Below, piece after piece: positions 1 through 64,000 of a DNA stretch of 64,000 bases; the first letter of the stretch is position 1, and every line of letters starts with the position of its first letter. Origin of the DNA: Mycobacterium barrassiae (GTDB lineage Bacteria; Actinomycetota; Actinomycetes; Mycobacteriales; Mycobacteriaceae). The notes below the pieces were generated by a model. The model had not been told where the DNA came from, searched no databases, and saw nothing but the letters and a program-made list of their open reading frames with translations. The stretch covers positions 124,973 through 188,972 of the forward strand of contig NZ_JACKUK010000009.1 in assembly GCF_025822765.1 (NCBI RefSeq), in the 5' to 3' direction. The position numbers and the translations under genes were made by a program.

Positions 1-1
1 T

Positions 2-1753
2 GAGCCGAACACGTTGGCGGGCAAGCTGTTCGCCGTCGACCCCAGGCACCCGTGTGCGGCCGAGGCTGTCGACGTCATCACCCACGCCGGCGACCACGTC
101 TGCGTCGACACCCCCGACGTGTTCGCCCGCTACCGCCGCGCCGTCACCGACACCGGCCTGTACAAGGACTCCGACCGGCTTGCGATCAAGGACGACCGGC
201 GGGCGGTCAAGCAGTCCGAGTACCTGTACCAGGGCGACGTCAGCGCCAAGATCAACGCGCTGACACTGGAGCTGGCCGCGGCCGAGGAGACCTACCAGAA
301 GGCCCGCCGCGTCGCCGACGACATCGCCGCCCAGCGCCAGCAGTGGCGCGACCGCGCCGCGGCGTGCAAGGCGATCTGCGAGCAGTTCCCGCAGTGGAGT
401 CAGATCGACACCGAGACCGCCGACGGCCACGCCGAGCGGCTGCGCGAACAGTACGAGCTGCTGCTCGCCGACAACCCCGACCTCGACGCGCTGAATGCCC
501 GCGCCGACGAATGCTGGTCGCAGATCCAGAAATTCATGACCCGCCGCGGCGCCATCCAGACGCGCCGCGACACCCTCGACGAGCGTCGCACCCGACTGCT
601 GGACCTGCAGGAGCGGCTGTCGCCGGCGTTCGTGTCCGAGCCGCTGACCGAACTGCTGCACCGCTACTCCGCCGCGCTGCCGATGTCGTTGGAGCTGCTC
701 GACCCCGAGCCGTACCGCGATGCGCTGTTCACCGCGATCAAGAAGGAGCGTGAGCAGCTGCGGGAGAGCCGGCGCCGCTCCTACGACGAGCTGGCGCGCA
801 TCCTCAACACGTTCGACACGTCGTTCCCCGACGCGATCCCCAACGACAGCGAGGACTTCGACGAGCGGGTGCACGACTACGTCGCGCTGTGCAAGCACAT
901 CGACGAGCGTGAGCTGCCCGAAGCCTACGAGCGGATGATGCGGCTGGTCACCGAGCAGGCGCCCGACGCGATCCTCACGCTGCACCGCGTCGCCGAGCAG
1001 GAGGCGCGGCGCATCGCCGAGCAGATCGACCGGGTCAACAACGGCCTGGGCGCGGTGGAGTTCAACCGCGGCACCCGGCTGACGCTGCGCGCGACGCCGC
1101 GGAACCTGGCGGCGGTCGACGAGCTGACCGAGATCGTGCGGTCGATCTCGCGGCGCATCGCCGAGGTGGGGCTGGGCGACAAGCAGGCGATTCTCGACCA
1201 GTACGCCGACATCCTGCGGCTGCGCAACCGGCTGGCGTCCACCGCGCCGGAGGACAAGGCGTGGACGCGCGACGCGCTCGATGTGCGCAACCGGTTCATG
1301 TTCGACTGCGCGGAGTGGGACGTCGCCACCGACGAGCTGATCCGCACGCACAGCAATGCCGGCGACAACTCCGGCGGCGAGCAGGAGAAGCTGATGGCGT
1401 TCTGCCTCGCCGGTGCGCTGAGCTTCAACCTGGCCAGTCCCGACAGCGACGACAACACCCCGGTGTTCGCGCAGCTGATGCTCGACGAGGCGTTCTCCAA
1501 GTCCGACCCGCAGTTCGCGCAGCAGGCGCTGTCGGCGTTCCGCAAGTTCGGCTTCCAGTTGGTGATCGTGGCGACGGTGCAGAACGCGACGACCATCCAG
1601 CCCTACATCGACAGCGTGGTGATGGTGTCGAAGACGGAGGCGACGGGTCGCAATGCCCGCCCGGTGGCGACGGTGGCGACGCGGACCATCTCGGAGTTCA
1701 CCTCGCTGCGGCAGGAGATGCGCAAGAGCGCGAAGGTGCCGGTCAGTGTGTGA
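2..1753 (+). CDS. jetC: SMC/MukB-like ATPase JetC of a Wadjet-type system, C-terminal part (5' end outside the window)
   Basis: The reading frame is open to the first base, so only the C-terminal ~580 residues are present. About 200 N-terminal residues of this fragment are charged and rich in Q/E/R heptad-like stretches, as expected for a coiled-coil arm. The head follows: an ABC signature SGGEQEK near nt 1370-1390 and a Walker B LMLDEAFSK near nt 1476-1502. Spacing and wording match JetC, the SMC-like subunit of Wadjet (EptC in M. smegmatis, MksB in corynebacteria), which with JetA, B and D cleaves small circular plasmids. The Walker A motif and hinge lie upstream of the window. No jetD-like nuclease gene follows; a STAS gene does, so any partners must be upstream. 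Family assignment is by recognition of the C-terminal head. Confidence 0.8.
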   Translation, partial: EPNTLAGKLFAVDPRHPCAAEAVDVITHAGDHVCVDTPDVFARYRRAVTDTGLYKDSDRLAIKDDRRAVKQSEYLYQGDVSAKINALTLELAAAEETYQKARRVADDIAAQRQQWRDRAAACKAICEQFPQWSQIDTETADGHAERLREQYELLLADNPDLDALNARADECWSQIQKFMTRRGAIQTRRDTLDERRTRLLDLQERLSPAFVSEPLTELLHRYSAALPMSLELLDPEPYRDALFTAIKKEREQLRESRRRSYDELARILNTFDTSFPDAIPNDSEDFDERVHDYVALCKHIDERELPEAYERMMRLVTEQAPDAILTLHRVAEQEARRIAEQIDRVNNGLGAVEFNRGTRLTLRATPRNLAAVDELTEIVRSISRRIAEVGLGDKQAILDQYADILRLRNRLASTAPEDKAWTRDALDVRNRFMFDCAEWDVATDELIRTHSNAGDNSGGEQEKLMAFCLAGALSFNLASPDSDDNTPVFAQLMLDEAFSKSDPQFAQQALSAFRKFGFQLVIVATVQNATTIQPYIDSVVMVSKTEATGRNARPVATVATRTISEFTSLRQEMRKSAKVPVSV

Positions 1754-1803
1754 GAGCAGCAACGACTACGAAATCCGTCGAGCCTGAGCCCCGGTTATTG
1801 ACG

Positions 1804-1821
1804 ACGGCGTAGCAACGCCGT
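1804..1821 (+). terminator. Hairpin after jetC
   Basis: Perfect 7-nt inverted repeat ACGGCGT/ACGCCGT with a 4-nt loop (AGCA), about 50 nt after the jetC stop. It lacks a clear T-tract, which is common for mycobacterial terminators, so function is inferred from position. Confidence 0.4.
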
Positions 1822-2024
1822 TAGTGCGGCTGACCAAAATTGAAGCAGGAAGCCATATCTGGCAGTTCCCTGAGAAGTGCAGACTCGCTGCGGTTTTCGT
1901 ACTAGTGTCAACCATGGTTGAGCTTCCAGCCCGCCGGCAGCGCCTGATGGCGCCGCGTACTGGGGTCTCACCTCGGGGACGCTGCCCGGCGATATCTGCG
2001 AAAGACGCCTTGGGGAGTGGTGCT

Positions 2025-2471
2025 ATGACTGCGGTGGGGACCGTAGAGCTTGGTCGGCCGGATGCTGTGTCAGTGGATGAGCACCTGCGATGTGGCCGAG
2101 CGACATTTTCGGTGCGACGGCTGTCGTCGTCGCGGCTCGCCATCGCGGTGATCGGCGAACTCGACGCCCGCAACGGCCGCGCGCTCGGCCGCTTCGTTGA
2201 GCAGCACACCGGCATCTCGCGCCAACTCATTCTCGATCTGCGCGCCGTCGAGTTCGCCGGGACGCAGGCCTTCACCGCGCTCTACTACATCAGCGTGCAC
2301 TGCGCCCGCAGTGACGTCGACTGGATCATCATCGGCAGCCACCCGGTGCGACGTCTGCTGTCGATCTGCGACTCCGACGGCGAACTGCCGCTCGTCGACG
2401 ACCTCCCGTCGGGCCTGGACCTGCTGACCCGCTCGGCGCGCTGCCACCAGCACGTGCGGCCCACGGGCTAG
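2025..2471 (+). CDS. STAS-domain protein (anti-sigma factor antagonist-like)
   Basis: A 148-residue protein. The frame is open further upstream, but the ATG at 2025 has GGGGAG 8-9 nt ahead and gives a compact STAS-sized product. After about 25 variable residues comes the STAS pattern: a strand (LAIAVIGELDARN), a helix, the strand LILDLRAVEFAGTQAF in the place of the conserved loop that carries the phosphorylatable Ser/Thr, and two further alpha/beta units. In this family the D-x-S at the helix start is phosphorylated by an anti-sigma kinase; here the corresponding stretch reads EFAGTQA, so a Thr would have to serve. No kinase or sigma gene adjoins it, so the partner is unknown. Confidence 0.7.
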   Translation: MTAVGTVELGRPDAVSVDEHLRCGRATFSVRRLSSSRLAIAVIGELDARNGRALGRFVEQHTGISRQLILDLRAVEFAGTQAFTALYYISVHCARSDVDWIIIGSHPVRRLLSICDSDGELPLVDDLPSGLDLLTRSARCHQHVRPTG

Positions 2472-2561
2472 CGTCCGCCCCACCCTCTCCTGCTCTGGCG
2501 TGGCTGCTTGCTGCGTGCCCAGCTAACCCCGGTCACACGCTTTCATCATTTTGTATGACGC

Positions 2562-2579
2562 GAGGTATGGCCGTACCTC
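2562..2579. promoter_or_regulatory. Palindrome upstream of the P450-TetR operon
   Basis: GAGGTATGG-CCGTACCTC, an 18-nt palindrome with 8 of 9 pairs matching, 76 nt before the P450 start. It is a plausible site for the TetR encoded downstream. Confidence 0.4.
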
Positions 2580-2588
2580 TCGGTCCGT

Positions 2589-2610
2589 TGACTTCACCAT
2601 CGTGAGGTCA
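2589..2610. promoter_or_regulatory. Second palindrome, TetR-type operator candidate
   Basis: TGACTTCAC-catc-GTGAGGTCA, 9-nt arms with one mismatch, 44 nt before the P450 start. The form (9-4-9) suits a TetR dimer, and a TetR gene is the second gene of the operon, so autoregulation is the simplest reading. Confidence 0.5.
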
Positions 2611-2654
2611 TACATTTTGAGCAACCTGTCGCATCAGCCCGAAACAGGTGGCCT

Positions 2655-3887
2655 ATGACCGTCGACGTGCTTGCTCCCAGTGTTTTCGACGCCGGACTCC
2701 CGGCGCTGAGCTATGACGTCGAAGAAACTCCCGCCGACGTGTTCCCCCGGATTCAAGACGCCCAGGCGCAGGCGCCGATCGCCATCGGACCGTTCGGGCC
2801 CGAGATCATCTCCCACGAACTCGTCCGCGCCATCCTGCGCGACCCGCGCTTCACCATCCCGCCCGGACTGAACCTGATGATGCACGGCATCACGTCGGGT
2901 CCGCTGTGGGACAAGATCGTCACCAGCCTCCTCGGCGTCGAGGGCGAACCCCACCGCCGGCTGCGCAGCCTGGTGTCGAAGGCGTTCACGCCGCGGGCCA
3001 GCGCACGACTGCACGACACCATCGTCGACGTGCTCAACGAACTCGTCGACCGCGCGGCCGTCGACGGACGCTGCGACATCGTCACCGACATCGCCCGGCC
3101 CTACCCCGTGCCGATCATCTGTGCCCTGCTCGGCGCGCCGCGCGAGGACTGGGAGCAGTTCTCGCTGTGGGCCGACGACATCTTCACCGCGTTCACCCTC
3201 GATCTCGAGGCGGGCATCGACGAGGCGCTCGTCATGACGGCCTGGAGCGCACTCGATGACTACGTCGACGAGATGGTCGCGCGCCGGCGCCACACCCCCA
3301 CCGACGATCTGTTGTCCGACCTGATCCGCGCCGAGGACGACGGTGACCGCCTCAGCGCCGCCGAACTGCGCATGCTCGCCGGCGGTCTCCTGCTCGCGGG
3401 CACCGATACCACCCGCAACCAGGTCGGCGCGTCGATCGACATCCTCCTCGACTACCCCGACCAGTGGGCGCTGCTGGCCGAGCACCCCGAGCTGGCGGCC
3501 ACCGCCGTCGAGGAGACCATGCGCCACTCCCCGATCGCCTGCGGCACGCTTCGCTCGGTCACCGAGGACACGGAGTTCGCGGGCTATCTGTTCCCGGCCG
3601 GAACGGCGGTTCTCGTCAATACCTTTGCCGCCAACCGGGATACGGCCATCTACGACGACCCCTACCGCTTCGACATCACCCGCACCGAGGCCCCCGCGGT
3701 GCTGAGCTTCGGCGGCGGCATCCACTACTGCCTCGGCGCGAACCTGGCCCGACTCGAACTCGCCGAAGCCCTGCGAATCGTGACCCGCCGCATCGTCAAC
3801 CCGAAGCGCACCGGGCCCGCGCCGTGGAAGCCGATGATGGGCCTGAGCGGACCGCTCACACTGCCAATCGAGTTCTCCCATGCGTAG
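2655..3887 (+). CDS. Cytochrome P450
   Basis: A 410-residue soluble bacterial-type P450 (no membrane anchor). Visible motifs are the I-helix oxygen-binding segment AGTDTTRNQ near residue 250, the K-helix ExxR (EETMR) near 286, and the haem loop FGGGIHYCLGANLAR with the thiolate ligand Cys359. It would hydroxylate a lipophilic substrate using ferredoxin, but no ferredoxin gene is adjacent. The ATG has AGGTGG upstream. The stop overlaps the following tetR start by 8 nt, so the two are one transcription unit behind two palindromes. Subfamily and substrate cannot be read from the sequence. Confidence 0.92.
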   Translation: MTVDVLAPSVFDAGLPALSYDVEETPADVFPRIQDAQAQAPIAIGPFGPEIISHELVRAILRDPRFTIPPGLNLMMHGITSGPLWDKIVTSLLGVEGEPHRRLRSLVSKAFTPRASARLHDTIVDVLNELVDRAAVDGRCDIVTDIARPYPVPIICALLGAPREDWEQFSLWADDIFTAFTLDLEAGIDEALVMTAWSALDDYVDEMVARRRHTPTDDLLSDLIRAEDDGDRLSAAELRMLAGGLLLAGTDTTRNQVGASIDILLDYPDQWALLAEHPELAATAVEETMRHSPIACGTLRSVTEDTEFAGYLFPAGTAVLVNTFAANRDTAIYDDPYRFDITRTEAPAVLSFGGGIHYCLGANLARLELAEALRIVTRRIVNPKRTGPAPWKPMMGLSGPLTLPIEFSHA

Positions 3888-4551
3888 CCGCGGCTGGTCT
3901 GGCAACGCTCCGGCGAGCGACGAAGAGGCGATCGACCGGATCCTCGACGTGGCCGACGCCATCATCGCCGAGCGCGGGTCGGCCGTTCGCATCGCCGATG
4001 TCGCCCGCACGCTCGGCGTCACCCGGCAGACGGTCTACCGCTACTTCCCCAGCTCCGAGGAGCTGTTGCTCGCCAGCGGAATGCGCACCGCGGACGGGTT
4101 TCTCGACCGGCTCGCCGAGCGCACCAGCGGACTGACCGAACCCGCCGAGGCGCTCGTCGAAGGCATCGCGTTCGCCGTCGAAACCCTCTCCGACGACCCG
4201 CAATTCGCCAACCTGTTGCGCAACGGATCCAAGAGCGGCTCGACGGTCTCGTTGACCTCCGACACCGCCCGGGCGTTCAGCCGTTCGATGCTGCACCGCT
4301 GCGACGTCGACTGGGAGAGACACGGTTTCGACGAGGACGCGCTCGACGAGCTGGCCGAGTTAGGTTTGCGGACGTTCCACTCGTTGCTCGTCGACCCCGG
4401 CGAGCCCGCCCGCGACGGTTTCGCGTTGCGCCGCTTCATCTCTCGGTGGTTGGGACCGGCGATCGTCTATCCGCGGCTGACGCAGGCGTTGGAGGCGCTG
4501 CAGCCCGTCGGTGTGCGGCCGCCGCGCAGCCGACCCACTGCCGCGTCCTGA
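3880..4551 (+). CDS. TetR family transcriptional regulator
   Basis: A 223-residue protein with an N-terminal helix-turn-helix around residues 30-65 (IADVARTLGVTRQTVYRYF) typical of TetR, followed by an all-helical ligand domain. The ATG lies inside the end of the P450 gene, which implies translational coupling. It probably represses its own operon through the palindromes at 2562-2610 and senses the P450 substrate or product; this is inference from arrangement only. Confidence 0.88.
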   Translation: MRSRGWSGNAPASDEEAIDRILDVADAIIAERGSAVRIADVARTLGVTRQTVYRYFPSSEELLLASGMRTADGFLDRLAERTSGLTEPAEALVEGIAFAVETLSDDPQFANLLRNGSKSGSTVSLTSDTARAFSRSMLHRCDVDWERHGFDEDALDELAELGLRTFHSLLVDPGEPARDGFALRRFISRWLGPAIVYPRLTQALEALQPVGVRPPRSRPTAAS

Positions 4552-4552
4552 A

Positions 4553-5317
4553 TCACTTTCCCGCGGCGGGCGCGGCGCACACCCGATGGTCCTGCGTGGC
4601 CTCCCCGCCGCCGGTGTCACCGGCAGCCAGATCCACCAGTCCGGCCAGGACGATGAAGCCGGGCTGGCCGTCGCTCAGCGTCGCGCCCACCACCACCAAC
4701 GTCCTGCGGCCCATGTCTGCGCGCGCCCCCGGTATGCCGTCGGCCAGCAGCTGGAACGGGTTGACGGCGCCGAGGTCTTCGCCGGCGACCGCGATCGCGC
4801 TGTAGGGGCCGCCGACGAGCGACACCGGAAGCGGCGCCCACGTCGGACCGATATCGGCGGCGTGTGCTGTCAGCGCGTCGTGTACGTCGGCGCGCAGGCA
4901 ATCCATGTGGATGTGCAGCTGATTCTGCGATCGCGCGAACTCGGAGTTGATCGCGAGGCTCAACCAGTCGCGAGGCACGGTGCGCCCGACCCGGTCTTCC
5001 ACGAATGAACGGGCCTGCCATGCCGCGGCGAAGTAGTTGGTGGCATCCGGTGCGAGCAGCTCGGGGCTTTCGATACCGCTGATCCGCACGGTGGGGATCA
5101 GTAGGTACTGCGCCGCGCCGTCGATGTCCTTCAGTAGCGCGTATCCGCGGTCGTCATTCACCAGCGTGCACGGGTCGGGATCGCCGGTTATCCGTTGGTG
5201 CGGTACGCACTGATCGTTGACGATCCGCCAGAGCACGTCCGGGTCTGCAGCCGCCTGACCTCCGCTCGCGGCGAAGAAGATCGCCCCTGCGAGAACCACC
5301 GCGCGTGTCCAGGCCAT
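4553..5317 (-). CDS. cdh: CDP-diacylglycerol pyrophosphatase (CDP-diglyceride hydrolase)
   Basis: A 254-residue exported protein with a signal peptide (residues 1-24, cleavage after QAAA). The HIT-superfamily core is seen as QLHIHMDCL, with His135, His137 and Asp139, the pattern of the Cdh family (Rv2289 in M. tuberculosis). The enzyme splits CDP-diacylglycerol into phosphatidate and CMP on the outer face of the membrane. Length is as usual for the family. It begins 3 bp after the stop of the upstream serine hydrolase on the same strand, suggesting a two-gene operon. It is convergent with tetR, with 1 bp between the stops. Confidence 0.85.
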   Translation of the reverse strand: MAWTRAVVLAGAIFFAASGGQAAADPDVLWRIVNDQCVPHQRITGDPDPCTLVNDDRGYALLKDIDGAAQYLLIPTVRISGIESPELLAPDATNYFAAAWQARSFVEDRVGRTVPRDWLSLAINSEFARSQNQLHIHMDCLRADVHDALTAHAADIGPTWAPLPVSLVGGPYSAIAVAGEDLGAVNPFQLLADGIPGARADMGRRTLVVVGATLSDGQPGFIVLAGLVDLAAGDTGGGEATQDHRVCAAPAAGK

Positions 5318-5320
5318 CAG

Positions 5321-6544
5321 CTAGAAGTTCAGGTCCTTATAGATCTCTTTGAGGACGATCGGCAGCATCGCGTTCGCGGTCGTCCTACCATCCGGCGACA
5401 GCGTCAGATTCGTCCAGATCACCAGCGTCACATCGGCATCCGGATCGTGGCCGATGAACGAGTTGAACCCCGGCAACTCGCCGCCGTGGTAGTACATCTG
5501 GGCGGTCGGGCTGTATCGCTGATATGAGATCCCGTATCCGTACTCCTGACCACCGGGTGCGTTCGGATCCTCGACCTGCAAGCTGTCCACCCACTGCTTC
5601 TGATAGTCGGCGTTGAACACCTCGCCCGACACGAGCGTCTTGATCCACGTCGCCAGATCGCTGGCCGTCGAGATCGCCCCGCCCGCCGCGCTGGCGTACG
5701 ACGGGTTCTGCTTGGTGTAGTCAACGGGTTTGAGTCTCCCCAAACGCATTTCGGCTTGCATCTCATCCGGATACGCCACGTCGGCGAGCGCGAACCTGGA
5801 GTCGCCGTACATGTAACCGTGCGAGGAGGGCGACGGGATCTTCGTGTCGTCAATCGCGGGCAGCGAGGTCTGTGTGAGACCGAAGGGTCCGAAAAGACGG
5901 TCCTGGAACTGGTCCGCCAGCGGCCGTCCACCGACCTTCTCGGCGACCAGACCCAGTAGTGCGTAATTGGTGTTGTTGTAGTCGTATTCGGCGCCCGGCG
6001 CGAACTCCCGCCGATGGCCGAACGCGATGGCCAACGCCTCTTGCGGCGTCCACGCCTTGGCAGGGTCAGTGTCGAGGATCTTCGCCAGCTCGGGCGCCGC
6101 CGTGTAGTTGTAGAGACCGCTGCGCATGGTCAACAGATCGGCGATGGTGATGTTCGCACCGTCGGGGACGTCCGGCACGTACTGAGATACCGGATCGCTG
6201 AACTTCAGCTTGCCCTCCTGCGCGAGCAGCACGATCAGCGCGGCCGTGAACGTCTTGGTGTTCGAGGCGATCCGGAAATGCGTGTCGGCGTTGGGCGGTG
6301 TTGACGCACCGAGTTCCGTCGTGCCGACACCCACGTCGAAGGTTCCCTGCGGCGTCCGCAGGACGACTACGGCGCCGGGAACGAGGAGGTCCTTGGCGGC
6401 CTGTTCGACCACCTCCCGCAAGGCCGCCGGGTCGATGGTCTTGAGCGCCGACCCCGCCGTTGCTGACTCCGGCGACGACGCGCACCCGGCGAGACCGAGC
6501 GCGACGCCCATCGCCAGCGACGCGACCAGGGCCGTTGGTTTCAT
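5321..6544 (-). CDS. Serine hydrolase lipoprotein (beta-lactamase/D-Ala-D-Ala carboxypeptidase family S12)
   Basis: The chosen ATG gives a 407-residue lipoprotein with a lipobox LAGC (Cys21). Class C-type active-site motifs are present: S94-N-T-K97 (SxxK), Y189-N-N191 (YxN) and a C-terminal YHGGELPG in the place of the KTG/HxG element. Such proteins act on peptidoglycan peptides, esters or lactams at the cell surface; the exact substrate is unknown (M. tuberculosis relatives include Rv1922). The frame extends further upstream, but those codons read like non-coding sequence and lack a signal peptide. It is followed 3 bp later by cdh, so an envelope-related role is likely. Confidence 0.85.
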   Translation of the reverse strand: MKPTALVASLAMGVALGLAGCASSPESATAGSALKTIDPAALREVVEQAAKDLLVPGAVVVLRTPQGTFDVGVGTTELGASTPPNADTHFRIASNTKTFTAALIVLLAQEGKLKFSDPVSQYVPDVPDGANITIADLLTMRSGLYNYTAAPELAKILDTDPAKAWTPQEALAIAFGHRREFAPGAEYDYNNTNYALLGLVAEKVGGRPLADQFQDRLFGPFGLTQTSLPAIDDTKIPSPSSHGYMYGDSRFALADVAYPDEMQAEMRLGRLKPVDYTKQNPSYASAAGGAISTASDLATWIKTLVSGEVFNADYQKQWVDSLQVEDPNAPGGQEYGYGISYQRYSPTAQMYYHGGELPGFNSFIGHDPDADVTLVIWTNLTLSPDGRTTANAMLPIVLKEIYKDLNF

Positions 6545-6708
6545 GGCCCGCCAACCATAGGTCTTGTATCGGCGCCCGGGGCGGTATTGCGTTTTGCCAG
6601 CGTCGTAGCGACATTGTCGGGGACGTTGGGTCCGGCGGTAGTAGTTGAGCGACTCTGTCGCTAGGAGGCTGGCACAACGACATACCCGGCGGCGACGGGG
6701 TCCCGCCG

Positions 6709-7569
6709 TCAGCGAACGGGACGAGTCAACAACCCCACCCACGCGTGCCATCGCCCCCGCGGCGGCGTCCACACGTCCCGCTGCGACGCCGGCCACGCGT
6801 ACGCGGGCGCGCCGTCATCGATCAATTCGAGCAGCCGCGGCTCGCCCAGCACCCGCGCCGACACCGCATACAGCGCGTCCACCCGCGTGGCAATCACGCC
6901 GAAGTCCACCATCCGAAAGAGTCTGTTCTCACTCGCGATGACATCCTCGATCGTCACCTCTTCGATCGGATAGCTCACGGGCAGCACATCTTTCATCGAC
7001 AGCAGCGCCTGCGGCCCCCGCATCCGCGGATGACCCACCAGCTTCGCGGCGAACGCCATCCGCCCCAACGCCAACCCCGCGTCGGCCACTAACGCATGCG
7101 CGTACAACACCCGCACCAGCACCACATTCATGAAGAACCGCTCGGCCCGCGCCTCCCCCGCCGCGAGGTCCGCGTGCGCGAGGTACCCCGCGACGACGCT
7201 CGCGTTGTGCGCCAGGTACCACGAACGCGCCGACGGTGCGCGGAAGAAGCCGACCCAGTGCTGCACGGCCGGCCGCGACGCGCCCTCGTCCTCCACTAAT
7301 AGCTTCGCCTCGAGCGCGTCACGCAGCAGATCCTCGTTGACCGCCCGCCACCACGGACTCCCCGGCACCGACGCGTCCAGCGCGTTGAGCACACCCCGTG
7401 CCTGCTGCCACCGCATGAACGCGACCACCGCCCGCCGGTACGGGCGGTAGGGCCGACGCACCTCGCGCAGCGCATACGTCTGCGCGGCCAGGCGGATCCG
7501 CGCCGCGGGATCGTCGCGCACCTGCGCCACCAGCCACTCGGCTTCCTGCGCGGCGGTCATCAGATCCAT
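6709..7569 (-). CDS. Uncharacterised helical protein divergent from a TetR gene
   Basis: A 286-residue protein with no motif I recognise, no signal peptide and no clear membrane segment. It is rich in Arg, Ala and aromatic residues (for example REVRRPYRPYRRAVVAFMRW) and is predicted mainly helical. The ATG at 7569 has GGGAG 7 nt upstream; another ATG lies three codons in. It is transcribed away from the tetR at 7626, and the 56-nt gap holds a near-perfect 44-nt palindrome overlapping the tetR start, so it is very probably the main target of that repressor. Confidence 0.7.
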   Translation of the reverse strand: MDLMTAAQEAEWLVAQVRDDPAARIRLAAQTYALREVRRPYRPYRRAVVAFMRWQQARGVLNALDASVPGSPWWRAVNEDLLRDALEAKLLVEDEGASRPAVQHWVGFFRAPSARSWYLAHNASVVAGYLAHADLAAGEARAERFFMNVVLVRVLYAHALVADAGLALGRMAFAAKLVGHPRMRGPQALLSMKDVLPVSYPIEEVTIEDVIASENRLFRMVDFGVIATRVDALYAVSARVLGEPRLLELIDDGAPAYAWPASQRDVWTPPRGRWHAWVGLLTRPVR

Positions 7570-7583
7570 GGACACTCCCGACA

Positions 7584-7627
7584 ATGTTGACGCTGATAAC
7601 ATCACGCGATGTTAGCGTTGTCAACAT
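7584..7627. promoter_or_regulatory. Operator between divergent genes, overlapping the tetR start codon
   Basis: Interrupted inverted repeat: ATGTTGAC-N5-TAACATC, a 4-nt centre (ACGC), then GATGTTA-N5-GTCAACAT. The last AT of the right arm is the start of the tetR ATG at 7626. Each half contains two conserved blocks, so two repressor dimers could bind. The tetR message would have almost no leader. Confidence 0.75.
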
Positions 7628-8243
7628 GGCCGGGCCCGCGAACATTCCCGATACCGAGGCTGCAAAAAGTCGCGGCTATCACCACGGCGACCTCAAACGG
7701 GCGCTGACGACGGCCGCACTGCAGTTGGTGCAGGAAAAAGGCCCCAACGGCTTCACGCTGCGCGAGGTCGCCCGACGCGCGGGCGTCAGCACCGCGGCGC
7801 CCTACCGCCACTTCGCCGACAAGGCGCAGTTGCTCGCCGCCGCGGCCGCCCAGGGCTTCGTCCAACTCCACGAGGCACTGGACGCGGTCACCGCCACCGA
7901 CCTCTCCGAACAGGTTCTCGCGATGGGGCGTGCGTATGTCCGCTGGGCGATCGCCCATCCGGACTACTACCAGGTGATGTTCGGCCCCGAACTCGACAAC
8001 ACCGACAGCCCCGAGGTGCGCGAAGCCGGCGAGCGTGGCTTCACCGATCTGCTCGACGCGATCGTCCGATGCCAAGCCGCGGGGCTGCTGCCCGCCGGCG
8101 ATCCGAAAGACCTCGCCGGGCCGATTTGGTCACTGCTGCACGGTGTTTCGACGCTGACGATCGGCCGCCACCTCAGCAACGTCGGCATCCGCGAGGACGC
8201 CGAGGCGCTGACCGAGCGGGCCTTGCGACAAATGTTGATCTGA
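7626..8243 (+). CDS. TetR family transcriptional regulator
   Basis: A 205-residue regulator. The ATG at 7626 is preferred over an upstream in-frame start because it begins just before a typical TetR N-terminus (GYHHGDLKRALTTAAL) and abuts the operator. The HTH is REVARRAGVSTAAPYRHF at about residues 42-60, and the C-terminal domain resembles the TetR_C_33 or WHG type (YYQVMFGPEL, WSLLHGVSTL). It has no Shine-Dalgarno because the operator occupies that position, so a leaderless transcript is likely. It should repress itself and the divergent gene at 6709-7569. Confidence 0.88.
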   Translation: MAGPANIPDTEAAKSRGYHHGDLKRALTTAALQLVQEKGPNGFTLREVARRAGVSTAAPYRHFADKAQLLAAAAAQGFVQLHEALDAVTATDLSEQVLAMGRAYVRWAIAHPDYYQVMFGPELDNTDSPEVREAGERGFTDLLDAIVRCQAAGLLPAGDPKDLAGPIWSLLHGVSTLTIGRHLSNVGIREDAEALTERALRQMLI

Positions 8244-8365
8244 ATTCTTATGAGCGACAGCGATTTCTTAGACGTTACTCAGAGTTGTTCTGCCGCAAGC
8301 GGAATCCGCCCTCGATCCAAATTCAATACGTGGTGAGCAAGATCAATGCGTGCTAGCTTCGCCTC

Positions 8366-8695
8366 ATGCGGCCACATGCAAAACTTCTCGTCGCCGCCGG
8401 CGGTCTGGCGTTGTCATTGACCGCTGGCGCCGGCATGGCGTCTGCGCAGGATCTCAGCGCAATTATCAACACCACCTGCACCTACCCCCAGGTGCTCGGA
8501 GCGCTCAACGCTCAGGACCCTGCCGCTGCGGCCGAGCTGACCAGCTCCCCATTGGCCGTCGGCGTTGTGCAGGACTTCCTCGCCTCGCCGGTTCCTCAGC
8601 GCGAGGTCACGGCCCAGCGGCTTTCGGCGATGCCGGCCGCCCAGCAGTATCTCGACACGATGCTGTTGGTCGCGGGCTCCTGCAACGCGTACTAA
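8366..8695 (+). CDS. Small secreted hemophore-related protein (Rv0203/Rv1174c family)
   Basis: A 109-residue protein with a signal peptide (residues 1-27, cut after MASA) and a mature domain of about 80 residues containing two Cys (Thr-Thr-Cys-Thr-Tyr near residue 38, GSCNAY at the C-terminus) likely to form a disulfide. The helical pattern and the ends TCTYPQV and GSCNAY match the mycobacterial hemophore-related family that includes Rv0203 and TB8.4. In that family only some members are shown to bind haem, and no MmpL3/11-type haem transporter is adjacent, so haem carriage here is an inference. Confidence 0.75.
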   Translation: MRPHAKLLVAAGGLALSLTAGAGMASAQDLSAIINTTCTYPQVLGALNAQDPAAAAELTSSPLAVGVVQDFLASPVPQREVTAQRLSAMPAAQQYLDTMLLVAGSCNAY

Positions 8696-8716
8696 ACCTG
8701 TAGCGAGACAACGCGA

Positions 8717-10090
8717 TCAAGCGGGACCGGTCAGGTTTCCGTCACGGATGTCCCTGCGGCAATCGATCCGGCTCCGCCCCGTCTCGCTGACGCAGACCCG
8801 CACCTGCTCCTCGATGCCCGGCGGGTACACCTCGTCGTTGGGTCCGGGCAGGACCGTCGGGTTCGGCACGGGTCCGGAATAGATCGACCACAGGTGAGCG
8901 CCGGTGCTCGGCAGGTTCGAGCAGTACGCCTGCTGCCCCGTCGTCGCGATGCCGGCGGAACCGAGCGGATCGCAGTCCGCGCCGATCCGCACCACCGGGA
9001 TGGCCGGCGCAGTGGCCGGCGGCGGCACCGGTGCTGGCTGTGCGGCGGTCGGCCTATGCTGCACCGCCGCCTCCTCCCGATCCGCGAAGATCAGACCCGC
9101 CGCGATCGCCACGCCTACCAGCACCGCGGCGGCGCCTCCGACCAGCAGTGCAGTGCGCAGCCGGTGTCCACCGCCCGGTGACACGTGCTTGGCCTGCCGC
9201 CCCGACGCCGGCGCCGCGACCGTCGCATCGGTGGCGCCCAGCTCCTGCGCGGCGGCGGACAGGCCGGCGGCCATCGCCTCGGCGAAGTCGGTGCACGTCT
9301 CGAAGCGGTCGGCGGGCGCCTTGGCCAGTGCGCGCTCGAACGCGGATCCCATCCCCGACAGCTCGGGGATGCGCTCGCCGATCGAGGGCGGGCTCGCCGT
9401 CAGGTGGTTGCTGATCACCACCGCGGGGTTGTCGTGCTGGAACAACTGCTGCCCGGTGAGGAGATGAAAGGCGGTGGCGGCCAGTGCGTACTGGTCGGCG
9501 CGGCCGTCGAGCGCCTGCCCCATCAGCTGTTCGGGCGCGGCGTAGGCCACCGTGCCGACGGTCATGTCGGTGGCCGTCAGGCCGGACGAGTCCCTCACCC
9601 AGCGGGCGATCCCGAAGTCCGCGAGCAGTACACGGCTGAACTTCGAACTAGTTTGGGCCAGAAGGATATTCGACGGTTTGACGTCGCGGTGCAGCAGGCC
9701 CTGCTGATGCGCGTAGTCCAGCGCGTCGGCCACACCCGACACGATCCGCACGACGTCCTCTGGCGGCAGACCGCCGCCGTGATCCGCGAGCATCCGTGCG
9801 GCGTCGGTGCCCTCGACGAAGTCCATCGTGATCCACAGCTGGCCGTCGAACTCGCCGCGATCGTGCACGCCGACGATGTGCGGATGCCACAGCCGCGCAA
9901 CCACGTCGGCCTCGCGGTTGAAGCGTTCGCGGTACTCGTGGTCGACCGTCAGCTCCCGCGGCAGGATCTTCAGCGCGTCGTACCGCGGCAACCGGGGGTG
10001 CTGGACCAGGTAGACCTCACCCATCCCGCCGGCCCCCAGCTTGCGCACGATGGTGTACCCGGCGAAGACGTCACCCTCGGCTAGCGGCAT
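8717..10090 (-). CDS. Transmembrane Ser/Thr protein kinase, PknF/PknJ-like
   Basis: A 457-residue receptor kinase starting MPLAEG, the same opening as M. tuberculosis PknF. The glycine loop (LGAGGMGEVY), Lys41, H134-R-D136 with KPSN, D158-F-G160 and A184-P-E186 are all intact, so it should be active; the activation loop carries the Thr-rich LTATDMTVGT. After a linker there is one membrane helix near residues 315-340, then a Pro-rich stalk and a small extracellular domain with four Cys. An in-frame ATG five codons upstream is possible. Substrates and signal are unknown; PknF phosphorylates an ABC transporter in M. tuberculosis, but none is adjacent here. Confidence 0.9.
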   Translation of the reverse strand: MPLAEGDVFAGYTIVRKLGAGGMGEVYLVQHPRLPRYDALKILPRELTVDHEYRERFNREADVVARLWHPHIVGVHDRGEFDGQLWITMDFVEGTDAARMLADHGGGLPPEDVVRIVSGVADALDYAHQQGLLHRDVKPSNILLAQTSSKFSRVLLADFGIARWVRDSSGLTATDMTVGTVAYAAPEQLMGQALDGRADQYALAATAFHLLTGQQLFQHDNPAVVISNHLTASPPSIGERIPELSGMGSAFERALAKAPADRFETCTDFAEAMAAGLSAAAQELGATDATVAAPASGRQAKHVSPGGGHRLRTALLVGGAAAVLVGVAIAAGLIFADREEAAVQHRPTAAQPAPVPPPATAPAIPVVRIGADCDPLGSAGIATTGQQAYCSNLPSTGAHLWSIYSGPVPNPTVLPGPNDEVYPPGIEEQVRVCVSETGRSRIDCRRDIRDGNLTGPA

Positions 10091-10190
10091 GGCCTCACGC
10101 CCCACCTATCGCCGTTTTGCGCCATGTCGAAACTCTCGCACGCAGCGGACCGCCCATTGCTGTGGGGCTGACGAACGGCGCGTCGGGACA

Positions 10191-11126
10191 CTACTGAACA
10201 GGCGTGACGACCTGTCCGGACTCGAGGAAGCTGTCCAGGTTGCGCAGCGTGAGCTCCTCCATCGCCGCGCGGGTCTCGACGGTGCCGCTGCCGACGTGCG
10301 GCAACAGGACGACGTTGTCCATCGACAGCAGCGGCTCCGGAACGTTCGGCTCGTGCGCGAACACGTCCAGGCCCGCCCCGGCCAGCCGACCGTCGACCAG
10401 CGCCGCCACCAACTCCTCCTCGTCGACGACGCTGCCGCGGGCGATGTTGATCAGATAACCGTCGGCCCCAAGCGCGTCGAGCACCTCGCGGTTCACCAGC
10501 TTCTCGGTGCTCGCCCCGCCCGACGCCGCGATGACCAGAACGTCGACACCGGCCGCCAACTCGACCGGCGAGCACACATACGTATACGGCGACCCGTCGA
10601 CCTGATGCCGGTTGTGATACGAGATCGTGCAGCCGAAAGCGCTGAGCCGCTTGGCGATTGCACCACCGATGCGGCCCATCCCGATGATCCCCACGCGGGT
10701 GTTGCTCACCTGGCGCGTCAACGGGTAGATCCCGTCGACCGGCCACCGGCGCGCCCGCACATAGCGATCCGACGCCGGGAATTGCCGCAGCGTGTCGATC
10801 ATCAGGCCGACCGCGGTGTCCGCCACGCAGTCGGTCAGCACGTCAGGGGTGTTGCTCACCACGATCCCCCGCGCGGCCGCCGCGTCGACGTCGGTCGTGT
10901 CGTAGCCGACGCCGAAGTTCACCACCGCACCGAGGTTCGGCAGCGCCGCCATCAACTCCGCGTTCACGCCGACGCCTCCCGATGTCACCGCCACGCGGAT
11001 CTCGTCGCCGTGCGACGCCAGGAACTCCGCGGGATCACTGGGCAGTAGGTACGCCCCGTAGTCGTCGCGCAGCTTCTGCGTCAACGACGGCATCAGCCGC
11101 CCGACCTGCAACACTCCTTGACCCAT
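10191..11126 (-). CDS. D-isomer-specific 2-hydroxyacid dehydrogenase (glyoxylate/hydroxypyruvate reductase-like)
   Basis: A 311-residue NAD(P)-dependent dehydrogenase. The Rossmann motif is GIIGMGRIGGAIAKRL in the middle third, and the family's catalytic elements are visible: the Arg-containing NIARGSVVDE, the Glu in the DVFAHEP segment, and the His in LLPHVGSGT. These reduce 2-oxoacids such as glyoxylate or hydroxypyruvate to D-hydroxyacids; the precise substrate is not evident. It lies 100 bp upstream of the PknF-like kinase on the same strand. Confidence 0.88.
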   Translation of the reverse strand: MGQGVLQVGRLMPSLTQKLRDDYGAYLLPSDPAEFLASHGDEIRVAVTSGGVGVNAELMAALPNLGAVVNFGVGYDTTDVDAAAARGIVVSNTPDVLTDCVADTAVGLMIDTLRQFPASDRYVRARRWPVDGIYPLTRQVSNTRVGIIGMGRIGGAIAKRLSAFGCTISYHNRHQVDGSPYTYVCSPVELAAGVDVLVIAASGGASTEKLVNREVLDALGADGYLINIARGSVVDEEELVAALVDGRLAGAGLDVFAHEPNVPEPLLSMDNVVLLPHVGSGTVETRAAMEELTLRNLDSFLESGQVVTPVQ

Positions 11127-11170
11127 AGTGCTGCACGGTACGGACTCGCTACCGGCCGCGCACGAGACCT

Positions 11171-11632
11171 TTACTCCGCGGTCGCCGATGCCGGGACGTG
11201 CCGCGCCACCGTGTCGTCGAGGGTTTCGCGCAGCGCACGGATCTCGGTGATCAACCGTTCGAGGTCCTCGCGCTCGATGTGTAGGACCTCGGCCCTGCCG
11301 GTCGTCGTCACCGTCGCGTTGCGCAGTTTGCCGCGGCGCAGGGCGGATTCGCCGATGATCTCGCCCGCCCCGACGAGGGCGATCCGCTCATTACCGACGT
11401 ACACGCCCGCCTCCCCGCTGAGCAGGATGTAACAGGCGTCCGACGGGGTCTGCTCACGAATCAGCGGCCACGGCCCCGACGTCGACGTGCGGTGTGCCGC
11501 CTCGACGAGCTTCTTCAAGTCGGCGTCCGAGAACTTCGCGAACGTCGGGAACTCCCGTAATCGGCGGGCGCTTTCCTCTTGCTCCTGCCGGAGCGCCTCT
11601 GCACTTTCGCGCTCGTACCTGCGGTTGTCCAT
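11171..11632 (-). CDS. Cyclic nucleotide-binding domain protein
   Basis: A 153-residue protein: an N-terminal charged helix (ESAEALRQEQEESARRL) followed by one CNB/Crp-type beta-barrel with the phosphate-binding cassette region GEIIGESALRRGKLRNATV. No DNA-binding helix-turn-helix follows, so this is a stand-alone cNMP sensor rather than a Crp regulator. The ATG at 11632 has GGGGGAC upstream. The intergenic region on its 5' side holds the 11-bp-spaced CAAG repeats at 11692-11717, which may regulate it or the opposite small ORF. Confidence 0.8.
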   Translation of the reverse strand: MDNRRYERESAEALRQEQEESARRLREFPTFAKFSDADLKKLVEAAHRTSTSGPWPLIREQTPSDACYILLSGEAGVYVGNERIALVGAGEIIGESALRRGKLRNATVTTTGRAEVLHIEREDLERLITEIRALRETLDDTVARHVPASATAE

Positions 11633-11691
11633 GGTGGGTCCCCCGATCCGCGATCTTGACCCTGACGTCGATGAGCCTATCCACCGCACTT

Positions 11692-11717
11692 CAAGAATGT
11701 GTCAAGAATTCCGTAAG
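11692..11717. promoter_or_regulatory. Three direct half-sites at 11-bp spacing (CAAGAAT-type)
   Basis: CAAGAATGTGT, CAAGAATTCCG and TAAG begin at 11692, 11703 and 11714, exactly one helical turn apart. Direct half-sites at 11 bp are the usual target of OmpR/PhoB-family response regulators. The same array occurs at 46660-46686. Confidence 0.55.
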
Positions 11718-11740
11718 CACCGGGCGCGATCGTAGTTCGC

Positions 11741-11842
11741 ATGATCGATCGCCTCCGCGCCCTCGCCGTCACGGCCACCGGAGCGGTCTTCCTCGTTTCA
11801 GGACTCGGCCTGGCCGCTGTCGGTCTCGCCGGTATGGGCTGA
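11741..11842 (+). CDS. Possible 33-residue single-span membrane peptide
   Basis: ATG to TGA encodes 33 residues: a short basic N-terminus (MIDRLRALAV) followed by about 20 mostly hydrophobic residues ending GLAGMG. It could be a small membrane protein or a leader peptide. It lies 24 nt after the CAAG repeat array, on the strand opposite the CNB gene, and has no Shine-Dalgarno, so it would be leaderless. There is no homology support; the call rests on composition and position. Confidence 0.35.
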   Translation: MIDRLRALAVTATGAVFLVSGLGLAAVGLAGMG

Positions 11843-11923
11843 CGCGTCGATCAGTCGGCGCGGTCGAGCCGTCCCGCGGTGGCCTGGCCGCGGGACGGCC
11901 CGTCTGCGCCGACTATCGCTCGC

Positions 11924-11963
11924 TCCTGTCGCCGAGAGTGAACTGAGTGCACGCTCGGCAGGA
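11924..11963. repeat. Imperfect intergenic inverted repeat
   Basis: GCCGAGAGTG and CACGCTCGGC (9 of 10 paired) flank a 9-nt loop, extended by TCCT/AGGA across a bulge. It sits just ahead of the long hairpin at 11976 and ends in the same GCTCGGC as the hairpin at 20980. Confidence 0.45.
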
Positions 11964-11975
11964 ACAGAGTGCGCC

Positions 11976-12043
11976 CCTATGGTCGAGATTGAACTGAGGG
12001 TCGTTGCCGTCGCCACAACCCTCAGTTCAATCTCGGTCATAGG
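11976..12043. repeat. Long intergenic hairpin, CTATG-CGAGATT class
   Basis: 26-nt arms at 11976-12001 and 12018-12043 with a 16-nt loop. The only non-Watson-Crick positions are two adjacent G-T pairs, which pair as wobble in RNA. The outer end reads CCTATGGTCGAGATTGAAC. It lies downstream of the kinase stop at 12062 on the minus strand. Related elements are at 20150 and 61362. Confidence 0.85.
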
Positions 12044-12061
12044 ACTCCGATAAGAGATGTC

Positions 12062-13603
12062 CTACCGCTCGTCCGAGCCGTACTCGAGCGCGGGCTCCGC
12101 CGAATCCACGCCACCCCTGCTGAGAATCGTCAACATGTCGGGTTGCACCTCGTAGCGGGCTCCGTCGGCGGGGTTGACGGCCGTGAACCCGCGCCCGGAC
12201 GGCGTCGCGTTCGACAGCTGCAGATTGGCACCGTCGCGCAGCCGCTCACCCCGGTAGTAATAGGTGCCCGGCGCCGACTCGCACACCACCGCAATCGAGT
12301 TCGTGGTCCGGATCGCCGCCGCGGGCGTACTGCCCGGATCGCAGCGCGCGGTATGGCCGACGAATCCCTGCGCATCGGTCCCGGAAACCCCCGCGATGGG
12401 TTCGGATCGCGATGTCGTCGTCGTGGTGGTGGGCGTGCTTGTAGTTGTAGAAGGTGAGTCCGACGTCGTCGTCTCCGGCGACGATGACGGGGTCAGCGAG
12501 GTCGTCGGCACCGCCAGCCTGGTCTGCGGCGTCGACCCACCACCGGGGTCGCCGAACACCAGCACCGCGGCGAGCACCACCGCCGCGGTGAACATCACCA
12601 CCGTCGCGGCGACCAGCGCCACTTGCGCCGGGCCGAACCGCGACTTCTTGACGGGCGGGGCGGGCGGAACCGGCGGGGGCAGGTACCCCGTCCGCGCCGG
12701 ATTCGGATCGGCGGCGGAGAACTGCCTGGTGTGGCTCGGCGGAACCGGCACCGGCGGAGGCGTCGAGTCCGACAGCGCCGCCGCCGCGGCCTTGGCCAGT
12801 TCACCGGCCGTCGTATACCTCTCGGCGGGCTGCTTGGCCATGCCCTTGGCGATGACGTCGTCGAACCCGCGGTTGATGCCCCGACGCATGATGCTCGGCC
12901 GCGGCGGCGGGGAGAACATGTGCGCGCCCATCATCTGCCGCACGTCGCCGGCCTCGAACGGCGAACGGCCGGTGAGGCACTCGTAGAGCAGGCATGTCAA
13001 CGAGTACACGTCGGCGGCCGGTCCCCCACGCGCGCCGCTGAACCGCTCGGCGGCCATGTAGGCGCATGAGCCGATGACCAGTCCAGTACTCGTCACGCTC
13101 GCCTCGCCGCCACCGTGCGCGATGCCGAAGTCGACGAGGTAGGCGAAATCCTCCCGCGTGAGCAGCACGTTCTCCGGCTTGATGTCGCGGTGCACGAGCC
13201 CGTTGGCATGCGCCGCGTCCAGCGCGGCCGCGACCTGACTGATGATCGACACCGCACGCGTCGGCGGGAGCGGTCCCTTGGCGAGCAGCTCGTCCTTCAG
13301 GCTCGCACCCTCGACCAGCCGCATGTCGATATAGAGGACGCCGTCGATGTCGCCGAAGTCGTGCACCGGGATGACGTGCGGCTCCTGCAAGCGCGCGGCG
13401 ACGCGGGACTCACGCCGGAAGCGCTGCTGAAAGCTCTGGTCGGCGGCTACCTCGGTGCGAAGCAGCTTGATCGCCACCATGCGCTCCCTGACGGTGTCGT
13501 AGGCGCGGTACACCTCGCCCATTCCGCCGACACCGATCAGCGACTGGAGCTCATACGGCCCGAATTGCGTACCCACGCGAGTCCCGCCGTTCGGGGAGCC
13601 CAT
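12062..13603 (-). CDS. Transmembrane Ser/Thr protein kinase, PknE-like
   Basis: A 513-residue receptor kinase. Kinase domain residues about 15-275: glycine loop IGVGGMGEVY, Lys46, H138-R-D140 with KPEN, D158-F-G160. The P+1 motif is A184-A-E186 instead of APE, a mild departure. A Pro-rich juxtamembrane linker precedes one membrane helix at about 325-350, then a Ser/Thr-rich stalk (runs of TTT) and an extracellular domain of about 110 residues with two Cys. The N-terminus (GTQFGPYEL) and the HDFGDIDG segment resemble PknE/PknD of M. tuberculosis. Neighbours give no substrate hint. The long hairpin at 11976-12043 follows its stop. Confidence 0.9.
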   Translation of the reverse strand: MGSPNGGTRVGTQFGPYELQSLIGVGGMGEVYRAYDTVRERMVAIKLLRTEVAADQSFQQRFRRESRVAARLQEPHVIPVHDFGDIDGVLYIDMRLVEGASLKDELLAKGPLPPTRAVSIISQVAAALDAAHANGLVHRDIKPENVLLTREDFAYLVDFGIAHGGGEASVTSTGLVIGSCAYMAAERFSGARGGPAADVYSLTCLLYECLTGRSPFEAGDVRQMMGAHMFSPPPRPSIMRRGINRGFDDVIAKGMAKQPAERYTTAGELAKAAAAALSDSTPPPVPVPPSHTRQFSAADPNPARTGYLPPPVPPAPPVKKSRFGPAQVALVAATVVMFTAAVVLAAVLVFGDPGGGSTPQTRLAVPTTSLTPSSSPETTTSDSPSTTTSTPTTTTTTSRSEPIAGVSGTDAQGFVGHTARCDPGSTPAAAIRTTNSIAVVCESAPGTYYYRGERLRDGANLQLSNATPSGRGFTAVNPADGARYEVQPDMLTILSRGGVDSAEPALEYGSDER

Positions 13604-13939
13604 ATGAATCCTTCCGTCCTCTCGATAAGTGCGTCCAACCGAGTTCCCGCGACAACCTGATCCTTAACCGCTCCCCGCAGCGGTAATATGTGGCGCACCG
13701 ATGCGACCACCGAAAGCAAAGCAGCACAACCGATTTGCTCAGTCGCGAGTGTACAAAGGACCGCGGGACTTTGCGAACGGCGCTTTTCGGGGTGGCCGGC
13801 CGGCGGCGAGCCCGTTGACCTGCGACGCCACGGACTGGTCGCACGTCACAAATTCATATGCATAACGTTCGCCGTGACGGGGAACACCCTCTTGTCCGGC
13901 GTCATGTCGGTATCCGAACAATGCGCGACAGGAACCACG
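13604..13939. other. Intergenic region between divergent kinase and methyltransferase genes
   Basis: 336 nt without a convincing gene. It must hold the promoters of the minus-strand kinase and the plus-strand methyltransferase. An inverted repeat ACCGCT-N6-AGCGGT lies at 13667-13684. An open frame continues upstream of the methyltransferase start, but its predicted residues look non-coding. Confidence 0.5.
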
Positions 13940-14869
13940 GTGGCTGATTCACGTACCAAGACCCCTACCACTGCGCAATCGAAATGGTTGTCTGAGTCGG
14001 CGGGGAAGATCCACGGCTCCGACAAGGACGAGGTGCAGTTCCACTACGACATCTCCAACGACTTCTTCAAGCTGTGGCAGGACCCGACCCAGACCTACAG
14101 CTGTGCGTACTTCGAGCGTGACGACATGTCGCTCGAGGAAGCGCAGATGGCCAAGGTCGACCTGTCGCTGGGCAAGTTGGGCCTCCAACCGGGGATGACG
14201 CTGCTGGATATCGGGTGCGGCTGGGGCTCGACGATCATGCGGGCGGTCGAGAAGTACGACGTCAACGTCATCGGGCTGACGCTCTCGGAGAACCAGAAGC
14301 GGCACATCGAGGAGCACTGGTTCGCCAACTCGACGAGCACCCGCAAGATGGAGGTCCGGCTGCAGCCGTGGGAGGAGTTCGACGAGCCTGTCGATCGCAT
14401 CGTCTCCATCGGCGCGTTCGAGCACTTCGGCTTCGGCAAGTACCCCGACTACTTCAAGAAGACGTACAACCTCATGCCCGACGACGGCGTGATGCTGCTA
14501 CACACGATCATCATTCCGAGCGACGAAGAGGTGAAAGCCAAGAAGCTGCCGCTGCTCATGTCGACAGTGCGCTTCATCAAGTTCATCCTCGACGAGATCT
14601 ATCCCGGCGGTCGCCTACCGCTCGCAGCGCAAGTCGTCGAGCAGGCCAGCAAGGCCGGCTTCACCGTCACCCGCGAACAACATCTGCAGCCGCACTACGT
14701 CCGCACCCTCGACACGTGGGCGGCAAACCTGGAGTCGAACAAGGACGAGGCGATCGCGATCACGTCCGTCGAGGTCTACGAGCGCTTTCATAAATACCTC
14801 ACTGGATGCGCCGACCTGTTCCGCAACGGATACACCGACGTGTGCCAATTCACTTGCGAGAAGCAATAA
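13940..14869 (+). CDS. Mycolic acid cyclopropane synthase-type SAM methyltransferase (paralogue 1)
   Basis: A 309-residue member of the CmaA/MmaA/PcaA family, which modifies meromycolate double bonds on the acyl carrier using S-adenosylmethionine. Seen: [17 protein letters not shown] at the N-terminus, SCAYFER with the conserved Cys, the SAM loop [10 protein letters not shown] (residues about 88-97), GAFEHFG with the bicarbonate-ligand Glu, and MLLHTI with the conserved His, so the catalytic set is complete. The GTG at 13940 was chosen (product begins [15 protein letters not shown] upstream); an ATG at 13904 is the alternative. The 60-residue longer frame upstream is not family-like. It is followed 24 bp later by a second paralogue. 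Whether it cyclopropanates or methylates cannot be read from the sequence. Confidence 0.88.
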
Positions 14870-14893
14870 TTCATTTAGTAGGGTTAAGCGGTA

Positions 14894-15778
14894 ATGACTG
14901 ACATGAAGTCCCACCCGATTGACATGCAGCCTCATTTCGAGGAAGTCCAGGCCCACTACGACCTGTCAGACGACTTCTTCGGACTCTTCCAGGACCCATC
15001 GCGGACCTACAGCTGCGCCTACTTCGAACGCGAGGACATGACCCTCGCCGAAGCACAGCTCGCCAAAATCGATCTCGCACTGGGCAAACTCGGACTCGAG
15101 CCGGGCATGACCCTGCTCGACGTCGGGTGCGGCTGGGGTTCGGTGATGAAACGCGCGGTAGAGAAATTTGACGTCAACGTCATCGGTCTCACGCTTAGCA
15201 ACAACCAGACCCGTTACTGCAAACAGCTTTTCGAGACTCTCGACACCGAACGCACCACGCGCGTCGAGCTGCACGGGTGGGAACAGTTCGACGAGCCCGT
15301 CGACCGCATCGTCAGCATCGAGGCATTCGAGGCCTTCCCCAAGGAGCGCTACGGCGCGTTCTTCGAGACGTGCTACCGGCTCCTGCCCGACGGTGGCCGC
15401 CTGGTGCTGCAGACGATCATGGGTCATCCGCTCAAGCGCTGGCCCGACCTCGGCATCCCGATCGTCATGTCCGATCTGAAGTTCATGCGGTTCATCGCCA
15501 AGGAGATCTTCCCGGGCGGGTCGATCCCGTGCGACGAGGACATCATCGGGCTCTCGGGCGAGGCCGGCTTCGCGGTGCAGCATTTCGAAACGCTGAACCC
15601 GCACTATGTGCGAACGCTGGAGACCTGGGCCAAGAACCTCGAGGCTGCGCACGACGAAGCCGTCGCCGCCACGTCCGAAGAGGTCTATCAGCGCTACATG
15701 AAGTACCTGGTGGGGTGCGCCGACTTCTTCCAGCGCGGCATCAGCGAGCTGGGCCAGTTCACGCTGACCAAGGGCTGA
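14894..15778 (+). CDS. Mycolic acid cyclopropane synthase-type SAM methyltransferase (paralogue 2, UmaA-like, altered active site)
   Basis: A 294-residue paralogue of the preceding gene. The family frame is clear: HFEEVQAHYDLSDDFF, Cys41 in [11 protein letters not shown] loop LLDVGCGWGS at 75-84, C-terminus QFTLTKG. Relative to CmaA1 numbering (offset 6), the bicarbonate ligands Cys41 and Glu146 are kept, but the usual EHFG reads E146-A-F-P and the ligand His is Gln173 (VLQTIM). EAFEAF is shared with UmaA (Rv0469), but UmaA as I recall it keeps the His. The change may mark a methyltransferase rather than a cyclopropanating activity, or a weak enzyme. It is co-oriented with paralogue 1 and convergent with the ketosynthase. 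Confidence 0.88.
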   Translation: MTDMKSHPIDMQPHFEEVQAHYDLSDDFFGLFQDPSRTYSCAYFEREDMTLAEAQLAKIDLALGKLGLEPGMTLLDVGCGWGSVMKRAVEKFDVNVIGLTLSNNQTRYCKQLFETLDTERTTRVELHGWEQFDEPVDRIVSIEAFEAFPKERYGAFFETCYRLLPDGGRLVLQTIMGHPLKRWPDLGIPIVMSDLKFMRFIAKEIFPGGSIPCDEDIIGLSGEAGFAVQHFETLNPHYVRTLETWAKNLEAAHDEAVAATSEEVYQRYMKYLVGCADFFQRGISELGQFTLTKG

Positions 15779-15784
15779 TCCGCG

Positions 15785-17035
15785 TCAGGGCGCGCCGAAC
15801 ACCAGCGCGACGTTGTTGCCGCCCAGGCCGAATGAATCGGACACCGCGTACCGATAGTCGCCGTGGCGCGGCCGGTCGGCCACCACGTCGAGATCGATCT
15901 CGGGATCGAGCGTCTTCAGATTCAGCGTCGGCGGAATGACGCCGTCGCGCAGCGCCTGCACCGTCAGCACCGCCTCCACCGCACCCGCAGCGCCCAACGA
16001 ATGACCCAGCGCCGCCTTCGGCGCGTATACCGCCGCCTGGTGGTCGCCGAGTGCGCGGCGGATCGCGCGGGCCTCGGCGAGGTCACCGTGCTTGGTGCCG
16101 GTGGCGTGCGCGTTGATGTGGTCGATGTCCGACGGCGTCACCCCGGCGAGCTCGATCGCCCGGCTGATGGCGTCGCCCGCCCGCTCACCGCTGGGGTCCG
16201 GATCCACCACGTCGAAGCCGTCGGACGTGATGGCCGCACCCATCAGCCGAGCCAGGATCGGGGCGCCGCGCGCCTTGGCGTGCTCTTCGGTCTCGATGAG
16301 CATCAGCGCGCCGGCCTCACCGAGGACCATGCCGTCGCGGTCGGCGTCGAACGGGCGGCACGCGGCCGCGGGGTCGTCGTTGTTGGATGCCAGCCAGCCG
16401 AGATTGGTGAACGACGCGACCGGCACCGCCTCGATGTAGTTCTCGACGCCGCCGCAGATCGCCATGTCGGCTTCGCCGAGGATGATGCCCTGCCAGGCCT
16501 CCGCGATGGCGGCCGCACCCGACGCGTCCGCCAGCACCGGCGATGTGATGCCCGCCTTGGCCTGGAAGTCCAGGCCCACCGAGGCGGCGGGCGCATTGGG
16601 CATGTGCATCTGCACGGCGAGCGGATTGGCCGCGCGCACGCCACGTTTCTTGAAGTCGTCGTACAACACGATCATCGCCTCGGTGCTGGCCAGCGCGAGC
16701 CCGATCGAGACGAGGAGGCGACGGGTGTCGACTTCCGGGGATCCGGCGGCTTCCCACAGGCGGCGGCCGAGTACCCGCGACATCTTCTGCATGTACGACA
16801 ACCGGCGCAGCTCGACGCGGTTGAGGTGCTGGTCGAAATCCTCGCGGAGTTGTCCGCCGATCCGGATCGGCAGGTTGTATTCGTCGACGAACGGCGTATC
16901 CAGTCTGCGAATGCCGCTCTGCCCCTCCAGCAATTGCTGCCAGGTGTCCTCGGCATTGGTGGCCAGGGCATTGCTGGATGCCAGCGCGGTAACGACGACA
17001 TCAGGAAGGCCGCCGCCGGTCGTTCTACTGGCCAT
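15785..17035 (-). CDS. KasA/KasB-like beta-ketoacyl-ACP synthase lacking the catalytic cysteine
   Basis: A 416-residue protein aligning end to end with mycobacterial KasA/KasB (DRDGMVLGEAGALMLIETEE, APKAALGHSLGA, PPTLNLKTLDPEIDLDVVA). Both catalytic His are present (His310 in NAHATGT, His345 in GHSLGA). At the nucleophile the KasA pattern PVSACSSGSEA reads PVLADASGAAA, so Cys is replaced by Asp170 (codon at 16526-16528, reverse strand). The protein cannot condense by the normal acyl-Cys route; it may be a chain-length-factor-like or decarboxylating partner. It lies convergent with two mycolate methyltransferases, so a role in meromycolate synthesis is likely but inferred. Confidence 0.85.
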   Translation of the reverse strand: MASRTTGGGLPDVVVTALASSNALATNAEDTWQQLLEGQSGIRRLDTPFVDEYNLPIRIGGQLREDFDQHLNRVELRRLSYMQKMSRVLGRRLWEAAGSPEVDTRRLLVSIGLALASTEAMIVLYDDFKKRGVRAANPLAVQMHMPNAPAASVGLDFQAKAGITSPVLADASGAAAIAEAWQGIILGEADMAICGGVENYIEAVPVASFTNLGWLASNNDDPAAACRPFDADRDGMVLGEAGALMLIETEEHAKARGAPILARLMGAAITSDGFDVVDPDPSGERAGDAISRAIELAGVTPSDIDHINAHATGTKHGDLAEARAIRRALGDHQAAVYAPKAALGHSLGAAGAVEAVLTVQALRDGVIPPTLNLKTLDPEIDLDVVADRPRHGDYRYAVSDSFGLGGNNVALVFGAP

Positions 17036-17341
17036 GTGTCACCAAAGTCCTTTACTCAGCTAGCGGACCTGGTCGTTATTTCCCAATCTACGACGGAATA
17101 TGCACCGGTGCAGCAACTTTATCAACTGGCTTGGCGCCGGGGGCCCGACGGATAGCGACCTTCAGGCGCTCGACGAGCACGGGTGAACGATGAAGACGAC
17201 GGCGATCCGATTTGCTAGACCAGCACGGTAACCACGTCGAAACCTGGCGCGGTCAAGCGGCTACTGCAGATCGAGTTGCTGAAACTGCAAAACTGGGCGA
17301 GCGCACCGAATTCGTCAGGCAGGCACAGATGTTCGCGTGCG
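17036..17341. other. Intergenic region upstream of the ketosynthase
   Basis: 306 nt with no convincing gene; it holds the ketosynthase promoter. A perfect 12-nt palindrome TGCACCGGTGCA at 17101-17112 is the only symmetric element noticed. A 66-codon open frame from 17212 has no RBS and runs antisense into the next gene. Confidence 0.5.
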
Positions 17342-17839
17342 CTAGACGACTGAGCCGTTGGCGCGCAGGCGTCCTGACCAAGTGGCACTTTCGGTCTTTG
17401 CGACGGTCATGACGCCGCGGGCGATGTCCCAGAGCTTGCTGTCGCGGTCCTCGAGAGACGCCGACAGGCCCGCCGCGCAGCGCATCACCGTCGCACCGAG
17501 GTTCTGCGACGTCATATAGGGCACCACGAGCAGCTTCGCGCAGGCGGTGCGGCCCTCAACCATCATCAGGCGGGGACGTCGCGGACCGGGTCGGTCGATC
17601 ACGCGGGCGCCGGTGACGATCGACTCGAGATCGACGGGCCCCTCGGTCGGCGACCAGTTGATCCCGATGTCGACGATCTCGCCGAGCGGGGCGTGCAGGA
17701 CGCCGATGAGTTCGGGCAGCTCCGAGGCGACCGAGGCGGAGTGCGGCCACCACGCTCCGTCGATGTCGGCGCCCAACTGTCGGGCGAGCAGAAGCCGTAC
17801 GGGGCGGGCCACACGCCGCGTCCCCGACAGGCCGTTCAC
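17342..17839 (-). CDS. DUF5994 family protein
   Basis: A 165-residue cytosolic protein with the DUF5994 look: an N-terminal RVARPVRLLLARQLGADIDG followed by a WWPHSAS motif and paired aromatics. Function of the family is unknown. The start is the GTG at 17837-17839, which shares GTGA with the TGA of the small gene upstream, indicating translational coupling. No catalytic residues can be named. Confidence 0.75.
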   Translation of the reverse strand: MNGLSGTRRVARPVRLLLARQLGADIDGAWWPHSASVASELPELIGVLHAPLGEIVDIGINWSPTEGPVDLESIVTGARVIDRPGPRRPRLMMVEGRTACAKLLVVPYMTSQNLGATVMRCAAGLSASLEDRDSKLWDIARGVMTVAKTESATWSGRLRANGSVV

Positions 17840-17976
17840 GACGACGGCTTAGAAGAAGGTGACTTCTTTTGTTCCTGATCCGAGAAGGTGGGGTTCTCTG
17901 TGCGCTCCGTCGAAGGCCCGCGCTTCGCGGCGACCTGCGGCTCGTAGGGATGCGAAAACAGGTCCGACGATTCCAT
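17836..17976 (-). CDS. 46-residue hydrophilic protein coupled to the DUF5994 gene
   Basis: ATG at 17976 with AAGGAC upstream encodes 46 mostly polar residues beginning MESSDLFSHPYEP and ending KKSPSSKPSS; likely disordered. Its TGA overlaps the GTG start of the DUF5994 gene (GTGA, 4 nt), the typical arrangement of a translated upstream gene. In-frame codons upstream of this ATG look non-coding. No known family is recognised. Confidence 0.6.
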   Translation of the reverse strand: MESSDLFSHPYEPQVAAKRGPSTERTENPTFSDQEQKKSPSSKPSS

Positions 17977-18160
17977 AGGACACGTCCTTAAAACGTACGG
18001 GTACAGCCCATACATACGAATTGGGCGAACGGAAATCCGTCCGCAAGCTGATCGCGGGAGCAACGTTGGAAGAATGCTGGGCGAAACGGCCTACACCCAA
18101 TTTACCCGATCAGCGGCAAGCGCAGTGACGCGAGTCGATTTTCGACCCTAGAACGCGCAA

Positions 18161-18190
18161 TGGGCTGGCGGGAAACTTCCCACCAGCCCA
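18161..18190 (-). terminator. Terminator hairpin of the cold-shock gene
   Basis: 14-nt arms TGGGCTGGCGGGAA / TTCCCACCAGCCCA with one wobble pair and a 2-nt loop, starting 17 nt after the cold-shock stop on the minus strand. There is no T-tract. Confidence 0.7.
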
Positions 18191-18206
18191 CGCGACGAAG
18201 ATCTGG

Positions 18207-18410
18207 TTAAACCGCGGTCACACCGACTGCCTGCGGACCCTTGGCCCCCTGCTCGACGGTGAATTCAACTCGCTGGTTCTCCTCGAGCGACTTGTAGCCG
18301 CTGCCCTGGATTGCGCTGAAGTGAACGAATACGTCCTCTGCGCCGCCATCGGGAGCGATGAAGCCGAAGCCCTTATCGCTGTTGAACCATTTCACAGTTC
18401 CCTGCGTCAT
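18207..18410 (-). CDS. cspA: Cold-shock protein (CspA family)
   Basis: A 67-residue single cold-shock domain, full length: [17 protein letters not shown] with RNP1 (KGFGFI) and RNP2 (VFVHF). It binds single-stranded RNA and DNA as a chaperone. The sequence is typical of the mycobacterial CspA (Rv3648c). A leader of up to about 150 nt precedes it, as is common for cold-shock messages, and a strong hairpin follows. Confidence 0.95.
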
Positions 18411-18733
18411 ACTTTTCTACTTCTCTCATTGTGATTCGGATGTCGGAAAACACCCAGGTAGACAGTAACACGGCGGGCCGATAAAACGTATTCGCTTGTG
18501 CCGGAATGTTTTTCATGCGGCCTTGAGGGCGGCAATGCGCGCTCTGTCGATTTGCCTTGAGTAGCAACGCTTCTGCAACGACCGACTTCGCGAACGCCCG
18601 CCGGTGGTTGCGACACGGTCACGGAAGCGCATCCATCCGGGTATCGGTAGTCACAAAAACCTCACCAGTCACTATCGTCACATGGGCCAGTTCAAGACGT
18701 CTTCTGCGACGTCGTGCCCCTGAAAGGTGTGAC
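18411..18733. other. Divergent intergenic region between cspA and the DUF4185 gene
   Basis: 323 nt without a gene. The cspA side probably contains its long 5' UTR; the AT-richer stretch near 18411-18440 lies directly upstream of its ATG. I found no strong palindrome or riboswitch-like fold by eye. Confidence 0.5.
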
Positions 18734-20092
18734 ATGTCGCCCCGACTTCTCATCGCATCGGTATCGGTTGCCTCGGCGACCGCACTGACCGTAGCGATGG
18801 GTGTCCTGCCGTCCGCGTTCGCCGCGCCGTGCACGGGTGCCGCCGCGGCCATCCAGCCGCCCGCAGGGCCGGGCGCCGGCGAGACTCCGGATCTGCCGGG
18901 CGACGGTCGGCCGCGAGGACAGCGACCGACCGGCACCAATGACGGCGCACCACTGCCGAGTCTGGGGCAGATCCCGGGCCTGTCCCGCACCGGACAGATC
19001 GACCAGCGAGCCGCGGTCGTGCCCGACCCGGCGCGACCGGTTCCCGATGCCAACCCCGTCGCACCACCGGCACCACCGGCGCCGTCACCGCCGGGCACGT
19101 CGCTCGTCGGCTGGGTGACCGGACCGGAGAGCCCGAACGACACGGTCAAGCGGTTCGCCATCACCGGCACCGATCTCGGCATCATGTGGGACAACGGCGC
19201 CGGCGAGGTGTTGATGGCCTTCGGCGACACCTACGGGTATTGCGGTGTGCACGGCCAACAGTGGCGCTACAACGTGTTGATGCGCAGCCGCGACGGCGCG
19301 TTGAACAATACGGTCGCCGCGACGAGCTCACCCCTTTGGGCCCAAGGACTTTCGAAGCAGATCATCAACAGCATCAGGTTCGCGCCGACGGAGAAGGGCA
19401 TCATCCCGACGGCGGGCATCTCGGTCGGCGGCAAGCAGTACATCAACTTCATGTCGATCAAGAGCTGGGACAGTGACGGCCGGTGGACGACGAACTTCTC
19501 GGCGATCGCGGTCTCGCCCGACAACGGTGAGCGCTGGGGCGTGTACCCCGACTCGGTGCGCCCGGCCGCGCCGGGCAACGTGCAGCGGGCGCGCTATGTG
19601 CCGGGTAACGAGAACTTCCAGCAGGGGGCGTTCCTGAAACCGGGGCCTGGAGACCCCTACATCTATTCCTTCGGCACCCCTTCGGGGCGTGGGGGTGCCG
19701 CATACGTATCGCGGGTGCTGCCGGCCGGCATCCCCGACCCGCGCAGGTACGAGTACTGGAATTCGGACTCGAACTCCTGGGTGCCGGGCGATCCATCGGC
19801 GGCGACGCCGGTGATCCCTGGGCCCGTGAGTGAGATGTCGGCGCAGTTCAACACCTATCTCAAGCAGTACCTGGTGCTCTACGGCAACGGCGCCAACGAC
19901 ATGGTGATGCGAACAGCACCCGCGCCGCAGGGCCCGTGGAGTCCGGAACGGCTGGTCGTGCCGTCGATGCAGTTCCCCGGCGGTATCTATGCGCCGTTCC
20001 TGCACCCGTGGTCGACGGGTAAAGAGCTGTACTACAACGTGTCGCTGTGGTCGGCGTACAACGTGATGCTGATGAAAACCGTGCTGCCGTAG
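18734..20092 (+). CDS. Secreted DUF4185 domain protein
   Basis: The ATG at 18734 (AAAGGTGT upstream) gives 452 residues with a signal peptide (1-32, cut after SAFA), a Pro-rich linker to about residue 120, and a DUF4185 beta-propeller-like domain (LGIMWDNGAGEVLMAFGDTYG, repeated YNVLMRS and NVMLMKT elements). Family members are found in mycobacteria (Rv3707c type) and some act on cell-wall glycans such as arabinan; the specific activity here is not provable. A hairpin followed by TTTGTTT terminates it. Confidence 0.85.
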   Translation: MSPRLLIASVSVASATALTVAMGVLPSAFAAPCTGAAAAIQPPAGPGAGETPDLPGDGRPRGQRPTGTNDGAPLPSLGQIPGLSRTGQIDQRAAVVPDPARPVPDANPVAPPAPPAPSPPGTSLVGWVTGPESPNDTVKRFAITGTDLGIMWDNGAGEVLMAFGDTYGYCGVHGQQWRYNVLMRSRDGALNNTVAATSSPLWAQGLSKQIINSIRFAPTEKGIIPTAGISVGGKQYINFMSIKSWDSDGRWTTNFSAIAVSPDNGERWGVYPDSVRPAAPGNVQRARYVPGNENFQQGAFLKPGPGDPYIYSFGTPSGRGGAAYVSRVLPAGIPDPRRYEYWNSDSNSWVPGDPSAATPVIPGPVSEMSAQFNTYLKQYLVLYGNGANDMVMRTAPAPQGPWSPERLVVPSMQFPGGIYAPFLHPWSTGKELYYNVSLWSAYNVMLMKTVLP

Positions 20093-20104
20093 GGCAGTAC
20101 GCAG

Positions 20105-20143
20105 CTATGCCCGGTGTCGGGGAGGCGCCGGGCATAGTTTGTT
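20105..20143 (+). terminator. Intrinsic terminator after the DUF4185 gene
   Basis: CTATGCCCGGTG / GCGCCGGGCATAG stem with a short GC-rich loop, followed by TTTGTTT, 12 nt after the stop. Confidence 0.75.
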
Positions 20144-20149
20144 TCGACC

Positions 20150-20232
20150 CCTATGGGCGAGATTCACACCATGGTTGTTCGGACATGGTTGCTCGGACCT
20201 GCCACAACCGTGGTGTGAATCTCGCGCATAGG
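20150..20232. repeat. Long intergenic hairpin, CTATG-CGAGATT class
   Basis: 28-nt arms at 20150-20177 and 20205-20232 with a 27-nt loop; one mismatch and one wobble. The outer part CCTATGGGCGAGATT matches the elements at 11976 and 61362, while the inner stem (CACACCATGGTTG) is different yet still self-complementary. Confidence 0.85.
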
Positions 20233-20258
20233 AGTGAGTGAGTACATATCGTGCAGTC

Positions 20259-20975
20259 ATGGACGTAGTTCCGCTCGGCGGGCATCTGTCCCGGCGGCGA
20301 CTGTTGCAGCTGGGAACGGCCGGACTGGCCGTGGCCTGCCTGAAGCCACCCGCGGCAGCGGCGGCGCCGGCGGTGAACCCTGCCTCGCGGGTGGTGCTGT
20401 GCCGCGACGCGTGGGGCGCGCAACCTCCCCGCCCCGGCGGACAGCCCAATCCCCTCAACCGCATGACGCTGCATCACACCGAGGTGATCCTGGGCGACAA
20501 CTCCAACGCACCGACCCGACTCCGCCAGCATCAGCATTACCACCAGGACACGCAGGGCTGGATCGACATCGCCTATCACTACAGCGTGGACCGCAACGGG
20601 AACATCTACCAGCTGCGCAGCCCGCATCTCGTCGGCGATACCGCGACCACCTACGACCCGGCGGGTCACTTCCTGGTGCTCTGCGAAGGCGACTTCGACA
20701 AGGAAGCGGTGTCGGAGGACCAGCTCAACGGCGCGGCTCTGGTATTCGCCTGGGCTGCAGACCAATTCGGTATACCCACCGACACGCTCGCGGGCCATCG
20801 CGATTTTGCTCCCGAAACCACATGCCCCGGCGCCAGCCTCTACGAGCACGTCGCGTCCGGCGACCTCCAGAACCGCGTGGACAGCCTGCTGGCCGCCGGC
20901 CCGGTGAATCTCCCGACGATCTGCGGCCCCGAGGCGGACGCGATCGTCAGCGAGATCGAAGCGGGGCTGCGCTAG
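20259..20975 (+). CDS. Tat-exported peptidoglycan amidase / PGRP-fold protein
   Basis: A 238-residue protein with a twin-arginine-like signal (LSRRRLLQLG, hydrophobic stretch, AAAAAP). The mature part is an amidase_2/PGRP domain: the first zinc-ligand His in MTLHHTE, a second in the FGI..AGHRDF segment and Cys in ETTCPG. These cleave the N-acetylmuramoyl-L-alanine bond. An in-frame GTG at 20238 sits at the edge of the preceding hairpin, so the ATG at 20259 is preferred without certainty. The next gene lies on the other strand. Confidence 0.82.
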   Translation: MDVVPLGGHLSRRRLLQLGTAGLAVACLKPPAAAAAPAVNPASRVVLCRDAWGAQPPRPGGQPNPLNRMTLHHTEVILGDNSNAPTRLRQHQHYHQDTQGWIDIAYHYSVDRNGNIYQLRSPHLVGDTATTYDPAGHFLVLCEGDFDKEAVSEDQLNGAALVFAWAADQFGIPTDTLAGHRDFAPETTCPGASLYEHVASGDLQNRVDSLLAAGPVNLPTICGPEADAIVSEIEAGLR

Positions 20976-20979
20976 CCAT

Positions 20980-21041
20980 CGCCGAACGTGCGTCTACGGC
21001 GATATTTCGCAACGATTTTCGCAGTAGGCGCACGCTCGGCG
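20980..21041. repeat. Intergenic hairpin (GCCGAACGTGCG class)
   Basis: 18-nt arms at 20980-20997 and 21024-21041 with one mismatch and one wobble, 26-nt loop, beginning 5 nt after the amidase stop and between convergent genes. It shares the GCTCGGC end with 11924-11963. Confidence 0.75.
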
Positions 21042-21058
21042 AGGAGGGCAGGCCGCGC

Positions 21059-21679
21059 TTACCGCGGCCCGTCGACCTCAAACGTCCCGGCGTCGTCTCT
21101 GAAGACCACCTGGACTCTGCGTTTGGCGCCGTTGATGGTCACGTCGCACGTGAAGCCTTCGCCCTTCTCGACTTTCGGATTCTTGCCGTCATTGCACCTG
21201 ACCGCTGAAACCTCGTTCGCACCATACCCGTTGATTGGATCGCTGAGGACCTGCTTGACACCGGCTTCAGCCTGGGCGACGTCGAGAACCGTCCCGCTGC
21301 CCAAGCTTCCCGAGAACCACAGCCCGCCAAGCAGAGCCAGGCCGCCGAGCACGACGATCGCGACGATCGCACCGGCGATCATCGGCCCGCGCGCCGGTTT
21401 CGGAGGTGGCGGCGAAGCGGGCGGTTGCTGCCGATACGGCTGCTGCTGGGCAGGGGGTTGCTGCCAACCAGGTTGCTGCGGCGGGTAGGCCGGCCGCTGC
21501 GGCGGATACGCAGGCGGCTGCTGCGGATACGGCTGCTGCGGCGGATAACCCTGCGGCGGGTAAGGCTGACGCGGCTGCTGCGGCGGCGGATACGCGGGCC
21601 TGCCCTGCGGCGGCGCACCTCCGGGTCGCACCCACCACGGATCGCCCTGGCCCTGTCCCTGTCCCGGCGGCCGCGTCAT
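21059..21679 (-). CDS. Membrane-anchored DUF4333 protein with a Pro/Gln/Tyr-rich N-terminus
   Basis: A 206-residue protein: residues 1-95 are a low-complexity P-Q-Y-G tract of YPPQQP-like repeats, then a membrane helix at about 99-121, then an external DUF4333 domain (AQAEAGVKQVLSDP, VRCNDGKNPKVEKGEGFTC with two Cys). Orientation implies a cytosolic repeat tract. The ATG overlaps the stop of the metallopeptidase gene (ATGA at 21676-21679), so the two are co-translated. DUF4333 proteins have no defined function. Confidence 0.8.
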   Translation of the reverse strand: MTRPPGQGQGQGDPWWVRPGGAPPQGRPAYPPPQQPRQPYPPQGYPPQQPYPQQPPAYPPQRPAYPPQQPGWQQPPAQQQPYRQQPPASPPPPKPARGPMIAGAIVAIVVLGGLALLGGLWFSGSLGSGTVLDVAQAEAGVKQVLSDPINGYGANEVSAVRCNDGKNPKVEKGEGFTCDVTINGAKRRVQVVFRDDAGTFEVDGPR

Positions 21680-23124
21680 GAGAACCGCTCGAAGCACTCG
21701 TCGACCCCGCTGGAAAGCCCGAGCCGATACGCGAGAATCCGCGTGAACCCCGCAGGCGCCGCGACCCCGTTGACGTCGCTGGCGACCATGCCGTTGGTCA
21801 ACAGCCCCGCCACCGCTTCGTCGGTGTCGCCCGGCGACAAAACGAAGTCGGCGCCGTCCTCGTCGGTCATCCTCCCCTGTGCCACACCGGTCAAACACGC
21901 TGTGCGCAAAGCCGATACAGGCGTGTCGATCCGGACGCCGCGTTCCTTCTGCAGCGCCAACGTGTAGCGCGACGTCACCATCGACAACGCGGTGTTATCG
22001 CCTTGCACCAGAACTTCGTCCTCGTCCTCGTTCTTGGTCGCGCCAGCCGCCTGCAGCGCAGGCATGTCGACAAAGATTTTGTTGGAATCGGGACAGTAGG
22101 CGGTGGGTTCGGTAATCGTCGCGCCGGTGCAGTCGGCGCGGTCGGTGGTCAGTGTCGGAGGAGAGACGGGCTCGAACGTCATCTTCAGAACGTCCATCAA
22201 CTTCGACAGCGTGTCGTCGTTGATCGGACTGTCCAGCGTTTGGGTTTCGTATCCAAACGTCACATGCTCGGGCAGATCGCCCTGCCGCCTGATGATCTCG
22301 TCCATGTCAATGGCCGCACACTGGTCCGCGCCGCCGGTGAAGCCCAACTGAAAGGCACTGACCCGGTCGAGCGCCGAACCGTGCGGATCCTCCGCAGGCC
22401 CGCCCTCGAGCCGGTCGCGGATGTAGATCACGCCGGCGAGCACATGGTTGAGACCGTCGCCGGTGCTCAACGTGAATCGCGGCGAATCTCCCGCCGCCAC
22501 CCAGTGCAGGTAGACACCGGCGAAGCAGTCGGCCTGCTGTTCCCTGACCAGACCTGGTGTGTCGAGGTCGGCCAGGCCGGCCATCCATTGCAGCGCGTGC
22601 CCGTACTCGTGCGCGATCACGCCGACGACACCCATGTCACCGAAGTACTGCTGCGCGACCGGAAGAAAGACGCCGCGATCCCAGATCATCGTGTTCAGGT
22701 TGTAGCAAAACGCCGCGTTGGGGGCCTGATACATATCCGACCCGCACAACGGCGGAGTCGACGGGTCGTCCGAATCGTAGGAGATCAACGTGGCCACCGG
22801 GACGAACTCACCAGGCAGATACTTTTCGTAGTTCTTCGCCCAGAATTCCTGAATGTCGTTGACCGACAACAGCGCGAGCTTGTCCATCGGCCCGTTGTCG
22901 GTCATCTCGACGGTGCCCTCGGGTGCAGGCGCATTCGGCCGCGGACCGCTCGGTCCCTCGGTCACCGGCAGACCGCCGACCCGTTCGGGGTTGAAAAGCA
23001 TCGACGTCGCCCGGCCGTTGACCACCGTCGGCGTGCATCCCGCCACCAGCAACGCCACGCAGGCCACCACGAGCCCCAACCGGGCTGCGCCCCTGCGGCC
23101 GGTCACCACGTCGTTCACTCGCAA
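21676..23124 (-). CDS. Zinc metallopeptidase lipoprotein (LpqM-like)
   Basis: A 482-residue lipoprotein with lipobox LVAGC (Cys29). The zincin motif HEYGH (GVIAHEYGHALQW) is followed by a downstream Glu-containing REQQADCFAG, the pattern of neutral zinc metallopeptidases; it should act outside the membrane. M. tuberculosis LpqM is the nearest relative I can name. It is coupled to the DUF4333 gene and divergent from the kinase at 23300. The substrate is unknown. Confidence 0.82.
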   Translation of the reverse strand: MRVNDVVTGRRGAARLGLVVACVALLVAGCTPTVVNGRATSMLFNPERVGGLPVTEGPSGPRPNAPAPEGTVEMTDNGPMDKLALLSVNDIQEFWAKNYEKYLPGEFVPVATLISYDSDDPSTPPLCGSDMYQAPNAAFCYNLNTMIWDRGVFLPVAQQYFGDMGVVGVIAHEYGHALQWMAGLADLDTPGLVREQQADCFAGVYLHWVAAGDSPRFTLSTGDGLNHVLAGVIYIRDRLEGGPAEDPHGSALDRVSAFQLGFTGGADQCAAIDMDEIIRRQGDLPEHVTFGYETQTLDSPINDDTLSKLMDVLKMTFEPVSPPTLTTDRADCTGATITEPTAYCPDSNKIFVDMPALQAAGATKNEDEDEVLVQGDNTALSMVTSRYTLALQKERGVRIDTPVSALRTACLTGVAQGRMTDEDGADFVLSPGDTDEAVAGLLTNGMVASDVNGVAAPAGFTRILAYRLGLSSGVDECFERFS

Positions 23125-23299
23125 TTACCCCTCACAGGTGCCACATTGTCTCCCTAGTTGTCTCCCTACTTTGCCTCGTTCGCCCCATTTCAGCAGGGCG
23201 AATAGCCGAACAACCCATCGGGGCGGCTACCACATGCCCATAACCCCTCGCACCGCTCCTGCGGGCTGGCGGATACTCGACTGAAGGAGGGAGAACAAC

Positions 23300-24841
23300 G
23301 TGGCGTCAGGGAGCTCACGTGTCGGCCAGATGTTCGGCCATTACCGGCTAACCGGCCTCATCGGCCGGGGCGGTATGGGAGAGGTGTACCGAGCGGATGA
23401 CACGAGAAAAGGCCGGACGGTCGCGCTGAAGATCCTCGCGGAACAGTACTGGCAGGACGAGAAGTTCAGGACCCGATTTCAGCGCGAGTCGCGCGCGGCC
23501 GCCGTTCTCCAAGAACCACATGTGATTCCGATCCACGACTGGGGTGAGATCGACGGCCATCCCTACATCGACATGCGGCTTGTCGAGGGTCGGACACTGC
23601 AGGAAGTGCTCGCCGACGGGCCTCTTGCGCCCTCCCGCGCTGTGCAGATCATCATCGGGGTCGCCGCGGCGCTGGATGCAGCACACGAGGCACGTCTGAT
23701 CCATCGAGACGTCAAGCCGCAGAACATCATCATCACGCCGTCGGACTTCCCGTATCTCGTGGACTTCGGCATCGCAGAAGCCAAGGGCGACAGCGGATTG
23801 ACGGCGACGGGTATGCATATCGGCACGTTCGCCTACATGGCCCCCGAACGGTTCCGCAACCAGGACGCCACGCCAGCGGTCGACGTATACGCGCTCGCGT
23901 GTGTCCTCTACGAATGCCTCACCGGCGTCGCGCCATTCCAGTCGGGCAGCCTCGAGGTGGTCATGACGGCGCACCTGTTCTCACCGCCGCCGCAGCCCAG
24001 CCTCGCGAACCGCAATCTGTCGCCAGCATTCGACGAGGTCATCGCCCGCGGTATGGCCAAGGAGCCTGACGACCGCTACGGCAGCTGCGGGGCGCTGGGC
24101 CGAGCGGCGCAACGCGCACTGCAGGCCGACACCGTGATCGAACGGGCCCCGCGGCCCGCGACTCCGCCGCCACCCGCTCCCAACTACCCGTTCAGCGGCC
24201 CGACCGTCGTGCGGCCGGCCGATGTCGCTCCGCCCTACCCTCAGCCCTCGTATAACCCGCCGCCTCCTGCACCCGCTTCTGCACCGCGCAAGTGGTTGAT
24301 ACCGGCCGTCATCGCTGTGGTCGCGGTGCTGGTCCTGGGCGGTGTCGGAATCGTCATCGGACTGCTCTCCAACGACGATACCCCGCCGGTCGCCACCGCG
24401 CCCGACACCCCCGATCCGCGGCCCACCTACCGCGACACCAAGAGCCCGACCTCCGACCCGAAACCCACGCAGAATCCGCTGTCGGTGGGCTCACCACCAC
24501 CGCCACCGCTGGTCGGTGACGACACCAGCGCGAACCCGCAGAGCTGCACCGGCGACTACTCGCTACCCGGCCGCAATGACGTCGGCACACACGCCCGCAG
24601 GGGCTCAGCCGACACCTCCTGCCTCTTCACCGAAAGCGTGTTGAACTCGTACTGGCAGACCTACGGCGACGCCAGCCGTGAGCTTCGCCAGGTGTCGGCT
24701 CCCGGTGCCGTCGACTGCCGCTCGCTGGGCGATGGAATCCCCTGTGACGGGCCGAATTTCGTGATGGATTGCCAAGCACGCCCAGGCAACGCCTACATCA
24801 CATGCACCGGCGGCAGGGACGCCGTCGTCTACCTCTACTAG
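23300..24841 (+). CDS. Transmembrane Ser/Thr protein kinase, PknE-like, with a Cys-rich ectodomain
   Basis: A 513-residue receptor kinase starting at GTG with GGAGGGAG upstream. Kinase domain about 12-270: IGRGGMGEVY, Lys44, H135-R-D137 with KPQN, D155-F-G157, A181-P-E183, all intact. After a Pro-rich linker comes a membrane helix near 333-357, a Pro/Thr stalk, then a compact external domain with at least five Cys (CTGDYSLPG, SCLFTES, VDCRSL, MDCQARPG, ITCTGG), probably disulfide-bonded. The gene is divergent from the metallopeptidase and its stop overlaps the convergent beta-lactamase-like stop by 4 nt (CTAG). Confidence 0.9.
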   Translation: MASGSSRVGQMFGHYRLTGLIGRGGMGEVYRADDTRKGRTVALKILAEQYWQDEKFRTRFQRESRAAAVLQEPHVIPIHDWGEIDGHPYIDMRLVEGRTLQEVLADGPLAPSRAVQIIIGVAAALDAAHEARLIHRDVKPQNIIITPSDFPYLVDFGIAEAKGDSGLTATGMHIGTFAYMAPERFRNQDATPAVDVYALACVLYECLTGVAPFQSGSLEVVMTAHLFSPPPQPSLANRNLSPAFDEVIARGMAKEPDDRYGSCGALGRAAQRALQADTVIERAPRPATPPPPAPNYPFSGPTVVRPADVAPPYPQPSYNPPPPAPASAPRKWLIPAVIAVVAVLVLGGVGIVIGLLSNDDTPPVATAPDTPDPRPTYRDTKSPTSDPKPTQNPLSVGSPPPPPLVGDDTSANPQSCTGDYSLPGRNDVGTHARRGSADTSCLFTESVLNSYWQTYGDASRELRQVSAPGAVDCRSLGDGIPCDGPNFVMDCQARPGNAYITCTGGRDAVVYLY

Positions 24842-25788
24842 CAGTGGCCGGCCGGCAGCAGCGCGGTGTGCTCCTGCAGCCACGTCGCGACGCGCGTCAA
24901 CGCCTGCGAGCCGTCCTCCAGTGAACCCGACCTCGGCTCTACCGCGACGGCAACCACCGCGAAGCCGTCGTTGACCGGGACGACTCCGAATTGCCGAACC
25001 AGGTAGTTGCCTTCCGGCGACGGGCCCCAGCCGCCTTTGAATTTCGCGCCTTCGATCGTGCCGAGCCCCCAACTCTGATCCGGCGCGATCTGCCCCATCA
25101 GATCCATGATCGGCTGGTTGCGGGGGTCGCACGTCGCCGCGGACAGAAACGTCGCCTGATCGCCGAGCGACCAGATCGTCTGGCCGAAGGCGGTGAATTC
25201 CGGTCTGACCTTTCGTGATTCGACGACGGTCGGGTCGCCGGTTTCCGCCAACACCGCCTGGACCTTCTGCGCTGCCATGGCGGGGTCACCGAGACTCGCC
25301 CAGATCGCTTCGGCCGCATCGTTATCCGACTGCGTGATGGCGGCACGCATCGCGTCGGTCACCACGGGCGGATCGCTCGCACGCAGCCCGGCGATCGCCA
25401 GCGGCACCTTGATCGTCGACCACGCGGGTCCCGTCGTCCATGCACCTGCTGTCACCGGTGCCGGCCCGGCGCCCACCGGCCGGACGACGATGCCCACCTC
25501 CGCGTTGAGTTCGGCGGCCAGCGAGGCGAACTCGGCGGCGAAGGGCCCGCTGTCGACAGGTGCGGCCTGCGTAGGCGTCGCGGGCGCTGGAGGCGCGGTC
25601 GTCGGTTGCACGGGCGCACTGCTTTCCGACGACGTCGGCGCCGAGCCGAGATTGCTCCCGATGACGAAGCCGCCGCCCACGATGCCGATCGCCAACCCGA
25701 CGAGCACAAGCAACAGAAGAAGACGATTCCTCTTCGGGCGGGTGTCCCTCGAACCCGGGACCGGTCGGCTGTCGGTCGTGGTGGCCAT
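24838..25788 (-). CDS. Class A beta-lactamase-like membrane-anchored protein
   Basis: A 316-residue protein: short cytosolic start, a membrane helix at about 22-46 (no lipobox), a Pro/Thr linker, then a penicillin-binding fold with S124-T-I-K127 (SxxK), SDN (TQSDNDAA) and KGG (KFKGGWG). Motif set and order match class A beta-lactamases, but the linker and membrane anchor, and the lack of a clear omega-loop Glu in the usual context, leave activity open. It lies 70 bp after the SBP-kinase on the same strand and could be co-transcribed. Confidence 0.8.
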   Translation of the reverse strand: MATTTDSRPVPGSRDTRPKRNRLLLLLVLVGLAIGIVGGGFVIGSNLGSAPTSSESSAPVQPTTAPPAPATPTQAAPVDSGPFAAEFASLAAELNAEVGIVVRPVGAGPAPVTAGAWTTGPAWSTIKVPLAIAGLRASDPPVVTDAMRAAITQSDNDAAEAIWASLGDPAMAAQKVQAVLAETGDPTVVESRKVRPEFTAFGQTIWSLGDQATFLSAATCDPRNQPIMDLMGQIAPDQSWGLGTIEGAKFKGGWGPSPEGNYLVRQFGVVPVNDGFAVVAVAVEPRSGSLEDGSQALTRVATWLQEHTALLPAGHC

Positions 25789-25858
25789 CTCCCCCAGTAT
25801 CACCGCCAACGGGACCGAGTCCGCGCAGCAGTGCCCTACGTTGTTGATAACAATGCCA

Positions 25859-27661
25859 TCACTTGGTGGCCCCGTTGATGGTCGGCGTCAGGATCATGCC
25901 CTTCTCGACGCCCCACATCGTCGCGATGGTTCGGTACTCACCCGTCTGCATCAGGTGTTCGAGCGCCTTCAACAGCGATTCCGCCAGGCCTGACCCCTTG
26001 GCCACCGGCCACCCGTAGGGCGCGGAGTCGAACACCTCACCCGCCGGCTCCAGTGCGCCGCCGGACGTCTTGATCGCGAACAGCGTCACCGGCGAATCCG
26101 ACGACATCGCATCGACTTCCCCGTTGATCAGCGCGGCGGTGAGATCGTCCTGGCTGACGAACACCCGCTTGTTGATCGGCGGCTGTCCCGACGCTTCACA
26201 TGCCCCGCTCTTGGCCGGAATCTCCTCCGCCTCCTGCAGCGACGGGTACGCGACGCCGACCGTCAATCCGCATGCGTTGTTCGGGTCCACCTCGATGCCG
26301 GGCCGTTGCGCCCACAGCGTGCCCGCCTCGAAGTAGGTGACGAAGTCGACGGCTTCTTCGCGTTCCTTGGTGTCGGTGAACGACGACATCCCGACGTTGA
26401 AGTCGCCGCCGCGCACCGAGGGAATGATCGCCTCGAATGCCGTCTCGCGGTAATCCGGCACCAACCCCAGGGCGCGGGTGACGGCGTTCATCAGATCGAC
26501 GTCGAAGCCGACGATCGCCCCGCTGGCATCTTTGAATTCGTTTGGGGCATAAGGCACATTCACGCCGATGATGAGCCGGCCCGTCGACCGGATGTCTTCG
26601 GGCACCGTCGCCGCGATCGATTCGACCGCGCCGGGCGCCGGATGCGGCGTCGCCGTCGACGTATTCTCGGACATCCTCTGCGGCTCGGCACGCTCGATCC
26701 CGCCCCGCCACTGCCAGACGCCGATGCCGCCGGCCACCACCAGCACTGCGATGGCAACGGCGACCGCGACCATGCGCCCGGACACCCGCCGATTGGTCGG
26801 GGCCGCGCGTCGCGCCGAATGCCGCCCGCTGCCGGCCATCCGCACCGGCGCGTTCAGCGCGCGCCGTGCGGCAGCGGCCAGTTCACCGGCGGTCTGATAC
26901 CGCTTCGACGGCTTCTTGGCCATGCCCTTCGCGATGACCTCGTCGAACGCCGCCAGTTTTGGGTCGACCGCCGACGGCTGCGGAATCGGCTGGGTCATGT
27001 GCCCGGCGATCTGCTGTTCGAGGCTCTGCGCCGGATAGGGCCGCGCGCCGGTGAGGCATTCGTACAGCACGCAGGTCAACGCGTAGATGTCCGACGTCGG
27101 GTCCACCGGCTTGCCCTCGAACCGCTCGGGAGCCATGTAGGCCATCGTCCCCAGCGTGCTGCCCGCCGTCGTCAGCCCGACTTCGCCTGCGGTGCGGGCC
27201 AGGCCGAAGTCGATCAGATAGACGAAGTCGCGGTTGGTGATCAGGATGTTCGACGGTTTCACGTCGCGATGGATCAGCCCGGCGGCGTGCGCCGCGTCCA
27301 GCGCCGTCGCCACCTGCTCGGCGACTTTCACCGAAAACTCGGCGCTCAGAGGCTTTTTCGTCTCGTTGAGGATGGTCCCGAGATTGCGTCCCTCGATCAG
27401 CCGCATATCCAGGTAGAGCCGGCCGTCGATCTCACCAAAACTGTGGATCGGCACCACGTGTGGGTCGTTGAGTCCGGCGGCGGCCTGCGATTCGCGCCGG
27501 AACCGCGCCTGGAACGTCTCGTCGGCCGCCATGTTCGGCGGCAGCACCTTCACGGCGACGATCCGGTCGGTTTTGGTGTCGTAGGCCCGGTATACCTCGC
27601 CCATTCCCCCTCGGCCGATCAGCTGCTGCAGCTGATAGTGCCCGAATGGCGTCGCATCCAC
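25859..27661 (-). CDS. Ser/Thr protein kinase fused to an extracellular solute-binding (SBP family 3) domain
   Basis: A 600-residue chimera. Kinase about 8-270: IGRGGMGEVY, Lys38, H131-R-D133 with KPSN, D151-F-G153, A177-P-E179, complete. Membrane helix about 297-317. External residues about 358-595 form a full family 3 periplasmic-binding domain of the ABC amino-acid type: GRLIIGVNVPYAPNEF, the signature GFDVDLMNAV at 385-394, and a second lobe with NACGLTVGV. No ABC permease or ATPase is nearby, so the domain should sense a small ligand rather than deliver it. It is divergent from the MMPL transporter. Confidence 0.92.
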   Translation of the reverse strand: MDATPFGHYQLQQLIGRGGMGEVYRAYDTKTDRIVAVKVLPPNMAADETFQARFRRESQAAAGLNDPHVVPIHSFGEIDGRLYLDMRLIEGRNLGTILNETKKPLSAEFSVKVAEQVATALDAAHAAGLIHRDVKPSNILITNRDFVYLIDFGLARTAGEVGLTTAGSTLGTMAYMAPERFEGKPVDPTSDIYALTCVLYECLTGARPYPAQSLEQQIAGHMTQPIPQPSAVDPKLAAFDEVIAKGMAKKPSKRYQTAGELAAAARRALNAPVRMAGSGRHSARRAAPTNRRVSGRMVAVAVAIAVLVVAGGIGVWQWRGGIERAEPQRMSENTSTATPHPAPGAVESIAATVPEDIRSTGRLIIGVNVPYAPNEFKDASGAIVGFDVDLMNAVTRALGLVPDYRETAFEAIIPSVRGGDFNVGMSSFTDTKEREEAVDFVTYFEAGTLWAQRPGIEVDPNNACGLTVGVAYPSLQEAEEIPAKSGACEASGQPPINKRVFVSQDDLTAALINGEVDAMSSDSPVTLFAIKTSGGALEPAGEVFDSAPYGWPVAKGSGLAESLLKALEHLMQTGEYRTIATMWGVEKGMILTPTINGATK

Positions 27662-27853
27662 CGTTCAACTCCTCGGCAGCGGGCCCCCGCGTCGCTGTGT
27701 CGATCGAACCTACATCACGTTTGCCAGAAAGTCGTAACAGTTGTCACGCTCTCGTCACATCCGAGGTGAACAAATCGCCCGTCGCAAACGTATATATACA
27801 CATAACTCACCCTGCCGACGACACAGCGCTGTGGGAAGGTCTCGGCGGTGTAG

Positions 27854-30118
27854 GTGGAGGTCGGGAACTTGCTGCAACGAATCGCGTATACGGCCATCTC
27901 GGCACCGCGACGCATCCTTGCGATCGCGGTGCTGGTGGCGGTTGCCGCAGGCATCTTCGGCATCCCGGTCGCCGAAAGCCTGTCGTCCAGCGGATTCCAG
28001 GATCCGACCGCCGAATCCTCCAGGGCCACCGAGCTGCTGACCCAGAAGTTCGGCCAGGGCGACGTGCAGATGCTGGTGACAGTCACCGGCTCATCTCAGG
28101 CGCTCGACGGACCCACCCGTGCGGTGGGCCTGGACGTCGTGGACGAGCTGAAACGGTCGCCGCACGTCACGGATGTGACGTCCGCATGGACCGCGCCGCC
28201 CGGCGCATCGGCCGAACTGGTGAGCAAGGACGGTAAGTCCGCCCTGATCGTCGCCGGTATCAGGGGCAATGAGAACGACACGCAGACCTACGCCAAGGCG
28301 CTCGCCAACGACGTCACCGGAACCCGCGACGGCGTCACCGTGCGGGCGGGTGGGTTCGCGATGGTGAACGTCCAGCTGACCGAGCAGTCGCAGCGCGATC
28401 TGCTGTTGATGGAGTCGCTGGCGATCCCGTTCAGCTTCCTGGTGCTCGTCTGGGTGTTCGGCGGGCTGCTGGCCGCGGCACTGCCGGTCGGCGTCGGCAT
28501 TCTCGCGATCCTTGGCTCGTTGTCGGTGCTGCGGTTGATCACGTTCAGCACCGACGTGTCGATCTTCGCGCTGAACCTGACCACGGCGATGGGCCTGGCG
28601 CTGGCGATCGACTACACGCTGCTCATCATCAGCCGCTTCCGCGACGAGCTGGCCGACGGCGCCGACCGGAACACCGCGCTGGTGCGCACCATGACCACCG
28701 CCGGGCGCACGGTGCTGTTCTCGGCGACGACGGTCGCGTTGTCGATGGCCGTGATGGTCCTGTTCCCAATGCATTTCCTCAAGTCGTTCGCCTACGCGGG
28801 GGTGGCGACGGTAGCGTTCGCCGCGGCGGCCGCCGTCGTCGTGACGCCCGCCGCGATCGTGCTGCTGGGCGACCGGCTGGATGCGCTGGATGTGCGACGG
28901 CTGGCTCGGCGGGTGTTCAATCGGCCCGAACCGGTGCACCGCCCCGTCGAGCAGCAGTTCTGGTATCGCTCAACGAAATTCGTGATGGCGCGGGCCATCC
29001 CCATCGGGCTCGCCGTCATCGCACTGCTGCTGTTGCTCGGCGCGCCGTTCCTCGGTGTGCGGTGGGGCTTCCCCGACGACCGCGTGCTGCCCAATTCGCT
29101 CTCGGCACATCAGGTCGGCGACCAGCTGCGAAACGACTTCGTCAACAACTCCGAAACCGAGGTCACCGTCGTCGTGCCCGACGCGCAGGGGTTGCCGCCG
29201 GCGGATCTGGAGGGCTACGCCGCGGCGCTGTCACAGGTGCCTGACGTCACGCAGGTGTCCGCGCCGGGCGGTACTTATGTCCACGGCGCCAAGGTCGGTC
29301 CACCCGCGGCGGCCACCGGTGTCGCCGACGGCAGCGCCTTCCTCACCGTCGGCAGCAGCGCGCCGCTGTTCTCCGACACCTCGGAGGCCCAACTCGATCG
29401 ATTGCACGAGATCCCCGGACCCGCGGGCCGCGCCGTCGAGATGACCGGCACCGCCCAGATCAACCACGACAGCGTCGACGCCATCACCGAGCGACTACCG
29501 CTGGTGCTTGGGTTGATCGCGATCATCACGTTCGCGCTGCTGTTCCTATTGACTGGAAGCGTGGTCCTGCCGCTGAAAGCGGTGGTGTGCAACGTGTTAT
29601 CGCTGACGGCCGCGTTCGGTGCGATGGTGTGGATCTTCCAGGACGGGCACCTGGGCGCGTTGGGGACGACGTCGACGGGCACGCTCGTCGCGAACATGCC
29701 TGTGCTGCTGTTCTGTATCGCATTCGGGTTGTCGATGGACTACGAGGTGTTCCTGATCTCGCGGATCCGGGAGTACTGGCTGGCATCAGGCCGGACCGAC
29801 GCCGACAACAGCGAAAGCGTCGCCCTCGGCCTGGCACGCACCGGGCGGGTGGTCACCGCGGCCGCTTTGATCATGTCGATCTCGTTCGCCGCGCTGATCG
29901 CGGCGCAGGTGCAGGTGATGCGACTGTTCGGACTGGGCTTGACGGTGGCCGTGCTGGTCGACGCCACCCTGGTGCGAATGGTGTTGGTACCGGCCTTCAT
30001 GCAGGTGCTGGGCCGATGGAACTGGTGGGCGCCCAAACCGCTGGTCCGGCTGCATGAACACATCGGGCTCACCGAAGGTGAGCCGCAGAAACGCCGAGTG
30101 GAAGGGCGAGTCAGTTGA
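27854..30118 (+). CDS. MMPL/RND family transporter
   Basis: A 754-residue inner-membrane transporter with the RND repeat: one helix, an external loop, a bundle of helices, then the same again. Proton-relay D-Y pairs are visible in both halves (AIDYTLLIISR near residue 251 and SMDYEVFLISR near 627). MMPL proteins export lipids or siderophores. The GTG start is used; a TTG at 27869 with GGAGG 8 nt upstream, giving LLQRIAYTAIS, is an equally good start. It lies 31 bp before the type III PKS gene, suggesting export of the PKS product. Confidence 0.9.
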   Translation: MEVGNLLQRIAYTAISAPRRILAIAVLVAVAAGIFGIPVAESLSSSGFQDPTAESSRATELLTQKFGQGDVQMLVTVTGSSQALDGPTRAVGLDVVDELKRSPHVTDVTSAWTAPPGASAELVSKDGKSALIVAGIRGNENDTQTYAKALANDVTGTRDGVTVRAGGFAMVNVQLTEQSQRDLLLMESLAIPFSFLVLVWVFGGLLAAALPVGVGILAILGSLSVLRLITFSTDVSIFALNLTTAMGLALAIDYTLLIISRFRDELADGADRNTALVRTMTTAGRTVLFSATTVALSMAVMVLFPMHFLKSFAYAGVATVAFAAAAAVVVTPAAIVLLGDRLDALDVRRLARRVFNRPEPVHRPVEQQFWYRSTKFVMARAIPIGLAVIALLLLLGAPFLGVRWGFPDDRVLPNSLSAHQVGDQLRNDFVNNSETEVTVVVPDAQGLPPADLEGYAAALSQVPDVTQVSAPGGTYVHGAKVGPPAAATGVADGSAFLTVGSSAPLFSDTSEAQLDRLHEIPGPAGRAVEMTGTAQINHDSVDAITERLPLVLGLIAIITFALLFLLTGSVVLPLKAVVCNVLSLTAAFGAMVWIFQDGHLGALGTTSTGTLVANMPVLLFCIAFGLSMDYEVFLISRIREYWLASGRTDADNSESVALGLARTGRVVTAAALIMSISFAALIAAQVQVMRLFGLGLTVAVLVDATLVRMVLVPAFMQVLGRWNWWAPKPLVRLHEHIGLTEGEPQKRRVEGRVS

Positions 30119-30149
30119 ATAGTTCAGTCACAGGGGGCGTTTACGGGAC

Positions 30150-31217
30150 ATGGGTCTCGTGAGCGTCATCGCGGGTGTGCACGGCGAACTGCCGCCACAC
30201 CGCTACAGCCAACGCGAGATCACCGACGCGCTCATCGAACTCGGGGGCTGGGACCAGTACGCCGATGTGCTGCACAGCCTGCACAAGAGCGCGAAGGTCG
30301 ACAGTCGTCACTTCGTGCTGCCGATCGAGGATTACGTCAGCCTCACCGATTTCGGCGATCTCAACGACACCTTCATCGAGCATGCGGTCAACCTGGGATG
30401 CGCGGCGGTGATGGGTGCGCTCGAGGAAGCGGGCCTGACACCCGGGGACGTCGACCTCATCGTGTCGACGACGGTCACCGGTATCGCCGTGCCGTCGCTG
30501 GACGCCCGCATCGCCGGACGGCTGGGCATGCGGCCCGACGTGCGACGGGTTCCGATCTTCGGATTGGGTTGCGTCGCAGGGGCGGCGGGCGTGGCCCGAC
30601 TGCACGACTACCTGCGCGGCGCACCCGACGATGTCGCGGTGCTGGTGTCGGTGGAGCTGTGCTCCTTGACTCAGCGCGCCGATCCGTCGATGGCCACGCT
30701 GGTCGGCAGTGCCCTGTTCGGCGACGGCGCCGCGGCCGTGGTGGCCGTCGGCGACCGGCGTGCCGAGCAGATCCGTGCGTCCGGACCGGACATCGTCGAT
30801 ACGCGTAGTCACCTCTACCCCGACTCGCTGCGCACGATGGGCTGGGACGTCGGCGCCAATGGGATGAAGCTGGTGCTCTCGGTGGACCTGCCTGCGGTCA
30901 TCGAGCGCTATGTCGGCGACGACGTCACCAACTTCCTTGGGGCGCACGGACTCAGCGTCGACGATGTCGGGGCGTGGGTGAGCCATCCCGGCGGCCCGAA
31001 GATCATCGAGTCGATCACCGAGGCGCTCGACCTGCCCGAGGATGCGTTGGAGCTGACGTGGCGGTCGCTGGCCGCGGTCGGCAACCTGTCGTCGGCGTCG
31101 GTGCTGCACGTGCTGCGCGACACCATCGCCAAGCAGCCGCCGAAGGGCAGCCCCGGCGTGCTGATGGCGATGGGGCCCGGGTTCTGCTCCGAGCTCGTGC
31201 TACTGCGCTGGCACTGA
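30150..31217 (+). CDS. Type III polyketide synthase (alkylpyrone/alkylresorcinol-type)
   Basis: A 355-residue chalcone-synthase-fold enzyme with the full triad: Cys141 in [11 protein letters not shown], His279 in SHPGGPKII and Asn312 in VGNLSSAS. It extends a long acyl-CoA starter with malonyl-CoA and cyclises to pyrones or resorcinols. Relatives are mycobacterial PKS10/11/18 and Streptomyces SrsA. ATG 30150 is used; GTG 30159 is possible. It is the first biosynthetic gene of a tight operon with an ICMT-like methyltransferase (1 bp away) and an FAD enzyme. Confidence 0.92.
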
Positions 31218-31218
31218 C

Positions 31219-31731
31219 GTGAAGCGGTGGTACGTCCTGCTGATCGGTGCGGTCGCGGCCGAACGGGTGGCGGAACTGGTGGTGTCGCAACGCAATCTGG
31301 CGTGGAGCCGGGACCAGGGTGGTCGCGAGTACGGGGCCCGCCACTACCCGGCGATGGTCGTGTTGCACACGGGGCTGCTGGCGGGATGCCTCGCCGAGGC
31401 CGCGCTGCTGCGTCGCCGGTTCATCGGTCGGCTGGGCTGGCCGATGCTGGCGGTGGTGGTGCTCGCGCAGGGGTTGCGGTGGTGGTGCATCGCCACGCTG
31501 GGCCGGCAGTGGAACACTCGCGTGGTCGTCGTCCCAGGTGCTGAACGGGTGACATCGGGACCATATCGCGTTGTGCCACATCCGAACTACGTCGCCGTGG
31601 TGGCGGAGGGCGCAGCGTTGCCCTTGGTGCACTCGGGGTGGCTCACGACGATGGTGTTCTCGGTGCTCAATGCTCTTCTGTTGCGGCGACGGATCAGGGT
31701 CGAGAACGCCGCGCTGGAAAGCCTGACGTGA
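31219..31731 (+). CDS. Isoprenylcysteine carboxyl methyltransferase (ICMT)-family membrane protein
   Basis: A 170-residue integral membrane protein with four or five helices and the ICMT C-terminal motif GPYRVVPHPNYVAVV that binds SAM. In type III PKS clusters such as srsABC this family O-methylates the phenolic ring, which is the likely role here. The GTG start comes 1 bp after the PKS stop, and its TGA overlaps the next GTG start (GTGA), so translation is coupled through the three genes. Confidence 0.88.
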   Translation: MKRWYVLLIGAVAAERVAELVVSQRNLAWSRDQGGREYGARHYPAMVVLHTGLLAGCLAEAALLRRRFIGRLGWPMLAVVVLAQGLRWWCIATLGRQWNTRVVVVPGAERVTSGPYRVVPHPNYVAVVAEGAALPLVHSGWLTTMVFSVLNALLLRRRIRVENAALESLT

Positions 31732-32744
31732 TCGACCTTCTCGTCGCGGGCGGCGGCCCGGCGGGGCTGGCCACGGCGCTGCATGCAGCGCGCGCGGGGC
31801 TGTCGGTCGTCGTGGTCGAGCGGCGCAGCGGAGCCATCGACAAGGCGTGCGGCGAAGGGTTGATGCCGCACACGGTCCGCCAGCTGCAGCGGCTCGGGGT
31901 GTCACCGCACGGCAGACCGTTCGTCGGCATCCGATACCTGGACGGAACCCGCGCGGTCAGCGCTACATTCCGGTCTGACCAGGGCCGCGGTGTGCGCCGA
32001 ACCTGCTTGCACACCGCACTTCTGGACGCCGCCACCGCCGCCGGTGTCGAAGTGGTGCAGGGCGACGTCGGTGCGGTGACACAGGATGAGACGTCGGTGT
32101 CAGCAAGCGGGATGCGGGCGCGGTATCTGGCCGCGGCCGACGGCCTGCATTCGCCGATCCGGCGGTCTCTGGGCCTGGAGCTCGCGGCGAAAGGCCCGCG
32201 GCGATGGGGCATCCGGCGGCATGTCCAAATCACGCCGTGGACGGATCACGTGGAGGTGCACTGGAGTTCGGGCGCCGAGGCGTATGTGACGCCGGTCGCC
32301 GATGACTGTGTGGGTATCGCCATCTTGTCATCGAAAAGGGGCTCATTCGATGATCACCTGCGCGAGTTCCCGGCGCTGTCAGATCAGGTGAGCGGGCACG
32401 CCCACGGACACGACATGGCCGCGGGCCCGTTGCGACAGAAGGTGCGCAGCCGCGTCGCGGGCAGGGTCCTGCTCGTCGGCGACGCGGCGGGCTATGTCGA
32501 CGCGTTGACCGGTGAAGGGCTGGGCATCGCCTTCGGCGCGGCGGAGCTGTTGGTGCAGAGCGTCATCGCGGACCGCCCGGATGACTACGAGCGGCAGTGG
32601 CAGCGGATGTCACGGCGATACCGGCTGCTGACGGCCGCAGTGCTGCGGGCAAGCGAGTCTGCGACACTGCGCTCGCGCATCGTGCGCGCGGCGGCTGCGC
32701 TGCCGAAGGTGTTCGCCGGCGTCGTGAACCAGCTCGCCGAGTAA
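31728..32744 (+). CDS. FAD-dependent oxidoreductase (aromatic hydroxylase / geranylgeranyl reductase-like)
   Basis: A 338-residue flavoprotein: dinucleotide motif VAGGGPAGLATALHAARAG at the N-terminus and the FAD-ribityl motif GDAAGYVDALTGEGLG near residue 250. The family includes SrsC-type hydroxylases that turn alkylresorcinols into quinones. The GTG start at 31728 shares four bases with the ICMT stop; in-frame codons upstream belong to ICMT in another frame. The operon's end is marked by the hairpin at 32747-32812. Confidence 0.88.
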   Translation: MIDLLVAGGGPAGLATALHAARAGLSVVVVERRSGAIDKACGEGLMPHTVRQLQRLGVSPHGRPFVGIRYLDGTRAVSATFRSDQGRGVRRTCLHTALLDAATAAGVEVVQGDVGAVTQDETSVSASGMRARYLAAADGLHSPIRRSLGLELAAKGPRRWGIRRHVQITPWTDHVEVHWSSGAEAYVTPVADDCVGIAILSSKRGSFDDHLREFPALSDQVSGHAHGHDMAAGPLRQKVRSRVAGRVLLVGDAAGYVDALTGEGLGIAFGAAELLVQSVIADRPDDYERQWQRMSRRYRLLTAAVLRASESATLRSRIVRAAAALPKVFAGVVNQLAE

Positions 32745-32746
32745 GA

Positions 32747-32812
32747 CTCGCGAATCTGAATCTCTGCAGCGAAATCACGAGTAACGGCCTGCATAGGTTC
32801 AGACTCGGCGAG
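32747..32812. repeat. Intergenic hairpin, CCGAGTCTGAAC variant
   Basis: 23/24-nt arms at 32747-32769 and 32789-32812, 20 matches with one bulge and three mismatches, 19-nt loop, beginning 3 nt after the FAD gene stop between convergent genes. The right arm read in reverse gives CCGAGTCTGAAC, close to CCGAGATTGAAC of the class at 11976 and 61362. Confidence 0.65.
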
Positions 32813-32839
32813 GGCGCGAGGTGAACCGAGGGCCCCGCG

Positions 32840-34180
32840 TCAGCGGCTGGCCGACGGCACCTCGGGGGCGACCGCCGGGCCAACCTGCTTGACGGCGCGG
32901 ACGGTGATGCGAGCGCCACGCGCCGGCGTCATGATGACGTGCTTGAGCCGAACCTTCTCCCCCGGCGCGTCGGTGGTGCTCAGCTCCACGCGGCGCAGGA
33001 TCTCGCGCAGCACGATGCGCATCTCCACCATCGCGAAACCCGCACCGAGACAACGCCGATTGCCGCCACCGAAGGGGAACCACGTCGTCGGGCTCAGCGT
33101 CGCGCCCACCATCCGGTCGGGATCGAACTTGTCGGGATCCGGGTAGACCTCCGGATCGGCGTGCACCGACGTGATGCTGGGGACCACCATCACCCCGGCC
33201 GGCAGCCGGTATCCCGCCACCTCGACGGGCTCCTTGAGGATGCGGCCCACATCGGGCACCACTGGTCGGATGCGCAGCGTTTCCTTGGCGATCGCGTCGA
33301 GGTGTTCGTCATCGCCGGCTTCGGCGGCGGCCACCGCCTTCGCCAACAGCTGCGGGTGGCGGGTCAACCGCTCCAATGCCCACGCCAACCCGGTGGCCGT
33401 GGTGTCGTGGCCGGCGACCAGCAGGGTGATCAGCTGATCGCGCAACTCCTTGTCACTCATCCCGCCCGCCTGGATCAGCATCGCAAGGGCGTCGGTGCGC
33501 TCGGCGAGGTTCGGATCGGCGCGGCGCTCGGCGATCTCGGCGTACAGCAGTCGATCCGCCTTCTCCATCGTGCGCGCAAACCGCCGCCACGGCCGACGTC
33601 CGAGCAGGCTCGGCTTCGCGATCGCCAACGACTCCCACGGGCCAACGCGCAGCAGGCGCGGCATCACCTCGCGCAGCGCCGCCAGTCGGGCCGGGTCGCT
33701 GGCGCCGATCACCGTCCGCAGAATCACCTCGAGCGTGATCTCCGACGTTTTCGGGGCGACCGCGAAGGGCCGTCCCACCGGCCAGCCCGCGATGTTCTCG
33801 GCGGCGATCTCCGCCATCAGGTCGGCCTGGCGCGCGACGGCGTCACGATGGAACGGCGCCATCATCATCCGTCGGCGGTCGCGATGGACGTCGTCGTCGA
33901 TGACCAGCACGGAGCTGTCACCGAGCAACCCGCCCAGCATCGAATTGGCTTCGCCCGCATGGAAGATCCGCGGGTCACCGGCGAACACCGTCTTGATGGC
34001 GTCCGGGTCGGCCAGATAGACCATCGTGCCCATCATCGTGTTCCGCAGCGTGAACATCTTGCCGTAACGACGCCGGCAGGCCGCCACGAACGGCGCCCAC
34101 CACCCCAACATCACGACGAGCTGTATTGCGCTGGGCACCTTTGGCCCGGGAGGCAGGCCATCGCGCGCTGTTGGACTCAT
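32840..34180 (-). CDS. Cytochrome P450 (CYP138-like)
   Basis: A 446-residue P450 starting at the ATG that precedes SPTARDGLPPGPKVP. I-helix VAGHDTTATG, K-helix ETLR, PERF-type segment DKFDPDRMVG and haem loop FGGGNRRCLGAGFA with ligand Cys377 are all present. Overall pattern (FGGGNRRC, WPVGRPFAV, LLVAGHDTTA) is nearest to mycobacterial CYP138 (Rv0136), but I cannot fix the subfamily. It is convergent with the PKS operon and divergent from the flippase-like gene. Confidence 0.9.
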   Translation of the reverse strand: MSPTARDGLPPGPKVPSAIQLVVMLGWWAPFVAACRRRYGKMFTLRNTMMGTMVYLADPDAIKTVFAGDPRIFHAGEANSMLGGLLGDSSVLVIDDDVHRDRRRMMMAPFHRDAVARQADLMAEIAAENIAGWPVGRPFAVAPKTSEITLEVILRTVIGASDPARLAALREVMPRLLRVGPWESLAIAKPSLLGRRPWRRFARTMEKADRLLYAEIAERRADPNLAERTDALAMLIQAGGMSDKELRDQLITLLVAGHDTTATGLAWALERLTRHPQLLAKAVAAAEAGDDEHLDAIAKETLRIRPVVPDVGRILKEPVEVAGYRLPAGVMVVPSITSVHADPEVYPDPDKFDPDRMVGATLSPTTWFPFGGGNRRCLGAGFAMVEMRIVLREILRRVELSTTDAPGEKVRLKHVIMTPARGARITVRAVKQVGPAVAPEVPSASR

Positions 34181-34335
34181 GCCTAATACGGTACGTGCCG
34201 GGACCAGCGTGGGCAATAAGTTGGGCGCTTTCGATTGGGCGTGAGCAGCCCGGGAGGACACAGGCGGCGGACACAAGCGGCTAAGGTGTCGGCGAGTCGC
34301 ACACCTGCGCGCCATATCCGAAAGATCCTTGATAC

Positions 34336-36708
34336 ATGCGAGTTGACGGACGGGACATCACCGTCTCGGGCAGCTTGCTGCAACCGTTGACCCGTCGGAC
34401 CAACGACATCTTCCGCGTCGTGCTGTCCGCGGTGTTCCTCGCGGTCGTCATCACCAGCTCGGTGATCACCCGCAACGAGTGGGTGGCGTTGGAGCGGTCG
34501 GTCTCCGAAATCGTCGCCGTCCTCACGCCGACCCAGGCCAACCTGGTGTATCTCGCGTACGGCGTCGCGATCCTGGCGGCGCCGTTCGTCATCCTGGTCA
34601 GCCTCATCGTCGGCAGGCAGTGGAAGCTGCTCGGCGCGTATGCGGCTGCGGCCGCGATCGCCGGGCTGGCGCTGTCGATCACCAACGCGGGCTTCGCCGC
34701 CCCGCAGTGGCACTTCGACCTGTCCGACCGGCTCGACACGCTGCCCTCGCAGTTCGTCGACGATCCGCGCTGGATCGCGATGCTCGCCGCGGTGCTCACG
34801 GTGTCGGGGCCGTGGCTGCCCGCGCGGTGGCGACGCTGGTGGTGGGCGCTGCTGCTGGCGTTCGTTCCGATTCATCTCGTCATCAGCGCGATCGTCCCCG
34901 CACGCTCGTTGGTCGGGCTCGCCGTCGGCTGGTTCGTCGGCGCGCTGGTCGTGCTCGTCGTCGGCACACCCGGCCTCGACGTACCGCTCGAGGGCGCGGT
35001 GCGCGCGATGGCCCGCCGCGGCTGCGTGGTCTACGAACTCAAGGTGCTACGACCGTCGGGCGCCGGTCCGCTGATCCTGCAGGCCGCGTGCGAGAACCAG
35101 CAGACGACGGCCGTGATGGAGATGTACGGACCGCACCAACGCGGCGGCGGTGTGCTGCTGCAGCTGTGGCGCAAAGTGCGCTTCCGCGACCGGGAGACCG
35201 CGCCCCTGCACGCGTCGATGCGCCGCCTCGTCGAGCACCGCGCGCTGATGGCCATCGCGATCGGCCAACTCAAGGTCGCCAACATCGAGACGATCGCCGT
35301 CGCCGGGCTCGAGCGCGGCTGGACGCTGTACGCCCACACCCCCGCCCGCGGCACGCCGATCGGCGACTGCACGGCGGCCATTCCCGTCAGCCGGGTCTGG
35401 GAATCGCTGCGCGAACTCCACGACTGCCAGATCTCCCACGGAGACCTTCGCGCCAGCGAGATCACCGTCGACGACGCGGTGCTGTTCGGCGGATTCGATA
35501 CCGCAGAGTACGGCGCCACCGAGGCGCAGCTGCGGTCCGATATCGCGCAGCTGCTGGTGACGACGACGCATCTCTACGACGCGCCATCCGCGGTGCGCGC
35601 CGCCATCGACGCCTTCGGCAAGAACACCGTGTTGACCGCATCGCGGCGTCTCACGAATGCGGCTGTGCCGCTGCGCATTCGGCAGTCCGTGGTCGATCCG
35701 AAGGCCGTCATCGCCGCCGCGCGTGACGAGGTGAAGCGGCAGACCCGCGTCGACGAGATCCGCACGGAGACCGTCACCCGGTTCACCCGCAGCCAGTTGA
35801 TCCAACTGGTGCTGCTGATCGCGCTGGTTTACGTCGCGTACCCGTTCATCAGCTCGGTGCCGACGTTCATCACCGAGCTGCGCACCGCGAACTGGTGGTT
35901 CGCTCTGCTGGGGCTGGCGGCGTCGAGCTTGACGTATGTCGGTGCGGCAGCGGCGCTGTGGGCCGCCGCCGACGGTGTGGTGAAGCTGTGGGGCCTGATC
36001 GTCATGCAGGTGGCCAACAAGTTCGCGGCCACCACGACACCGGCGGGTGTCGGCGGCCTCGCGCTCAGCGCCAGGTACCTGCAAAAGGGCGGCGTCACCC
36101 CGATGCGCGCGACGACGGCGGTCGCGCTGCAACAGTCGGTGCAGGTGATCACGCACATCGTGTTGTTGATCTTCTTCAGCACCGCAGCGGGGGTGTCCGC
36201 CAACCTTTCTCGCTTCGTGCCGAGCGTCAACGTGCTGTATCTGGTGGGCGGCCTGCTGCTCGGCCTGATCGGCACGTTCCTGCTGGTGCCAAGATTGCGG
36301 CGCTGGCTGGCGACGTCGGTGCGACCGCGGCTGGAGGAAGTCGTCGGACACCTCATCGAACTCGGCCGCGAGCCAAGACGCCTCGCTGTGATCGTGCTCG
36401 GTTGTGCAGCAACGACTCTCGGGAACGCGTTCGCACTGTGGGCGGCGATCGAGGCGTTCGGCGGCGACACCTCGTTCATCACCGTGACGGTCGTGACGAT
36501 GGTCGGCGGCACGCTGGCGTCCGCGGCGCCCACCCCGGGCGGCGTCGGCGCCGTGGAGGCGGCGTTGATCGGTGGTCTGGCCGCATTCGGCATGGCGGCG
36601 GCGACGGCCGTGCCCGCGGTGCTGCTGTATCGCGTGCTGACGACCTGGCTGCCGGTTTTCGTCGGCTGGCAGGTCATGCGTTGGATGACGAAGAACTCGC
36701 GAATTTAG
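34336..36708 (+). CDS. Large membrane protein: kinase-like domain fused to an LPG-synthase/UPF0104 flippase-like domain
   Basis: A 790-residue protein in three parts. Residues about 25-225 hold six or so membrane helices. Residues about 230-450 are cytosolic and carry kinase-like landmarks (SHGDLRASEITV near 367 resembling the catalytic loop, and FGGFD near 386 in the place of DFG), but the catalytic-loop Asn is Glu, so it is probably a pseudokinase or an APH-like fold. Residues about 480-785 form a lysylphosphatidylglycerol-synthase TM (YbhN/UPF0104) module with TPAGVGGLALSARY and PTPGGVGAVEA. That module flips lipids in MprF; no aminoacyl-transferase domain is present. Confidence 0.8.
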   Translation: MRVDGRDITVSGSLLQPLTRRTNDIFRVVLSAVFLAVVITSSVITRNEWVALERSVSEIVAVLTPTQANLVYLAYGVAILAAPFVILVSLIVGRQWKLLGAYAAAAAIAGLALSITNAGFAAPQWHFDLSDRLDTLPSQFVDDPRWIAMLAAVLTVSGPWLPARWRRWWWALLLAFVPIHLVISAIVPARSLVGLAVGWFVGALVVLVVGTPGLDVPLEGAVRAMARRGCVVYELKVLRPSGAGPLILQAACENQQTTAVMEMYGPHQRGGGVLLQLWRKVRFRDRETAPLHASMRRLVEHRALMAIAIGQLKVANIETIAVAGLERGWTLYAHTPARGTPIGDCTAAIPVSRVWESLRELHDCQISHGDLRASEITVDDAVLFGGFDTAEYGATEAQLRSDIAQLLVTTTHLYDAPSAVRAAIDAFGKNTVLTASRRLTNAAVPLRIRQSVVDPKAVIAAARDEVKRQTRVDEIRTETVTRFTRSQLIQLVLLIALVYVAYPFISSVPTFITELRTANWWFALLGLAASSLTYVGAAAALWAAADGVVKLWGLIVMQVANKFAATTTPAGVGGLALSARYLQKGGVTPMRATTAVALQQSVQVITHIVLLIFFSTAAGVSANLSRFVPSVNVLYLVGGLLLGLIGTFLLVPRLRRWLATSVRPRLEEVVGHLIELGREPRRLAVIVLGCAATTLGNAFALWAAIEAFGGDTSFITVTVVTMVGGTLASAAPTPGGVGAVEAALIGGLAAFGMAAATAVPAVLLYRVLTTWLPVFVGWQVMRWMTKNSRI

Positions 36709-36730
36709 TCCGGCGGGCCATACTGATCGG

Positions 36731-37117
36731 GTGCGTGAACTCAACGTCTTCGGCGCGGCGTTGGAGCCCTGCGGCACCGACCCGATGACCGGCTTCTACC
36801 GCGACGGCTGCTGTTCGACCGGCCCCCAGGATGTCGGCAGGCACACCATCTGCGCCGTGGTGACCGCCGAGTTCCTCGAGCATCAACGTTCCATCGGCAA
36901 CGACCTGTCGACCCCGATGCCGCAGTACCGCTTCCCCGGCCTGCAACCCGGTGACCGCTGGTGCGTCACCGCGGTGAACTGGCTGCGCGCCTATCACGAC
37001 GGGTGTGCGGCCCCCGTGGTGCTGGCATCCACCCATGAACGCACGCTCGACATCGTTCCGCTCGAGGCGCTGCAGGAGAACGCCGTCGACGTTCCCGACG
37101 ACCTCGGAAGTCTTTGA
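36731..37117 (+). CDS. DUF2237 family protein
   Basis: A 128-residue protein with the whole DUF2237 pattern: NVFGAALEPCGTDPMTGFYRDGCC, then CAVVTAEFLEHQRSIGNDLSTP and PGDRWCVTAVNWLRA. Four conserved Cys are present. Function of the family is unknown. GTG start; it follows the flippase gene by 22 bp and may be co-transcribed. Confidence 0.88.
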   Translation: MRELNVFGAALEPCGTDPMTGFYRDGCCSTGPQDVGRHTICAVVTAEFLEHQRSIGNDLSTPMPQYRFPGLQPGDRWCVTAVNWLRAYHDGCAAPVVLASTHERTLDIVPLEALQENAVDVPDDLGSL

Positions 37118-37162
37118 GCGAATACTCTTCAGGTCGCCGCGGATCAGGAATACCGTGGCGCT

Positions 37163-37645
37163 ATGGCAGACCAGACACCTGCAGTCATCGCCGATCATCC
37201 GCCGGAGAAGCTTCTCAAAGTGGCCAACCCGATGCTGCGGTTCCTGCTGGGCACCCCGCTGGCGGGGCCGCTGCGCAACCAGCTGATGGTGCTGAAGTTC
37301 AAGGGACGCAAATCGGGCCGCCCGTTCTCGATCCCGGTGAGCGCACACCACATCGACGGCACGTTGTACGCGATCGCGAACGCGGGGTGGAAGCACAACT
37401 TCACCGGCGGCGCCGACGCCGAGGTCGTGCATGGCGGAAAGACAACGAAGATGCACGGCGAGCTGATCTCCGACCCAGCAGTCGTCGCCGATCTCGCGCA
37501 TCGCTGCGCCCAGTCCTACGGCGTCAAGAAGGCGCAGACGATGATGGGACTCAAGTTCCGCGACAACCAGATCCCGACACTCGACGAATTCAAAGAGGGC
37601 CTCGCCCGCGAGAAGATCGTCGCCGTCAAGTTCACCCCGATCTGA
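37163..37645 (+). CDS. Nitroreductase/quinone reductase family (DUF385, flavin/F420 split barrel)
   Basis: A 160-residue split-barrel protein: FKGRKSGRPFSIPVS followed by YAIANAGWKHNF, the F420/FMN-binding signature seen in the Ddn-like DUF385 group. These enzymes reduce quinones or nitro compounds with F420H2, or bind flavin. It ends 4 bp before the SDR gene, suggesting a redox operon. The cofactor is inferred. Confidence 0.78.
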   Translation: MADQTPAVIADHPPEKLLKVANPMLRFLLGTPLAGPLRNQLMVLKFKGRKSGRPFSIPVSAHHIDGTLYAIANAGWKHNFTGGADAEVVHGGKTTKMHGELISDPAVVADLAHRCAQSYGVKKAQTMMGLKFRDNQIPTLDEFKEGLAREKIVAVKFTPI

Positions 37646-37649
37646 TCCC

Positions 37650-38447
37650 ATGCAGCTCGCGGGCAAGACCGTCCTGCTCACCGGTGCCACCGGCGGCCTC
37701 GGACGGGCCATCGCCGCCGCGCTCGCGGTCCGTGGCGCCCGGCTGATCCTCAGCTCGCGCAAGCAAGAGGAACTCGACGCGCTCGCGGCGTCGCTATCGG
37801 GCGATGGCCATCGCACGATCGTCAGCGACCTCGCCGAAGACGGTGCCTCAGATGCGCTGCTGGCTGAGGCGGGGGACATCGACGTCCTCGTCGCCAACGC
37901 CGCCCTGCCGGCATCGGGCACGCTCGACAGCTTCACCCCCGACCAAGTCAACCGGGCATTGCGGGTCAACCTCGAATCGCCGATCCAGATGACCCGCACG
38001 TTGATACCCACGTTCACCATGCGACGGTCCGGACACTTCGTCTATGTCTCGTCGCTGGCCGGCAAGGCCGCGAGTCCCGGCGGATCGCTCTATGCCGCAA
38101 CGAAATTCGGCCTGCGCGGATTTGCCCTGTGTCTGCGCGATGATTTAGGGCCCGCCGGTGTCGGCGTCTCGGTGGTCTGCCCCGGGTTCATCCGCGACGC
38201 GGGCATGTTCGCCGAGTCGGGAGCAACGGCGCTGCCGTTCGTCGGCACCTCCGCACCCGAGCAGGTCGGCGACGCGGTGGTCACCGCGATCGAACGAAAC
38301 CGCGGCGAGGTCACCGTCGCTCCGCTACGCCAGCGCGCGGTGGTGCAGTTCGCCATGAACGCGCCCGCGCTGGCCTCGCGCCTCGCGGGCGATCTGGCCG
38401 CCAAGACGACCGCCGAGATCGCTGCCGGACAGCGACACAAACGTTGA
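37650..38447 (+). CDS. Short-chain dehydrogenase/reductase
   Basis: A 265-residue SDR: TGATGGLGRAI (residues 11-21) binds NAD(P), NAALPASG is the NAG-type motif, then VSSLAGK with the catalytic Ser and YAATK with Tyr and Lys. The active site is complete. The C-terminus is not diagnostic of substrate. It begins 4 bp after the split-barrel gene. Confidence 0.9.
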   Translation: MQLAGKTVLLTGATGGLGRAIAAALAVRGARLILSSRKQEELDALAASLSGDGHRTIVSDLAEDGASDALLAEAGDIDVLVANAALPASGTLDSFTPDQVNRALRVNLESPIQMTRTLIPTFTMRRSGHFVYVSSLAGKAASPGGSLYAATKFGLRGFALCLRDDLGPAGVGVSVVCPGFIRDAGMFAESGATALPFVGTSAPEQVGDAVVTAIERNRGEVTVAPLRQRAVVQFAMNAPALASRLAGDLAAKTTAEIAAGQRHKR

Positions 38448-38498
38448 TGACGCCGTTCAGGTCGTTCGGGCGACCACCTGCGGATACCGTTCTTGGTC

Positions 38499-40121
38499 AT
38501 GTCCGCCGACAGTGACGAGCTGAACGCCGCGCGAGAGGCGTATTCCCGGGGTGATTGGCGCGCCGCCTACGAGCATTTCGGCCGCGCGGTCAAAACCGCG
38601 GAGCTGAGCACCGAGGACCTCTCGTCGTTCGGCATGGCGGCATGGCGGCTGGGCTACGGCAGCGAATCCATCAGGATGTCCGAAGAGGCCTTCAACCGGC
38701 TGGTGGCCGAGAACGACACGAAGAACGCCGCCATGAAGGCCGCCGATGTCGCACTGCAATGGCTCAACGGCGCAGACCAGACGATCACCCGGGTCTGGGT
38801 GAACCGCGCGCGCCGCCTGCTCGAAAATTCTCCCGAGGAAGAGGCGTTCGCATACCTGCTTTATGTGGAGTCGCAGCTGTCGGTCATCACGGGCGAGTTC
38901 GACGCGGGAGTGCAACGCGCCGAAGAGCTTCAGGAATTCGTGCGTAAGCGCAACTCGCCCGGGCTCACCGCGCTCGGCCTGACGGCGAGCGGCCTGTCGA
39001 AACTCCCTTTCGCCCGCACCGGCGAGGCGCTGGCCGAACTGGACGAGGCGATGATGCCGGTACTCGCGGGACAGGTTCCGGTGGACTGGGCCGGCGACAT
39101 CTACTGCGCCGTGATTCACGAGTGCTACCGCCTCGGCGACCTGGGCCGCATGAAGACGTGGACCAATGCCATGGACAAGTGGCGCGAGAGCCCTGAGGTT
39201 GCCGCATCCTGGTACGGCACCACGTGCGAGGTTCACAAATGGCAATTACTCAGCGCCACAACCGATTACCGTGAGCTGGAGCAGCGGCTGGTCAATGCCC
39301 TCGACGCCATCGAGGATTTCCACGCGCCGACGTCGGGGGAAGGCCACTACGAACTCGGCGATCTGCGCCGGCGGATGGGTGATATCGACGGCGCCCGTGC
39401 GGCTTTCGCGAAGGCCCGCGAGATCGGCTTCGAACCCTTCCCCGGTGAGGCACTCATGAAGTGCCAACTCGGCGACGCCGACACAGCATGGAACGACCTG
39501 CGGATGCGGATGGATGCCGAGGAGGACGAGATCACCCGCCTTCGCTTCCTCCCCGCGGCCATCGAGATCGCACTGGCCCGCGGCCGCGTCGACGATGCCG
39601 ACCAGCTGTGCCGCGAGCTCGAGGAGGGCGCCGAGAAATTCGACTCGCCGGGTTTCCGGGCCTGGGCGCGGCATGCCCGCGGGGCGGTGCTCGTCAAACA
39701 GGGGGCACCCGCCGAGGCGTTGCCGATCCTGCAGGACGCGCTGCGTCGGTACCGAAGCAACCAACGCCGCTACGAGATGGCGCAGGTATGCGAGTGGACG
39801 GCACTCGCCCGCGAGGCGGCCGGCGACAAATCCGGCGCCGCCGCCGACCGAGCCAATGCCGAATCGATCTACCAACAGCTCGGCGCTCAGCCGTGTCAGG
39901 CCTCTGAGGTTGAGCTGCCCGGTGGGTTGACGAAGCGGGAGGTCGAGGTGCTGGCCCTCATCGCGGGCGGCGCGTCCAACCGCGAGGTCGGAAAACAGCT
40001 GTTCATCAGCGAAAAGACCGTCGGCAGGCACCTGGCCAACATCTTCGCCAAGCTCGACGTGTCATCCCGCACGGCAGCTGCGGCGTGGGCTCACGAGCAC
40101 AAGGTGCAGCCCACCGCCTGA
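38499..40121 (+). CDS. LuxR-type regulator with TPR-like repeats
   Basis: A 540-residue protein: residues 1 to about 460 are helical repeats of TPR type (AREAYSRGDWRAAYEHFGRA, ELGDLRRRMGDIDGARAAFAKA), and the last 65 form a LuxR-type helix-turn-helix (LTKREVEVLALIAGGASNREVGKQLFISEKTVGRHL written in two parts: LTKREVEVLALIAGG and SNREVGKQLFISEKTV). No ATPase (MalT/LAL) domain is present. The ATG at 38499 is preferred to a TTG two codons upstream. A hairpin follows at 40134. Targets are unknown. Confidence 0.85.
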   Translation: MSADSDELNAAREAYSRGDWRAAYEHFGRAVKTAELSTEDLSSFGMAAWRLGYGSESIRMSEEAFNRLVAENDTKNAAMKAADVALQWLNGADQTITRVWVNRARRLLENSPEEEAFAYLLYVESQLSVITGEFDAGVQRAEELQEFVRKRNSPGLTALGLTASGLSKLPFARTGEALAELDEAMMPVLAGQVPVDWAGDIYCAVIHECYRLGDLGRMKTWTNAMDKWRESPEVAASWYGTTCEVHKWQLLSATTDYRELEQRLVNALDAIEDFHAPTSGEGHYELGDLRRRMGDIDGARAAFAKAREIGFEPFPGEALMKCQLGDADTAWNDLRMRMDAEEDEITRLRFLPAAIEIALARGRVDDADQLCRELEEGAEKFDSPGFRAWARHARGAVLVKQGAPAEALPILQDALRRYRSNQRRYEMAQVCEWTALAREAAGDKSGAAADRANAESIYQQLGAQPCQASEVELPGGLTKREVEVLALIAGGASNREVGKQLFISEKTVGRHLANIFAKLDVSSRTAAAAWAHEHKVQPTA

Positions 40122-40133
40122 AATCCCCGGCGT

Positions 40134-40189
40134 CGAGACTGCTAACAGATCGCGTTTCGGCGTTGATTCGCGATCTGTGCGCAGTTTCG
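40134..40189. repeat. Intergenic hairpin, CGAGACTG-ACAGATCGCG class
   Basis: 21-nt arms at 40134-40154 and 40169-40189 with a two-base mismatch and one wobble, 14-nt loop, 12 nt after the LuxR stop. The arm sequence matches the perfect element at 46590-46647. Confidence 0.8.
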
Positions 40190-40334
40190 GTGTGCCCAGC
40201 TAGGCGTCTGCATCATTTGACCCATAGGGCATGTAGCAAACACATCTTTCTCCCGATGTTCGGCCCTATATGAGGCCCATAGCTTTGTGATCAGCCGGTT
40301 CACCCCGGAACAGACCACCGAAAGCAGGGACATC

Positions 40335-40661
40335 ATGAACACCACCGCAACCAAGAAGATCGCCCTCGCCGCACTCGCCGCCCCGGTCATGACCGCGCTG
40401 GCCGTCGGCCTTGCCGCCGCCGCCCACGCCGACACCGACCCCGCCTCCATCGACGGCGCCGCCCCCTCGGCCCCCACCGCAGTCGACACCATCAACGACT
40501 TCAAGGACCAGGGCTTCCGCGTCACCATCAACACCAGCGCCGACGTTCCGCTCACCCAATGCTCGGTCATCTCCACCCGCCAGGAGCGCCACCAGCACCA
40601 CGGCCGCACCAACGACCTGGTCACCGTTTACGTCGACGCCTACTGCCCGCCCGCCGCATAA
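40335..40661 (+). CDS. Small secreted protein of unknown function
   Basis: A 108-residue protein with a clear signal peptide (residues 1-32, cut at AAHA). The mature part is about 76 residues with two Cys (LTQCSVIS and DAYCPP) and a His-rich segment RQERHQHHGR that could bind metal. AGGGAC precedes the ATG. It ends 27 bp before the MFS gene and may be the first gene of that operon. No family is recognised. Confidence 0.75.
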   Translation: MNTTATKKIALAALAAPVMTALAVGLAAAAHADTDPASIDGAAPSAPTAVDTINDFKDQGFRVTINTSADVPLTQCSVISTRQERHQHHGRTNDLVTVYVDAYCPPAA

Positions 40662-40688
40662 GTACCTGAGACGACGGAGTCCACGGTC

Positions 40689-42257
40689 ATGACACGCAGA
40701 TGGTCGGCGCTCGGCGTCCTCGCTCTGGGTGTCCTGCTGATTGGAGTCGACGCCACGGTGCTTGCGGTGGCAGTTCCGTTCATCACCGAAGACCTCGGCG
40801 CGACCGCCACCCAGGTGCTGTGGATCGGCGACATCTACTCCTTCGTGCTGGCCGGTCTGCTCGTCACGATGGGCGGTCTCGGCGACCGCATCGGTCACAA
40901 GAAGTTGTTGCTCGGTGGTGCAACCGGCTTCGCGATCATGTCGGTGGCGACGGCGTACGCGCCGACCGCCGAGCTGCTCATCGGCGCGCGCGCACTGCTC
41001 GCCGTCGCCGGAGCGACCCTGGCTCCGTCGACCCTCGCGCTGATCCGTGCGCTGTTCTCCGACTCGCGGGAACGCAGCGTCGCCGTGGGCATCTGGGCAG
41101 CCGTCTTCTCGGCCGGCACCGCACTGGGACCCGTCGTCGGTGGCCTCCTGCTCGAGCACTTCTGGTGGGGCTCGGTCTTCTTGATCAATGTCCCGCTGAT
41201 CGTCGCGCTGCTGGTCGGCGGCGTCGTGCTGCTACCGGAAATGCGCAACGCCACACCCGGACCGGTGGACCTGCCCAGCGTCGGCCTGTCGCTGGTGGGA
41301 ACCCTCGGCGTCGTCTACGCCCTCAAGGAAGGCGTCCACAACGGAATTCGCGTCGACATCGTGGTCGCCGGCCTACTCGGGGCCGCGGCGATGACGCTGT
41401 TCGTCCGACGCCAACTCCAACTGCCCGACCCACTGATCGACATCCGGCTGTTCTGCAACCGCACCTTCACCGGTGTCGTGACCGCCAACTTCCTTTCAAT
41501 ACTTGGACTTTCGGGCATGGTGTACTTCCTGTCCCAGTACTTCCAACTGGTGAATGGGTACAGCCCCTTGAACGCCGGGCTCGCCGAGCTGCCAGCCGCG
41601 GTGGCGGCGATGGTGTTCGGTGTCTTGGCCGGGGTGGCCGTGCGCTTCTGGTCACGACGCGCGGTGCTGGCGACCGGGTTGGCACTCATCGGATTCGCGA
41701 TGGCGTCATTGACAACCCTCAGCCCGGCGACCGGCTACCCGCGGCTCGGTGTCGCCCTGTTCGTCATCGGTATGGGCCTCGGCCTGGCGTACACGGTGGC
41801 CAACGACCTCATCATCGACAGCGTTCCGCCGGAGCGCACGGGTGCGGCGGCGGCGCTCTCGGAGACCGCCTACGAGCTGGGCATGGCATTCGGTATCGCG
41901 GTCCTCGGCTCCATTGTCGCCGCCATCTACCGGGGCCTCGCGATCCCCCCGGGCATCCGTGACGACGTTGCGGCGTATGCGAGGGAAACCCTTGGCGCTG
42001 CGCATGATTCGGCAACCAAGCTGTCGCCCGAGAATGCTCACGCTCTGCTGACATCCGCCCAAAGCGCCTTCACCGAAGGTCTCGCCGTGGCAGCCGGTGT
42101 CGGCTCGATTCTGCTGTTGGCGTCGTCGGCCGCGGTGTGGGTCCTGCTGAAACCACACCGTGGCGAAAACTGTCGGAAAGGTCAAATCATGCGAGTATGC
42201 ACACCCGCGGAGCTAAAGTCTGGGCACTTCTCAGGGCGACAGGAGGCACTGAAATGA
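40689..42257 (+). CDS. MFS drug-exporter-type transporter (DHA2/EmrB-QacA family)
   Basis: A 522-residue transporter with about 14 membrane helices. The loop 2-3 motif GLGDRIGHKKLLLGG and the motif C-like GTALGPVVGGLLLE mark the proton-driven DHA2 exporters. The acid residue in helix 1 (GVDATVLAVAVP) is present. The stop overlaps the next gene's ATG (ATGA at 42254-42257). The substrate is unknown; the operon suggests an amino-acid- or amine-derived compound. Confidence 0.88.
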   Translation: MTRRWSALGVLALGVLLIGVDATVLAVAVPFITEDLGATATQVLWIGDIYSFVLAGLLVTMGGLGDRIGHKKLLLGGATGFAIMSVATAYAPTAELLIGARALLAVAGATLAPSTLALIRALFSDSRERSVAVGIWAAVFSAGTALGPVVGGLLLEHFWWGSVFLINVPLIVALLVGGVVLLPEMRNATPGPVDLPSVGLSLVGTLGVVYALKEGVHNGIRVDIVVAGLLGAAAMTLFVRRQLQLPDPLIDIRLFCNRTFTGVVTANFLSILGLSGMVYFLSQYFQLVNGYSPLNAGLAELPAAVAAMVFGVLAGVAVRFWSRRAVLATGLALIGFAMASLTTLSPATGYPRLGVALFVIGMGLGLAYTVANDLIIDSVPPERTGAAAALSETAYELGMAFGIAVLGSIVAAIYRGLAIPPGIRDDVAAYARETLGAAHDSATKLSPENAHALLTSAQSAFTEGLAVAAGVGSILLLASSAAVWVLLKPHRGENCRKGQIMRVCTPAELKSGHFSGRQEALK

Positions 42258-43720
42258 CACAGGTTTCGCCCGAGAAACCCGGCGCCGATGAGTTCTGTGA
42301 GGACTGCGGCTACGAACCCGAACTCAAACGGACGCTCGGCCAGTTTCAAGTGTTCGCAATCTCGTTCGCGTTCATCTCGGTGGCGGTCGGTGTCTTCGGT
42401 ACCTACGACGACGTCCTGAGGAATGCAGGACCGGTCGGGATCTGGCTCTGGATCGTCGTGGCCATCGGGCAGACACTCGTGGCGCTCGTGATCGCGCAGT
42501 TCGCCGCCCGCATCCCCCTGAGCGGCTCCTCCTACCAATGGGGTTCACGACTGGCCAACCCAAAGGTCGGCTGGTGGTTCGGCTGGGCCAGCTTCTGCAT
42601 CCTGGCGACGGGCGTGGTGGCCATCAACAACGCGCTGGCCCAAATGGCCCTGATGCCGCTGCTCGGAATGCCCGAGGACGAGGGCACGGCACGCATCATC
42701 ACCGTGGTCCTGATGATCGTCGAGGCGCTGATCGTCATCGCGTCGACTCGCCTGTTGGCGATGATCAACAGCGGTGCGGTGGGTCTGGAGCTGTCGCTGG
42801 TGATCATCTTGACCATCGCGCTTTTCGTGGCTGTCGCGGTTTCCGGTAAGGGTTCAGTCAGCAACCTTGTGTCCCGAGGTATCACCGAGGGCGCCCCGAA
42901 CTACTTCGCCATCGGCGGCGGTCTGATGCTCGCCACGGTCCTGGGCATGACGACACTTGTCGGTTTTGAGGCCGCGGCCAACCTCGCTGAGGAAGCCAAG
43001 GATCCCTACCGCACCGTCCCCCGCGCGGTGGTCGGCTCCGTCATCGCGGCGTCGGTGCTGGGACTCGTCTTCCTGATCTCGCTCACAGTTGCGATCGATG
43101 ACATGGACCGGATCAGCCGCAGCGATTCACCGGTGGTGTTGATCCTGCGCGATCAGCTGGGCCCGGTGACCGAGAGCATCCTGCTCACCGCGATCGTCTT
43201 CGCGTTCTTCGGCGCCGGCTTGGTGACCCTGGCCACCTGCTCGCGGATCGTCTACGCGATGGCGCGTGATTCCCGCTTCCCCGCGCACGGGATGATGCGC
43301 CGCGTCAACCCACGCACCCAGACGCCGATTCCCGCGACGATCTTGGTGGTCGTGTTGGGGATCCTGCTGATGATCGCGATGCCGGGCGACGCGCTGCTGG
43401 CGCTGATCACCACTGGGACGATTCTCGGGCCTCTTCTCTACGGCGCGACCATCGTTCTCTACCTGTCGGTCCGCAAACGACTGGACCGCGTGGAGGGTGC
43501 GTTCGATCTCGGGCGCTTCGAAATGCCTGTCGCGGTGAGCGCTTTGATCTGGTCGGCGATCGCGATATTCGTGATCCTGGCTCCCCCGTCAGCGCGGGTC
43601 CCCACCGCGCTCGTGGCCGGGCTGTTCCTCATCGGCGGGCTCTACTTCTTCAAGCTGTGGACGTTCGACCGGGAGATCCTGGAGACCGAGCCTGGCGACA
43701 CCGAAATGTTCAAGCACTGA
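42254..43720 (+). CDS. APC family amino acid/amine permease (copy 1)
   Basis: A 488-residue permease with about 12 helices and typical APC features (PLSGSSYQWGSRLANPKVG near helix 3, GFEAAANLAEEAKDP in helix 6). The ATG has AGGAGG upstream, and the frame's longer upstream part lies inside the MFS gene. It closely resembles the second permease at 45091, for example YxPELKRTLGxFQxFAISFA. A flavin oxidase gene lies between the two copies. The likely substrate is an amino acid, GABA or choline-like amine. Confidence 0.88.
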   Translation: MTQVSPEKPGADEFCEDCGYEPELKRTLGQFQVFAISFAFISVAVGVFGTYDDVLRNAGPVGIWLWIVVAIGQTLVALVIAQFAARIPLSGSSYQWGSRLANPKVGWWFGWASFCILATGVVAINNALAQMALMPLLGMPEDEGTARIITVVLMIVEALIVIASTRLLAMINSGAVGLELSLVIILTIALFVAVAVSGKGSVSNLVSRGITEGAPNYFAIGGGLMLATVLGMTTLVGFEAAANLAEEAKDPYRTVPRAVVGSVIAASVLGLVFLISLTVAIDDMDRISRSDSPVVLILRDQLGPVTESILLTAIVFAFFGAGLVTLATCSRIVYAMARDSRFPAHGMMRRVNPRTQTPIPATILVVVLGILLMIAMPGDALLALITTGTILGPLLYGATIVLYLSVRKRLDRVEGAFDLGRFEMPVAVSALIWSAIAIFVILAPPSARVPTALVAGLFLIGGLYFFKLWTFDREILETEPGDTEMFKH

Positions 43721-43723
43721 CCG

Positions 43724-45088
43724 ATGGGCACCACAGTGAATACAAATTTGACGGGTGACGTTGTCCGGCAGGGCGATTCGCGATACGACTCTGCACACCT
43801 CGGCTTCAACCACTTGTTCCGCCATCGTCCTGAAGCGATCGTGTACTGCGGCGAGACGCAGGATGTGGTCAATGCGCTTGCGTGGGCACGGCATAACGAG
43901 GTTCCGGTCCGGGTCAGGAGCGGTGGGCACTGCCTGGAGGGCTGGTCCTCGGTCGACGACGGACTCGTCATCGACGTCAGCCGAATCAAGTCGGCGGCGA
44001 TAGACGCGTCGTCGAACACCGCCACGGTCGGCGCCGGGCTCAACCAGTTGGAGGCGGTGACGTCACTCGGCGAGGCCGGATGTGCCGCGCCGACCGGCAC
44101 CGAGGGCACGGTAGGGCTGGTCGGTGCGACGCTCGGCGGCGGCTTCGGCCTGCTCACCCGTAACTTCGGCATGGCGTCCGACAACCTCCTAGCGGCGGAG
44201 ATCGTGGTGGCGCCGGCAGGCGGTGGGGCCGAGACGATCGTCGCGGACGAAGAGAACAACGCGGATCTGCTCTGGGCGTTACGTGGCGCCGGGAACGGGA
44301 ATTTCGGCATCGTCACCTCACTGACGTACCGGACCTATCCGCTGACGCAGACCCTCTACGTCACCGCTACGTGGACGGGGCTCGACGAGCTGCCGGAGGT
44401 GTACGACGCGTGGCAACAGTCTGCGCCGTACACCGACAATCGCTTGACGAGCCAACTCGAAATACGCCGCGATGAGTTCGTCTTGATCGCCCTGCTGGCG
44501 TCGGGATCCGAGTCCGAAGCGTTGAACCTGCTGTCGCCGATCCTGTCGGTCGGCAAGCCGGAGGTCGTCGTGAAGGACGCGAGCTGGGCGGACACGTATG
44601 CGGAGTTCCAGATTCCACCCGCAGACGAGTTGACGAACTGGAAATTCCTGTCGCAGTTCATCTATGAGCCGTATCCGCCCGAAGCGGTGAACATCGTCAA
44701 GACGTTCATGGCTCAGGCGCCGACCCCGGAATCCAACTACTTCACCAACGCATTCGGCGGAGCGGTCCAGAACAGCGAACCGGCTGGCGGGTCCGCATTC
44801 GTTCATCGCAATGCGCTCTACTATGCCGAGCCCGGCGCCGGCTGGGGTGTCCGCGGTGGGCTTCCCGCGTCGGACGACCCGTTGACCGCGACGTGTGAAG
44901 CGTGGGTTGCGGAGTTCGGCGAAGCCCTGCAGCCCTACGTGAATGGGGCATACGTCAACGTGCCCAATACCGGTATGCCGGACTGGGAAGCCGCATACTG
45001 GGGGGCCAACGTCGACCGCCTGCGCACCGTCAAAGCCAAGTACGACCCCGACAACGTGTTCAGCTACGAACAGAGCGTGAAGGTTTAA
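43724..45088 (+). CDS. FAD-linked oxidase (berberine bridge enzyme-like, PCMH fold)
   Basis: A 454-residue flavoprotein: PCMH FAD domain with VRSGGHCLEGWSS, whose His is the 8-alpha-histidyl flavin site, then GTEGTVGLVGATLGGGFG, and a C-terminal BBE tail (KAKYDPDNVFSYEQS). The second flavin-linking Cys of bicovalent members is not seen in the PTGTEGTVG segment, so attachment is probably through one bond. There is no signal peptide. It is flanked by two paralogous permeases at 3 bp and 2 bp, so it likely oxidises the imported substrate. Confidence 0.85.
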   Translation: MGTTVNTNLTGDVVRQGDSRYDSAHLGFNHLFRHRPEAIVYCGETQDVVNALAWARHNEVPVRVRSGGHCLEGWSSVDDGLVIDVSRIKSAAIDASSNTATVGAGLNQLEAVTSLGEAGCAAPTGTEGTVGLVGATLGGGFGLLTRNFGMASDNLLAAEIVVAPAGGGAETIVADEENNADLLWALRGAGNGNFGIVTSLTYRTYPLTQTLYVTATWTGLDELPEVYDAWQQSAPYTDNRLTSQLEIRRDEFVLIALLASGSESEALNLLSPILSVGKPEVVVKDASWADTYAEFQIPPADELTNWKFLSQFIYEPYPPEAVNIVKTFMAQAPTPESNYFTNAFGGAVQNSEPAGGSAFVHRNALYYAEPGAGWGVRGGLPASDDPLTATCEAWVAEFGEALQPYVNGAYVNVPNTGMPDWEAAYWGANVDRLRTVKAKYDPDNVFSYEQSVKV

Positions 45089-45090
45089 CC

Positions 45091-46566
45091 ATGACAACAG
45101 AGAACATCGCGGGCCCCCGCAGCGCTGACGACGCGGTGCGCAGTTCCGGTTACGCACCCGAACTGAAGCGCACCCTCGGCCCGTTCCAGACGTTTGCGAT
45201 CTCGTTCGCGTTCATCTCGGTCCTGGTCGCCATTTTCGCGACCTACGGCGCCGTGCTGCAGAGCTCGGGACCGGTGGGCATCTGGCTGTTCATCCTTGCC
45301 GGAATCGGGCAGACCCTTGTAGCACTCGTCGTGGCGCAGTTCGCGGCTCGCATCGCGCTTAGCGGTTCGTCCTACCAGTGGGCCTCACGGCTGGCGAATC
45401 CCAAGATCGGTTGGTGGTTCGGTTGGTTGACGTTCTGGTACCTGGCGATCGCAGTGGTCGCGATGACGAACGCACTGGTGAGCCAGGCCCTCATGCCGCT
45501 GTTGGGCATGGCGCCGGACGAACACGTCGCGCGTCTGATCACGGTCGCGGTGCTGCTCGTCGAGGCCGTGCTCGTCATCGCATCGACGCGGCTGCTCGGC
45601 ATGATCTCGTCCACCGCCGTCGCGCTGGAACTCACCATTCTTGTGTTGTTGATAATCGGCGTCATCATCGTCATGGCGGTCACCGGCAGCGGCACGGTCG
45701 ACAACCTCTTCTCGCGGGGCCTGGCCGAAGCAGACCCCCACTACTTCGCAATCGGCGGCGGATTGATGGCCGGCATGATCATGGGCATAGGAACCCTCGT
45801 GGGATTCGACTCCGCCGCGAACCTGGCCGAGGAGGCCAAGGACCCGTTCCGCAGCGTGCCACGCGCGATCGTGTTGTCGGTGGTGGCGTCGGGGGTGCTC
45901 GGCCTGCTGTTCGTCATCACGCTCACTGTGGCAATCAAGGACATCCCGTCGGTGACGACCAGCGGGTCACCCGTCGCTGCGATCATCCGCGAACAACTCG
46001 GACCGGTGTCGGAGCGAATCCTGCTGTCGGGCATCGCGATCGCGATGTTCGGTGCCGCGATGGTGATCATGGCGTCCGGCGCGCGACTGGCGTTCGCCAT
46101 GGCCCGCGATGCGCGTTTCCCCGCGCACGCAGTGTTCCGCCGGGTCAATCCGCGCACCCAGACCCCGGTGTTCGCGACGCTTCTGATCCTCGGGATCGGC
46201 GTCATCCTCATGGTGGCGCTGCCCGGTGCCGCATTGCTGCAACTGATCATCGGATCGACCCTGCTGCCTGCCCTCATCTACGGCGGCATCGTCGTGCTCT
46301 ACCTCGCCGTCCGGAAACGCCTCGGACGCAAGGAAGGCGCGTTCAGCCTCGGGCGCTTCGAGTTGCCGGTGGCCGTCGCCGCGGTGATCTGGGTTGCGTT
46401 GGCCGTGCTGGCGCTGGTGTCACCATCGGACGCATTGGTTCCTGACCTGATCGTCCTCGGCTTGGTCCTGACGGGCGGGGTCTACTTCGCCAAGATGCTG
46501 TACTTCAACCGCGATGTCCTCGAGCACGAGCCGGGCGAGGACTCGGCTACCTCGTTTGCGCCGTAG
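45091..46566 (+). CDS. APC family amino acid/amine permease (copy 2)
   Basis: A 491-residue paralogue of the permease at 42254, alike through the whole length (ALSGSSYQWASRLANPKIG, GFDSAANLAEEAKDP, RRVNPRTQTP). The ATG 2 bp after the oxidase stop is used; the longer upstream frame is inside the oxidase gene. It is the last gene of the operon, followed by a perfect hairpin at 46590. Two copies beside one oxidase may handle substrate and product. Confidence 0.88.
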   Translation: MTTENIAGPRSADDAVRSSGYAPELKRTLGPFQTFAISFAFISVLVAIFATYGAVLQSSGPVGIWLFILAGIGQTLVALVVAQFAARIALSGSSYQWASRLANPKIGWWFGWLTFWYLAIAVVAMTNALVSQALMPLLGMAPDEHVARLITVAVLLVEAVLVIASTRLLGMISSTAVALELTILVLLIIGVIIVMAVTGSGTVDNLFSRGLAEADPHYFAIGGGLMAGMIMGIGTLVGFDSAANLAEEAKDPFRSVPRAIVLSVVASGVLGLLFVITLTVAIKDIPSVTTSGSPVAAIIREQLGPVSERILLSGIAIAMFGAAMVIMASGARLAFAMARDARFPAHAVFRRVNPRTQTPVFATLLILGIGVILMVALPGAALLQLIIGSTLLPALIYGGIVVLYLAVRKRLGRKEGAFSLGRFELPVAVAAVIWVALAVLALVSPSDALVPDLIVLGLVLTGGVYFAKMLYFNRDVLEHEPGEDSATSFAP

Positions 46567-46589
46567 CCGCGCACTGATCGCTGGAGGCA

Positions 46590-46647
46590 CCGAGACTGCG
46601 CACAGATCGCGGATCAGCGCGAAAACGCGATCTGTGCGCAGTCTCGG
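46590..46647. repeat. Perfect intergenic hairpin, CGAGACTG-ACAGATCGCG class
   Basis: 22-nt arms at 46590-46611 and 46626-46647, perfectly complementary, 14-nt loop. The arm contains CCGAGACTGCGCACAG followed by ATCGCG. It starts 24 nt after the permease stop and ends before the CAAG repeats. Confidence 0.9.
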
Positions 46648-46659
46648 CGTCGACGGTTC

Positions 46660-46686
46660 CAAGAATTCGTCAAGAATCCTTCAAGG
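46660..46686. promoter_or_regulatory. Three direct half-sites at 11-bp spacing (CAAGAAT-type)
   Basis: CAAGAATTCGT, CAAGAATCCTT and CAAGG begin at 46660, 46671 and 46682. The array matches 11692-11717 in sequence and spacing, as for an OmpR-family response regulator. It is 39 nt ahead of the lipoprotein ATG. Confidence 0.6.
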
Positions 46687-46697
46687 TCGCCGACGCA

Positions 46698-46717
46698 CCC
46701 TTCCACAACTGGAAGGG
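46698..46717 (+). promoter_or_regulatory. Hairpin sequestering the Shine-Dalgarno of the lipoprotein gene
   Basis: CCCTTCC-acaact-GGAAGGG, perfect 7-bp stem. The right arm GGAAGGG is the ribosome-binding site, 7 nt before the ATG at 46725, so folding would hide it. It may damp or time translation. Confidence 0.5.
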
Positions 46718-46724
46718 AACGCAC

Positions 46725-47972
46725 ATGCACAAGCTCTTGCATCAAGCAGCGGTCGTCGCAGCAGCCGCCGTAGTGGTGGTCGGATGCTCGTCGTCAACGG
46801 AACCGGGCGCGCAGCCCGGCACCTCCTCTGCACCCGCGTCGCCGTCGCCGACTCCGTCGGCGGAGATGGTCGCCCACAACACCGAGGCCCCGATCCAGGC
46901 CATCCCGTGGTCCGAGGTCGGCCAGGGCTGGATGCTCGCGATGTGGAACGCCGCCTCGCCCAATAATCCCGGCGATGACTTCTCCCCCGACGAGCCGACG
47001 CCCTACAACGCCGAGACGACGCTGTACCTCGTCAACCCCGAAGGGGGTCGTTACGCGATCACGACGTTCGCCGCGCCGGGTGACGACGGTTCGCTGCCGG
47101 TACTCGCCGACTGGTCGGGCGACGGCAGCCGCGCACTCTTCTATCGGCACGGCGATGACTTGACCGTGATCGAGGTCAACCTGCACACCGGCGAGCGCAC
47201 GTCGTTCCCGGTCAAGGGCGGCTACTCCGTCGTCCCGCGCTACACCCAGCCCGAGGGCAAGGCGGTGCTGCTGCTGAAATCGAACGACGTCGACAGCCCG
47301 GCCTCACTCACGCGCGTCGACCTTTCCGGCAAGCAGCAACTGACGTATCCGGTCGACAAGCTCGGTAGCGAATTCAACGCCTCGGCCCTCTCCACGCCCG
47401 ACGGCACTCGGCTGCTGCTCGGCACCGAAAGCGGTCTGGCGTTGATGGGCAACAACGGGACGCCCGGAGACCAGCTATCGATTCCGAATACCAGCGACTG
47501 CACCCCGGTGCGCTGGTGGGAGAAGGACGTCGCCCTAACTCGTTGCTACGGAGCAGAATTCAGCTCTTCGAGGCTGTGGCTCGTCCCCATCGACGGCACG
47601 GCTCCGCGACCGCTGACCGCGGAGAACGACGGAACCGTCGGTCCGGATCTGGCCGACCTGAACGCCTGGCAGCTGCCGGCAGGCACGTTCGTCCAGGCGG
47701 CGGGTGGATGCGGTTACATCTATCTCGCGAAGCTCAACTCGACCGACGGTACGACCACCCCGGTGTCCGTACCGGACGTGGAAGAAGAGCACAGCATCCG
47801 GGTGCTCGGTGTTACTGACGGCCGGCTGCAGCTACAAGCGACGCAGGCGTGCGGGAGCGGCGACTCGCTACTCGACTACGACCCGGCGTCGGGAACCTCC
47901 ACGGTGCTGCTCGGCGGCGACGTGAACGGCGGCGGCGTCGTCGACGCGGTCGCCTACCCGGACACCGAATAG
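46725..47972 (+). CDS. Lipoprotein with TolB/WD-like beta-propeller repeats
   Basis: A 415-residue lipoprotein (lipobox VVVGC, Cys21), then a Ser/Pro/Thr linker and repeated short strands of propeller type (LPVLADWSGDGSRALFYR, STPDGTRLLLGTESG, DYDPASGTSTVLLGG). Such external propellers bind ligands or proteins; no catalytic residue is identifiable. It is controlled by the CAAG array and the Shine-Dalgarno hairpin upstream. A second lipoprotein gene follows after 79 bp. Confidence 0.8.
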   Translation: MHKLLHQAAVVAAAAVVVVGCSSSTEPGAQPGTSSAPASPSPTPSAEMVAHNTEAPIQAIPWSEVGQGWMLAMWNAASPNNPGDDFSPDEPTPYNAETTLYLVNPEGGRYAITTFAAPGDDGSLPVLADWSGDGSRALFYRHGDDLTVIEVNLHTGERTSFPVKGGYSVVPRYTQPEGKAVLLLKSNDVDSPASLTRVDLSGKQQLTYPVDKLGSEFNASALSTPDGTRLLLGTESGLALMGNNGTPGDQLSIPNTSDCTPVRWWEKDVALTRCYGAEFSSSRLWLVPIDGTAPRPLTAENDGTVGPDLADLNAWQLPAGTFVQAAGGCGYIYLAKLNSTDGTTTPVSVPDVEEEHSIRVLGVTDGRLQLQATQACGSGDSLLDYDPASGTSTVLLGGDVNGGGVVDAVAYPDTE

Positions 47973-48051
47973 CCCACGGGTTCACCCATTTACTTCACGG
48001 TCGAAATCTGCGACCGTGTCAATTTCACAGGTCAGTGCTAAGGAGACAGCG

Positions 48052-48930
48052 ATGCGCACTCGAATTGTTCCGGTGTTTGCGGCCGCGTTGGTATTGGCCG
48101 GGTGTAGCGGCTCTCCCACGGAGGAGGCCGAATCTCCCGAGTCGTCGGCGGCCGCGCAGTCGGCGGGGGAGAACGTCGACTCGAAGAACGGCCCGGCCCC
48201 CGAGGCCCCCGCGGACGGCGGGACCGGCGGGACGATGATCGTCATGTACGAGGACGCCGACACCCCGGAAGCGCTGAACGGGAAGAAGATTCAGCAGGAC
48301 AATCAAATGCTCGAAGAGCTCGCCGCCGATGTGAACGAGTCGCTCAACCTGCCCCACGACGTCACTCTGCGCGGAGCGCAATGCGGTACTCCGAACGCCT
48401 ATTGGAGTGAGGCCGACAACGCGATCACCATGTGCTACGAGGACACCGACTGGTCCCTTGCGGCGTTCACAAAGGCGGGTGACGCCGATCCCCTGGAGGC
48501 AGCGCTGGGTTCCGAGTACACGACCTTCTATCACGAGCTCGCTCATATGGCGGTCAGCGTTTACGACCTTCCAATCACCGGACGCGAGGAGGACGCCGCC
48601 GATCAGGCCGCCGCCTACCTACTTCTGACGCCAGGCGAGGACGGCCAGGACCCGCAGTCGGTTGACGCAGTGAAAGACTTTGCGCGCGCTTTCGCCGTAC
48701 TCGCAGAAGTCCAGACTGAGTTCACCGCGGAAGACATGGCCGACGAACACTCATTGAACCTCCAGCGGGTCTACAACTTGGAATGCTGGATCTACGGATC
48801 CAATCCCGAAGCCAATGGTGACCTGGTCGCGAACGGTCAACTGCCCCAGGACCGTGCGGAGCGCTGCCCCGAGGAGTGGGAACAGCTCGAACAAGCGTGG
48901 TCGACACTGCTCGAACCCCACTGGAAGTAG
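48052..48930 (+). CDS. DUF4344-type metallopeptidase lipoprotein
   Basis: A 292-residue protein with lipobox LAGC (Cys18), an acidic Glu/Ser linker, and the zinc motif HELAH in TTFYHELAHMAVSVY, with a third acidic ligand region EEDAADQAAAY, as in DUF4344 peptidases. The ATG at 48052 has AAGGAGA upstream. It should act outside the cell membrane; the substrate is unknown. Two later Cys (NLECWIYG, AERCPEEW) may form a disulfide. Confidence 0.8.
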   Translation: MRTRIVPVFAAALVLAGCSGSPTEEAESPESSAAAQSAGENVDSKNGPAPEAPADGGTGGTMIVMYEDADTPEALNGKKIQQDNQMLEELAADVNESLNLPHDVTLRGAQCGTPNAYWSEADNAITMCYEDTDWSLAAFTKAGDADPLEAALGSEYTTFYHELAHMAVSVYDLPITGREEDAADQAAAYLLLTPGEDGQDPQSVDAVKDFARAFAVLAEVQTEFTAEDMADEHSLNLQRVYNLECWIYGSNPEANGDLVANGQLPQDRAERCPEEWEQLEQAWSTLLEPHWK

Positions 48931-49057
48931 CGGCGACACCATGGAGGCTGTGATCTTGATAACTGGCGGCCGTCGCGTGCAGGACATTATTGACACTGGC
49001 GTCGGCGGCGATTTCCAAAGACCCGCGTAATCGCCGATCAGCCGATACATTCCGTCC

Positions 49058-49981
49058 GTGGAACCCCAGAACCCGCAGGCGCCAGAGCGCCAAGGAACTA
49101 CGCGCCACGGCGCCAAGCCACGCTCCGGCGGGCGGCGCATCGCAACGATTCTCATCGTCGTTGTGCTCTTCGTGTTGGCCTACGTTGTCACGCTGTTCGC
49201 GTATTGGGAGCTGTCCGGTTCTGCCACGGAGTTGGGCCCGGCCGACGAGGGCGACGGATCCGAGACAGTCGTCCTCGTGACGGTGAAGGCATTGCGCACT
49301 GTCGACTACCAGGCCGACGTCAAGGTGCTCGTCGTCCCACAGGATGACCTCGTCGACGAACGCCTCGAGGTCCTCAACACCGACATCTCGGTGCGGCTGT
49401 ACCCGTGGAATACCCTGGGCGACTTGAACTTTCCCGCCGGTGAGTCCCCCGCCGAAAAGACCACCACCCTCGACCTCGATGGTGACGTGAACAATTGGCC
49501 GTTCGACCGGTACACAACCGCGCCGATCAGTGCGACGTTGCTCGTCGGATCTGGCGAGGACCGGCAGTACATGCCCGCCCGCGTCGAACTCGAAGGGGCG
49601 CTGCAGGGCTGGGACCTCTACGCCGACGAGGTAGCCCCGGGACCAAACGACTCCGGCAGCGAAACCGCAACCAAGCTGACACTGAAACGGTCCCTTGGCC
49701 CACTCGCATTCGATCTCGGCATCTGCCTCGTGTTGATCACCCTGCCGACGCTGGCGATCATCACAGCGGTGCAAGTGATCACGAGACGTAAGGCATTCCA
49801 GATGCCGTTCCTAACGTGGTACGCCGCAATGCTGTTCGCGGTCGTCCCGCTGCGGAACATCCTCCCGGGAGCGCCGCCGCCGGGGGCCTGGATCGACGTC
49901 GCCCTCGTGTTGTGGGTCCTCGTCGCGTTGGTCACCGCGATGGTGATGGCGGTCGTCTCCTGGCAAAGGCAGGTCGACTAG
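49058..49981 (+). CDS. DUF4436 membrane protein
   Basis: A 307-residue protein: one helix at about 27-49, an external beta-rich region (VRLYPWNTLGDLNFPAG, NNWPFDRYTT), then three helices in the last 90 residues. NWPFDRY is the hallmark of DUF4436. The role is unknown. GTG start; convergent with the serine hydrolase. Confidence 0.85.
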   Translation: MEPQNPQAPERQGTTRHGAKPRSGGRRIATILIVVVLFVLAYVVTLFAYWELSGSATELGPADEGDGSETVVLVTVKALRTVDYQADVKVLVVPQDDLVDERLEVLNTDISVRLYPWNTLGDLNFPAGESPAEKTTTLDLDGDVNNWPFDRYTTAPISATLLVGSGEDRQYMPARVELEGALQGWDLYADEVAPGPNDSGSETATKLTLKRSLGPLAFDLGICLVLITLPTLAIITAVQVITRRKAFQMPFLTWYAAMLFAVVPLRNILPGAPPPGAWIDVALVLWVLVALVTAMVMAVVSWQRQVD

Positions 49982-49993
49982 TTCTGGAGTCGG

Positions 49994-51139
49994 CTACAGC
50001 CAGAGGTTTCCGAGTTCCTCCGCAATGGCCTCCGGATCCTGATTCCCGGTGTTGCAACTGACGGCGATGGCCGTACGTCGGTCCGGGCTGACGTGGAACG
50101 CGGTGACCGAACCGGACCACTCACCATCGTGGTAGAGCTCCCCGTTGGGTAGGACGAATAGACCCGCGCCGTAGCGCTCGTCGCCGTCGGGATCGGTCTC
50201 CACCGCTCCCGCGGTTTGCGCCTCGAGCAGCTTCGGGCCGCCCACTTTGCCGGTGCGGTAGTTGTCCGCCCAACGGACCAGTTGGGACGGCGTGGTCTGG
50301 ACCGCGCCGTCGCCAACCTGCTCCCAGGCGGTGACCGCCAGGGTGTATTCGCCGGTGCTGTCGTCATATTCGTAGGGCTGCGCACTGTCTGGCAGGACGC
50401 GGGGATCCATTGTCATCGCCAGGTCGAGTGGTTTGAAGACCCGCGCGTTCAAGAATGCCGGCAACGGTTGGCCGGAGACCTGCTGCACGATGTCGGCGAG
50501 CAGCAGGTAGTTGGAGTTCGAATAGTCGAACTGGGAGCCGGGTTCGAACTGCAGCTCAGGCACTTTCGCCAATACCTGCACCGCCTGCTCCTGCGTGGTG
50601 CGGTCGGTGTAGTCGTATCCGGCATCCTCGAGCAGCCCGATGTAGTCAGGGATGCCGCTCGTCTGGTGCATCAGCTGTTCGACGGTCACGGTTTCGGCCC
50701 ATTCGGGTAATCCGGGTAAGTGACTCGCCAGCGAGTCATCGAGCGACAGTTTGCCGTCGTTCGCCAGTAGGAGGATTGCGGTTGCGGTGAATTGCTTTGA
50801 CACCGAGGCGATGTCGAAGACACTGTGAGTGGTGAGTTGCGCGCCCGTTTCCAGGTCGGCGAGACCCCGGGCTCCTGACCAGACCACGTCGCCTTCGATC
50901 CCAACCGCCGCGGAGCATCCTGGCTCATCGGCCTTGACGGCGCCGTCCAACACGCTCTGACTGCTGGCCGCCAAGTCGGGATCAGCCGCACCCGTCACCG
51001 AAACGGTGGACGTCGTAGGCGCGCCTGCTTGCGTTGTCGGAGAGGGTTCTTCGGCGGCGTCGCTCTGGTCACCGCAGGCGGCGAGTAGTAGCACGACTGC
51101 AACGAGTCGAAGTGCCATTCCACGTTTGACGTCCATCAT
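49994..51139 (-). CDS. Serine hydrolase lipoprotein (beta-lactamase family, class C-like)
   Basis: A 381-residue lipoprotein (lipobox LLAAC, Cys22). Active-site motifs: S112-V-S-K115, YSN in FDYSNSNYL and HDG in YHDGEWSGS. It is related in type, not closely in sequence, to the hydrolase at 5321. The ATG at 51139 has AGGAGG 5 nt upstream. Likely an esterase or D,D-peptidase-like enzyme at the surface. Confidence 0.88.
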   Translation of the reverse strand: MMDVKRGMALRLVAVVLLLAACGDQSDAAEEPSPTTQAGAPTTSTVSVTGAADPDLAASSQSVLDGAVKADEPGCSAAVGIEGDVVWSGARGLADLETGAQLTTHSVFDIASVSKQFTATAILLLANDGKLSLDDSLASHLPGLPEWAETVTVEQLMHQTSGIPDYIGLLEDAGYDYTDRTTQEQAVQVLAKVPELQFEPGSQFDYSNSNYLLLADIVQQVSGQPLPAFLNARVFKPLDLAMTMDPRVLPDSAQPYEYDDSTGEYTLAVTAWEQVGDGAVQTTPSQLVRWADNYRTGKVGGPKLLEAQTAGAVETDPDGDERYGAGLFVLPNGELYHDGEWSGSVTAFHVSPDRRTAIAVSCNTGNQDPEAIAEELGNLWL

Positions 51140-51218
51140 GGCTACCTCCTGGCGCCGAGGATATAGCGCTGACCCGTGAATCGACTGTCGTCTGAGCAGA
51201 AGCTGAGATTGCGCTGAT

Positions 51219-51578
51219 TCAGCGGCAGCAGTTCGGATCGAGCACCGTGCAGAGTGCGGTCAAGGACTCACGCCGGGGCCAGTGGTACACGTTCATGCCG
51301 CGCCGCTCCGATTCGACCATGCCCGCACGACGTAATTGCGAAAGGTGATGGCTGACAGTGGATTCGCCCAGTCCCACCGCGGCAGCCAGATCCTTGCTGC
51401 ACTCCTCACCCGCATCGCTGCTGAACAACAGCGACATCAGTTGCACCCGCACCGGGTCAGCCAGGGCCTTGAGACGAAGCGCGATCTCCAGTGCCTCGTC
51501 ATCGCCGAGCGGCCCGGCCGCGACTGGTGAGCAACAGACGGGTGAGGACACGTCGACCATGGGCAGGGCCTTGGGCAT
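51219..51578 (-). CDS. ArsR/SmtB family metal(loid)-responsive repressor
   Basis: A 119-residue winged-helix repressor: DPVRVQLMSLL, then the recognition helix ESTVSHHLSQLRRAG. Cys are clustered at Cys15-Cys16 (SPVCCSPV), Cys60 in GEECSKDL, and Cys110, Cys117, Cys118 at the C-terminus (PNCCR), enough to bind arsenite, cadmium or similar thiophilic ions. The ATG at 51578 gives the compact family length. It is divergent from the CadI-like gene, and the gap between them carries two GACATAAGTC sites. Confidence 0.9.
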   Translation of the reverse strand: MPKALPMVDVSSPVCCSPVAAGPLGDDEALEIALRLKALADPVRVQLMSLLFSSDAGEECSKDLAAAVGLGESTVSHHLSQLRRAGMVESERRGMNVYHWPRRESLTALCTVLDPNCCR

Positions 51579-51602
51579 GGCTGCATTCTGCCACAGGATA
51601 TT

Positions 51603-51656
51603 GACATAAGTCGAAAAGGTGGCATCATCGGTGCCATCAAAAGTTCGACATAAGTC
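51603..51656. promoter_or_regulatory. Twin ArsR operator sites between arsR and the CadI-like gene
   Basis: GACATAAGTC occurs at 51603-51612 and 51647-51656, 44 nt apart (about four helical turns), within wider TTGACATAAGTCGAA and TTCGACATAAGTCAC boxes. A TGGCA-N7-TGCCA repeat lies between. Each gene has one site near its promoter, fitting repression of both. Confidence 0.75.
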
Positions 51657-51678
51657 ACATAGGTAGACGGAGGTCACC

Positions 51679-52167
51679 ATGTCCCGTGTTCAACTCGCCC
51701 TCAACGTCGACGACCTCGGCGAGGCCGTGCAGTTCTACTCGAAGCTGTTCAACACCCAGCCAGCGAAACTCAAGGAGGGATACGCCAACTTCGTCGTCGC
51801 CGAGCCCGCCCTCAAGCTCGTGTTACTCGAGAACCCAGGAAAAGGCGGCACCCTCAACCACCTTGGGGTCGAGGTTGACTCCAGCGACACCGTCCATGAA
51901 GAGATCGGTCGCCTGGCCGCGCAGGGGATGTTCACCGAAGAAGAGATGGGCACGACGTGCTGCTTCGCCACCCAAGACAAGGCGTGGGTGACTGGGCCCG
52001 GCGGCGAGAGGTGGGAGATCTACACGGTCCTCGCCGACTCCGAGCATTTCGGCACCAGTCCCGCACTGCTGGGCGCCGACCCGTCGGGCGGATGCTCATG
52101 CGGTGCCTGCAACGACGGCGATGTGACGGACGGGCACCGCGCCGAAACGCCGACGGCCTGCTGCTGA
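51679..52167 (+). CDS. cadI: CadI/ArsI-family metal(loid)-induced glyoxalase-fold protein
   Basis: A 162-residue vicinal-oxygen-chelate protein: SRVQLALNVDDLGEAVQFYS, NHLGVEVDS with the conserved His, TTCCFATQDKAWVTGPGG with the paired Cys, and RWEIY with a metal-ligand Glu. It matches M. tuberculosis CadI (Rv2641) and ArsI, the C-As lyase that demethylates organoarsenicals. A Cys-rich tail (GGCSCGACNDG, TACC) could bind metal. The Cys pair and His are needed for ArsI activity; cadmium or arsenic specificity is not decidable from sequence. Confidence 0.9.
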   Translation: MSRVQLALNVDDLGEAVQFYSKLFNTQPAKLKEGYANFVVAEPALKLVLLENPGKGGTLNHLGVEVDSSDTVHEEIGRLAAQGMFTEEEMGTTCCFATQDKAWVTGPGGERWEIYTVLADSEHFGTSPALLGADPSGGCSCGACNDGDVTDGHRAETPTACC

Positions 52168-52365
52168 GGTCGCGCCGTCGGCGGTGAGCGATGTTCGCCT
52201 CCGGCGTCCACAAAGCATCCACTCACCGTCAACACCGCCCGGATACGTTCTGTTTTCTGATTCAAATTTCGCGATTTTGGATACATCTTGATCAAAGAGT
52301 GATGTGATGGGGATCACTGCGAAGATGAATTCATTCGCCAGGCGATCCGCGGGAGGGGGGGAACG

Positions 52366-52812
52366 GTGGACCCGAAATTCAGCCCGGTGTTCATCGCGGT
52401 GTTGTTCGTGGCAGTCGCAGCAATGATGGCGGTCGCGATATTCGTGGAGCAGATGCGACGCCGCCGAGATCGGGTGGACGGTGTGTTGATGAGCTGGGAC
52501 GATCTGCGCCTGACCGCCAGCCACCTCATCGTCGGGTCCGGCAGTGATGCCCTGCGGTTGCCGCTCGACGGACTCAAGGCCGAGGTCGTCGTCAGCACTC
52601 CCCCGCGCCAAGCCGAAAGCGATGGCGAAGTTCGGATGACCATCCACAACGCCGGCCACGAGATCCGCCGCCTGCAGCCCTACTCATACGGCTCCAGCGG
52701 AAGCGCGCAGGCGTTCGCCATCAAGTTCAACTCGCTCAGTGCTCAGCTGCGCGAGGCTTCGGAAGCCACGTCCGACGCCGCTCCTCGCCGCGCAGACCGT
52801 CACGCGGCCTGA
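52366..52812 (+). CDS. Single-span membrane protein of unknown function
   Basis: A 148-residue protein, GTG start with a GGGAGG-rich region upstream. One N-terminal membrane helix (about residues 8-27, external N-terminus) is followed by a basic stretch (EQMRRRRDRVDG) and a soluble mixed domain with a beta-rich look (LRLPLDGLKAEVVVS). I recognise no family. It stands alone between the CadI-like gene and the convergent LLM gene. Confidence 0.6.
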   Translation: MDPKFSPVFIAVLFVAVAAMMAVAIFVEQMRRRRDRVDGVLMSWDDLRLTASHLIVGSGSDALRLPLDGLKAEVVVSTPPRQAESDGEVRMTIHNAGHEIRRLQPYSYGSSGSAQAFAIKFNSLSAQLREASEATSDAAPRRADRHAA

Positions 52813-52824
52813 CCGCGGTTCTGG

Positions 52825-53937
52825 CTAAAGCTTCTTGAGCTCAGCCACCAGCGTGGCCAACTGCCCAATATTGGCGGTCACTTCGTCGACACCACCGACA
52901 GTCCCGGTCACATTCCCGAGGATGGCGTGCTCGAGTCCGTTGTCGGCGTAGCCGCTGATTCGCTCGGTGATTTCGGTGGCGTTGCCGATGAAGAAGAACT
53001 CCTCGACAAGCTCGAACGGGATCATGGGCGCAAGTGCCCGAAGTTGTTCCGGATCGAGTTCGTGTTGAATCACGTCGACCAGACCGCGGCAGTCATCGCC
53101 GGCCGGATGCTTCAGCCCATGTTTCGCCCAGATCTCTGCCGACACCATCAGCGCCACAAGTTTTCCTAGTGGGTCGCGCTCCATCAGATCTGCTGCATGC
53201 GAACGTGATTCGGCCAATAGTGTCGAGATATGCATCGCGCATTCAGGTGTCGGCCTGCCTGCCCTTTCCGCATGCCCGGCGAGGATACGGCGTTTCTCCC
53301 CGTAATCCGACGAGCTCATCGGCCAGGCCGGCACCCAGCCGTCACCGTAAGTGCCCGCCAGGCGCAGCATGCGCGGTTCTTGACCGCCCACCCACACTTC
53401 TGGGGGACCGACATCGTCGCGCTGCAACGGAAGTCCCATCCGGCCGGAGAGCCCCTCGGGCATGGTGCCGTGATCGAGGAGTGATCGCAGCGCGACCAGG
53501 AACTGTTCGAAACGTGTTACGGGGGTGGAAAAGTCGTAGCCGAACGGTACCAAGTTCTCCGCCTCCCCCGCCCCGACGCCGAGAACGAAGCCCCCACGGC
53601 ACACTTGATGCAGTGTCAGCGCGGATCGCGCGACATCCGGCGCACGCCGGCGGATTCCATCGGTGACACAGATCCCGATGGGGAGGGTGGACTCACGCCC
53701 GATCAGCCCGACGCAAACAAACGGGTCGTACCACGCGTCGGCATCCGGCGACAGCGTTGACAACGCCATGTCAGGCCAGAGCGCCGGATGCGCGCAGCCC
53801 AAAATGTGGTCGGGAACCCACAGCGAGTCGACGTTGGATTCCTCTGCGGCGGCGACCATCATGCGGTACGACTCGAACGGGTGCATCGGTGACACGAGCA
53901 TCCCGACCTTCACGATTCGCCCTTTCGCTGGCGCCAT
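52825..53937 (-). CDS. LLM-class F420-dependent oxidoreductase
   Basis: A 370-residue luciferase-like TIM barrel: VGMLVSPMHPFESYRMM at the start, SLWVPDHIL, GFVLGVGAGEAEN, and a C-terminal SBP-free end typical of mycobacterial LLM proteins that use coenzyme F420 or FMN. The substrate is not evident. ATG 53937 is used; an ATG five codons upstream is possible. It is divergent from the CPT-like kinase. Confidence 0.88.
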   Translation of the reverse strand: MAPAKGRIVKVGMLVSPMHPFESYRMMVAAAEESNVDSLWVPDHILGCAHPALWPDMALSTLSPDADAWYDPFVCVGLIGRESTLPIGICVTDGIRRRAPDVARSALTLHQVCRGGFVLGVGAGEAENLVPFGYDFSTPVTRFEQFLVALRSLLDHGTMPEGLSGRMGLPLQRDDVGPPEVWVGGQEPRMLRLAGTYGDGWVPAWPMSSSDYGEKRRILAGHAERAGRPTPECAMHISTLLAESRSHAADLMERDPLGKLVALMVSAEIWAKHGLKHPAGDDCRGLVDVIQHELDPEQLRALAPMIPFELVEEFFFIGNATEITERISGYADNGLEHAILGNVTGTVGGVDEVTANIGQLATLVAELKKL

Positions 53938-54032
53938 TCGGTGTCCTCTCACGAGGATTATTGCGGCTCACATCATTTGTCGTCGTCGGTGGGCCTTCAA
54001 AGACCTGGAACGTGCAGTAACCTCGGCGCCTG

Positions 54033-54650
54033 ATGACCGGGAAGTTGATCGTCCTCAACGGCGGCTCCAGCGCGGGGAAAAGCTCAGTAGCCCTGGAGTT
54101 TCAGGAGCTGGCCTCCGAATGCTGGCTGCACCTTGGTATCGACGCGTTCTGGGGCGCGCTGCCACACAGCCAGCTCGACCTACAGCAGGTGCGTCCCGAG
54201 TACTACACGTGGGATCTCACCGTCGACGCCGACGGCCTCGAATGGTTGAGCGTCACTCCCGGGCCCCTTCTCGAAAAGGCGATGCACGCCCGCTATCTCG
54301 CCATCCGAGCCTTCCTCGACGAAGGGATCAACGTCATCTCCGATGACCTGATCTGGACTCGAGACTGGCTTATTGACTTGCTCTCAACCTTCGACGGTTA
54401 CGACGTGTGGTTGGTGGGTCTGCACGTGTCCGATGAGGAAGGCGCCCGGCGGGAACGTGAGCGCGGCGGTCGCATCGCCGGCTCGAATCGCGGAAGTGCC
54501 GTCCTCGCCCACGCCGACATGGAGTACGACTTCGAGCTGGACACCACCGGCGTCGCTCCTCAGGTACTGGCGCAGGACATCTGCGAGAAGTACCAGGCCC
54601 TTCCACGCCCCACGGCATTCGATCGGCTGCGGCGACGCTTCATCTCTTGA
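54033..54650 (+). CDS. Chloramphenicol phosphotransferase-like (CPT family) P-loop kinase
   Basis: A 205-residue P-loop protein: Walker [13 protein letters not shown] at residues 9-20, then [10 protein letters not shown] with the conserved Asp that in CPT family acts as base, and [13 protein letters not shown]. This family phosphorylates chloramphenicol in Streptomyces venezuelae, but many members, including mycobacterial ones, have unknown substrates, and zeta-toxin-like folds are close. There is no antitoxin gene beside it, so a toxin role is unlikely. Confidence 0.75.
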
Positions 54651-54710
54651 CTTCTCGGGCTTGGTCAAACATGACCGACCAGGCGATCCGCAGCGTAGAT
54701 TCCTTTGGCT

Positions 54711-55412
54711 ATGACGCTGAGACGAGTACTTTCGCGCGCCGCGATTGCCGGCATCCTGGTTGTGTTTACCCCCTTGATCGGGGCAGGGTCCGCCCATGCC
54801 AACGACCACATGATCACACTGACCTTTATCCGGAGCGCGGAGTCGCTGAGTAATGCGGCCAACCTCGTCGACACCTCCGTGCCGGGGCCCGCCCTCAGCC
54901 CTCTCGGCTTCGGGCATGCGGTAGCAGCCGCGAACGAGTTGCGCGCCAACGGGTATGACGGCGTTTACGCCTCCACAGCGCTGCGCGCGCAGCAGTCCGC
55001 AGAACCACTGGCGCAGGCGCTGGGCCTTCCGGTGACTGTGCTGCCCGGTCTTCGACAGATTGAGGCGGGCAAGTACGAAGGCCTACCGGTACCCGAGACA
55101 CATGTGACCGAGACTGCCGCGTGGCTCGATGGCGATCTCAGCACCGGTATCCCGGGTTCCATCACGGGCGACGAATTCCTCGCGCGCTTCAACGAAGCGG
55201 TCCAAACCATCTACGACAGCGGCCAAAACAATCCCATCGCGTTCGGGCACTCGACCTCGACCATGCTCTGGGTCCTGATGAACGTCAGCAATCCGGACGA
55301 CTCCCTACTGACGACACATCCGCTGCCGAACCTGGGGCGCATCGTCGTCACTGGGAGCCCCCAAGATGGCTGGCGGCTCACGTACTGGGACGGCGCGCCG
55401 ATACCGGAGTAG
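54711..55412 (+). CDS. Secreted histidine-phosphatase-fold protein lacking the catalytic His
   Basis: A 233-residue protein with a signal peptide (about residues 1-30, cut after AHA). The fold is clear: first strand with IRSAES, then GVYASTALRAQQSAEPLAQALG, and the second catalytic His in FGHSTSTM. The RHG motif is R-S-A: the nucleophilic His is Ser (codon AGC at 54834-54836). It cannot form the phosphohistidine intermediate, so it is probably a binding or structural protein. The ATG at 54711 is preferred to a TTG two codons earlier. Confidence 0.82.
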   Translation: MTLRRVLSRAAIAGILVVFTPLIGAGSAHANDHMITLTFIRSAESLSNAANLVDTSVPGPALSPLGFGHAVAAANELRANGYDGVYASTALRAQQSAEPLAQALGLPVTVLPGLRQIEAGKYEGLPVPETHVTETAAWLDGDLSTGIPGSITGDEFLARFNEAVQTIYDSGQNNPIAFGHSTSTMLWVLMNVSNPDDSLLTTHPLPNLGRIVVTGSPQDGWRLTYWDGAPIPE

Positions 55413-55461
55413 TCAATCAAGGCTCAAGGGCGATTTCCCCTCCAACACCCTTGACCCGGCC

Positions 55462-55499
55462 GGCAACTAAGTGCGACACTCATGTCGCATTTAGTTGCC
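55462..55499. promoter_or_regulatory. 38-nt palindrome upstream of the AveC-like gene
   Basis: 16-nt arms GGCAACTAAGTGCGAC / GTCGCATTTAGTTGCC, one wobble, 6-nt centre, 21 nt before the AveC-like GTG. It overlaps the expected promoter and contains TGCGAC-N6-GTCGCA. A TetR-type operator is likely. Confidence 0.7.
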
Positions 55500-55520
55500 T
55501 CAACCCGGCGAGGAGTCCGA

Positions 55521-56483
55521 GTGTCAGCGCTACTGTCAGACACCAGTTCACGCACGGGGGCTCGTCGCGGCCTGACGTATTTCTGGCCCGTGCTCGGCGC
55601 GGCTTCGCTGCTTCTCGCGTGCTACTCGTTGGGGCGGTGGCTGGCCGGCGGGGTGTCGTCGGTGCCACCCGGCGACGACCCGATGCCCACTGCGCAGTTG
55701 GTGCTCATGCATGCGCTCGAGTGGATTCAATTCGCCGCCTTTCTGGCGATCGTCGGATGGGTTGTGGTCAGACCGCTGATCCAGCGACGCCCGCTCGGGT
55801 TCGACGGGCTGTTCGTGATCGCCGCGTTTCTGCTCAACTTCTGGGATGTGATGGACAACTACTGGTCCTTCTCATTTCAGTACAACGCGCATCACCTGAA
55901 CGTCGGCTCATGGGGCGGGTACATCCCCGGATGGCAGAGCCCACAGCCTGAATTATGGTCTGTACCAATCGGCTTCGTATTTGGCGCGTACACGTGGGCG
56001 TTCTTCCTGGCTGTGCGCTCCGGATGCGCATTGTTGACCTACCTGCAGAACCGATATCCCACGTGGGGGCCGCTGCGCGCGTTCGGCGTGGTGTTCGTTT
56101 CGAACATGTTCATCGAGGCGATCTCGGAAAATGTCTACCTCCGTATTGGCGCCATCGCGAACATCAGACCTTATGAGGCACTGACACTTTGGGATGGCAC
56201 CCAACACGCCTGGCCCGTCTACAACCCGATTCTGTTCTCTCTCGTGTGGACCGCGCTGACCGCATTCCGTTGGTACCGGGATAAGGACGGGCTGACGTTC
56301 GTGGAGAGAGGCCTGCCCGCGACGCGCGGCGGACAGCAACCATCAACGATCCTTCGATTCTTCGCGATATTCGCGTTCCTCGAAGTCACGTACCTCCTCC
56401 TCTATTTCCTCCCGTGGAATCTATTCGCCGCCATGCGCACAGCCCCACCGAACGTTTTTCCGTCGTACTTCCCGGTGCCGTAA
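55521..56483 (+). CDS. AveC-like (spirocyclase family) membrane protein
   Basis: A 320-residue protein with about seven or eight membrane helices. GTG at 55521 with AGGAG 5 nt upstream is preferred to an ATG at 55482. FWDVMDNYWSFSFQYN, PELWSVPIGFVFGAY and NPILFSLVWTALTAFRWYRDKDG match the AveC family, named after the avermectin spiroketal cyclase. Mycobacteria carry many such proteins with unknown roles. It is convergent with the molybdopterin oxidoreductase. Confidence 0.75.
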   Translation: MSALLSDTSSRTGARRGLTYFWPVLGAASLLLACYSLGRWLAGGVSSVPPGDDPMPTAQLVLMHALEWIQFAAFLAIVGWVVVRPLIQRRPLGFDGLFVIAAFLLNFWDVMDNYWSFSFQYNAHHLNVGSWGGYIPGWQSPQPELWSVPIGFVFGAYTWAFFLAVRSGCALLTYLQNRYPTWGPLRAFGVVFVSNMFIEAISENVYLRIGAIANIRPYEALTLWDGTQHAWPVYNPILFSLVWTALTAFRWYRDKDGLTFVERGLPATRGGQQPSTILRFFAIFAFLEVTYLLLYFLPWNLFAAMRTAPPNVFPSYFPVP

Positions 56484-56499
56484 CCGGACGGCGATTGCG

Positions 56500-58671
56500 C
56501 TAGGTCGTCGGTGCTTCTGCCGCCTGCGGCAGTCGGTCGACTCGCACCGGTACCGAGTTCATTGCCGCGTTACCAGACAGAATGTCGTGTAGCTCTGGAT
56601 CATTGATGTCGTTCGCGCTGGCACCGGCCTTCGATGCGGCAAGTCGCCATCCGACTCCAGGCCGGTCGTGGCCGAATCCGTGCGGAATGGAGACCACTCC
56701 GCGCCGGATCGCATCGGTGACCTGCAGAGGAACTTCTATTGACCCGATCACGGAGCTGACGCGTACCACTTCACCGTCGTTGAGCCCGCGCTGTGCTGCG
56801 TCGTCGGGGTGCAGCATCGCGGTACAGCGATCGCCGCCCTTCATCAGCCGCGGCGAATTGTGCATCCAGGAGTTGTTGCTCCGAAGTTGACGCCGACCGA
56901 TCAACGTGAGGTCGTAGCCACCTTGACGGCTCGCGGCGTCCTCCTCGGCTCGCCTGGCCAGCTTGGCCGCCTCTTCGACGAGCCGCGGGGCGGCCAACTT
57001 GATGCGACGGTCCGGGGTGCCCAGATCATCTGGGAGGCAGGACTCCAGCGCGCCGAGGTCGATGCCGTGCGGCGCTTCTTTGATGCGGCGAAACGTCAAC
57101 CCGCGTCGGGGCCCCGCACGCAAAACACCGCGAGGACTGGTGAGAATGGCCAAGTCGACCAGCCGCTTCGGCGACATGCGCCCCACCGTGTTGGCGATCA
57201 GCCGCCCGCGCAGCCCATGACTCACGCGCTGCGTCAGAGCGTTGAGTATTTCCCAGTCTTCAAGTCCATCTGGGTCTTTCGGAACTGCAGCCGGGCTGTA
57301 ACGGACATGATTGCGTACCGACATCGCCGCAAAAACCAGGTCCAGGTCATCGCGCTGCAGCGCCGACACCGGCGGCAAGATCACATTCGCATGGCGCGAT
57401 GTCTCATTGACGTACATGTCTACGGCAACAAAGAAGTCGAGCCGCTCCAACGCGGCATCGAGCCGCCGCCCGCCGGGCGCCGACAGCACGGGGTTACCCG
57501 CGTGGACAATCAGGGCCCGCACTCGTCCGGCGTTGATCTGATCGGGAAGCGTCGCAACCGGGAATTCACCGTTCACGACCGGCCGGCCCGTAACGCGGTC
57601 GCGCAGCATCGGATTGATGCCGATGACACCCTTACGCGTACCGAGACGTCCTGCCGCTACAAGATCTACGGGTGGTTTGGCGAACATCGACCCACCAGGA
57701 GAATCGAGTCGACCGGTGATGACGTTCAGCGCCAGGATGAGCCAGTGTGTGACACTGCCGGTGCGCGTCTGACACACCCCGACGCGGCCGTAGGCGACGG
57801 GCGCAGTGGCGGCGGCGAATTCGCGAGCGATCCGTTGAATGGTCGCAGCATCGACGCCGGCGTACTCACCGGCGCGTGCGGGCGGCCACTCGTCGGCAAT
57901 TCGGCGTACCTCATCGCTGCCATCAGTGAAAGCCGCGAGGCGTCCAGGAGACGTCAGGCCTTCTTTGAACAACACATGGATGATCCCGAGCAGGAGGAAC
58001 GGGTCTCCGCCCGGTCGCACAGCGATGTGCTCCGTTGCCAAATCGGCAGTTTCGGTTCGACGCGGGTCCACCACTACCACGCGCCCGCCCCGGTTCATCA
58101 CGTCGCGCAGACGCCTGCGCACCCCGGGCGCGGTCATCGCTGAACCGTTGGACGCCGCCGGATTCGCGCCGAGCATCAGCATGTAGTCGATCCGATCGAT
58201 ATCGGGCACGGCGAAAACTGCGGCGTTGCCTAACACTTCGCCGTTGACAACCTGCTGCGGACTTTGGTCCAGCGATGAGGCAGAACAGTTGCTGCTGGTG
58301 CGCAGGGCCGTGCGCATCGCGAAGAACGCGTAGAAACCCCAATTGTGTGCGCCGGGATTGCCGAGATATGTTCCGACGGCGTCAGGTCCGTAGCGTCGCT
58401 GCACCGTGCGAATGCCAGACTCTACGAGCGCGAAGGCATCGCCCCAACTGATGCGTTCCCAACGGTCACCGACCCGGCGGACCGGGTGGCGCAGCCGGTC
58501 AGGATCTTCATAGAGATCGGCCAGCGCCGGCGCTTTCGGACACACATAGCCGCGAGAGAACTCGTCCTCCTTGTCACCGGCGATACGCAACACCGCGTCG
58601 CCCTCGACTTCAACCGTGATTCCGCAGTGCGCCTCGCACAGATTGCACGTGCGCAGGATCGTCAGCGACAT
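56500..58671 (-). CDS. Molybdopterin-dependent oxidoreductase (formate dehydrogenase/nitrate reductase superfamily)
   Basis: A 723-residue catalytic subunit. Cys9-x2-Cys12-x3-Cys16-x27-Cys44 is the N-terminal [4Fe-4S] pattern. The molybdopterin domains follow (GANPAASNGSAMTAPGV, VVVDPRRTETADLA, VHAGNPVLSAPGG), and the C-terminal dinucleotide-binding region has MLHPDDAAQRGLNDGEVVRV. No Tat signal, so it is cytosolic. The Mo ligand cannot be set from sequence (SSNCSASSLDQ region). No partner subunits adjoin it. ATG 58671 has no Shine-Dalgarno. It is divergent from a tetR. Confidence 0.88.
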   Translation of the reverse strand: MSLTILRTCNLCEAHCGITVEVEGDAVLRIAGDKEDEFSRGYVCPKAPALADLYEDPDRLRHPVRRVGDRWERISWGDAFALVESGIRTVQRRYGPDAVGTYLGNPGAHNWGFYAFFAMRTALRTSSNCSASSLDQSPQQVVNGEVLGNAAVFAVPDIDRIDYMLMLGANPAASNGSAMTAPGVRRRLRDVMNRGGRVVVVDPRRTETADLATEHIAVRPGGDPFLLLGIIHVLFKEGLTSPGRLAAFTDGSDEVRRIADEWPPARAGEYAGVDAATIQRIAREFAAATAPVAYGRVGVCQTRTGSVTHWLILALNVITGRLDSPGGSMFAKPPVDLVAAGRLGTRKGVIGINPMLRDRVTGRPVVNGEFPVATLPDQINAGRVRALIVHAGNPVLSAPGGRRLDAALERLDFFVAVDMYVNETSRHANVILPPVSALQRDDLDLVFAAMSVRNHVRYSPAAVPKDPDGLEDWEILNALTQRVSHGLRGRLIANTVGRMSPKRLVDLAILTSPRGVLRAGPRRGLTFRRIKEAPHGIDLGALESCLPDDLGTPDRRIKLAAPRLVEEAAKLARRAEEDAASRQGGYDLTLIGRRQLRSNNSWMHNSPRLMKGGDRCTAMLHPDDAAQRGLNDGEVVRVSSVIGSIEVPLQVTDAIRRGVVSIPHGFGHDRPGVGWRLAASKAGASANDINDPELHDILSGNAAMNSVPVRVDRLPQAAEAPTT

Positions 58672-58770
58672 AGCGATCACAATAGCAATTTGCTACGCAA
58701 TTGAGTGGCAAAACTACAAACCCTTCGTAGTATGCGTACCGTATTTGCGCCGCGATGATGCGAAGTCGCG

Positions 58771-58788
58771 GTTCACGAGAATGTGAAC
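58771..58788. promoter_or_regulatory. Palindrome in the oxidoreductase/tetR divergent region
   Basis: GTTCAC-gagaat-GTGAAC, perfect 6-nt arms, 62 nt before the tetR start. It is a candidate site for that TetR, controlling both genes. Confidence 0.5.
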
Positions 58789-58849
58789 TGTCCCGCTCAT
58801 GAGGACGACGGTCATCTCTCGCGCCACTCTTCTGCCCTAATCTCGAAGG

Positions 58850-59398
58850 GTGCAAAGGGAAAAGGCCGAAGTTGCGCGTCGCGCAGACCACCGAGCGACA
58901 CGAGCGCGCGTCGTCACGGCTGCCGCCCGCACCTTCAACCGTGACCGTGACGCTCCCATGGACCGCGTCGCCGAGGTCGCCGGAGTCCACCGCGCGACCT
59001 TGTACCGACACTTCCCGACACGACGCGAACTGCTCGAGGCAGTGCTCGACGACGCCCTGATCGAAGGGCGCCGGATCGTCGAGATGGCTGCCGCGCTAGC
59101 CCCGAACGAGGCTTCAGTTCATGAATTCGCCTCGCACGCAATAAAATTTGGGGACAAGTACGCGTTTCTGATCGACACCCCTACGCTGTCGGCAGCTGGG
59201 CCCGACCCGATCGGACTGTCGCGATTGATGGAGAGCTGGCAGCAGGCGGGATTGCTTCGTGACGATGTGAACCCAGTATGGCTGGCCCGCAATTTCATCG
59301 TGCTCACTCAAACGACGATCGCCGTTCGCGAAGTCACCGCCGGTGAACAGCGTGAGAGCCTGCTCACACGGTTCTTTCTTCATGGGGCGGCCCGCTGA
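58850..59398 (+). CDS. TetR family transcriptional regulator
   Basis: A 182-residue regulator starting at [30 protein letters not shown] at about residues 40-62 (written here in pieces: [15 protein letters not shown]). C-terminal ligand domain is helical and ends HGAAR. It is divergent from the molybdopterin oxidoreductase, which is the likely target together with itself. Confidence 0.88.
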
Positions 59399-59506
59399 CG
59401 ACCAGGGTGCGCTTCATAGGCGCACTGCCCCGGTTCAGCACCGCATCAGAGCGTCATCCGCGCGTCGCCGGGTACATGCCTCGAACATCACGCGGTCATC
59501 CATAAC

Positions 59507-59540
59507 GCAGTCAGGCCCGCTGAAAGGCGGGCTTGACTGC
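59507..59540 (-). terminator. Terminator of tRNA-Tyr
   Basis: 14-nt arms GCAGTCAGGCCCGC / GCGGGCTTGACTGC with one wobble and a 6-nt loop, 8 nt beyond the 3' end of the tRNA on the minus strand. Confidence 0.75.
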
Positions 59541-59548
59541 GAACATGC

Positions 59549-59634
59549 TGGTGGCAGGTGCAGGATTCGAACCTGCGTAGGCGTTAGCCGACGGATTTAC
59601 AGTCCGCTCCCATTGGCCGCTCGGGCAACCTGCC
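59549..59634 (-). tRNA. tRNA-Tyr (anticodon GTA)
   Basis: 86 nt including an encoded CCA. Acceptor stem GGCAGGT/ACCTGCC with discriminator A, anticodon GTA (reverse complement of TAC at 59598-59600) in the loop CTGTAAA, T-arm GGTTCGAATCC, and a long variable arm as expected for a type II tRNA-Tyr. It lies between a tetR and yajQ. Confidence 0.97.
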
Positions 59635-59741
59635 TGGGTGCTGCACCGGCCGGGTGGCCCGGTTTGGTGCGACTAGCAGGGTACAACGAGGATGGTGCTA
59701 AGACGAAAACGCACCTGACATATCGAGGAGGACAGAGTCCA

Positions 59742-60233
59742 ATGGCGGATTCATCGTTCGACATCGTCAGCAAGGTCGACCGCCAGGAGGTCGACAACGC
59801 GCTGAACCAGGCGGCCAAGGAGCTGTCCACCCGCTACGACTTCCGCGGGACCGACACCTCAATCGCCTGGCAGGGCGAGGAGACCGTCGTCATCACGTCC
59901 TCGACCGAGGAGCGCGTCAAGGCCGCGATCGACGTCTTCAAGGAGAAGCTCGTCCGCCGGGACATCTCCATGAAGGCATTCGACGTCGGCGAGCCGCAGG
60001 CCTCGGGCAAGACCTACAAGGTCAGCGGCCAGATCAAGCAGGGCATCAGCACCGAGCACGCCAAGAAGATCACCAAGATCATCCGCGACGAGGGCCCCAA
60101 GGGCGTCAAGACCCAGATCCAGGGCGACGAGATCCGGGTCTCCTCGAAGAAACGTGACGATCTGCAGGCCGTCATCGCCCTGCTGAAGGGTTCCGACCTC
60201 GAGGTGGCTCTGCAGTTCGTCAACTACCGCTGA
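59742..60233 (+). CDS. YajQ-family nucleotide-binding protein (DUF520)
   Basis: A 163-residue protein with the YajQ pattern throughout: [57 protein letters not shown]. Family members bind nucleotides, and some bind cyclic di-GMP or RNA. The ATG has GAGGAGGA upstream. It is the orthologue of Rv0566c and lies 70 bp before gpsA. Confidence 0.93.
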
Positions 60234-60303
60234 CCGGGCGTAGTAAGCGGCGGCGTTCCCGAATCGGCCCTCGTTTCCAGCCTCCGGTCATACCCTGATC
60301 GGC

Positions 60304-61329
60304 ATGGCACCTTCGCAACGCGAACCCAAAGTCGTCGTCCTCGGTGGAGGCTCCTGGGGCACCACCGTGGCGTCCATCTGCGCCCGGCGCGGCCCGACGC
60401 TGCAATGGGTGCGCTCCGAGGAGACCGCCAACGACATCAACGAGCGCCATCGCAACAGCAAGTACCTCGGCAACGACGTCGAGCTGGCACTGACGCTGCA
60501 GGCCACCACCGACTTCTCCGAGGCCGCCGAGTGCGCCGACGTCATCGTGATGGGTGTGCCGTCGCACGGCTTCCGGGCGGTGCTCACCGAGCTGGCCAAG
60601 GAACTACGGCCGTGGGTGCCGGTCGTCTCGCTGGTGAAGGGCCTCGAGCAGGGCACCAACTACCGGATGAGCCAAATCGTCAACGAGGTGCTGCCCGGCC
60701 ACCCGGCGGGCATCCTGGCCGGACCGAACATCGCGCGCGAGGTGGCCGAGGGATACGCCGCCGCGGCGGTGCTCGCGATGCCCGACCAGAGTCTGGCGTC
60801 GAACCTCGGAAACCTGTTCCGCACCAGACGGTTTAGGACCTACACCACCGACGACGTGGTCGGGGTGGAGATGGCCGGCGCGCTCAAGAACGTGTACGCG
60901 ATCGCGGTCGGCATGGGGTATTCCCTTGGCATCGGCGAGAACACGCGCGCTATGGTGATCGCCCGCGCCCTGCGGGAGATGTCGAAGCTCGGCGAGGCGA
61001 TGGGTGGCCACCGCGATACATTCGCCGGTCTCGCCGGCATGGGCGACCTCATCGTCACGTGCACCAGCCAGCGCAGCCGCAACCGCCACGTCGGCGAACA
61101 GCTCGGCTCCGGTAAGACGATCGAGGAAATCATCTCGTCGATGAATCAGGTCGCCGAGGGCGTCAAGGCCGCGAGCGTCATCATGGAATTCGCTGACAAG
61201 TACGGCATCTCGATGCCGATCGCCAGAGAGGTCGATGGCGTCGTCAACCACGGTTCCACCGTCGAGCAGGCCTACCGCGGCCTCATGCGCGAGGAACCCG
61301 GGCACGAGGTGCACGGGGCAGGGTTCTGA
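60304..61329 (+). CDS. gpsA: NAD(P)-dependent glycerol-3-phosphate dehydrogenase
   Basis: A 341-residue enzyme that makes sn-glycerol 3-phosphate from dihydroxyacetone phosphate for phospholipids. Rossmann motif G14-x-G16-x-x-G19 (GGGSWGT), GPNIAREVAEGY, and the catalytic Lys in EMAGALKNVYAIA. The C-terminal helical domain (GLAGMGDLIVTC) is present. Orthologue of Rv0564c (gpdA1). A hairpin follows at 61362. Confidence 0.95.
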   Translation: MAPSQREPKVVVLGGGSWGTTVASICARRGPTLQWVRSEETANDINERHRNSKYLGNDVELALTLQATTDFSEAAECADVIVMGVPSHGFRAVLTELAKELRPWVPVVSLVKGLEQGTNYRMSQIVNEVLPGHPAGILAGPNIAREVAEGYAAAAVLAMPDQSLASNLGNLFRTRRFRTYTTDDVVGVEMAGALKNVYAIAVGMGYSLGIGENTRAMVIARALREMSKLGEAMGGHRDTFAGLAGMGDLIVTCTSQRSRNRHVGEQLGSGKTIEEIISSMNQVAEGVKAASVIMEFADKYGISMPIAREVDGVVNHGSTVEQAYRGLMREEPGHEVHGAGF

Positions 61330-61361
61330 CCTCGAGGGGCTGGGCACCTACTTTTTGAGTG

Positions 61362-61426
61362 CTATGTCCGAGATTGAACACAGGGCTGTGCGAGGCCAAC
61401 GACCGTCGGTTCAATCTCGGTCATAG
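61362..61426. repeat. Long intergenic hairpin, CTATG-CGAGATT class
   Basis: 18-nt arms at 61362-61379 and 61409-61426 with one mismatch, 29-nt loop. The arm CTATGTCCGAGATTGAAC matches the element at 11976. It lies between convergent gpsA and the secreted-protein gene. Confidence 0.85.
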
Positions 61427-61447
61427 GGCCGCCGACAACCATGACGC

Positions 61448-61981
61448 TCAGTTGAAGTACGGGTTGGTGCCCTCGGGTCGATCCAGGAGCGGGTTAACGC
61501 CGCCATTGATGATGTAGCTGCCCGCGGGGCTGAGGACGAACCCAGACTGGTTGCGGCTGTCCGCACACGTCGTCACCGATCCGTCGCTGCCGCAGCTCAC
61601 CGTCTGAAAGCTGAGCCTTGAACCGGCTGGCAGCGGCGTGGCGTCGACCCCGGCGAACACATCTCCGGCCGAATTCGCGAACGATGGGACTCCGGGGCCG
61701 CCGCTGACGAGGTTGGCCCCCTGTGGCGCCGCGGGAATCGCCCCGCTGCAGCCGTAGCCGCCGTTGCGCTGCAGCACGCAGGTCAGCCCGTCGGGCGTCC
61801 TGAAGGCGTACCACTGGCCGTCCACCACCTGGTAATCCGACAGCTTCGCCGGAGCGTACGCATTCACGTTCGGAGGTGGCGGCGGGGGTGGCGGCGACGG
61901 CTGGGCCATCGCGATGCCCGGCAGGCCGATCAGGGCCGCGCCCGCGGCCCCCACGACGCCGATCAACCTTCTGTTCAGCAC
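61448..61981 (-). CDS. Secreted protein of unknown function with a proline run
   Basis: A 177-residue protein; signal peptide with LNRRLIGVVGAAGAALIGLPG and cleavage near AMAQP, then a run of eight or more Pro, and a domain with four Cys (LTCVLQR, YGCSGA, VSCGSDG, TTCADS). GTG at 61981 is chosen for the compact signal; the ATG at 62020 is the alternative. The domain is typical of actinobacterial secreted proteins with no known role. Confidence 0.7.
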   Translation of the reverse strand: MLNRRLIGVVGAAGAALIGLPGIAMAQPSPPPPPPPPNVNAYAPAKLSDYQVVDGQWYAFRTPDGLTCVLQRNGGYGCSGAIPAAPQGANLVSGGPGVPSFANSAGDVFAGVDATPLPAGSRLSFQTVSCGSDGSVTTCADSRNQSGFVLSPAGSYIINGGVNPLLDRPEGTNPYFN

Positions 61982-62055
61982 GGTCCACACCCTAAAGGGT
62001 GCAGTTGTGACTCGCAGCATGGCCTTTTCATCGGCCGCCGGCCTGCAGGCGTTAC

Positions 62056-62937
62056 TCAGTAATAGCGGTCCGGGCCGCGGCCGGCCATCGCCTCCAGCCG
62101 TGCGATGCGCTCTTCCATCGGCGGATGCGTCGAGAAGAGCTTGCCGATCCGCTCCCCCGCCCGGAACGGGTTGGCGATCATCAGGTGCGCCTGGTCGGCC
62201 AGCTGCGGCTCTGGCGGCAGCGGTGCCTGCTGCACGCCCGCGCTGATCTTGCGCAGCGCGCTCGCCAACGCCAGTGGATCGCCCGTCAACTCCGCGCCCG
62301 ACTGGTCGGCCTGGTACTCACGCGACCGGGAGACCGCCAGCTTGATCACCGTCGCGGCGATCGGCCCGAGAAGCGCAACCAGAAGCATCGCAAAGGGATT
62401 GGAGCCACCCTCGCGGCTGCCGCCGAACATCCCCGCGAACTGCGCGACCATCGCGAGCGCGGTCACGACCGACGCCATCGCCCCGGCCACACACGAGATG
62501 AGGATGTCGCGGTTGTACACGTGGCTCAGCTCGTGGCCGAGGACCGCCCGCAGCTCCCGTTCGTTGAGGATGCCCAGGATGCCCGTCGTACAGCACACCG
62601 CCGCGTTGCGCGGATTACGCCCCGTCGCGAATGCGTTGGGGGCCGCGGTGTCGCTGATGTAGAGCCGCGGCATCGGCTGGCGCGCGGTGGTCGCCAGCTC
62701 ACGGACGATCTTGTACATCACCGGCGCCTGCATCTCGTTCACCGGCTGCGCGTGCATCGCCCGAAGCGCCAGCTTGTCGCTGTTGAAGTACACGTAGACG
62801 TTCATGCCGACGGCGAACAGCACGGCCAGATACATGATGTTCCGGCCGAACAGCGCCCCGATGAAGACGATCAGCGCCGAAAAGCCCGCAAGCAGCAAGA
62901 ACGTCTTGGCGGTGTTGGCGTGCGGATGCCAGGTCAT
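62056..62937 (-). CDS. htpX: Membrane zinc protease HtpX
   Basis: A 293-residue integral protease: two N-terminal helices, zinc motif H135-E-L-S-H139 ([11 protein letters not shown]), two further helices, and the third ligand region ESREYQAD (here [10 protein letters not shown]). It degrades misfolded membrane proteins. Orthologue of Rv0563. It is 91 bp downstream of grcC1 on the same strand. Confidence 0.95.
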
Positions 62938-63028
62938 CGCGGCTGTCTCCTTCCGGGCCGAATACTCACACCGAGACGTATCACAGCAGAATTAACGCAT
63001 AGACAGGCTCGACAAGTTCCGCAGCCTG

Positions 63029-64000
63029 TCAGCCGTGGCGGTTGGCGGTGTAGTCCGCCAGCGTCGCCAGCGCCTGCCGGCCGGGGCCCTCGGGCAGATT
63101 CGCCAGTTCCTCGCGCGCCCGCGCGGCGTACTCGGCGACCGTCTCCTTGGCCCGGACCATGCCCTGCGAGGCGCGCAGCAGCGCGAGAGCCTCCGCCAGG
63201 TCGTCGTCGTTCTCGATCGGGCCGGTGAGCAGCTCGCGAAGCCGGTCGGCGTCCGGGCCGGTATCCCGCAGCGCGTAGAGCACCGGCAGCGTGTGCACAC
63301 CCTCGCGCAGATCGGTGCCGGGCAGCTTGCCGGATTCGTCTGGGTCGCTGTCGATGTCGATGATGTCGTCGGAGATCTGGAACGCCGTGCCGACGATGCC
63401 GCCGAGGCGGCTCAGCCGTTCGATCTGCTCTTCGTCGGCACCCGAGAACGTCGCCCCGAACCGGCCCGATGCCGCGATCAGGCAGGCGGTCTTCTCGTAC
63501 ACCACCTTGAGGTAGTGCTCGACGGAGTCGACGTGGTCGGCCGCCCCGCGGGTTTCGCGCATCTGGCCCGTGACCAGCTGGGCGAAGGTGTCGGCGATGA
63601 CGCGCACTGCCTCCGGCCCCAGCCGCGAGACCAGCCGCGACGCCGTCGCGAAGAGGTAGTCACCGGCCAGGATCGCGATGTTGTTGCTCCAGCGCGCGTT
63701 CGCACTGGGCGCACCGCGACGCATCTGCGCCTCATCCATCACGTCGTCGTGGTACAGCGTCGCCAGGTGAACCAGCTCGATGACGGCGCCTGCCACGTCG
63801 ACCTGCCACGCATCGGGTTCGGGGCCCAACCGGGCCGCCAACACCGTGAACAAGGGACGGAACCGCTTCCCGCCGGCCTGGAACAGGTGCTGGACCGCCT
63901 CGGACATCAGTTCGTCGGCTTTGCCCAGCTCAGTGGCCATGAGATCTTCGATGCGGGCGACGGCCTCGCGAACGTCCTGCGCAAACACGGGGTCCCCGAA
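63029..64000 (-). CDS. grcC1: Polyprenyl diphosphate synthase GrcC1 (5' end outside the window)
   Basis: At least 324 residues; the frame runs off the right edge with GDPVFAQDVREAVARIE, and family members begin about ten residues further. Both Asp-rich motifs are visible: DDVMDEA in LYHDDVMD and DDIIDID. GGKRFRP and the QMRETRG helix are conserved. It makes long-chain prenyl diphosphate, probably for menaquinone. The orthologue is Rv0562; the next gene there is menaquinone-related (menJ). Confidence 0.93.
   Translation of the reverse strand, partial: FGDPVFAQDVREAVARIEDLMATELGKADELMSEAVQHLFQAGGKRFRPLFTVLAARLGPEPDAWQVDVAGAVIELVHLATLYHDDVMDEAQMRRGAPSANARWSNNIAILAGDYLFATASRLVSRLGPEAVRVIADTFAQLVTGQMRETRGAADHVDSVEHYLKVVYEKTACLIAASGRFGATFSGADEEQIERLSRLGGIVGTAFQISDDIIDIDSDPDESGKLPGTDLREGVHTLPVLYALRDTGPDADRLRELLTGPIENDDDLAEALALLRASQGMVRAKETVAEYAARAREELANLPEGPGRQALATLADYTANRHG

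Follow-up and report, generated by a model that had tools for sequence, protein, structure and literature searches.

What are the long palindromes that stand just past the stop codons of this mycobacterial DNA, and do they mark the ends of transcripts? The question is raised by three elements, here called H1, H2 and H3, in the window, that is, the whole 64,000-nt stretch of Mycobacterium barrassiae DNA that was analysed. An initial annotation described them as a family of hairpins that share the outer core CTATG-nn-CGAGATT, lie downstream of gene stops, carry no T-tract and are under selection for structure. Their sequences, coordinates and outer core were confirmed in the sequence. Each was found by inverted-repeat scan, by folding and by R1, the covariance model for this hairpin family, which was built from genus sequences.

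11976..12043, no strand assigned: H1, palindrome CCTATGGTCGAGATTGAACTGAGGG...CCCTCAGTTCAATCTCGGTCATAGG (R1, 73.3 bits)
20150..20232, no strand assigned: H2, palindrome with arms of class GATTCACACC (R1, 59 bits)
61362..61426, no strand assigned: H3, palindrome (R1, 61.2 bits)
20105..20144, plus strand: ordinary terminator-like hairpin CTATGCCCGG...CCGGGCATAG with a TTTGTTT tail, directly upstream of H2 and also in G063, the nearest relative

The hairpins are real and strong. Among 20 inverted-repeat pairs in the window, 20147-20235 ranks first, 11976-12043 second and 61362-61426 ninth. With zero mismatches, the pattern CTATGNNCGAGATT finds in the window only the six arms of H1-H3; the remaining 26 of its 32 matches need two or three mismatches, and the total is close to the 30.1 expected by chance at that tolerance. 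The reversed-pattern control gave no match genome-wide. RNA folding z-scores are -11.5 and -12.3 for H1 and -5.2 and -5.3 for H3 (both strands), and -9.3 for H2 (plus strand only), with no shuffle folding equally well in any case.

The stop of a minus-strand kinase gene placed by the gene caller at 12062-13603 is 18 nt from H1, whose gap is labelled co-directional at one gene-caller threshold and convergent at a looser one. H2 lies 57 nt past the stop of a DUF4185 gene (end 20092), with the next predicted start, at 20259, 26 nt further on. H3 lies between convergent genes, 32 nt past the stop of gpsA (plus strand) at 61329 and 21 nt from the stop, at 61448, of the opposing gene (61448-61990, minus strand). 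No T-tract follows H1, H2 or H3 in the sequence. The separate T-tailed terminator-like hairpin that precedes H2 had been overlooked in the initial annotation.

Extent of the family

R1 finds at least 20 hairpins, in several arm subfamilies, in the 5.9-Mb genome of the window; this is a lower bound, as 150 first-look candidates were scored and other arm classes were partly counted. Under stricter filters, and among the best matches listed, R1 matches at least 78 of 96 sampled genus genomes and at least 5 of 136 other genomes of the order. The family is thus multi-copy, as first proposed, and the scarcity of copies that would have told against it was not seen. The strict CTATG core itself occurs in none of 60 sampled other genomes, and it is also absent from a genome contig collection from which records near the window's genome were possibly excluded. 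We dropped it as the definition of the family because the wider core CGAGATT..AATCTCG is found in 53 of 98 genus genomes, that of the window included, some of these being chance matches inside genes. A loop-motif pattern occurs in 9 of 96 genomes.

The window hairpins have no Rfam match at the gathering score, on which ground a known Rfam RNA was rejected; seven loci gave sub-threshold matches only, one of them (to a miRNA model) over the hairpin of locus L246. Of 40 papers matched in a literature search with the arm sequences, the 25 listed all bear unrelated titles. A phage or plasmid origin was set aside, since blastn of H1 against phage and plasmid records gave no match at E<=0.1 and the exact double-arm pattern was found in none of the viral contigs. 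Nor did the dedicated transposase, whose search the initial annotation had recommended, come to light: the Y1 (REP-type) model PF01797 has no match in the genome at E<=0.001, with the control positive in 5 of 14 control genomes, and a dedicated RAYT was rejected on that result.

Gain, retention and the sequence of the arms

H3 is missing at all 40 comparable named gpsA-junction loci (the other 40 of 80 named loci having no comparable junction), and it is also missing from G063, whose 9-nt spacer is 109 nt shorter. By these junction comparisons, H3 is a lineage-specific gain between two stop codons. Three further hairpins, all absent from the R1 list, were compared at their junctions in the same way.

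61334..61442, no strand assigned: approximate segment gained with H3 by comparison with G063, including flanking DNA on both sides
40131..40192, no strand assigned: related hairpin with arms CGAGACTGC...CAGATCGCG
46586..46651, no strand assigned: related hairpin of the CGAGACTGCGCACAGATCGCG class, the same class as 40131..40192
20979..21042, no strand assigned: hairpin flanked by convergent stops, with arms of class CGAACGTGCG/CGAGCGTGCG

Compared with G063, the junction at 40131..40192 has 80 nt more, the difference beginning directly past a TGA stop, and that at 20979..21042 has 77 nt more, the difference beginning at a TAG stop; the G063 counterpart of the 46586..46651 junction is rearranged. 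Shape and place are what suggest that 20979..21042 is kin to H1-H3.

H1 has an orthologue in G063, as does H2, in which a double change separates one T-A pair from C-G and a further change is uncompensated, and eight of nine top-tier copies are common to the two genomes (the pairing used loci found by R1, so that "no orthologue" means none detected; H3 was examined separately). Many other relatives have no hairpin at equivalent junctions; the survey of the kinase and DUF4185 junctions covered 30 loci per gene, of 96 and 95 genomes matched, with one row for each gene (L263 and L290) unusable at a contig end. Across nine orthologous pairs, in whose alignments some outer arm ends fall behind gaps, changes affect 59 of 534 stem positions (11%), 24 of 78 loop positions (31%, plus 23 gapped positions) and 244 of 1528 flank positions. 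Both sides of a pair changed in 8 cases vs 3.3 expected (p 0.0085). Outside the core, 28 of 288 paired positions changed vs 23 of 114 unpaired ones (p 0.007). Single changes broke 22 of 207 Watson-Crick pairs, and only four were replaced by another Watson-Crick pair. Read from these alignments, stems are largely retained once copies have been gained in individual lineages.

The initial annotation took self-complementary yet diverged inner stems as a sign of selection on structure. This argument holds in part, in that stems are constrained and change less than loops; it fails in part because the arms look like separate instances of a degenerate motif, CGAGATTG followed by a variable stretch and then A-N-GGYYGT. 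Within species, the arms of one hairpin give 438 matches at variable positions vs 427.9 when arms are shuffled among copies (sd 9.6; 321 of 2000 shuffles reach 438). The 58 elements behind this test, of which 52 entered the shuffling, were picked by eye among the wider-core matches listed, with chance-like ones excluded; several tandem or duplicate copies of genomes G061 and G004 were left out of this set, and near-duplicates of G089 and G101 were kept. A second test, with 9 of 74 near-duplicates removed and 49 copies from nine genomes with three or more, gave an identity z of 1.25 (p 0.12) and a wobble-tolerant p of 0.03. Within-species arm covariation thus looks to be little or none. Comparison across species and subfamilies does show joint change of the arms, with caveats. 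In a loop class of 18 copies, in which stems of unlike sequence carry the same loop, arms match at 0.78 within copies vs a shuffled identity of 0.31 between copies, a contrast that is partly built in because 8 of the 18 were fetched via the CGAGATT palindrome pattern; admission to the class required a hairpin, and the 6 of 24 loop-motif places that lacked one were excluded. Much of the resemblance between two arms reflects their both being copies of one degenerate motif, and this motif character suggests that some factor also reads the sequence.

In co-directional copies of the family set, G.U exceeds A.C by 38:20 (p 0.025), a nominally significant result confined to that set; as the asymmetry is absent from the unbiased set of hairpins described below (109:98, p 0.49), RNA-strand selection is weak at best and we do not claim it.

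Placement and competing explanations

Among 74 fetched copies from 24 genomes, 35 lie in convergent gaps, 34 in co-directional gaps, one in a divergent gap and four inside called genes, which bears out the placement downstream of stops first described. This set required 13 of 20 arm matches and excludes duplicate window loci as well as L025, L028, L030, L031, L036, L039, L045 and L046, judged by eye to be chance matches. The 34 co-directional copies stand a median of 28.5 nt past the stop (quartiles 15-48) and 63 nt ahead of the following start. Two of 12 further elements examined in the window's own genome are in gaps called divergent. An unbiased hairpin scan covered 1.54 Mb in 81 sequences at a score of at least 15. 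The 224 convergent gaps (14.0 kb) held 46 hairpins, the 633 co-directional gaps (91 kb) 38 and the 288 divergent gaps (79 kb) 13, an enrichment between convergent genes; coding DNA (1.34 Mb) held 87. The absence of a T-tract also proved general: 104 downstream flanks average 1.4 T in 10 nt, with a maximum of 4, and so lack the U-tract of a Rho-independent terminator.

Our preferred reading, on which we are evenly divided between acceptance and doubt, is that H1-H3 belong to a Mycobacterium-wide palindromic 3'-end family of U-less, two-way hairpins spread by a non-Y1 route. When transcribed from either side, such a very stable hairpin would serve as a transcript 3'-end signal in both directions. 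It might pause RNA polymerase or aid termination, as is described for the disputed "I-shaped" terminators of mycobacteria; alternatively, it might block 3' exonucleases and so fix the end of Rho-terminated messages. In either case the hairpins probably help shape mRNA ends, and copies would have spread, at least sometimes with flanking DNA, without a Y1 transposase of the genome itself. Counting against a 3'-end signal are the divergent-gap copies, the missing G.U asymmetry in the unbiased set, the broken and seldom replaced pairs, the many relatives without a hairpin, and the place of H2, where a second terminator behind the terminator-like hairpin would seem redundant. A broader version, which we regard as distinctly doubtful, is a modular mycobacterial palindrome superfamily, delivered between stops by non-REP machinery as two-way punctuation replacing U-tract terminators; its parts would be an outer CGA start, a freely changing stem and a few conserved centres (GGYYGT..ACRRCC or CYACTCGNACTTTC).

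It is possible, if on the unlikely side, that these are selfish REP- or MITE-like mobile palindromes without host function, their bias to gene ends reflecting selective removal of other insertions. Lineage-specific presence with clean empty sites would fit, as would three G089 copies inside a dispersed repeat (113-245 bp common at 94-97%), two G061 copies inside a 122-bp repeat (97.5%), tandem copies in G061, G004 and G079, and arm motifs that are species-specific in the survey of the CGAGATT palindrome pattern. Relative to the upstream gene, the conserved asymmetric loop faces either way (9 to 5), and a count per gap puts convergent gaps only about 4.5-fold ahead of divergent ones. Per kb, however, convergent spacers are some 20 times denser than divergent ones, though they are short and their length includes the hairpins themselves; the genome has no Y1 transposase, no target-site duplication was seen by eye at empty sites (where the gained segments carry extra flank), and the sharing of eight of nine top-tier copies with G063, with constrained stems, also tells against pure selfishness. 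The exact-arm search, which bears on a possible autonomous MITE relative with the same ends, turned up a single unpaired arm genome-wide.

Improbable, to our mind, is that an inverted DNA motif is read, rather than an RNA hairpin, as the site of a dimeric binding protein or as a cruciform. The independent arms, with invariant and free positions, point that way (the second arm test being borderline), as do the lack of clear RNA-strand asymmetry and the mixed loop orientation. Yet inter-arm spacing and loop length vary among copies, one loop is common to stems of different sequence, paired positions are conserved more than unpaired ones, and single arms are rare: of 14 exact arms in the genome, 12 belong to exact hairpins and one is paired with a variant arm. 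Already disfavoured, and very improbable, is that these are ordinary Rho-independent terminators or palindromes arising by chance in a GC-rich genome: the place after stop codons and the chance-like inverted repeats of coding DNA would agree with this, but the missing U-tract, the folding z-scores, the empty reversed control and the near confinement of R1 matches to the genus (from whose sequences, however, the model was built) would not.

Comparison with known systems

How mycobacterial transcripts end is disputed, with canonical terminators scarce and U-less hairpins contested. In the available text of a 2025 review (PMC12288462), the hairpins used by most mycobacterial genes have no poly-U tail and lie <=50 bp from the stop, a claim that is made by some and doubted by others. 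In that of Ju 2024 (PMC10937400), strong termination sites of M. tuberculosis are scarce, and the RNA hairpins upstream of the 121 found have no conserved 3'-flank motif. If many U-less hairpins are repeats that are gained and kept, the dispute becomes testable at the same junction with and without a hairpin in sister species; a second question raised is how a palindrome of this kind could spread where no REP transposase is present.

The closest likeness, as far as the review's text goes, is to the "I-shaped" intrinsic terminators of mycobacteria (Unniraman 2001 and Ahmad 2020, as cited in PMC12288462): both are strong, lack a poly-U tail, stand no more than about 50 nt from a stop and occur in the same genus. 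The family median of 28.5 nt falls in that range, and H2 is at 57 nt. The review's text describes I-shaped terminators by shape and not as repeated sequence families, whereas the present copies have motifs in common, fall into subfamilies and include lineage-specific gains; their role in termination is predicted only. The REP/RAYT palindromes, as described in the available text of PMC2817692, are likewise short, extragenic, dispersed, sometimes tandem and placed at gene ends, but they usually number more than 100 per genome, vs 20 copies and no Y1 transposase here. Myt-1 of M. tuberculosis (72 nt), in the accessible part of PMC2267715, is another mycobacterial stem-loop family of similar length and predicted structure; 70 of its 75 members run end to end, its location column is blank there, and it is set beside the present family by description, not by sequence. 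In the available text of PMC5217627, which gives no mechanism for it, the inverted pair CGAAA(N)19TTTCG of Mycobacterium recalls the CGARA with which some of the present arms begin, but has a shorter spacer. The same source describes inverted pairs of the Haemophilus uptake sequence acting as terminators, in which each arm is one copy of a motif at gene ends, as here; that motif is abundant (about 1300 copies), whereas single arms are rare in the present family.

A multi-copy hairpin family of the genus

Three long hairpins of the window share the outer core of the family, exist as they had been described in the initial annotation, and stand well beyond chance expectation:

11976–12043, H1, near the minus-strand kinase gene
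20150–20232, H2, after the DUF4185 gene
61362–61426, H3, after gpsA, at a convergent junction

Exact matches to the core CTATGNNCGAGATT number 14 in the 5.9-Mb source genome; 12 of these form six complete hairpins, and the reversed-pattern control of the core occurs nowhere in it. That H1–H3 belong to a multi-copy family was upheld by a genome-wide search with a covariance model, R1, made from 31 elements, which finds at least 20 elements at E < 0.01 (150 first-look candidates scored). Nine of them, H1, H2 and H3 included, reach at least 54 bits on both strands (the top tier); eleven lie at 27–46 bits and mostly represent additional subfamilies of arms, above all CGAAATAGCATTCCGGG and CGAGACTGC..CAGATCGCG. 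By sequence similarity, two more hairpins of the window, at 40131 and 46586, belong to the CGAGACTGC..CAGATCGCG class; both are absent from the R1 matches.

R1 matches 78 of 96 sampled genus genomes, the source genome counted in (E 1e-4). An order-wide sample of 150 genomes gives 13 of 14 genus members and 5 of 136 others (E 0.001), the latter with 1–5 strand-wise matches each, the best at 48 bits. Among phage and plasmid records, blastn gives no match to H1.

Other elements of the window are listed below; the palindrome at 55462–55499 resembles an operator more than a 3′-end element.

11853–11914, strong hairpin rich in GC, some 60 nt away from H1, kept in G063, the nearest relative found (score 20.6)
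6583–6686 and 7577–7634, two further long intergenic hairpins, unrelated in sequence
55462–55499, almost perfect palindrome GGCAACTAAGTGCGACA/TGTCGCATTTAGTTGCC around a centre of 4 nt; a predicted gene lies downstream of it
18159–18522, minus strand, Rfam cspA thermoregulator match, barely above cut-off (79.4 vs 78 bits), overlapping a predicted small minus-strand gene (18207–18410)

A separate mycobacterial hairpin family with arms GCGAGCAGACG was seen at five fetched loci (L075 11028–11098, L092, L098, L104, L113); for several of its copies, many relatives have no hairpin at the corresponding site.

Pairing of the arms and position at gene ends

The initial annotation held that the arms stay self-complementary as they change, which is supported across species and subfamilies but little or not at all within a species, where at variable positions the two arms of a hairpin match no better than arms shuffled among that species' copies (438 vs 427.9, sd 9.6; 321 of 2000 shuffles reach it). 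A second within-species test, with outer positions in and near-duplicates out, gives an identity z of 1.25 and a wobble-tolerant p of 0.03. Across species, 77.4% of cells are paired, against 71.5% when shuffled and 32–38% when slid, in a test that relatedness inflates. In the asymmetric-loop class with the conserved loop CYACTCGNACTTTC (L238, L240–L242, L244–L246, L134, L159, L164, L165 and others), arms vary widely, yet the within-copy match is 0.78 vs 0.31 over 18 elements, a hairpin being required for entry and present at 18 of 24 places. Given these results, subfamilies differ in both arms jointly, and within-species copies drift with little or no covariation.

The 74 fetched copies, drawn from 24 genomes, divide into 35 in convergent gaps, 34 in co-directional gaps (median 28.5 nt from the stop and 63 nt from the next start), one in a divergent gap and four inside called genes; 12 further elements of the source genome comprise 3 convergent, 7 co-directional and 2 divergent. 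Strong hairpins in general show a similar positional bias. In an unbiased inverted-repeat scan (81 sequences, 1.54 Mb), the 224 convergent gaps (14.0 kb) hold 46 of them, the 633 co-directional gaps (91 kb) hold 38, the 288 divergent gaps (79 kb) hold 13 and 1.34 Mb of coding sequence holds 87, a convergent excess over divergent of about 20-fold per kb and 4.5-fold per gap. No U-tract, the T-rich run behind ordinary terminator hairpins, follows the family hairpins, just as had been noticed initially.

Gain, maintenance and spread

The source GpsA shares 85–94% identity with the GpsA proteins of 80 listed loci, whose labels are in nearly every case Mycobacterium, Mycolicibacterium or Mycobacteriaceae, M. 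neglectum being the closest named one (94%). H3 is missing from the gpsA junction in 40 of 40 comparable named loci, and from G063 (GpsA 99%, kinase and DUF4185 proteins 94% identical), in which the two stops lie 9 nt apart vs 118 in the source genome. Because so many relatives lack H3, the simple reading is that it was gained. Hairpins with different classes of arm follow gpsA in M. komossense and in a M. peregrinum/setense/septicum group. Hairpins 40131–40192 and 20979–21042 are missing in G063 at clean sites that each begin at a stop codon and are shorter by 80 and 77 nt; in this two-genome comparison they were presumably gained rather than lost. At the junction matching window 46573–46654, which holds a hairpin in the source genome, the G063 sequence is longer by about 1.6 kb.

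H1 and H2 each have an orthologue in G063. After the kinase and DUF4185 genes, 27 other readable loci each were surveyed, partly by eye and with some genes perhaps not orthologous; so read, H2 is absent from all 27. At the kinase locus, G061 carries a hairpin of the same CGAGATTG class, either an orthologue or a separate gain; those of G108, G019 and G113 at this locus belong to other classes. Nine of 20 elements have orthologues among the 13 of G063, covering 8 of 9 in the top tier, in genomes whose main syntenic blocks are 84–90% identical. In these nine pairs, changed positions number 59/534 in stems, 24/78 in loops (plus 23 gapped) and 244/1528 in flanks; outside the seven-base core, 28/288 paired and 23/114 unpaired positions changed (p 0.007). 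Both-side changes number 8 vs 3.3 expected (p 0.0085), four from Watson–Crick to Watson–Crick, and 22 Watson–Crick pairs are broken by a single change.

The family fits a candidate U-less, two-way 3′-end hairpin, in agreement with position, stem constraint and the mycobacterial literature; its putative role would be terminating, pausing or protecting. The chief rival reading is selfish spread, and the two may both be true. In G089, three copies (L132, L136, L029) lie in a dispersed repeat with 113–245 bp in common, flanks included; two copies in G061 have 122 bp in common, and G061, G004 and G079 also have copies in tandem. One G061 locus (L154 1539–1973) is a four-copy tandem array with 118–138 bp spacing and similar immediate flanks. 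Those copies of the source genome that were compared have the element in common and no long flanks, and by eye no target duplication was seen at the empty sites. The dedicated transposase considered at the outset was sought as the Y1 type of REP (RAYT) elements, and the source genome has none.

Comparison with known systems

A 2025 review (PMC12288462) puts canonical termination sites of M. tuberculosis at 2–4% and Rho-dependent ones at about 54%, and reports poly-U-less hairpins within 50 bp of the stop as predominating in mycobacteria; Ju 2024 (PMC10937400) describes strong termination sites as scarce. Rfam gives no match at gathering score for the window hairpins and only sub-threshold matches at seven further loci. 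Among the matches listed for mycobacterial palindromes, terminators and REP-like repeats, titles and abstract openings contain no description of the family as such. The two nearest printed hints are the Myt-1 stem-loop family (PMC2267715) and, in Mycobacterium genomes, a CGAAA(N)19TTTCG pair (PMC5217627), each of which resembles the family in its description.
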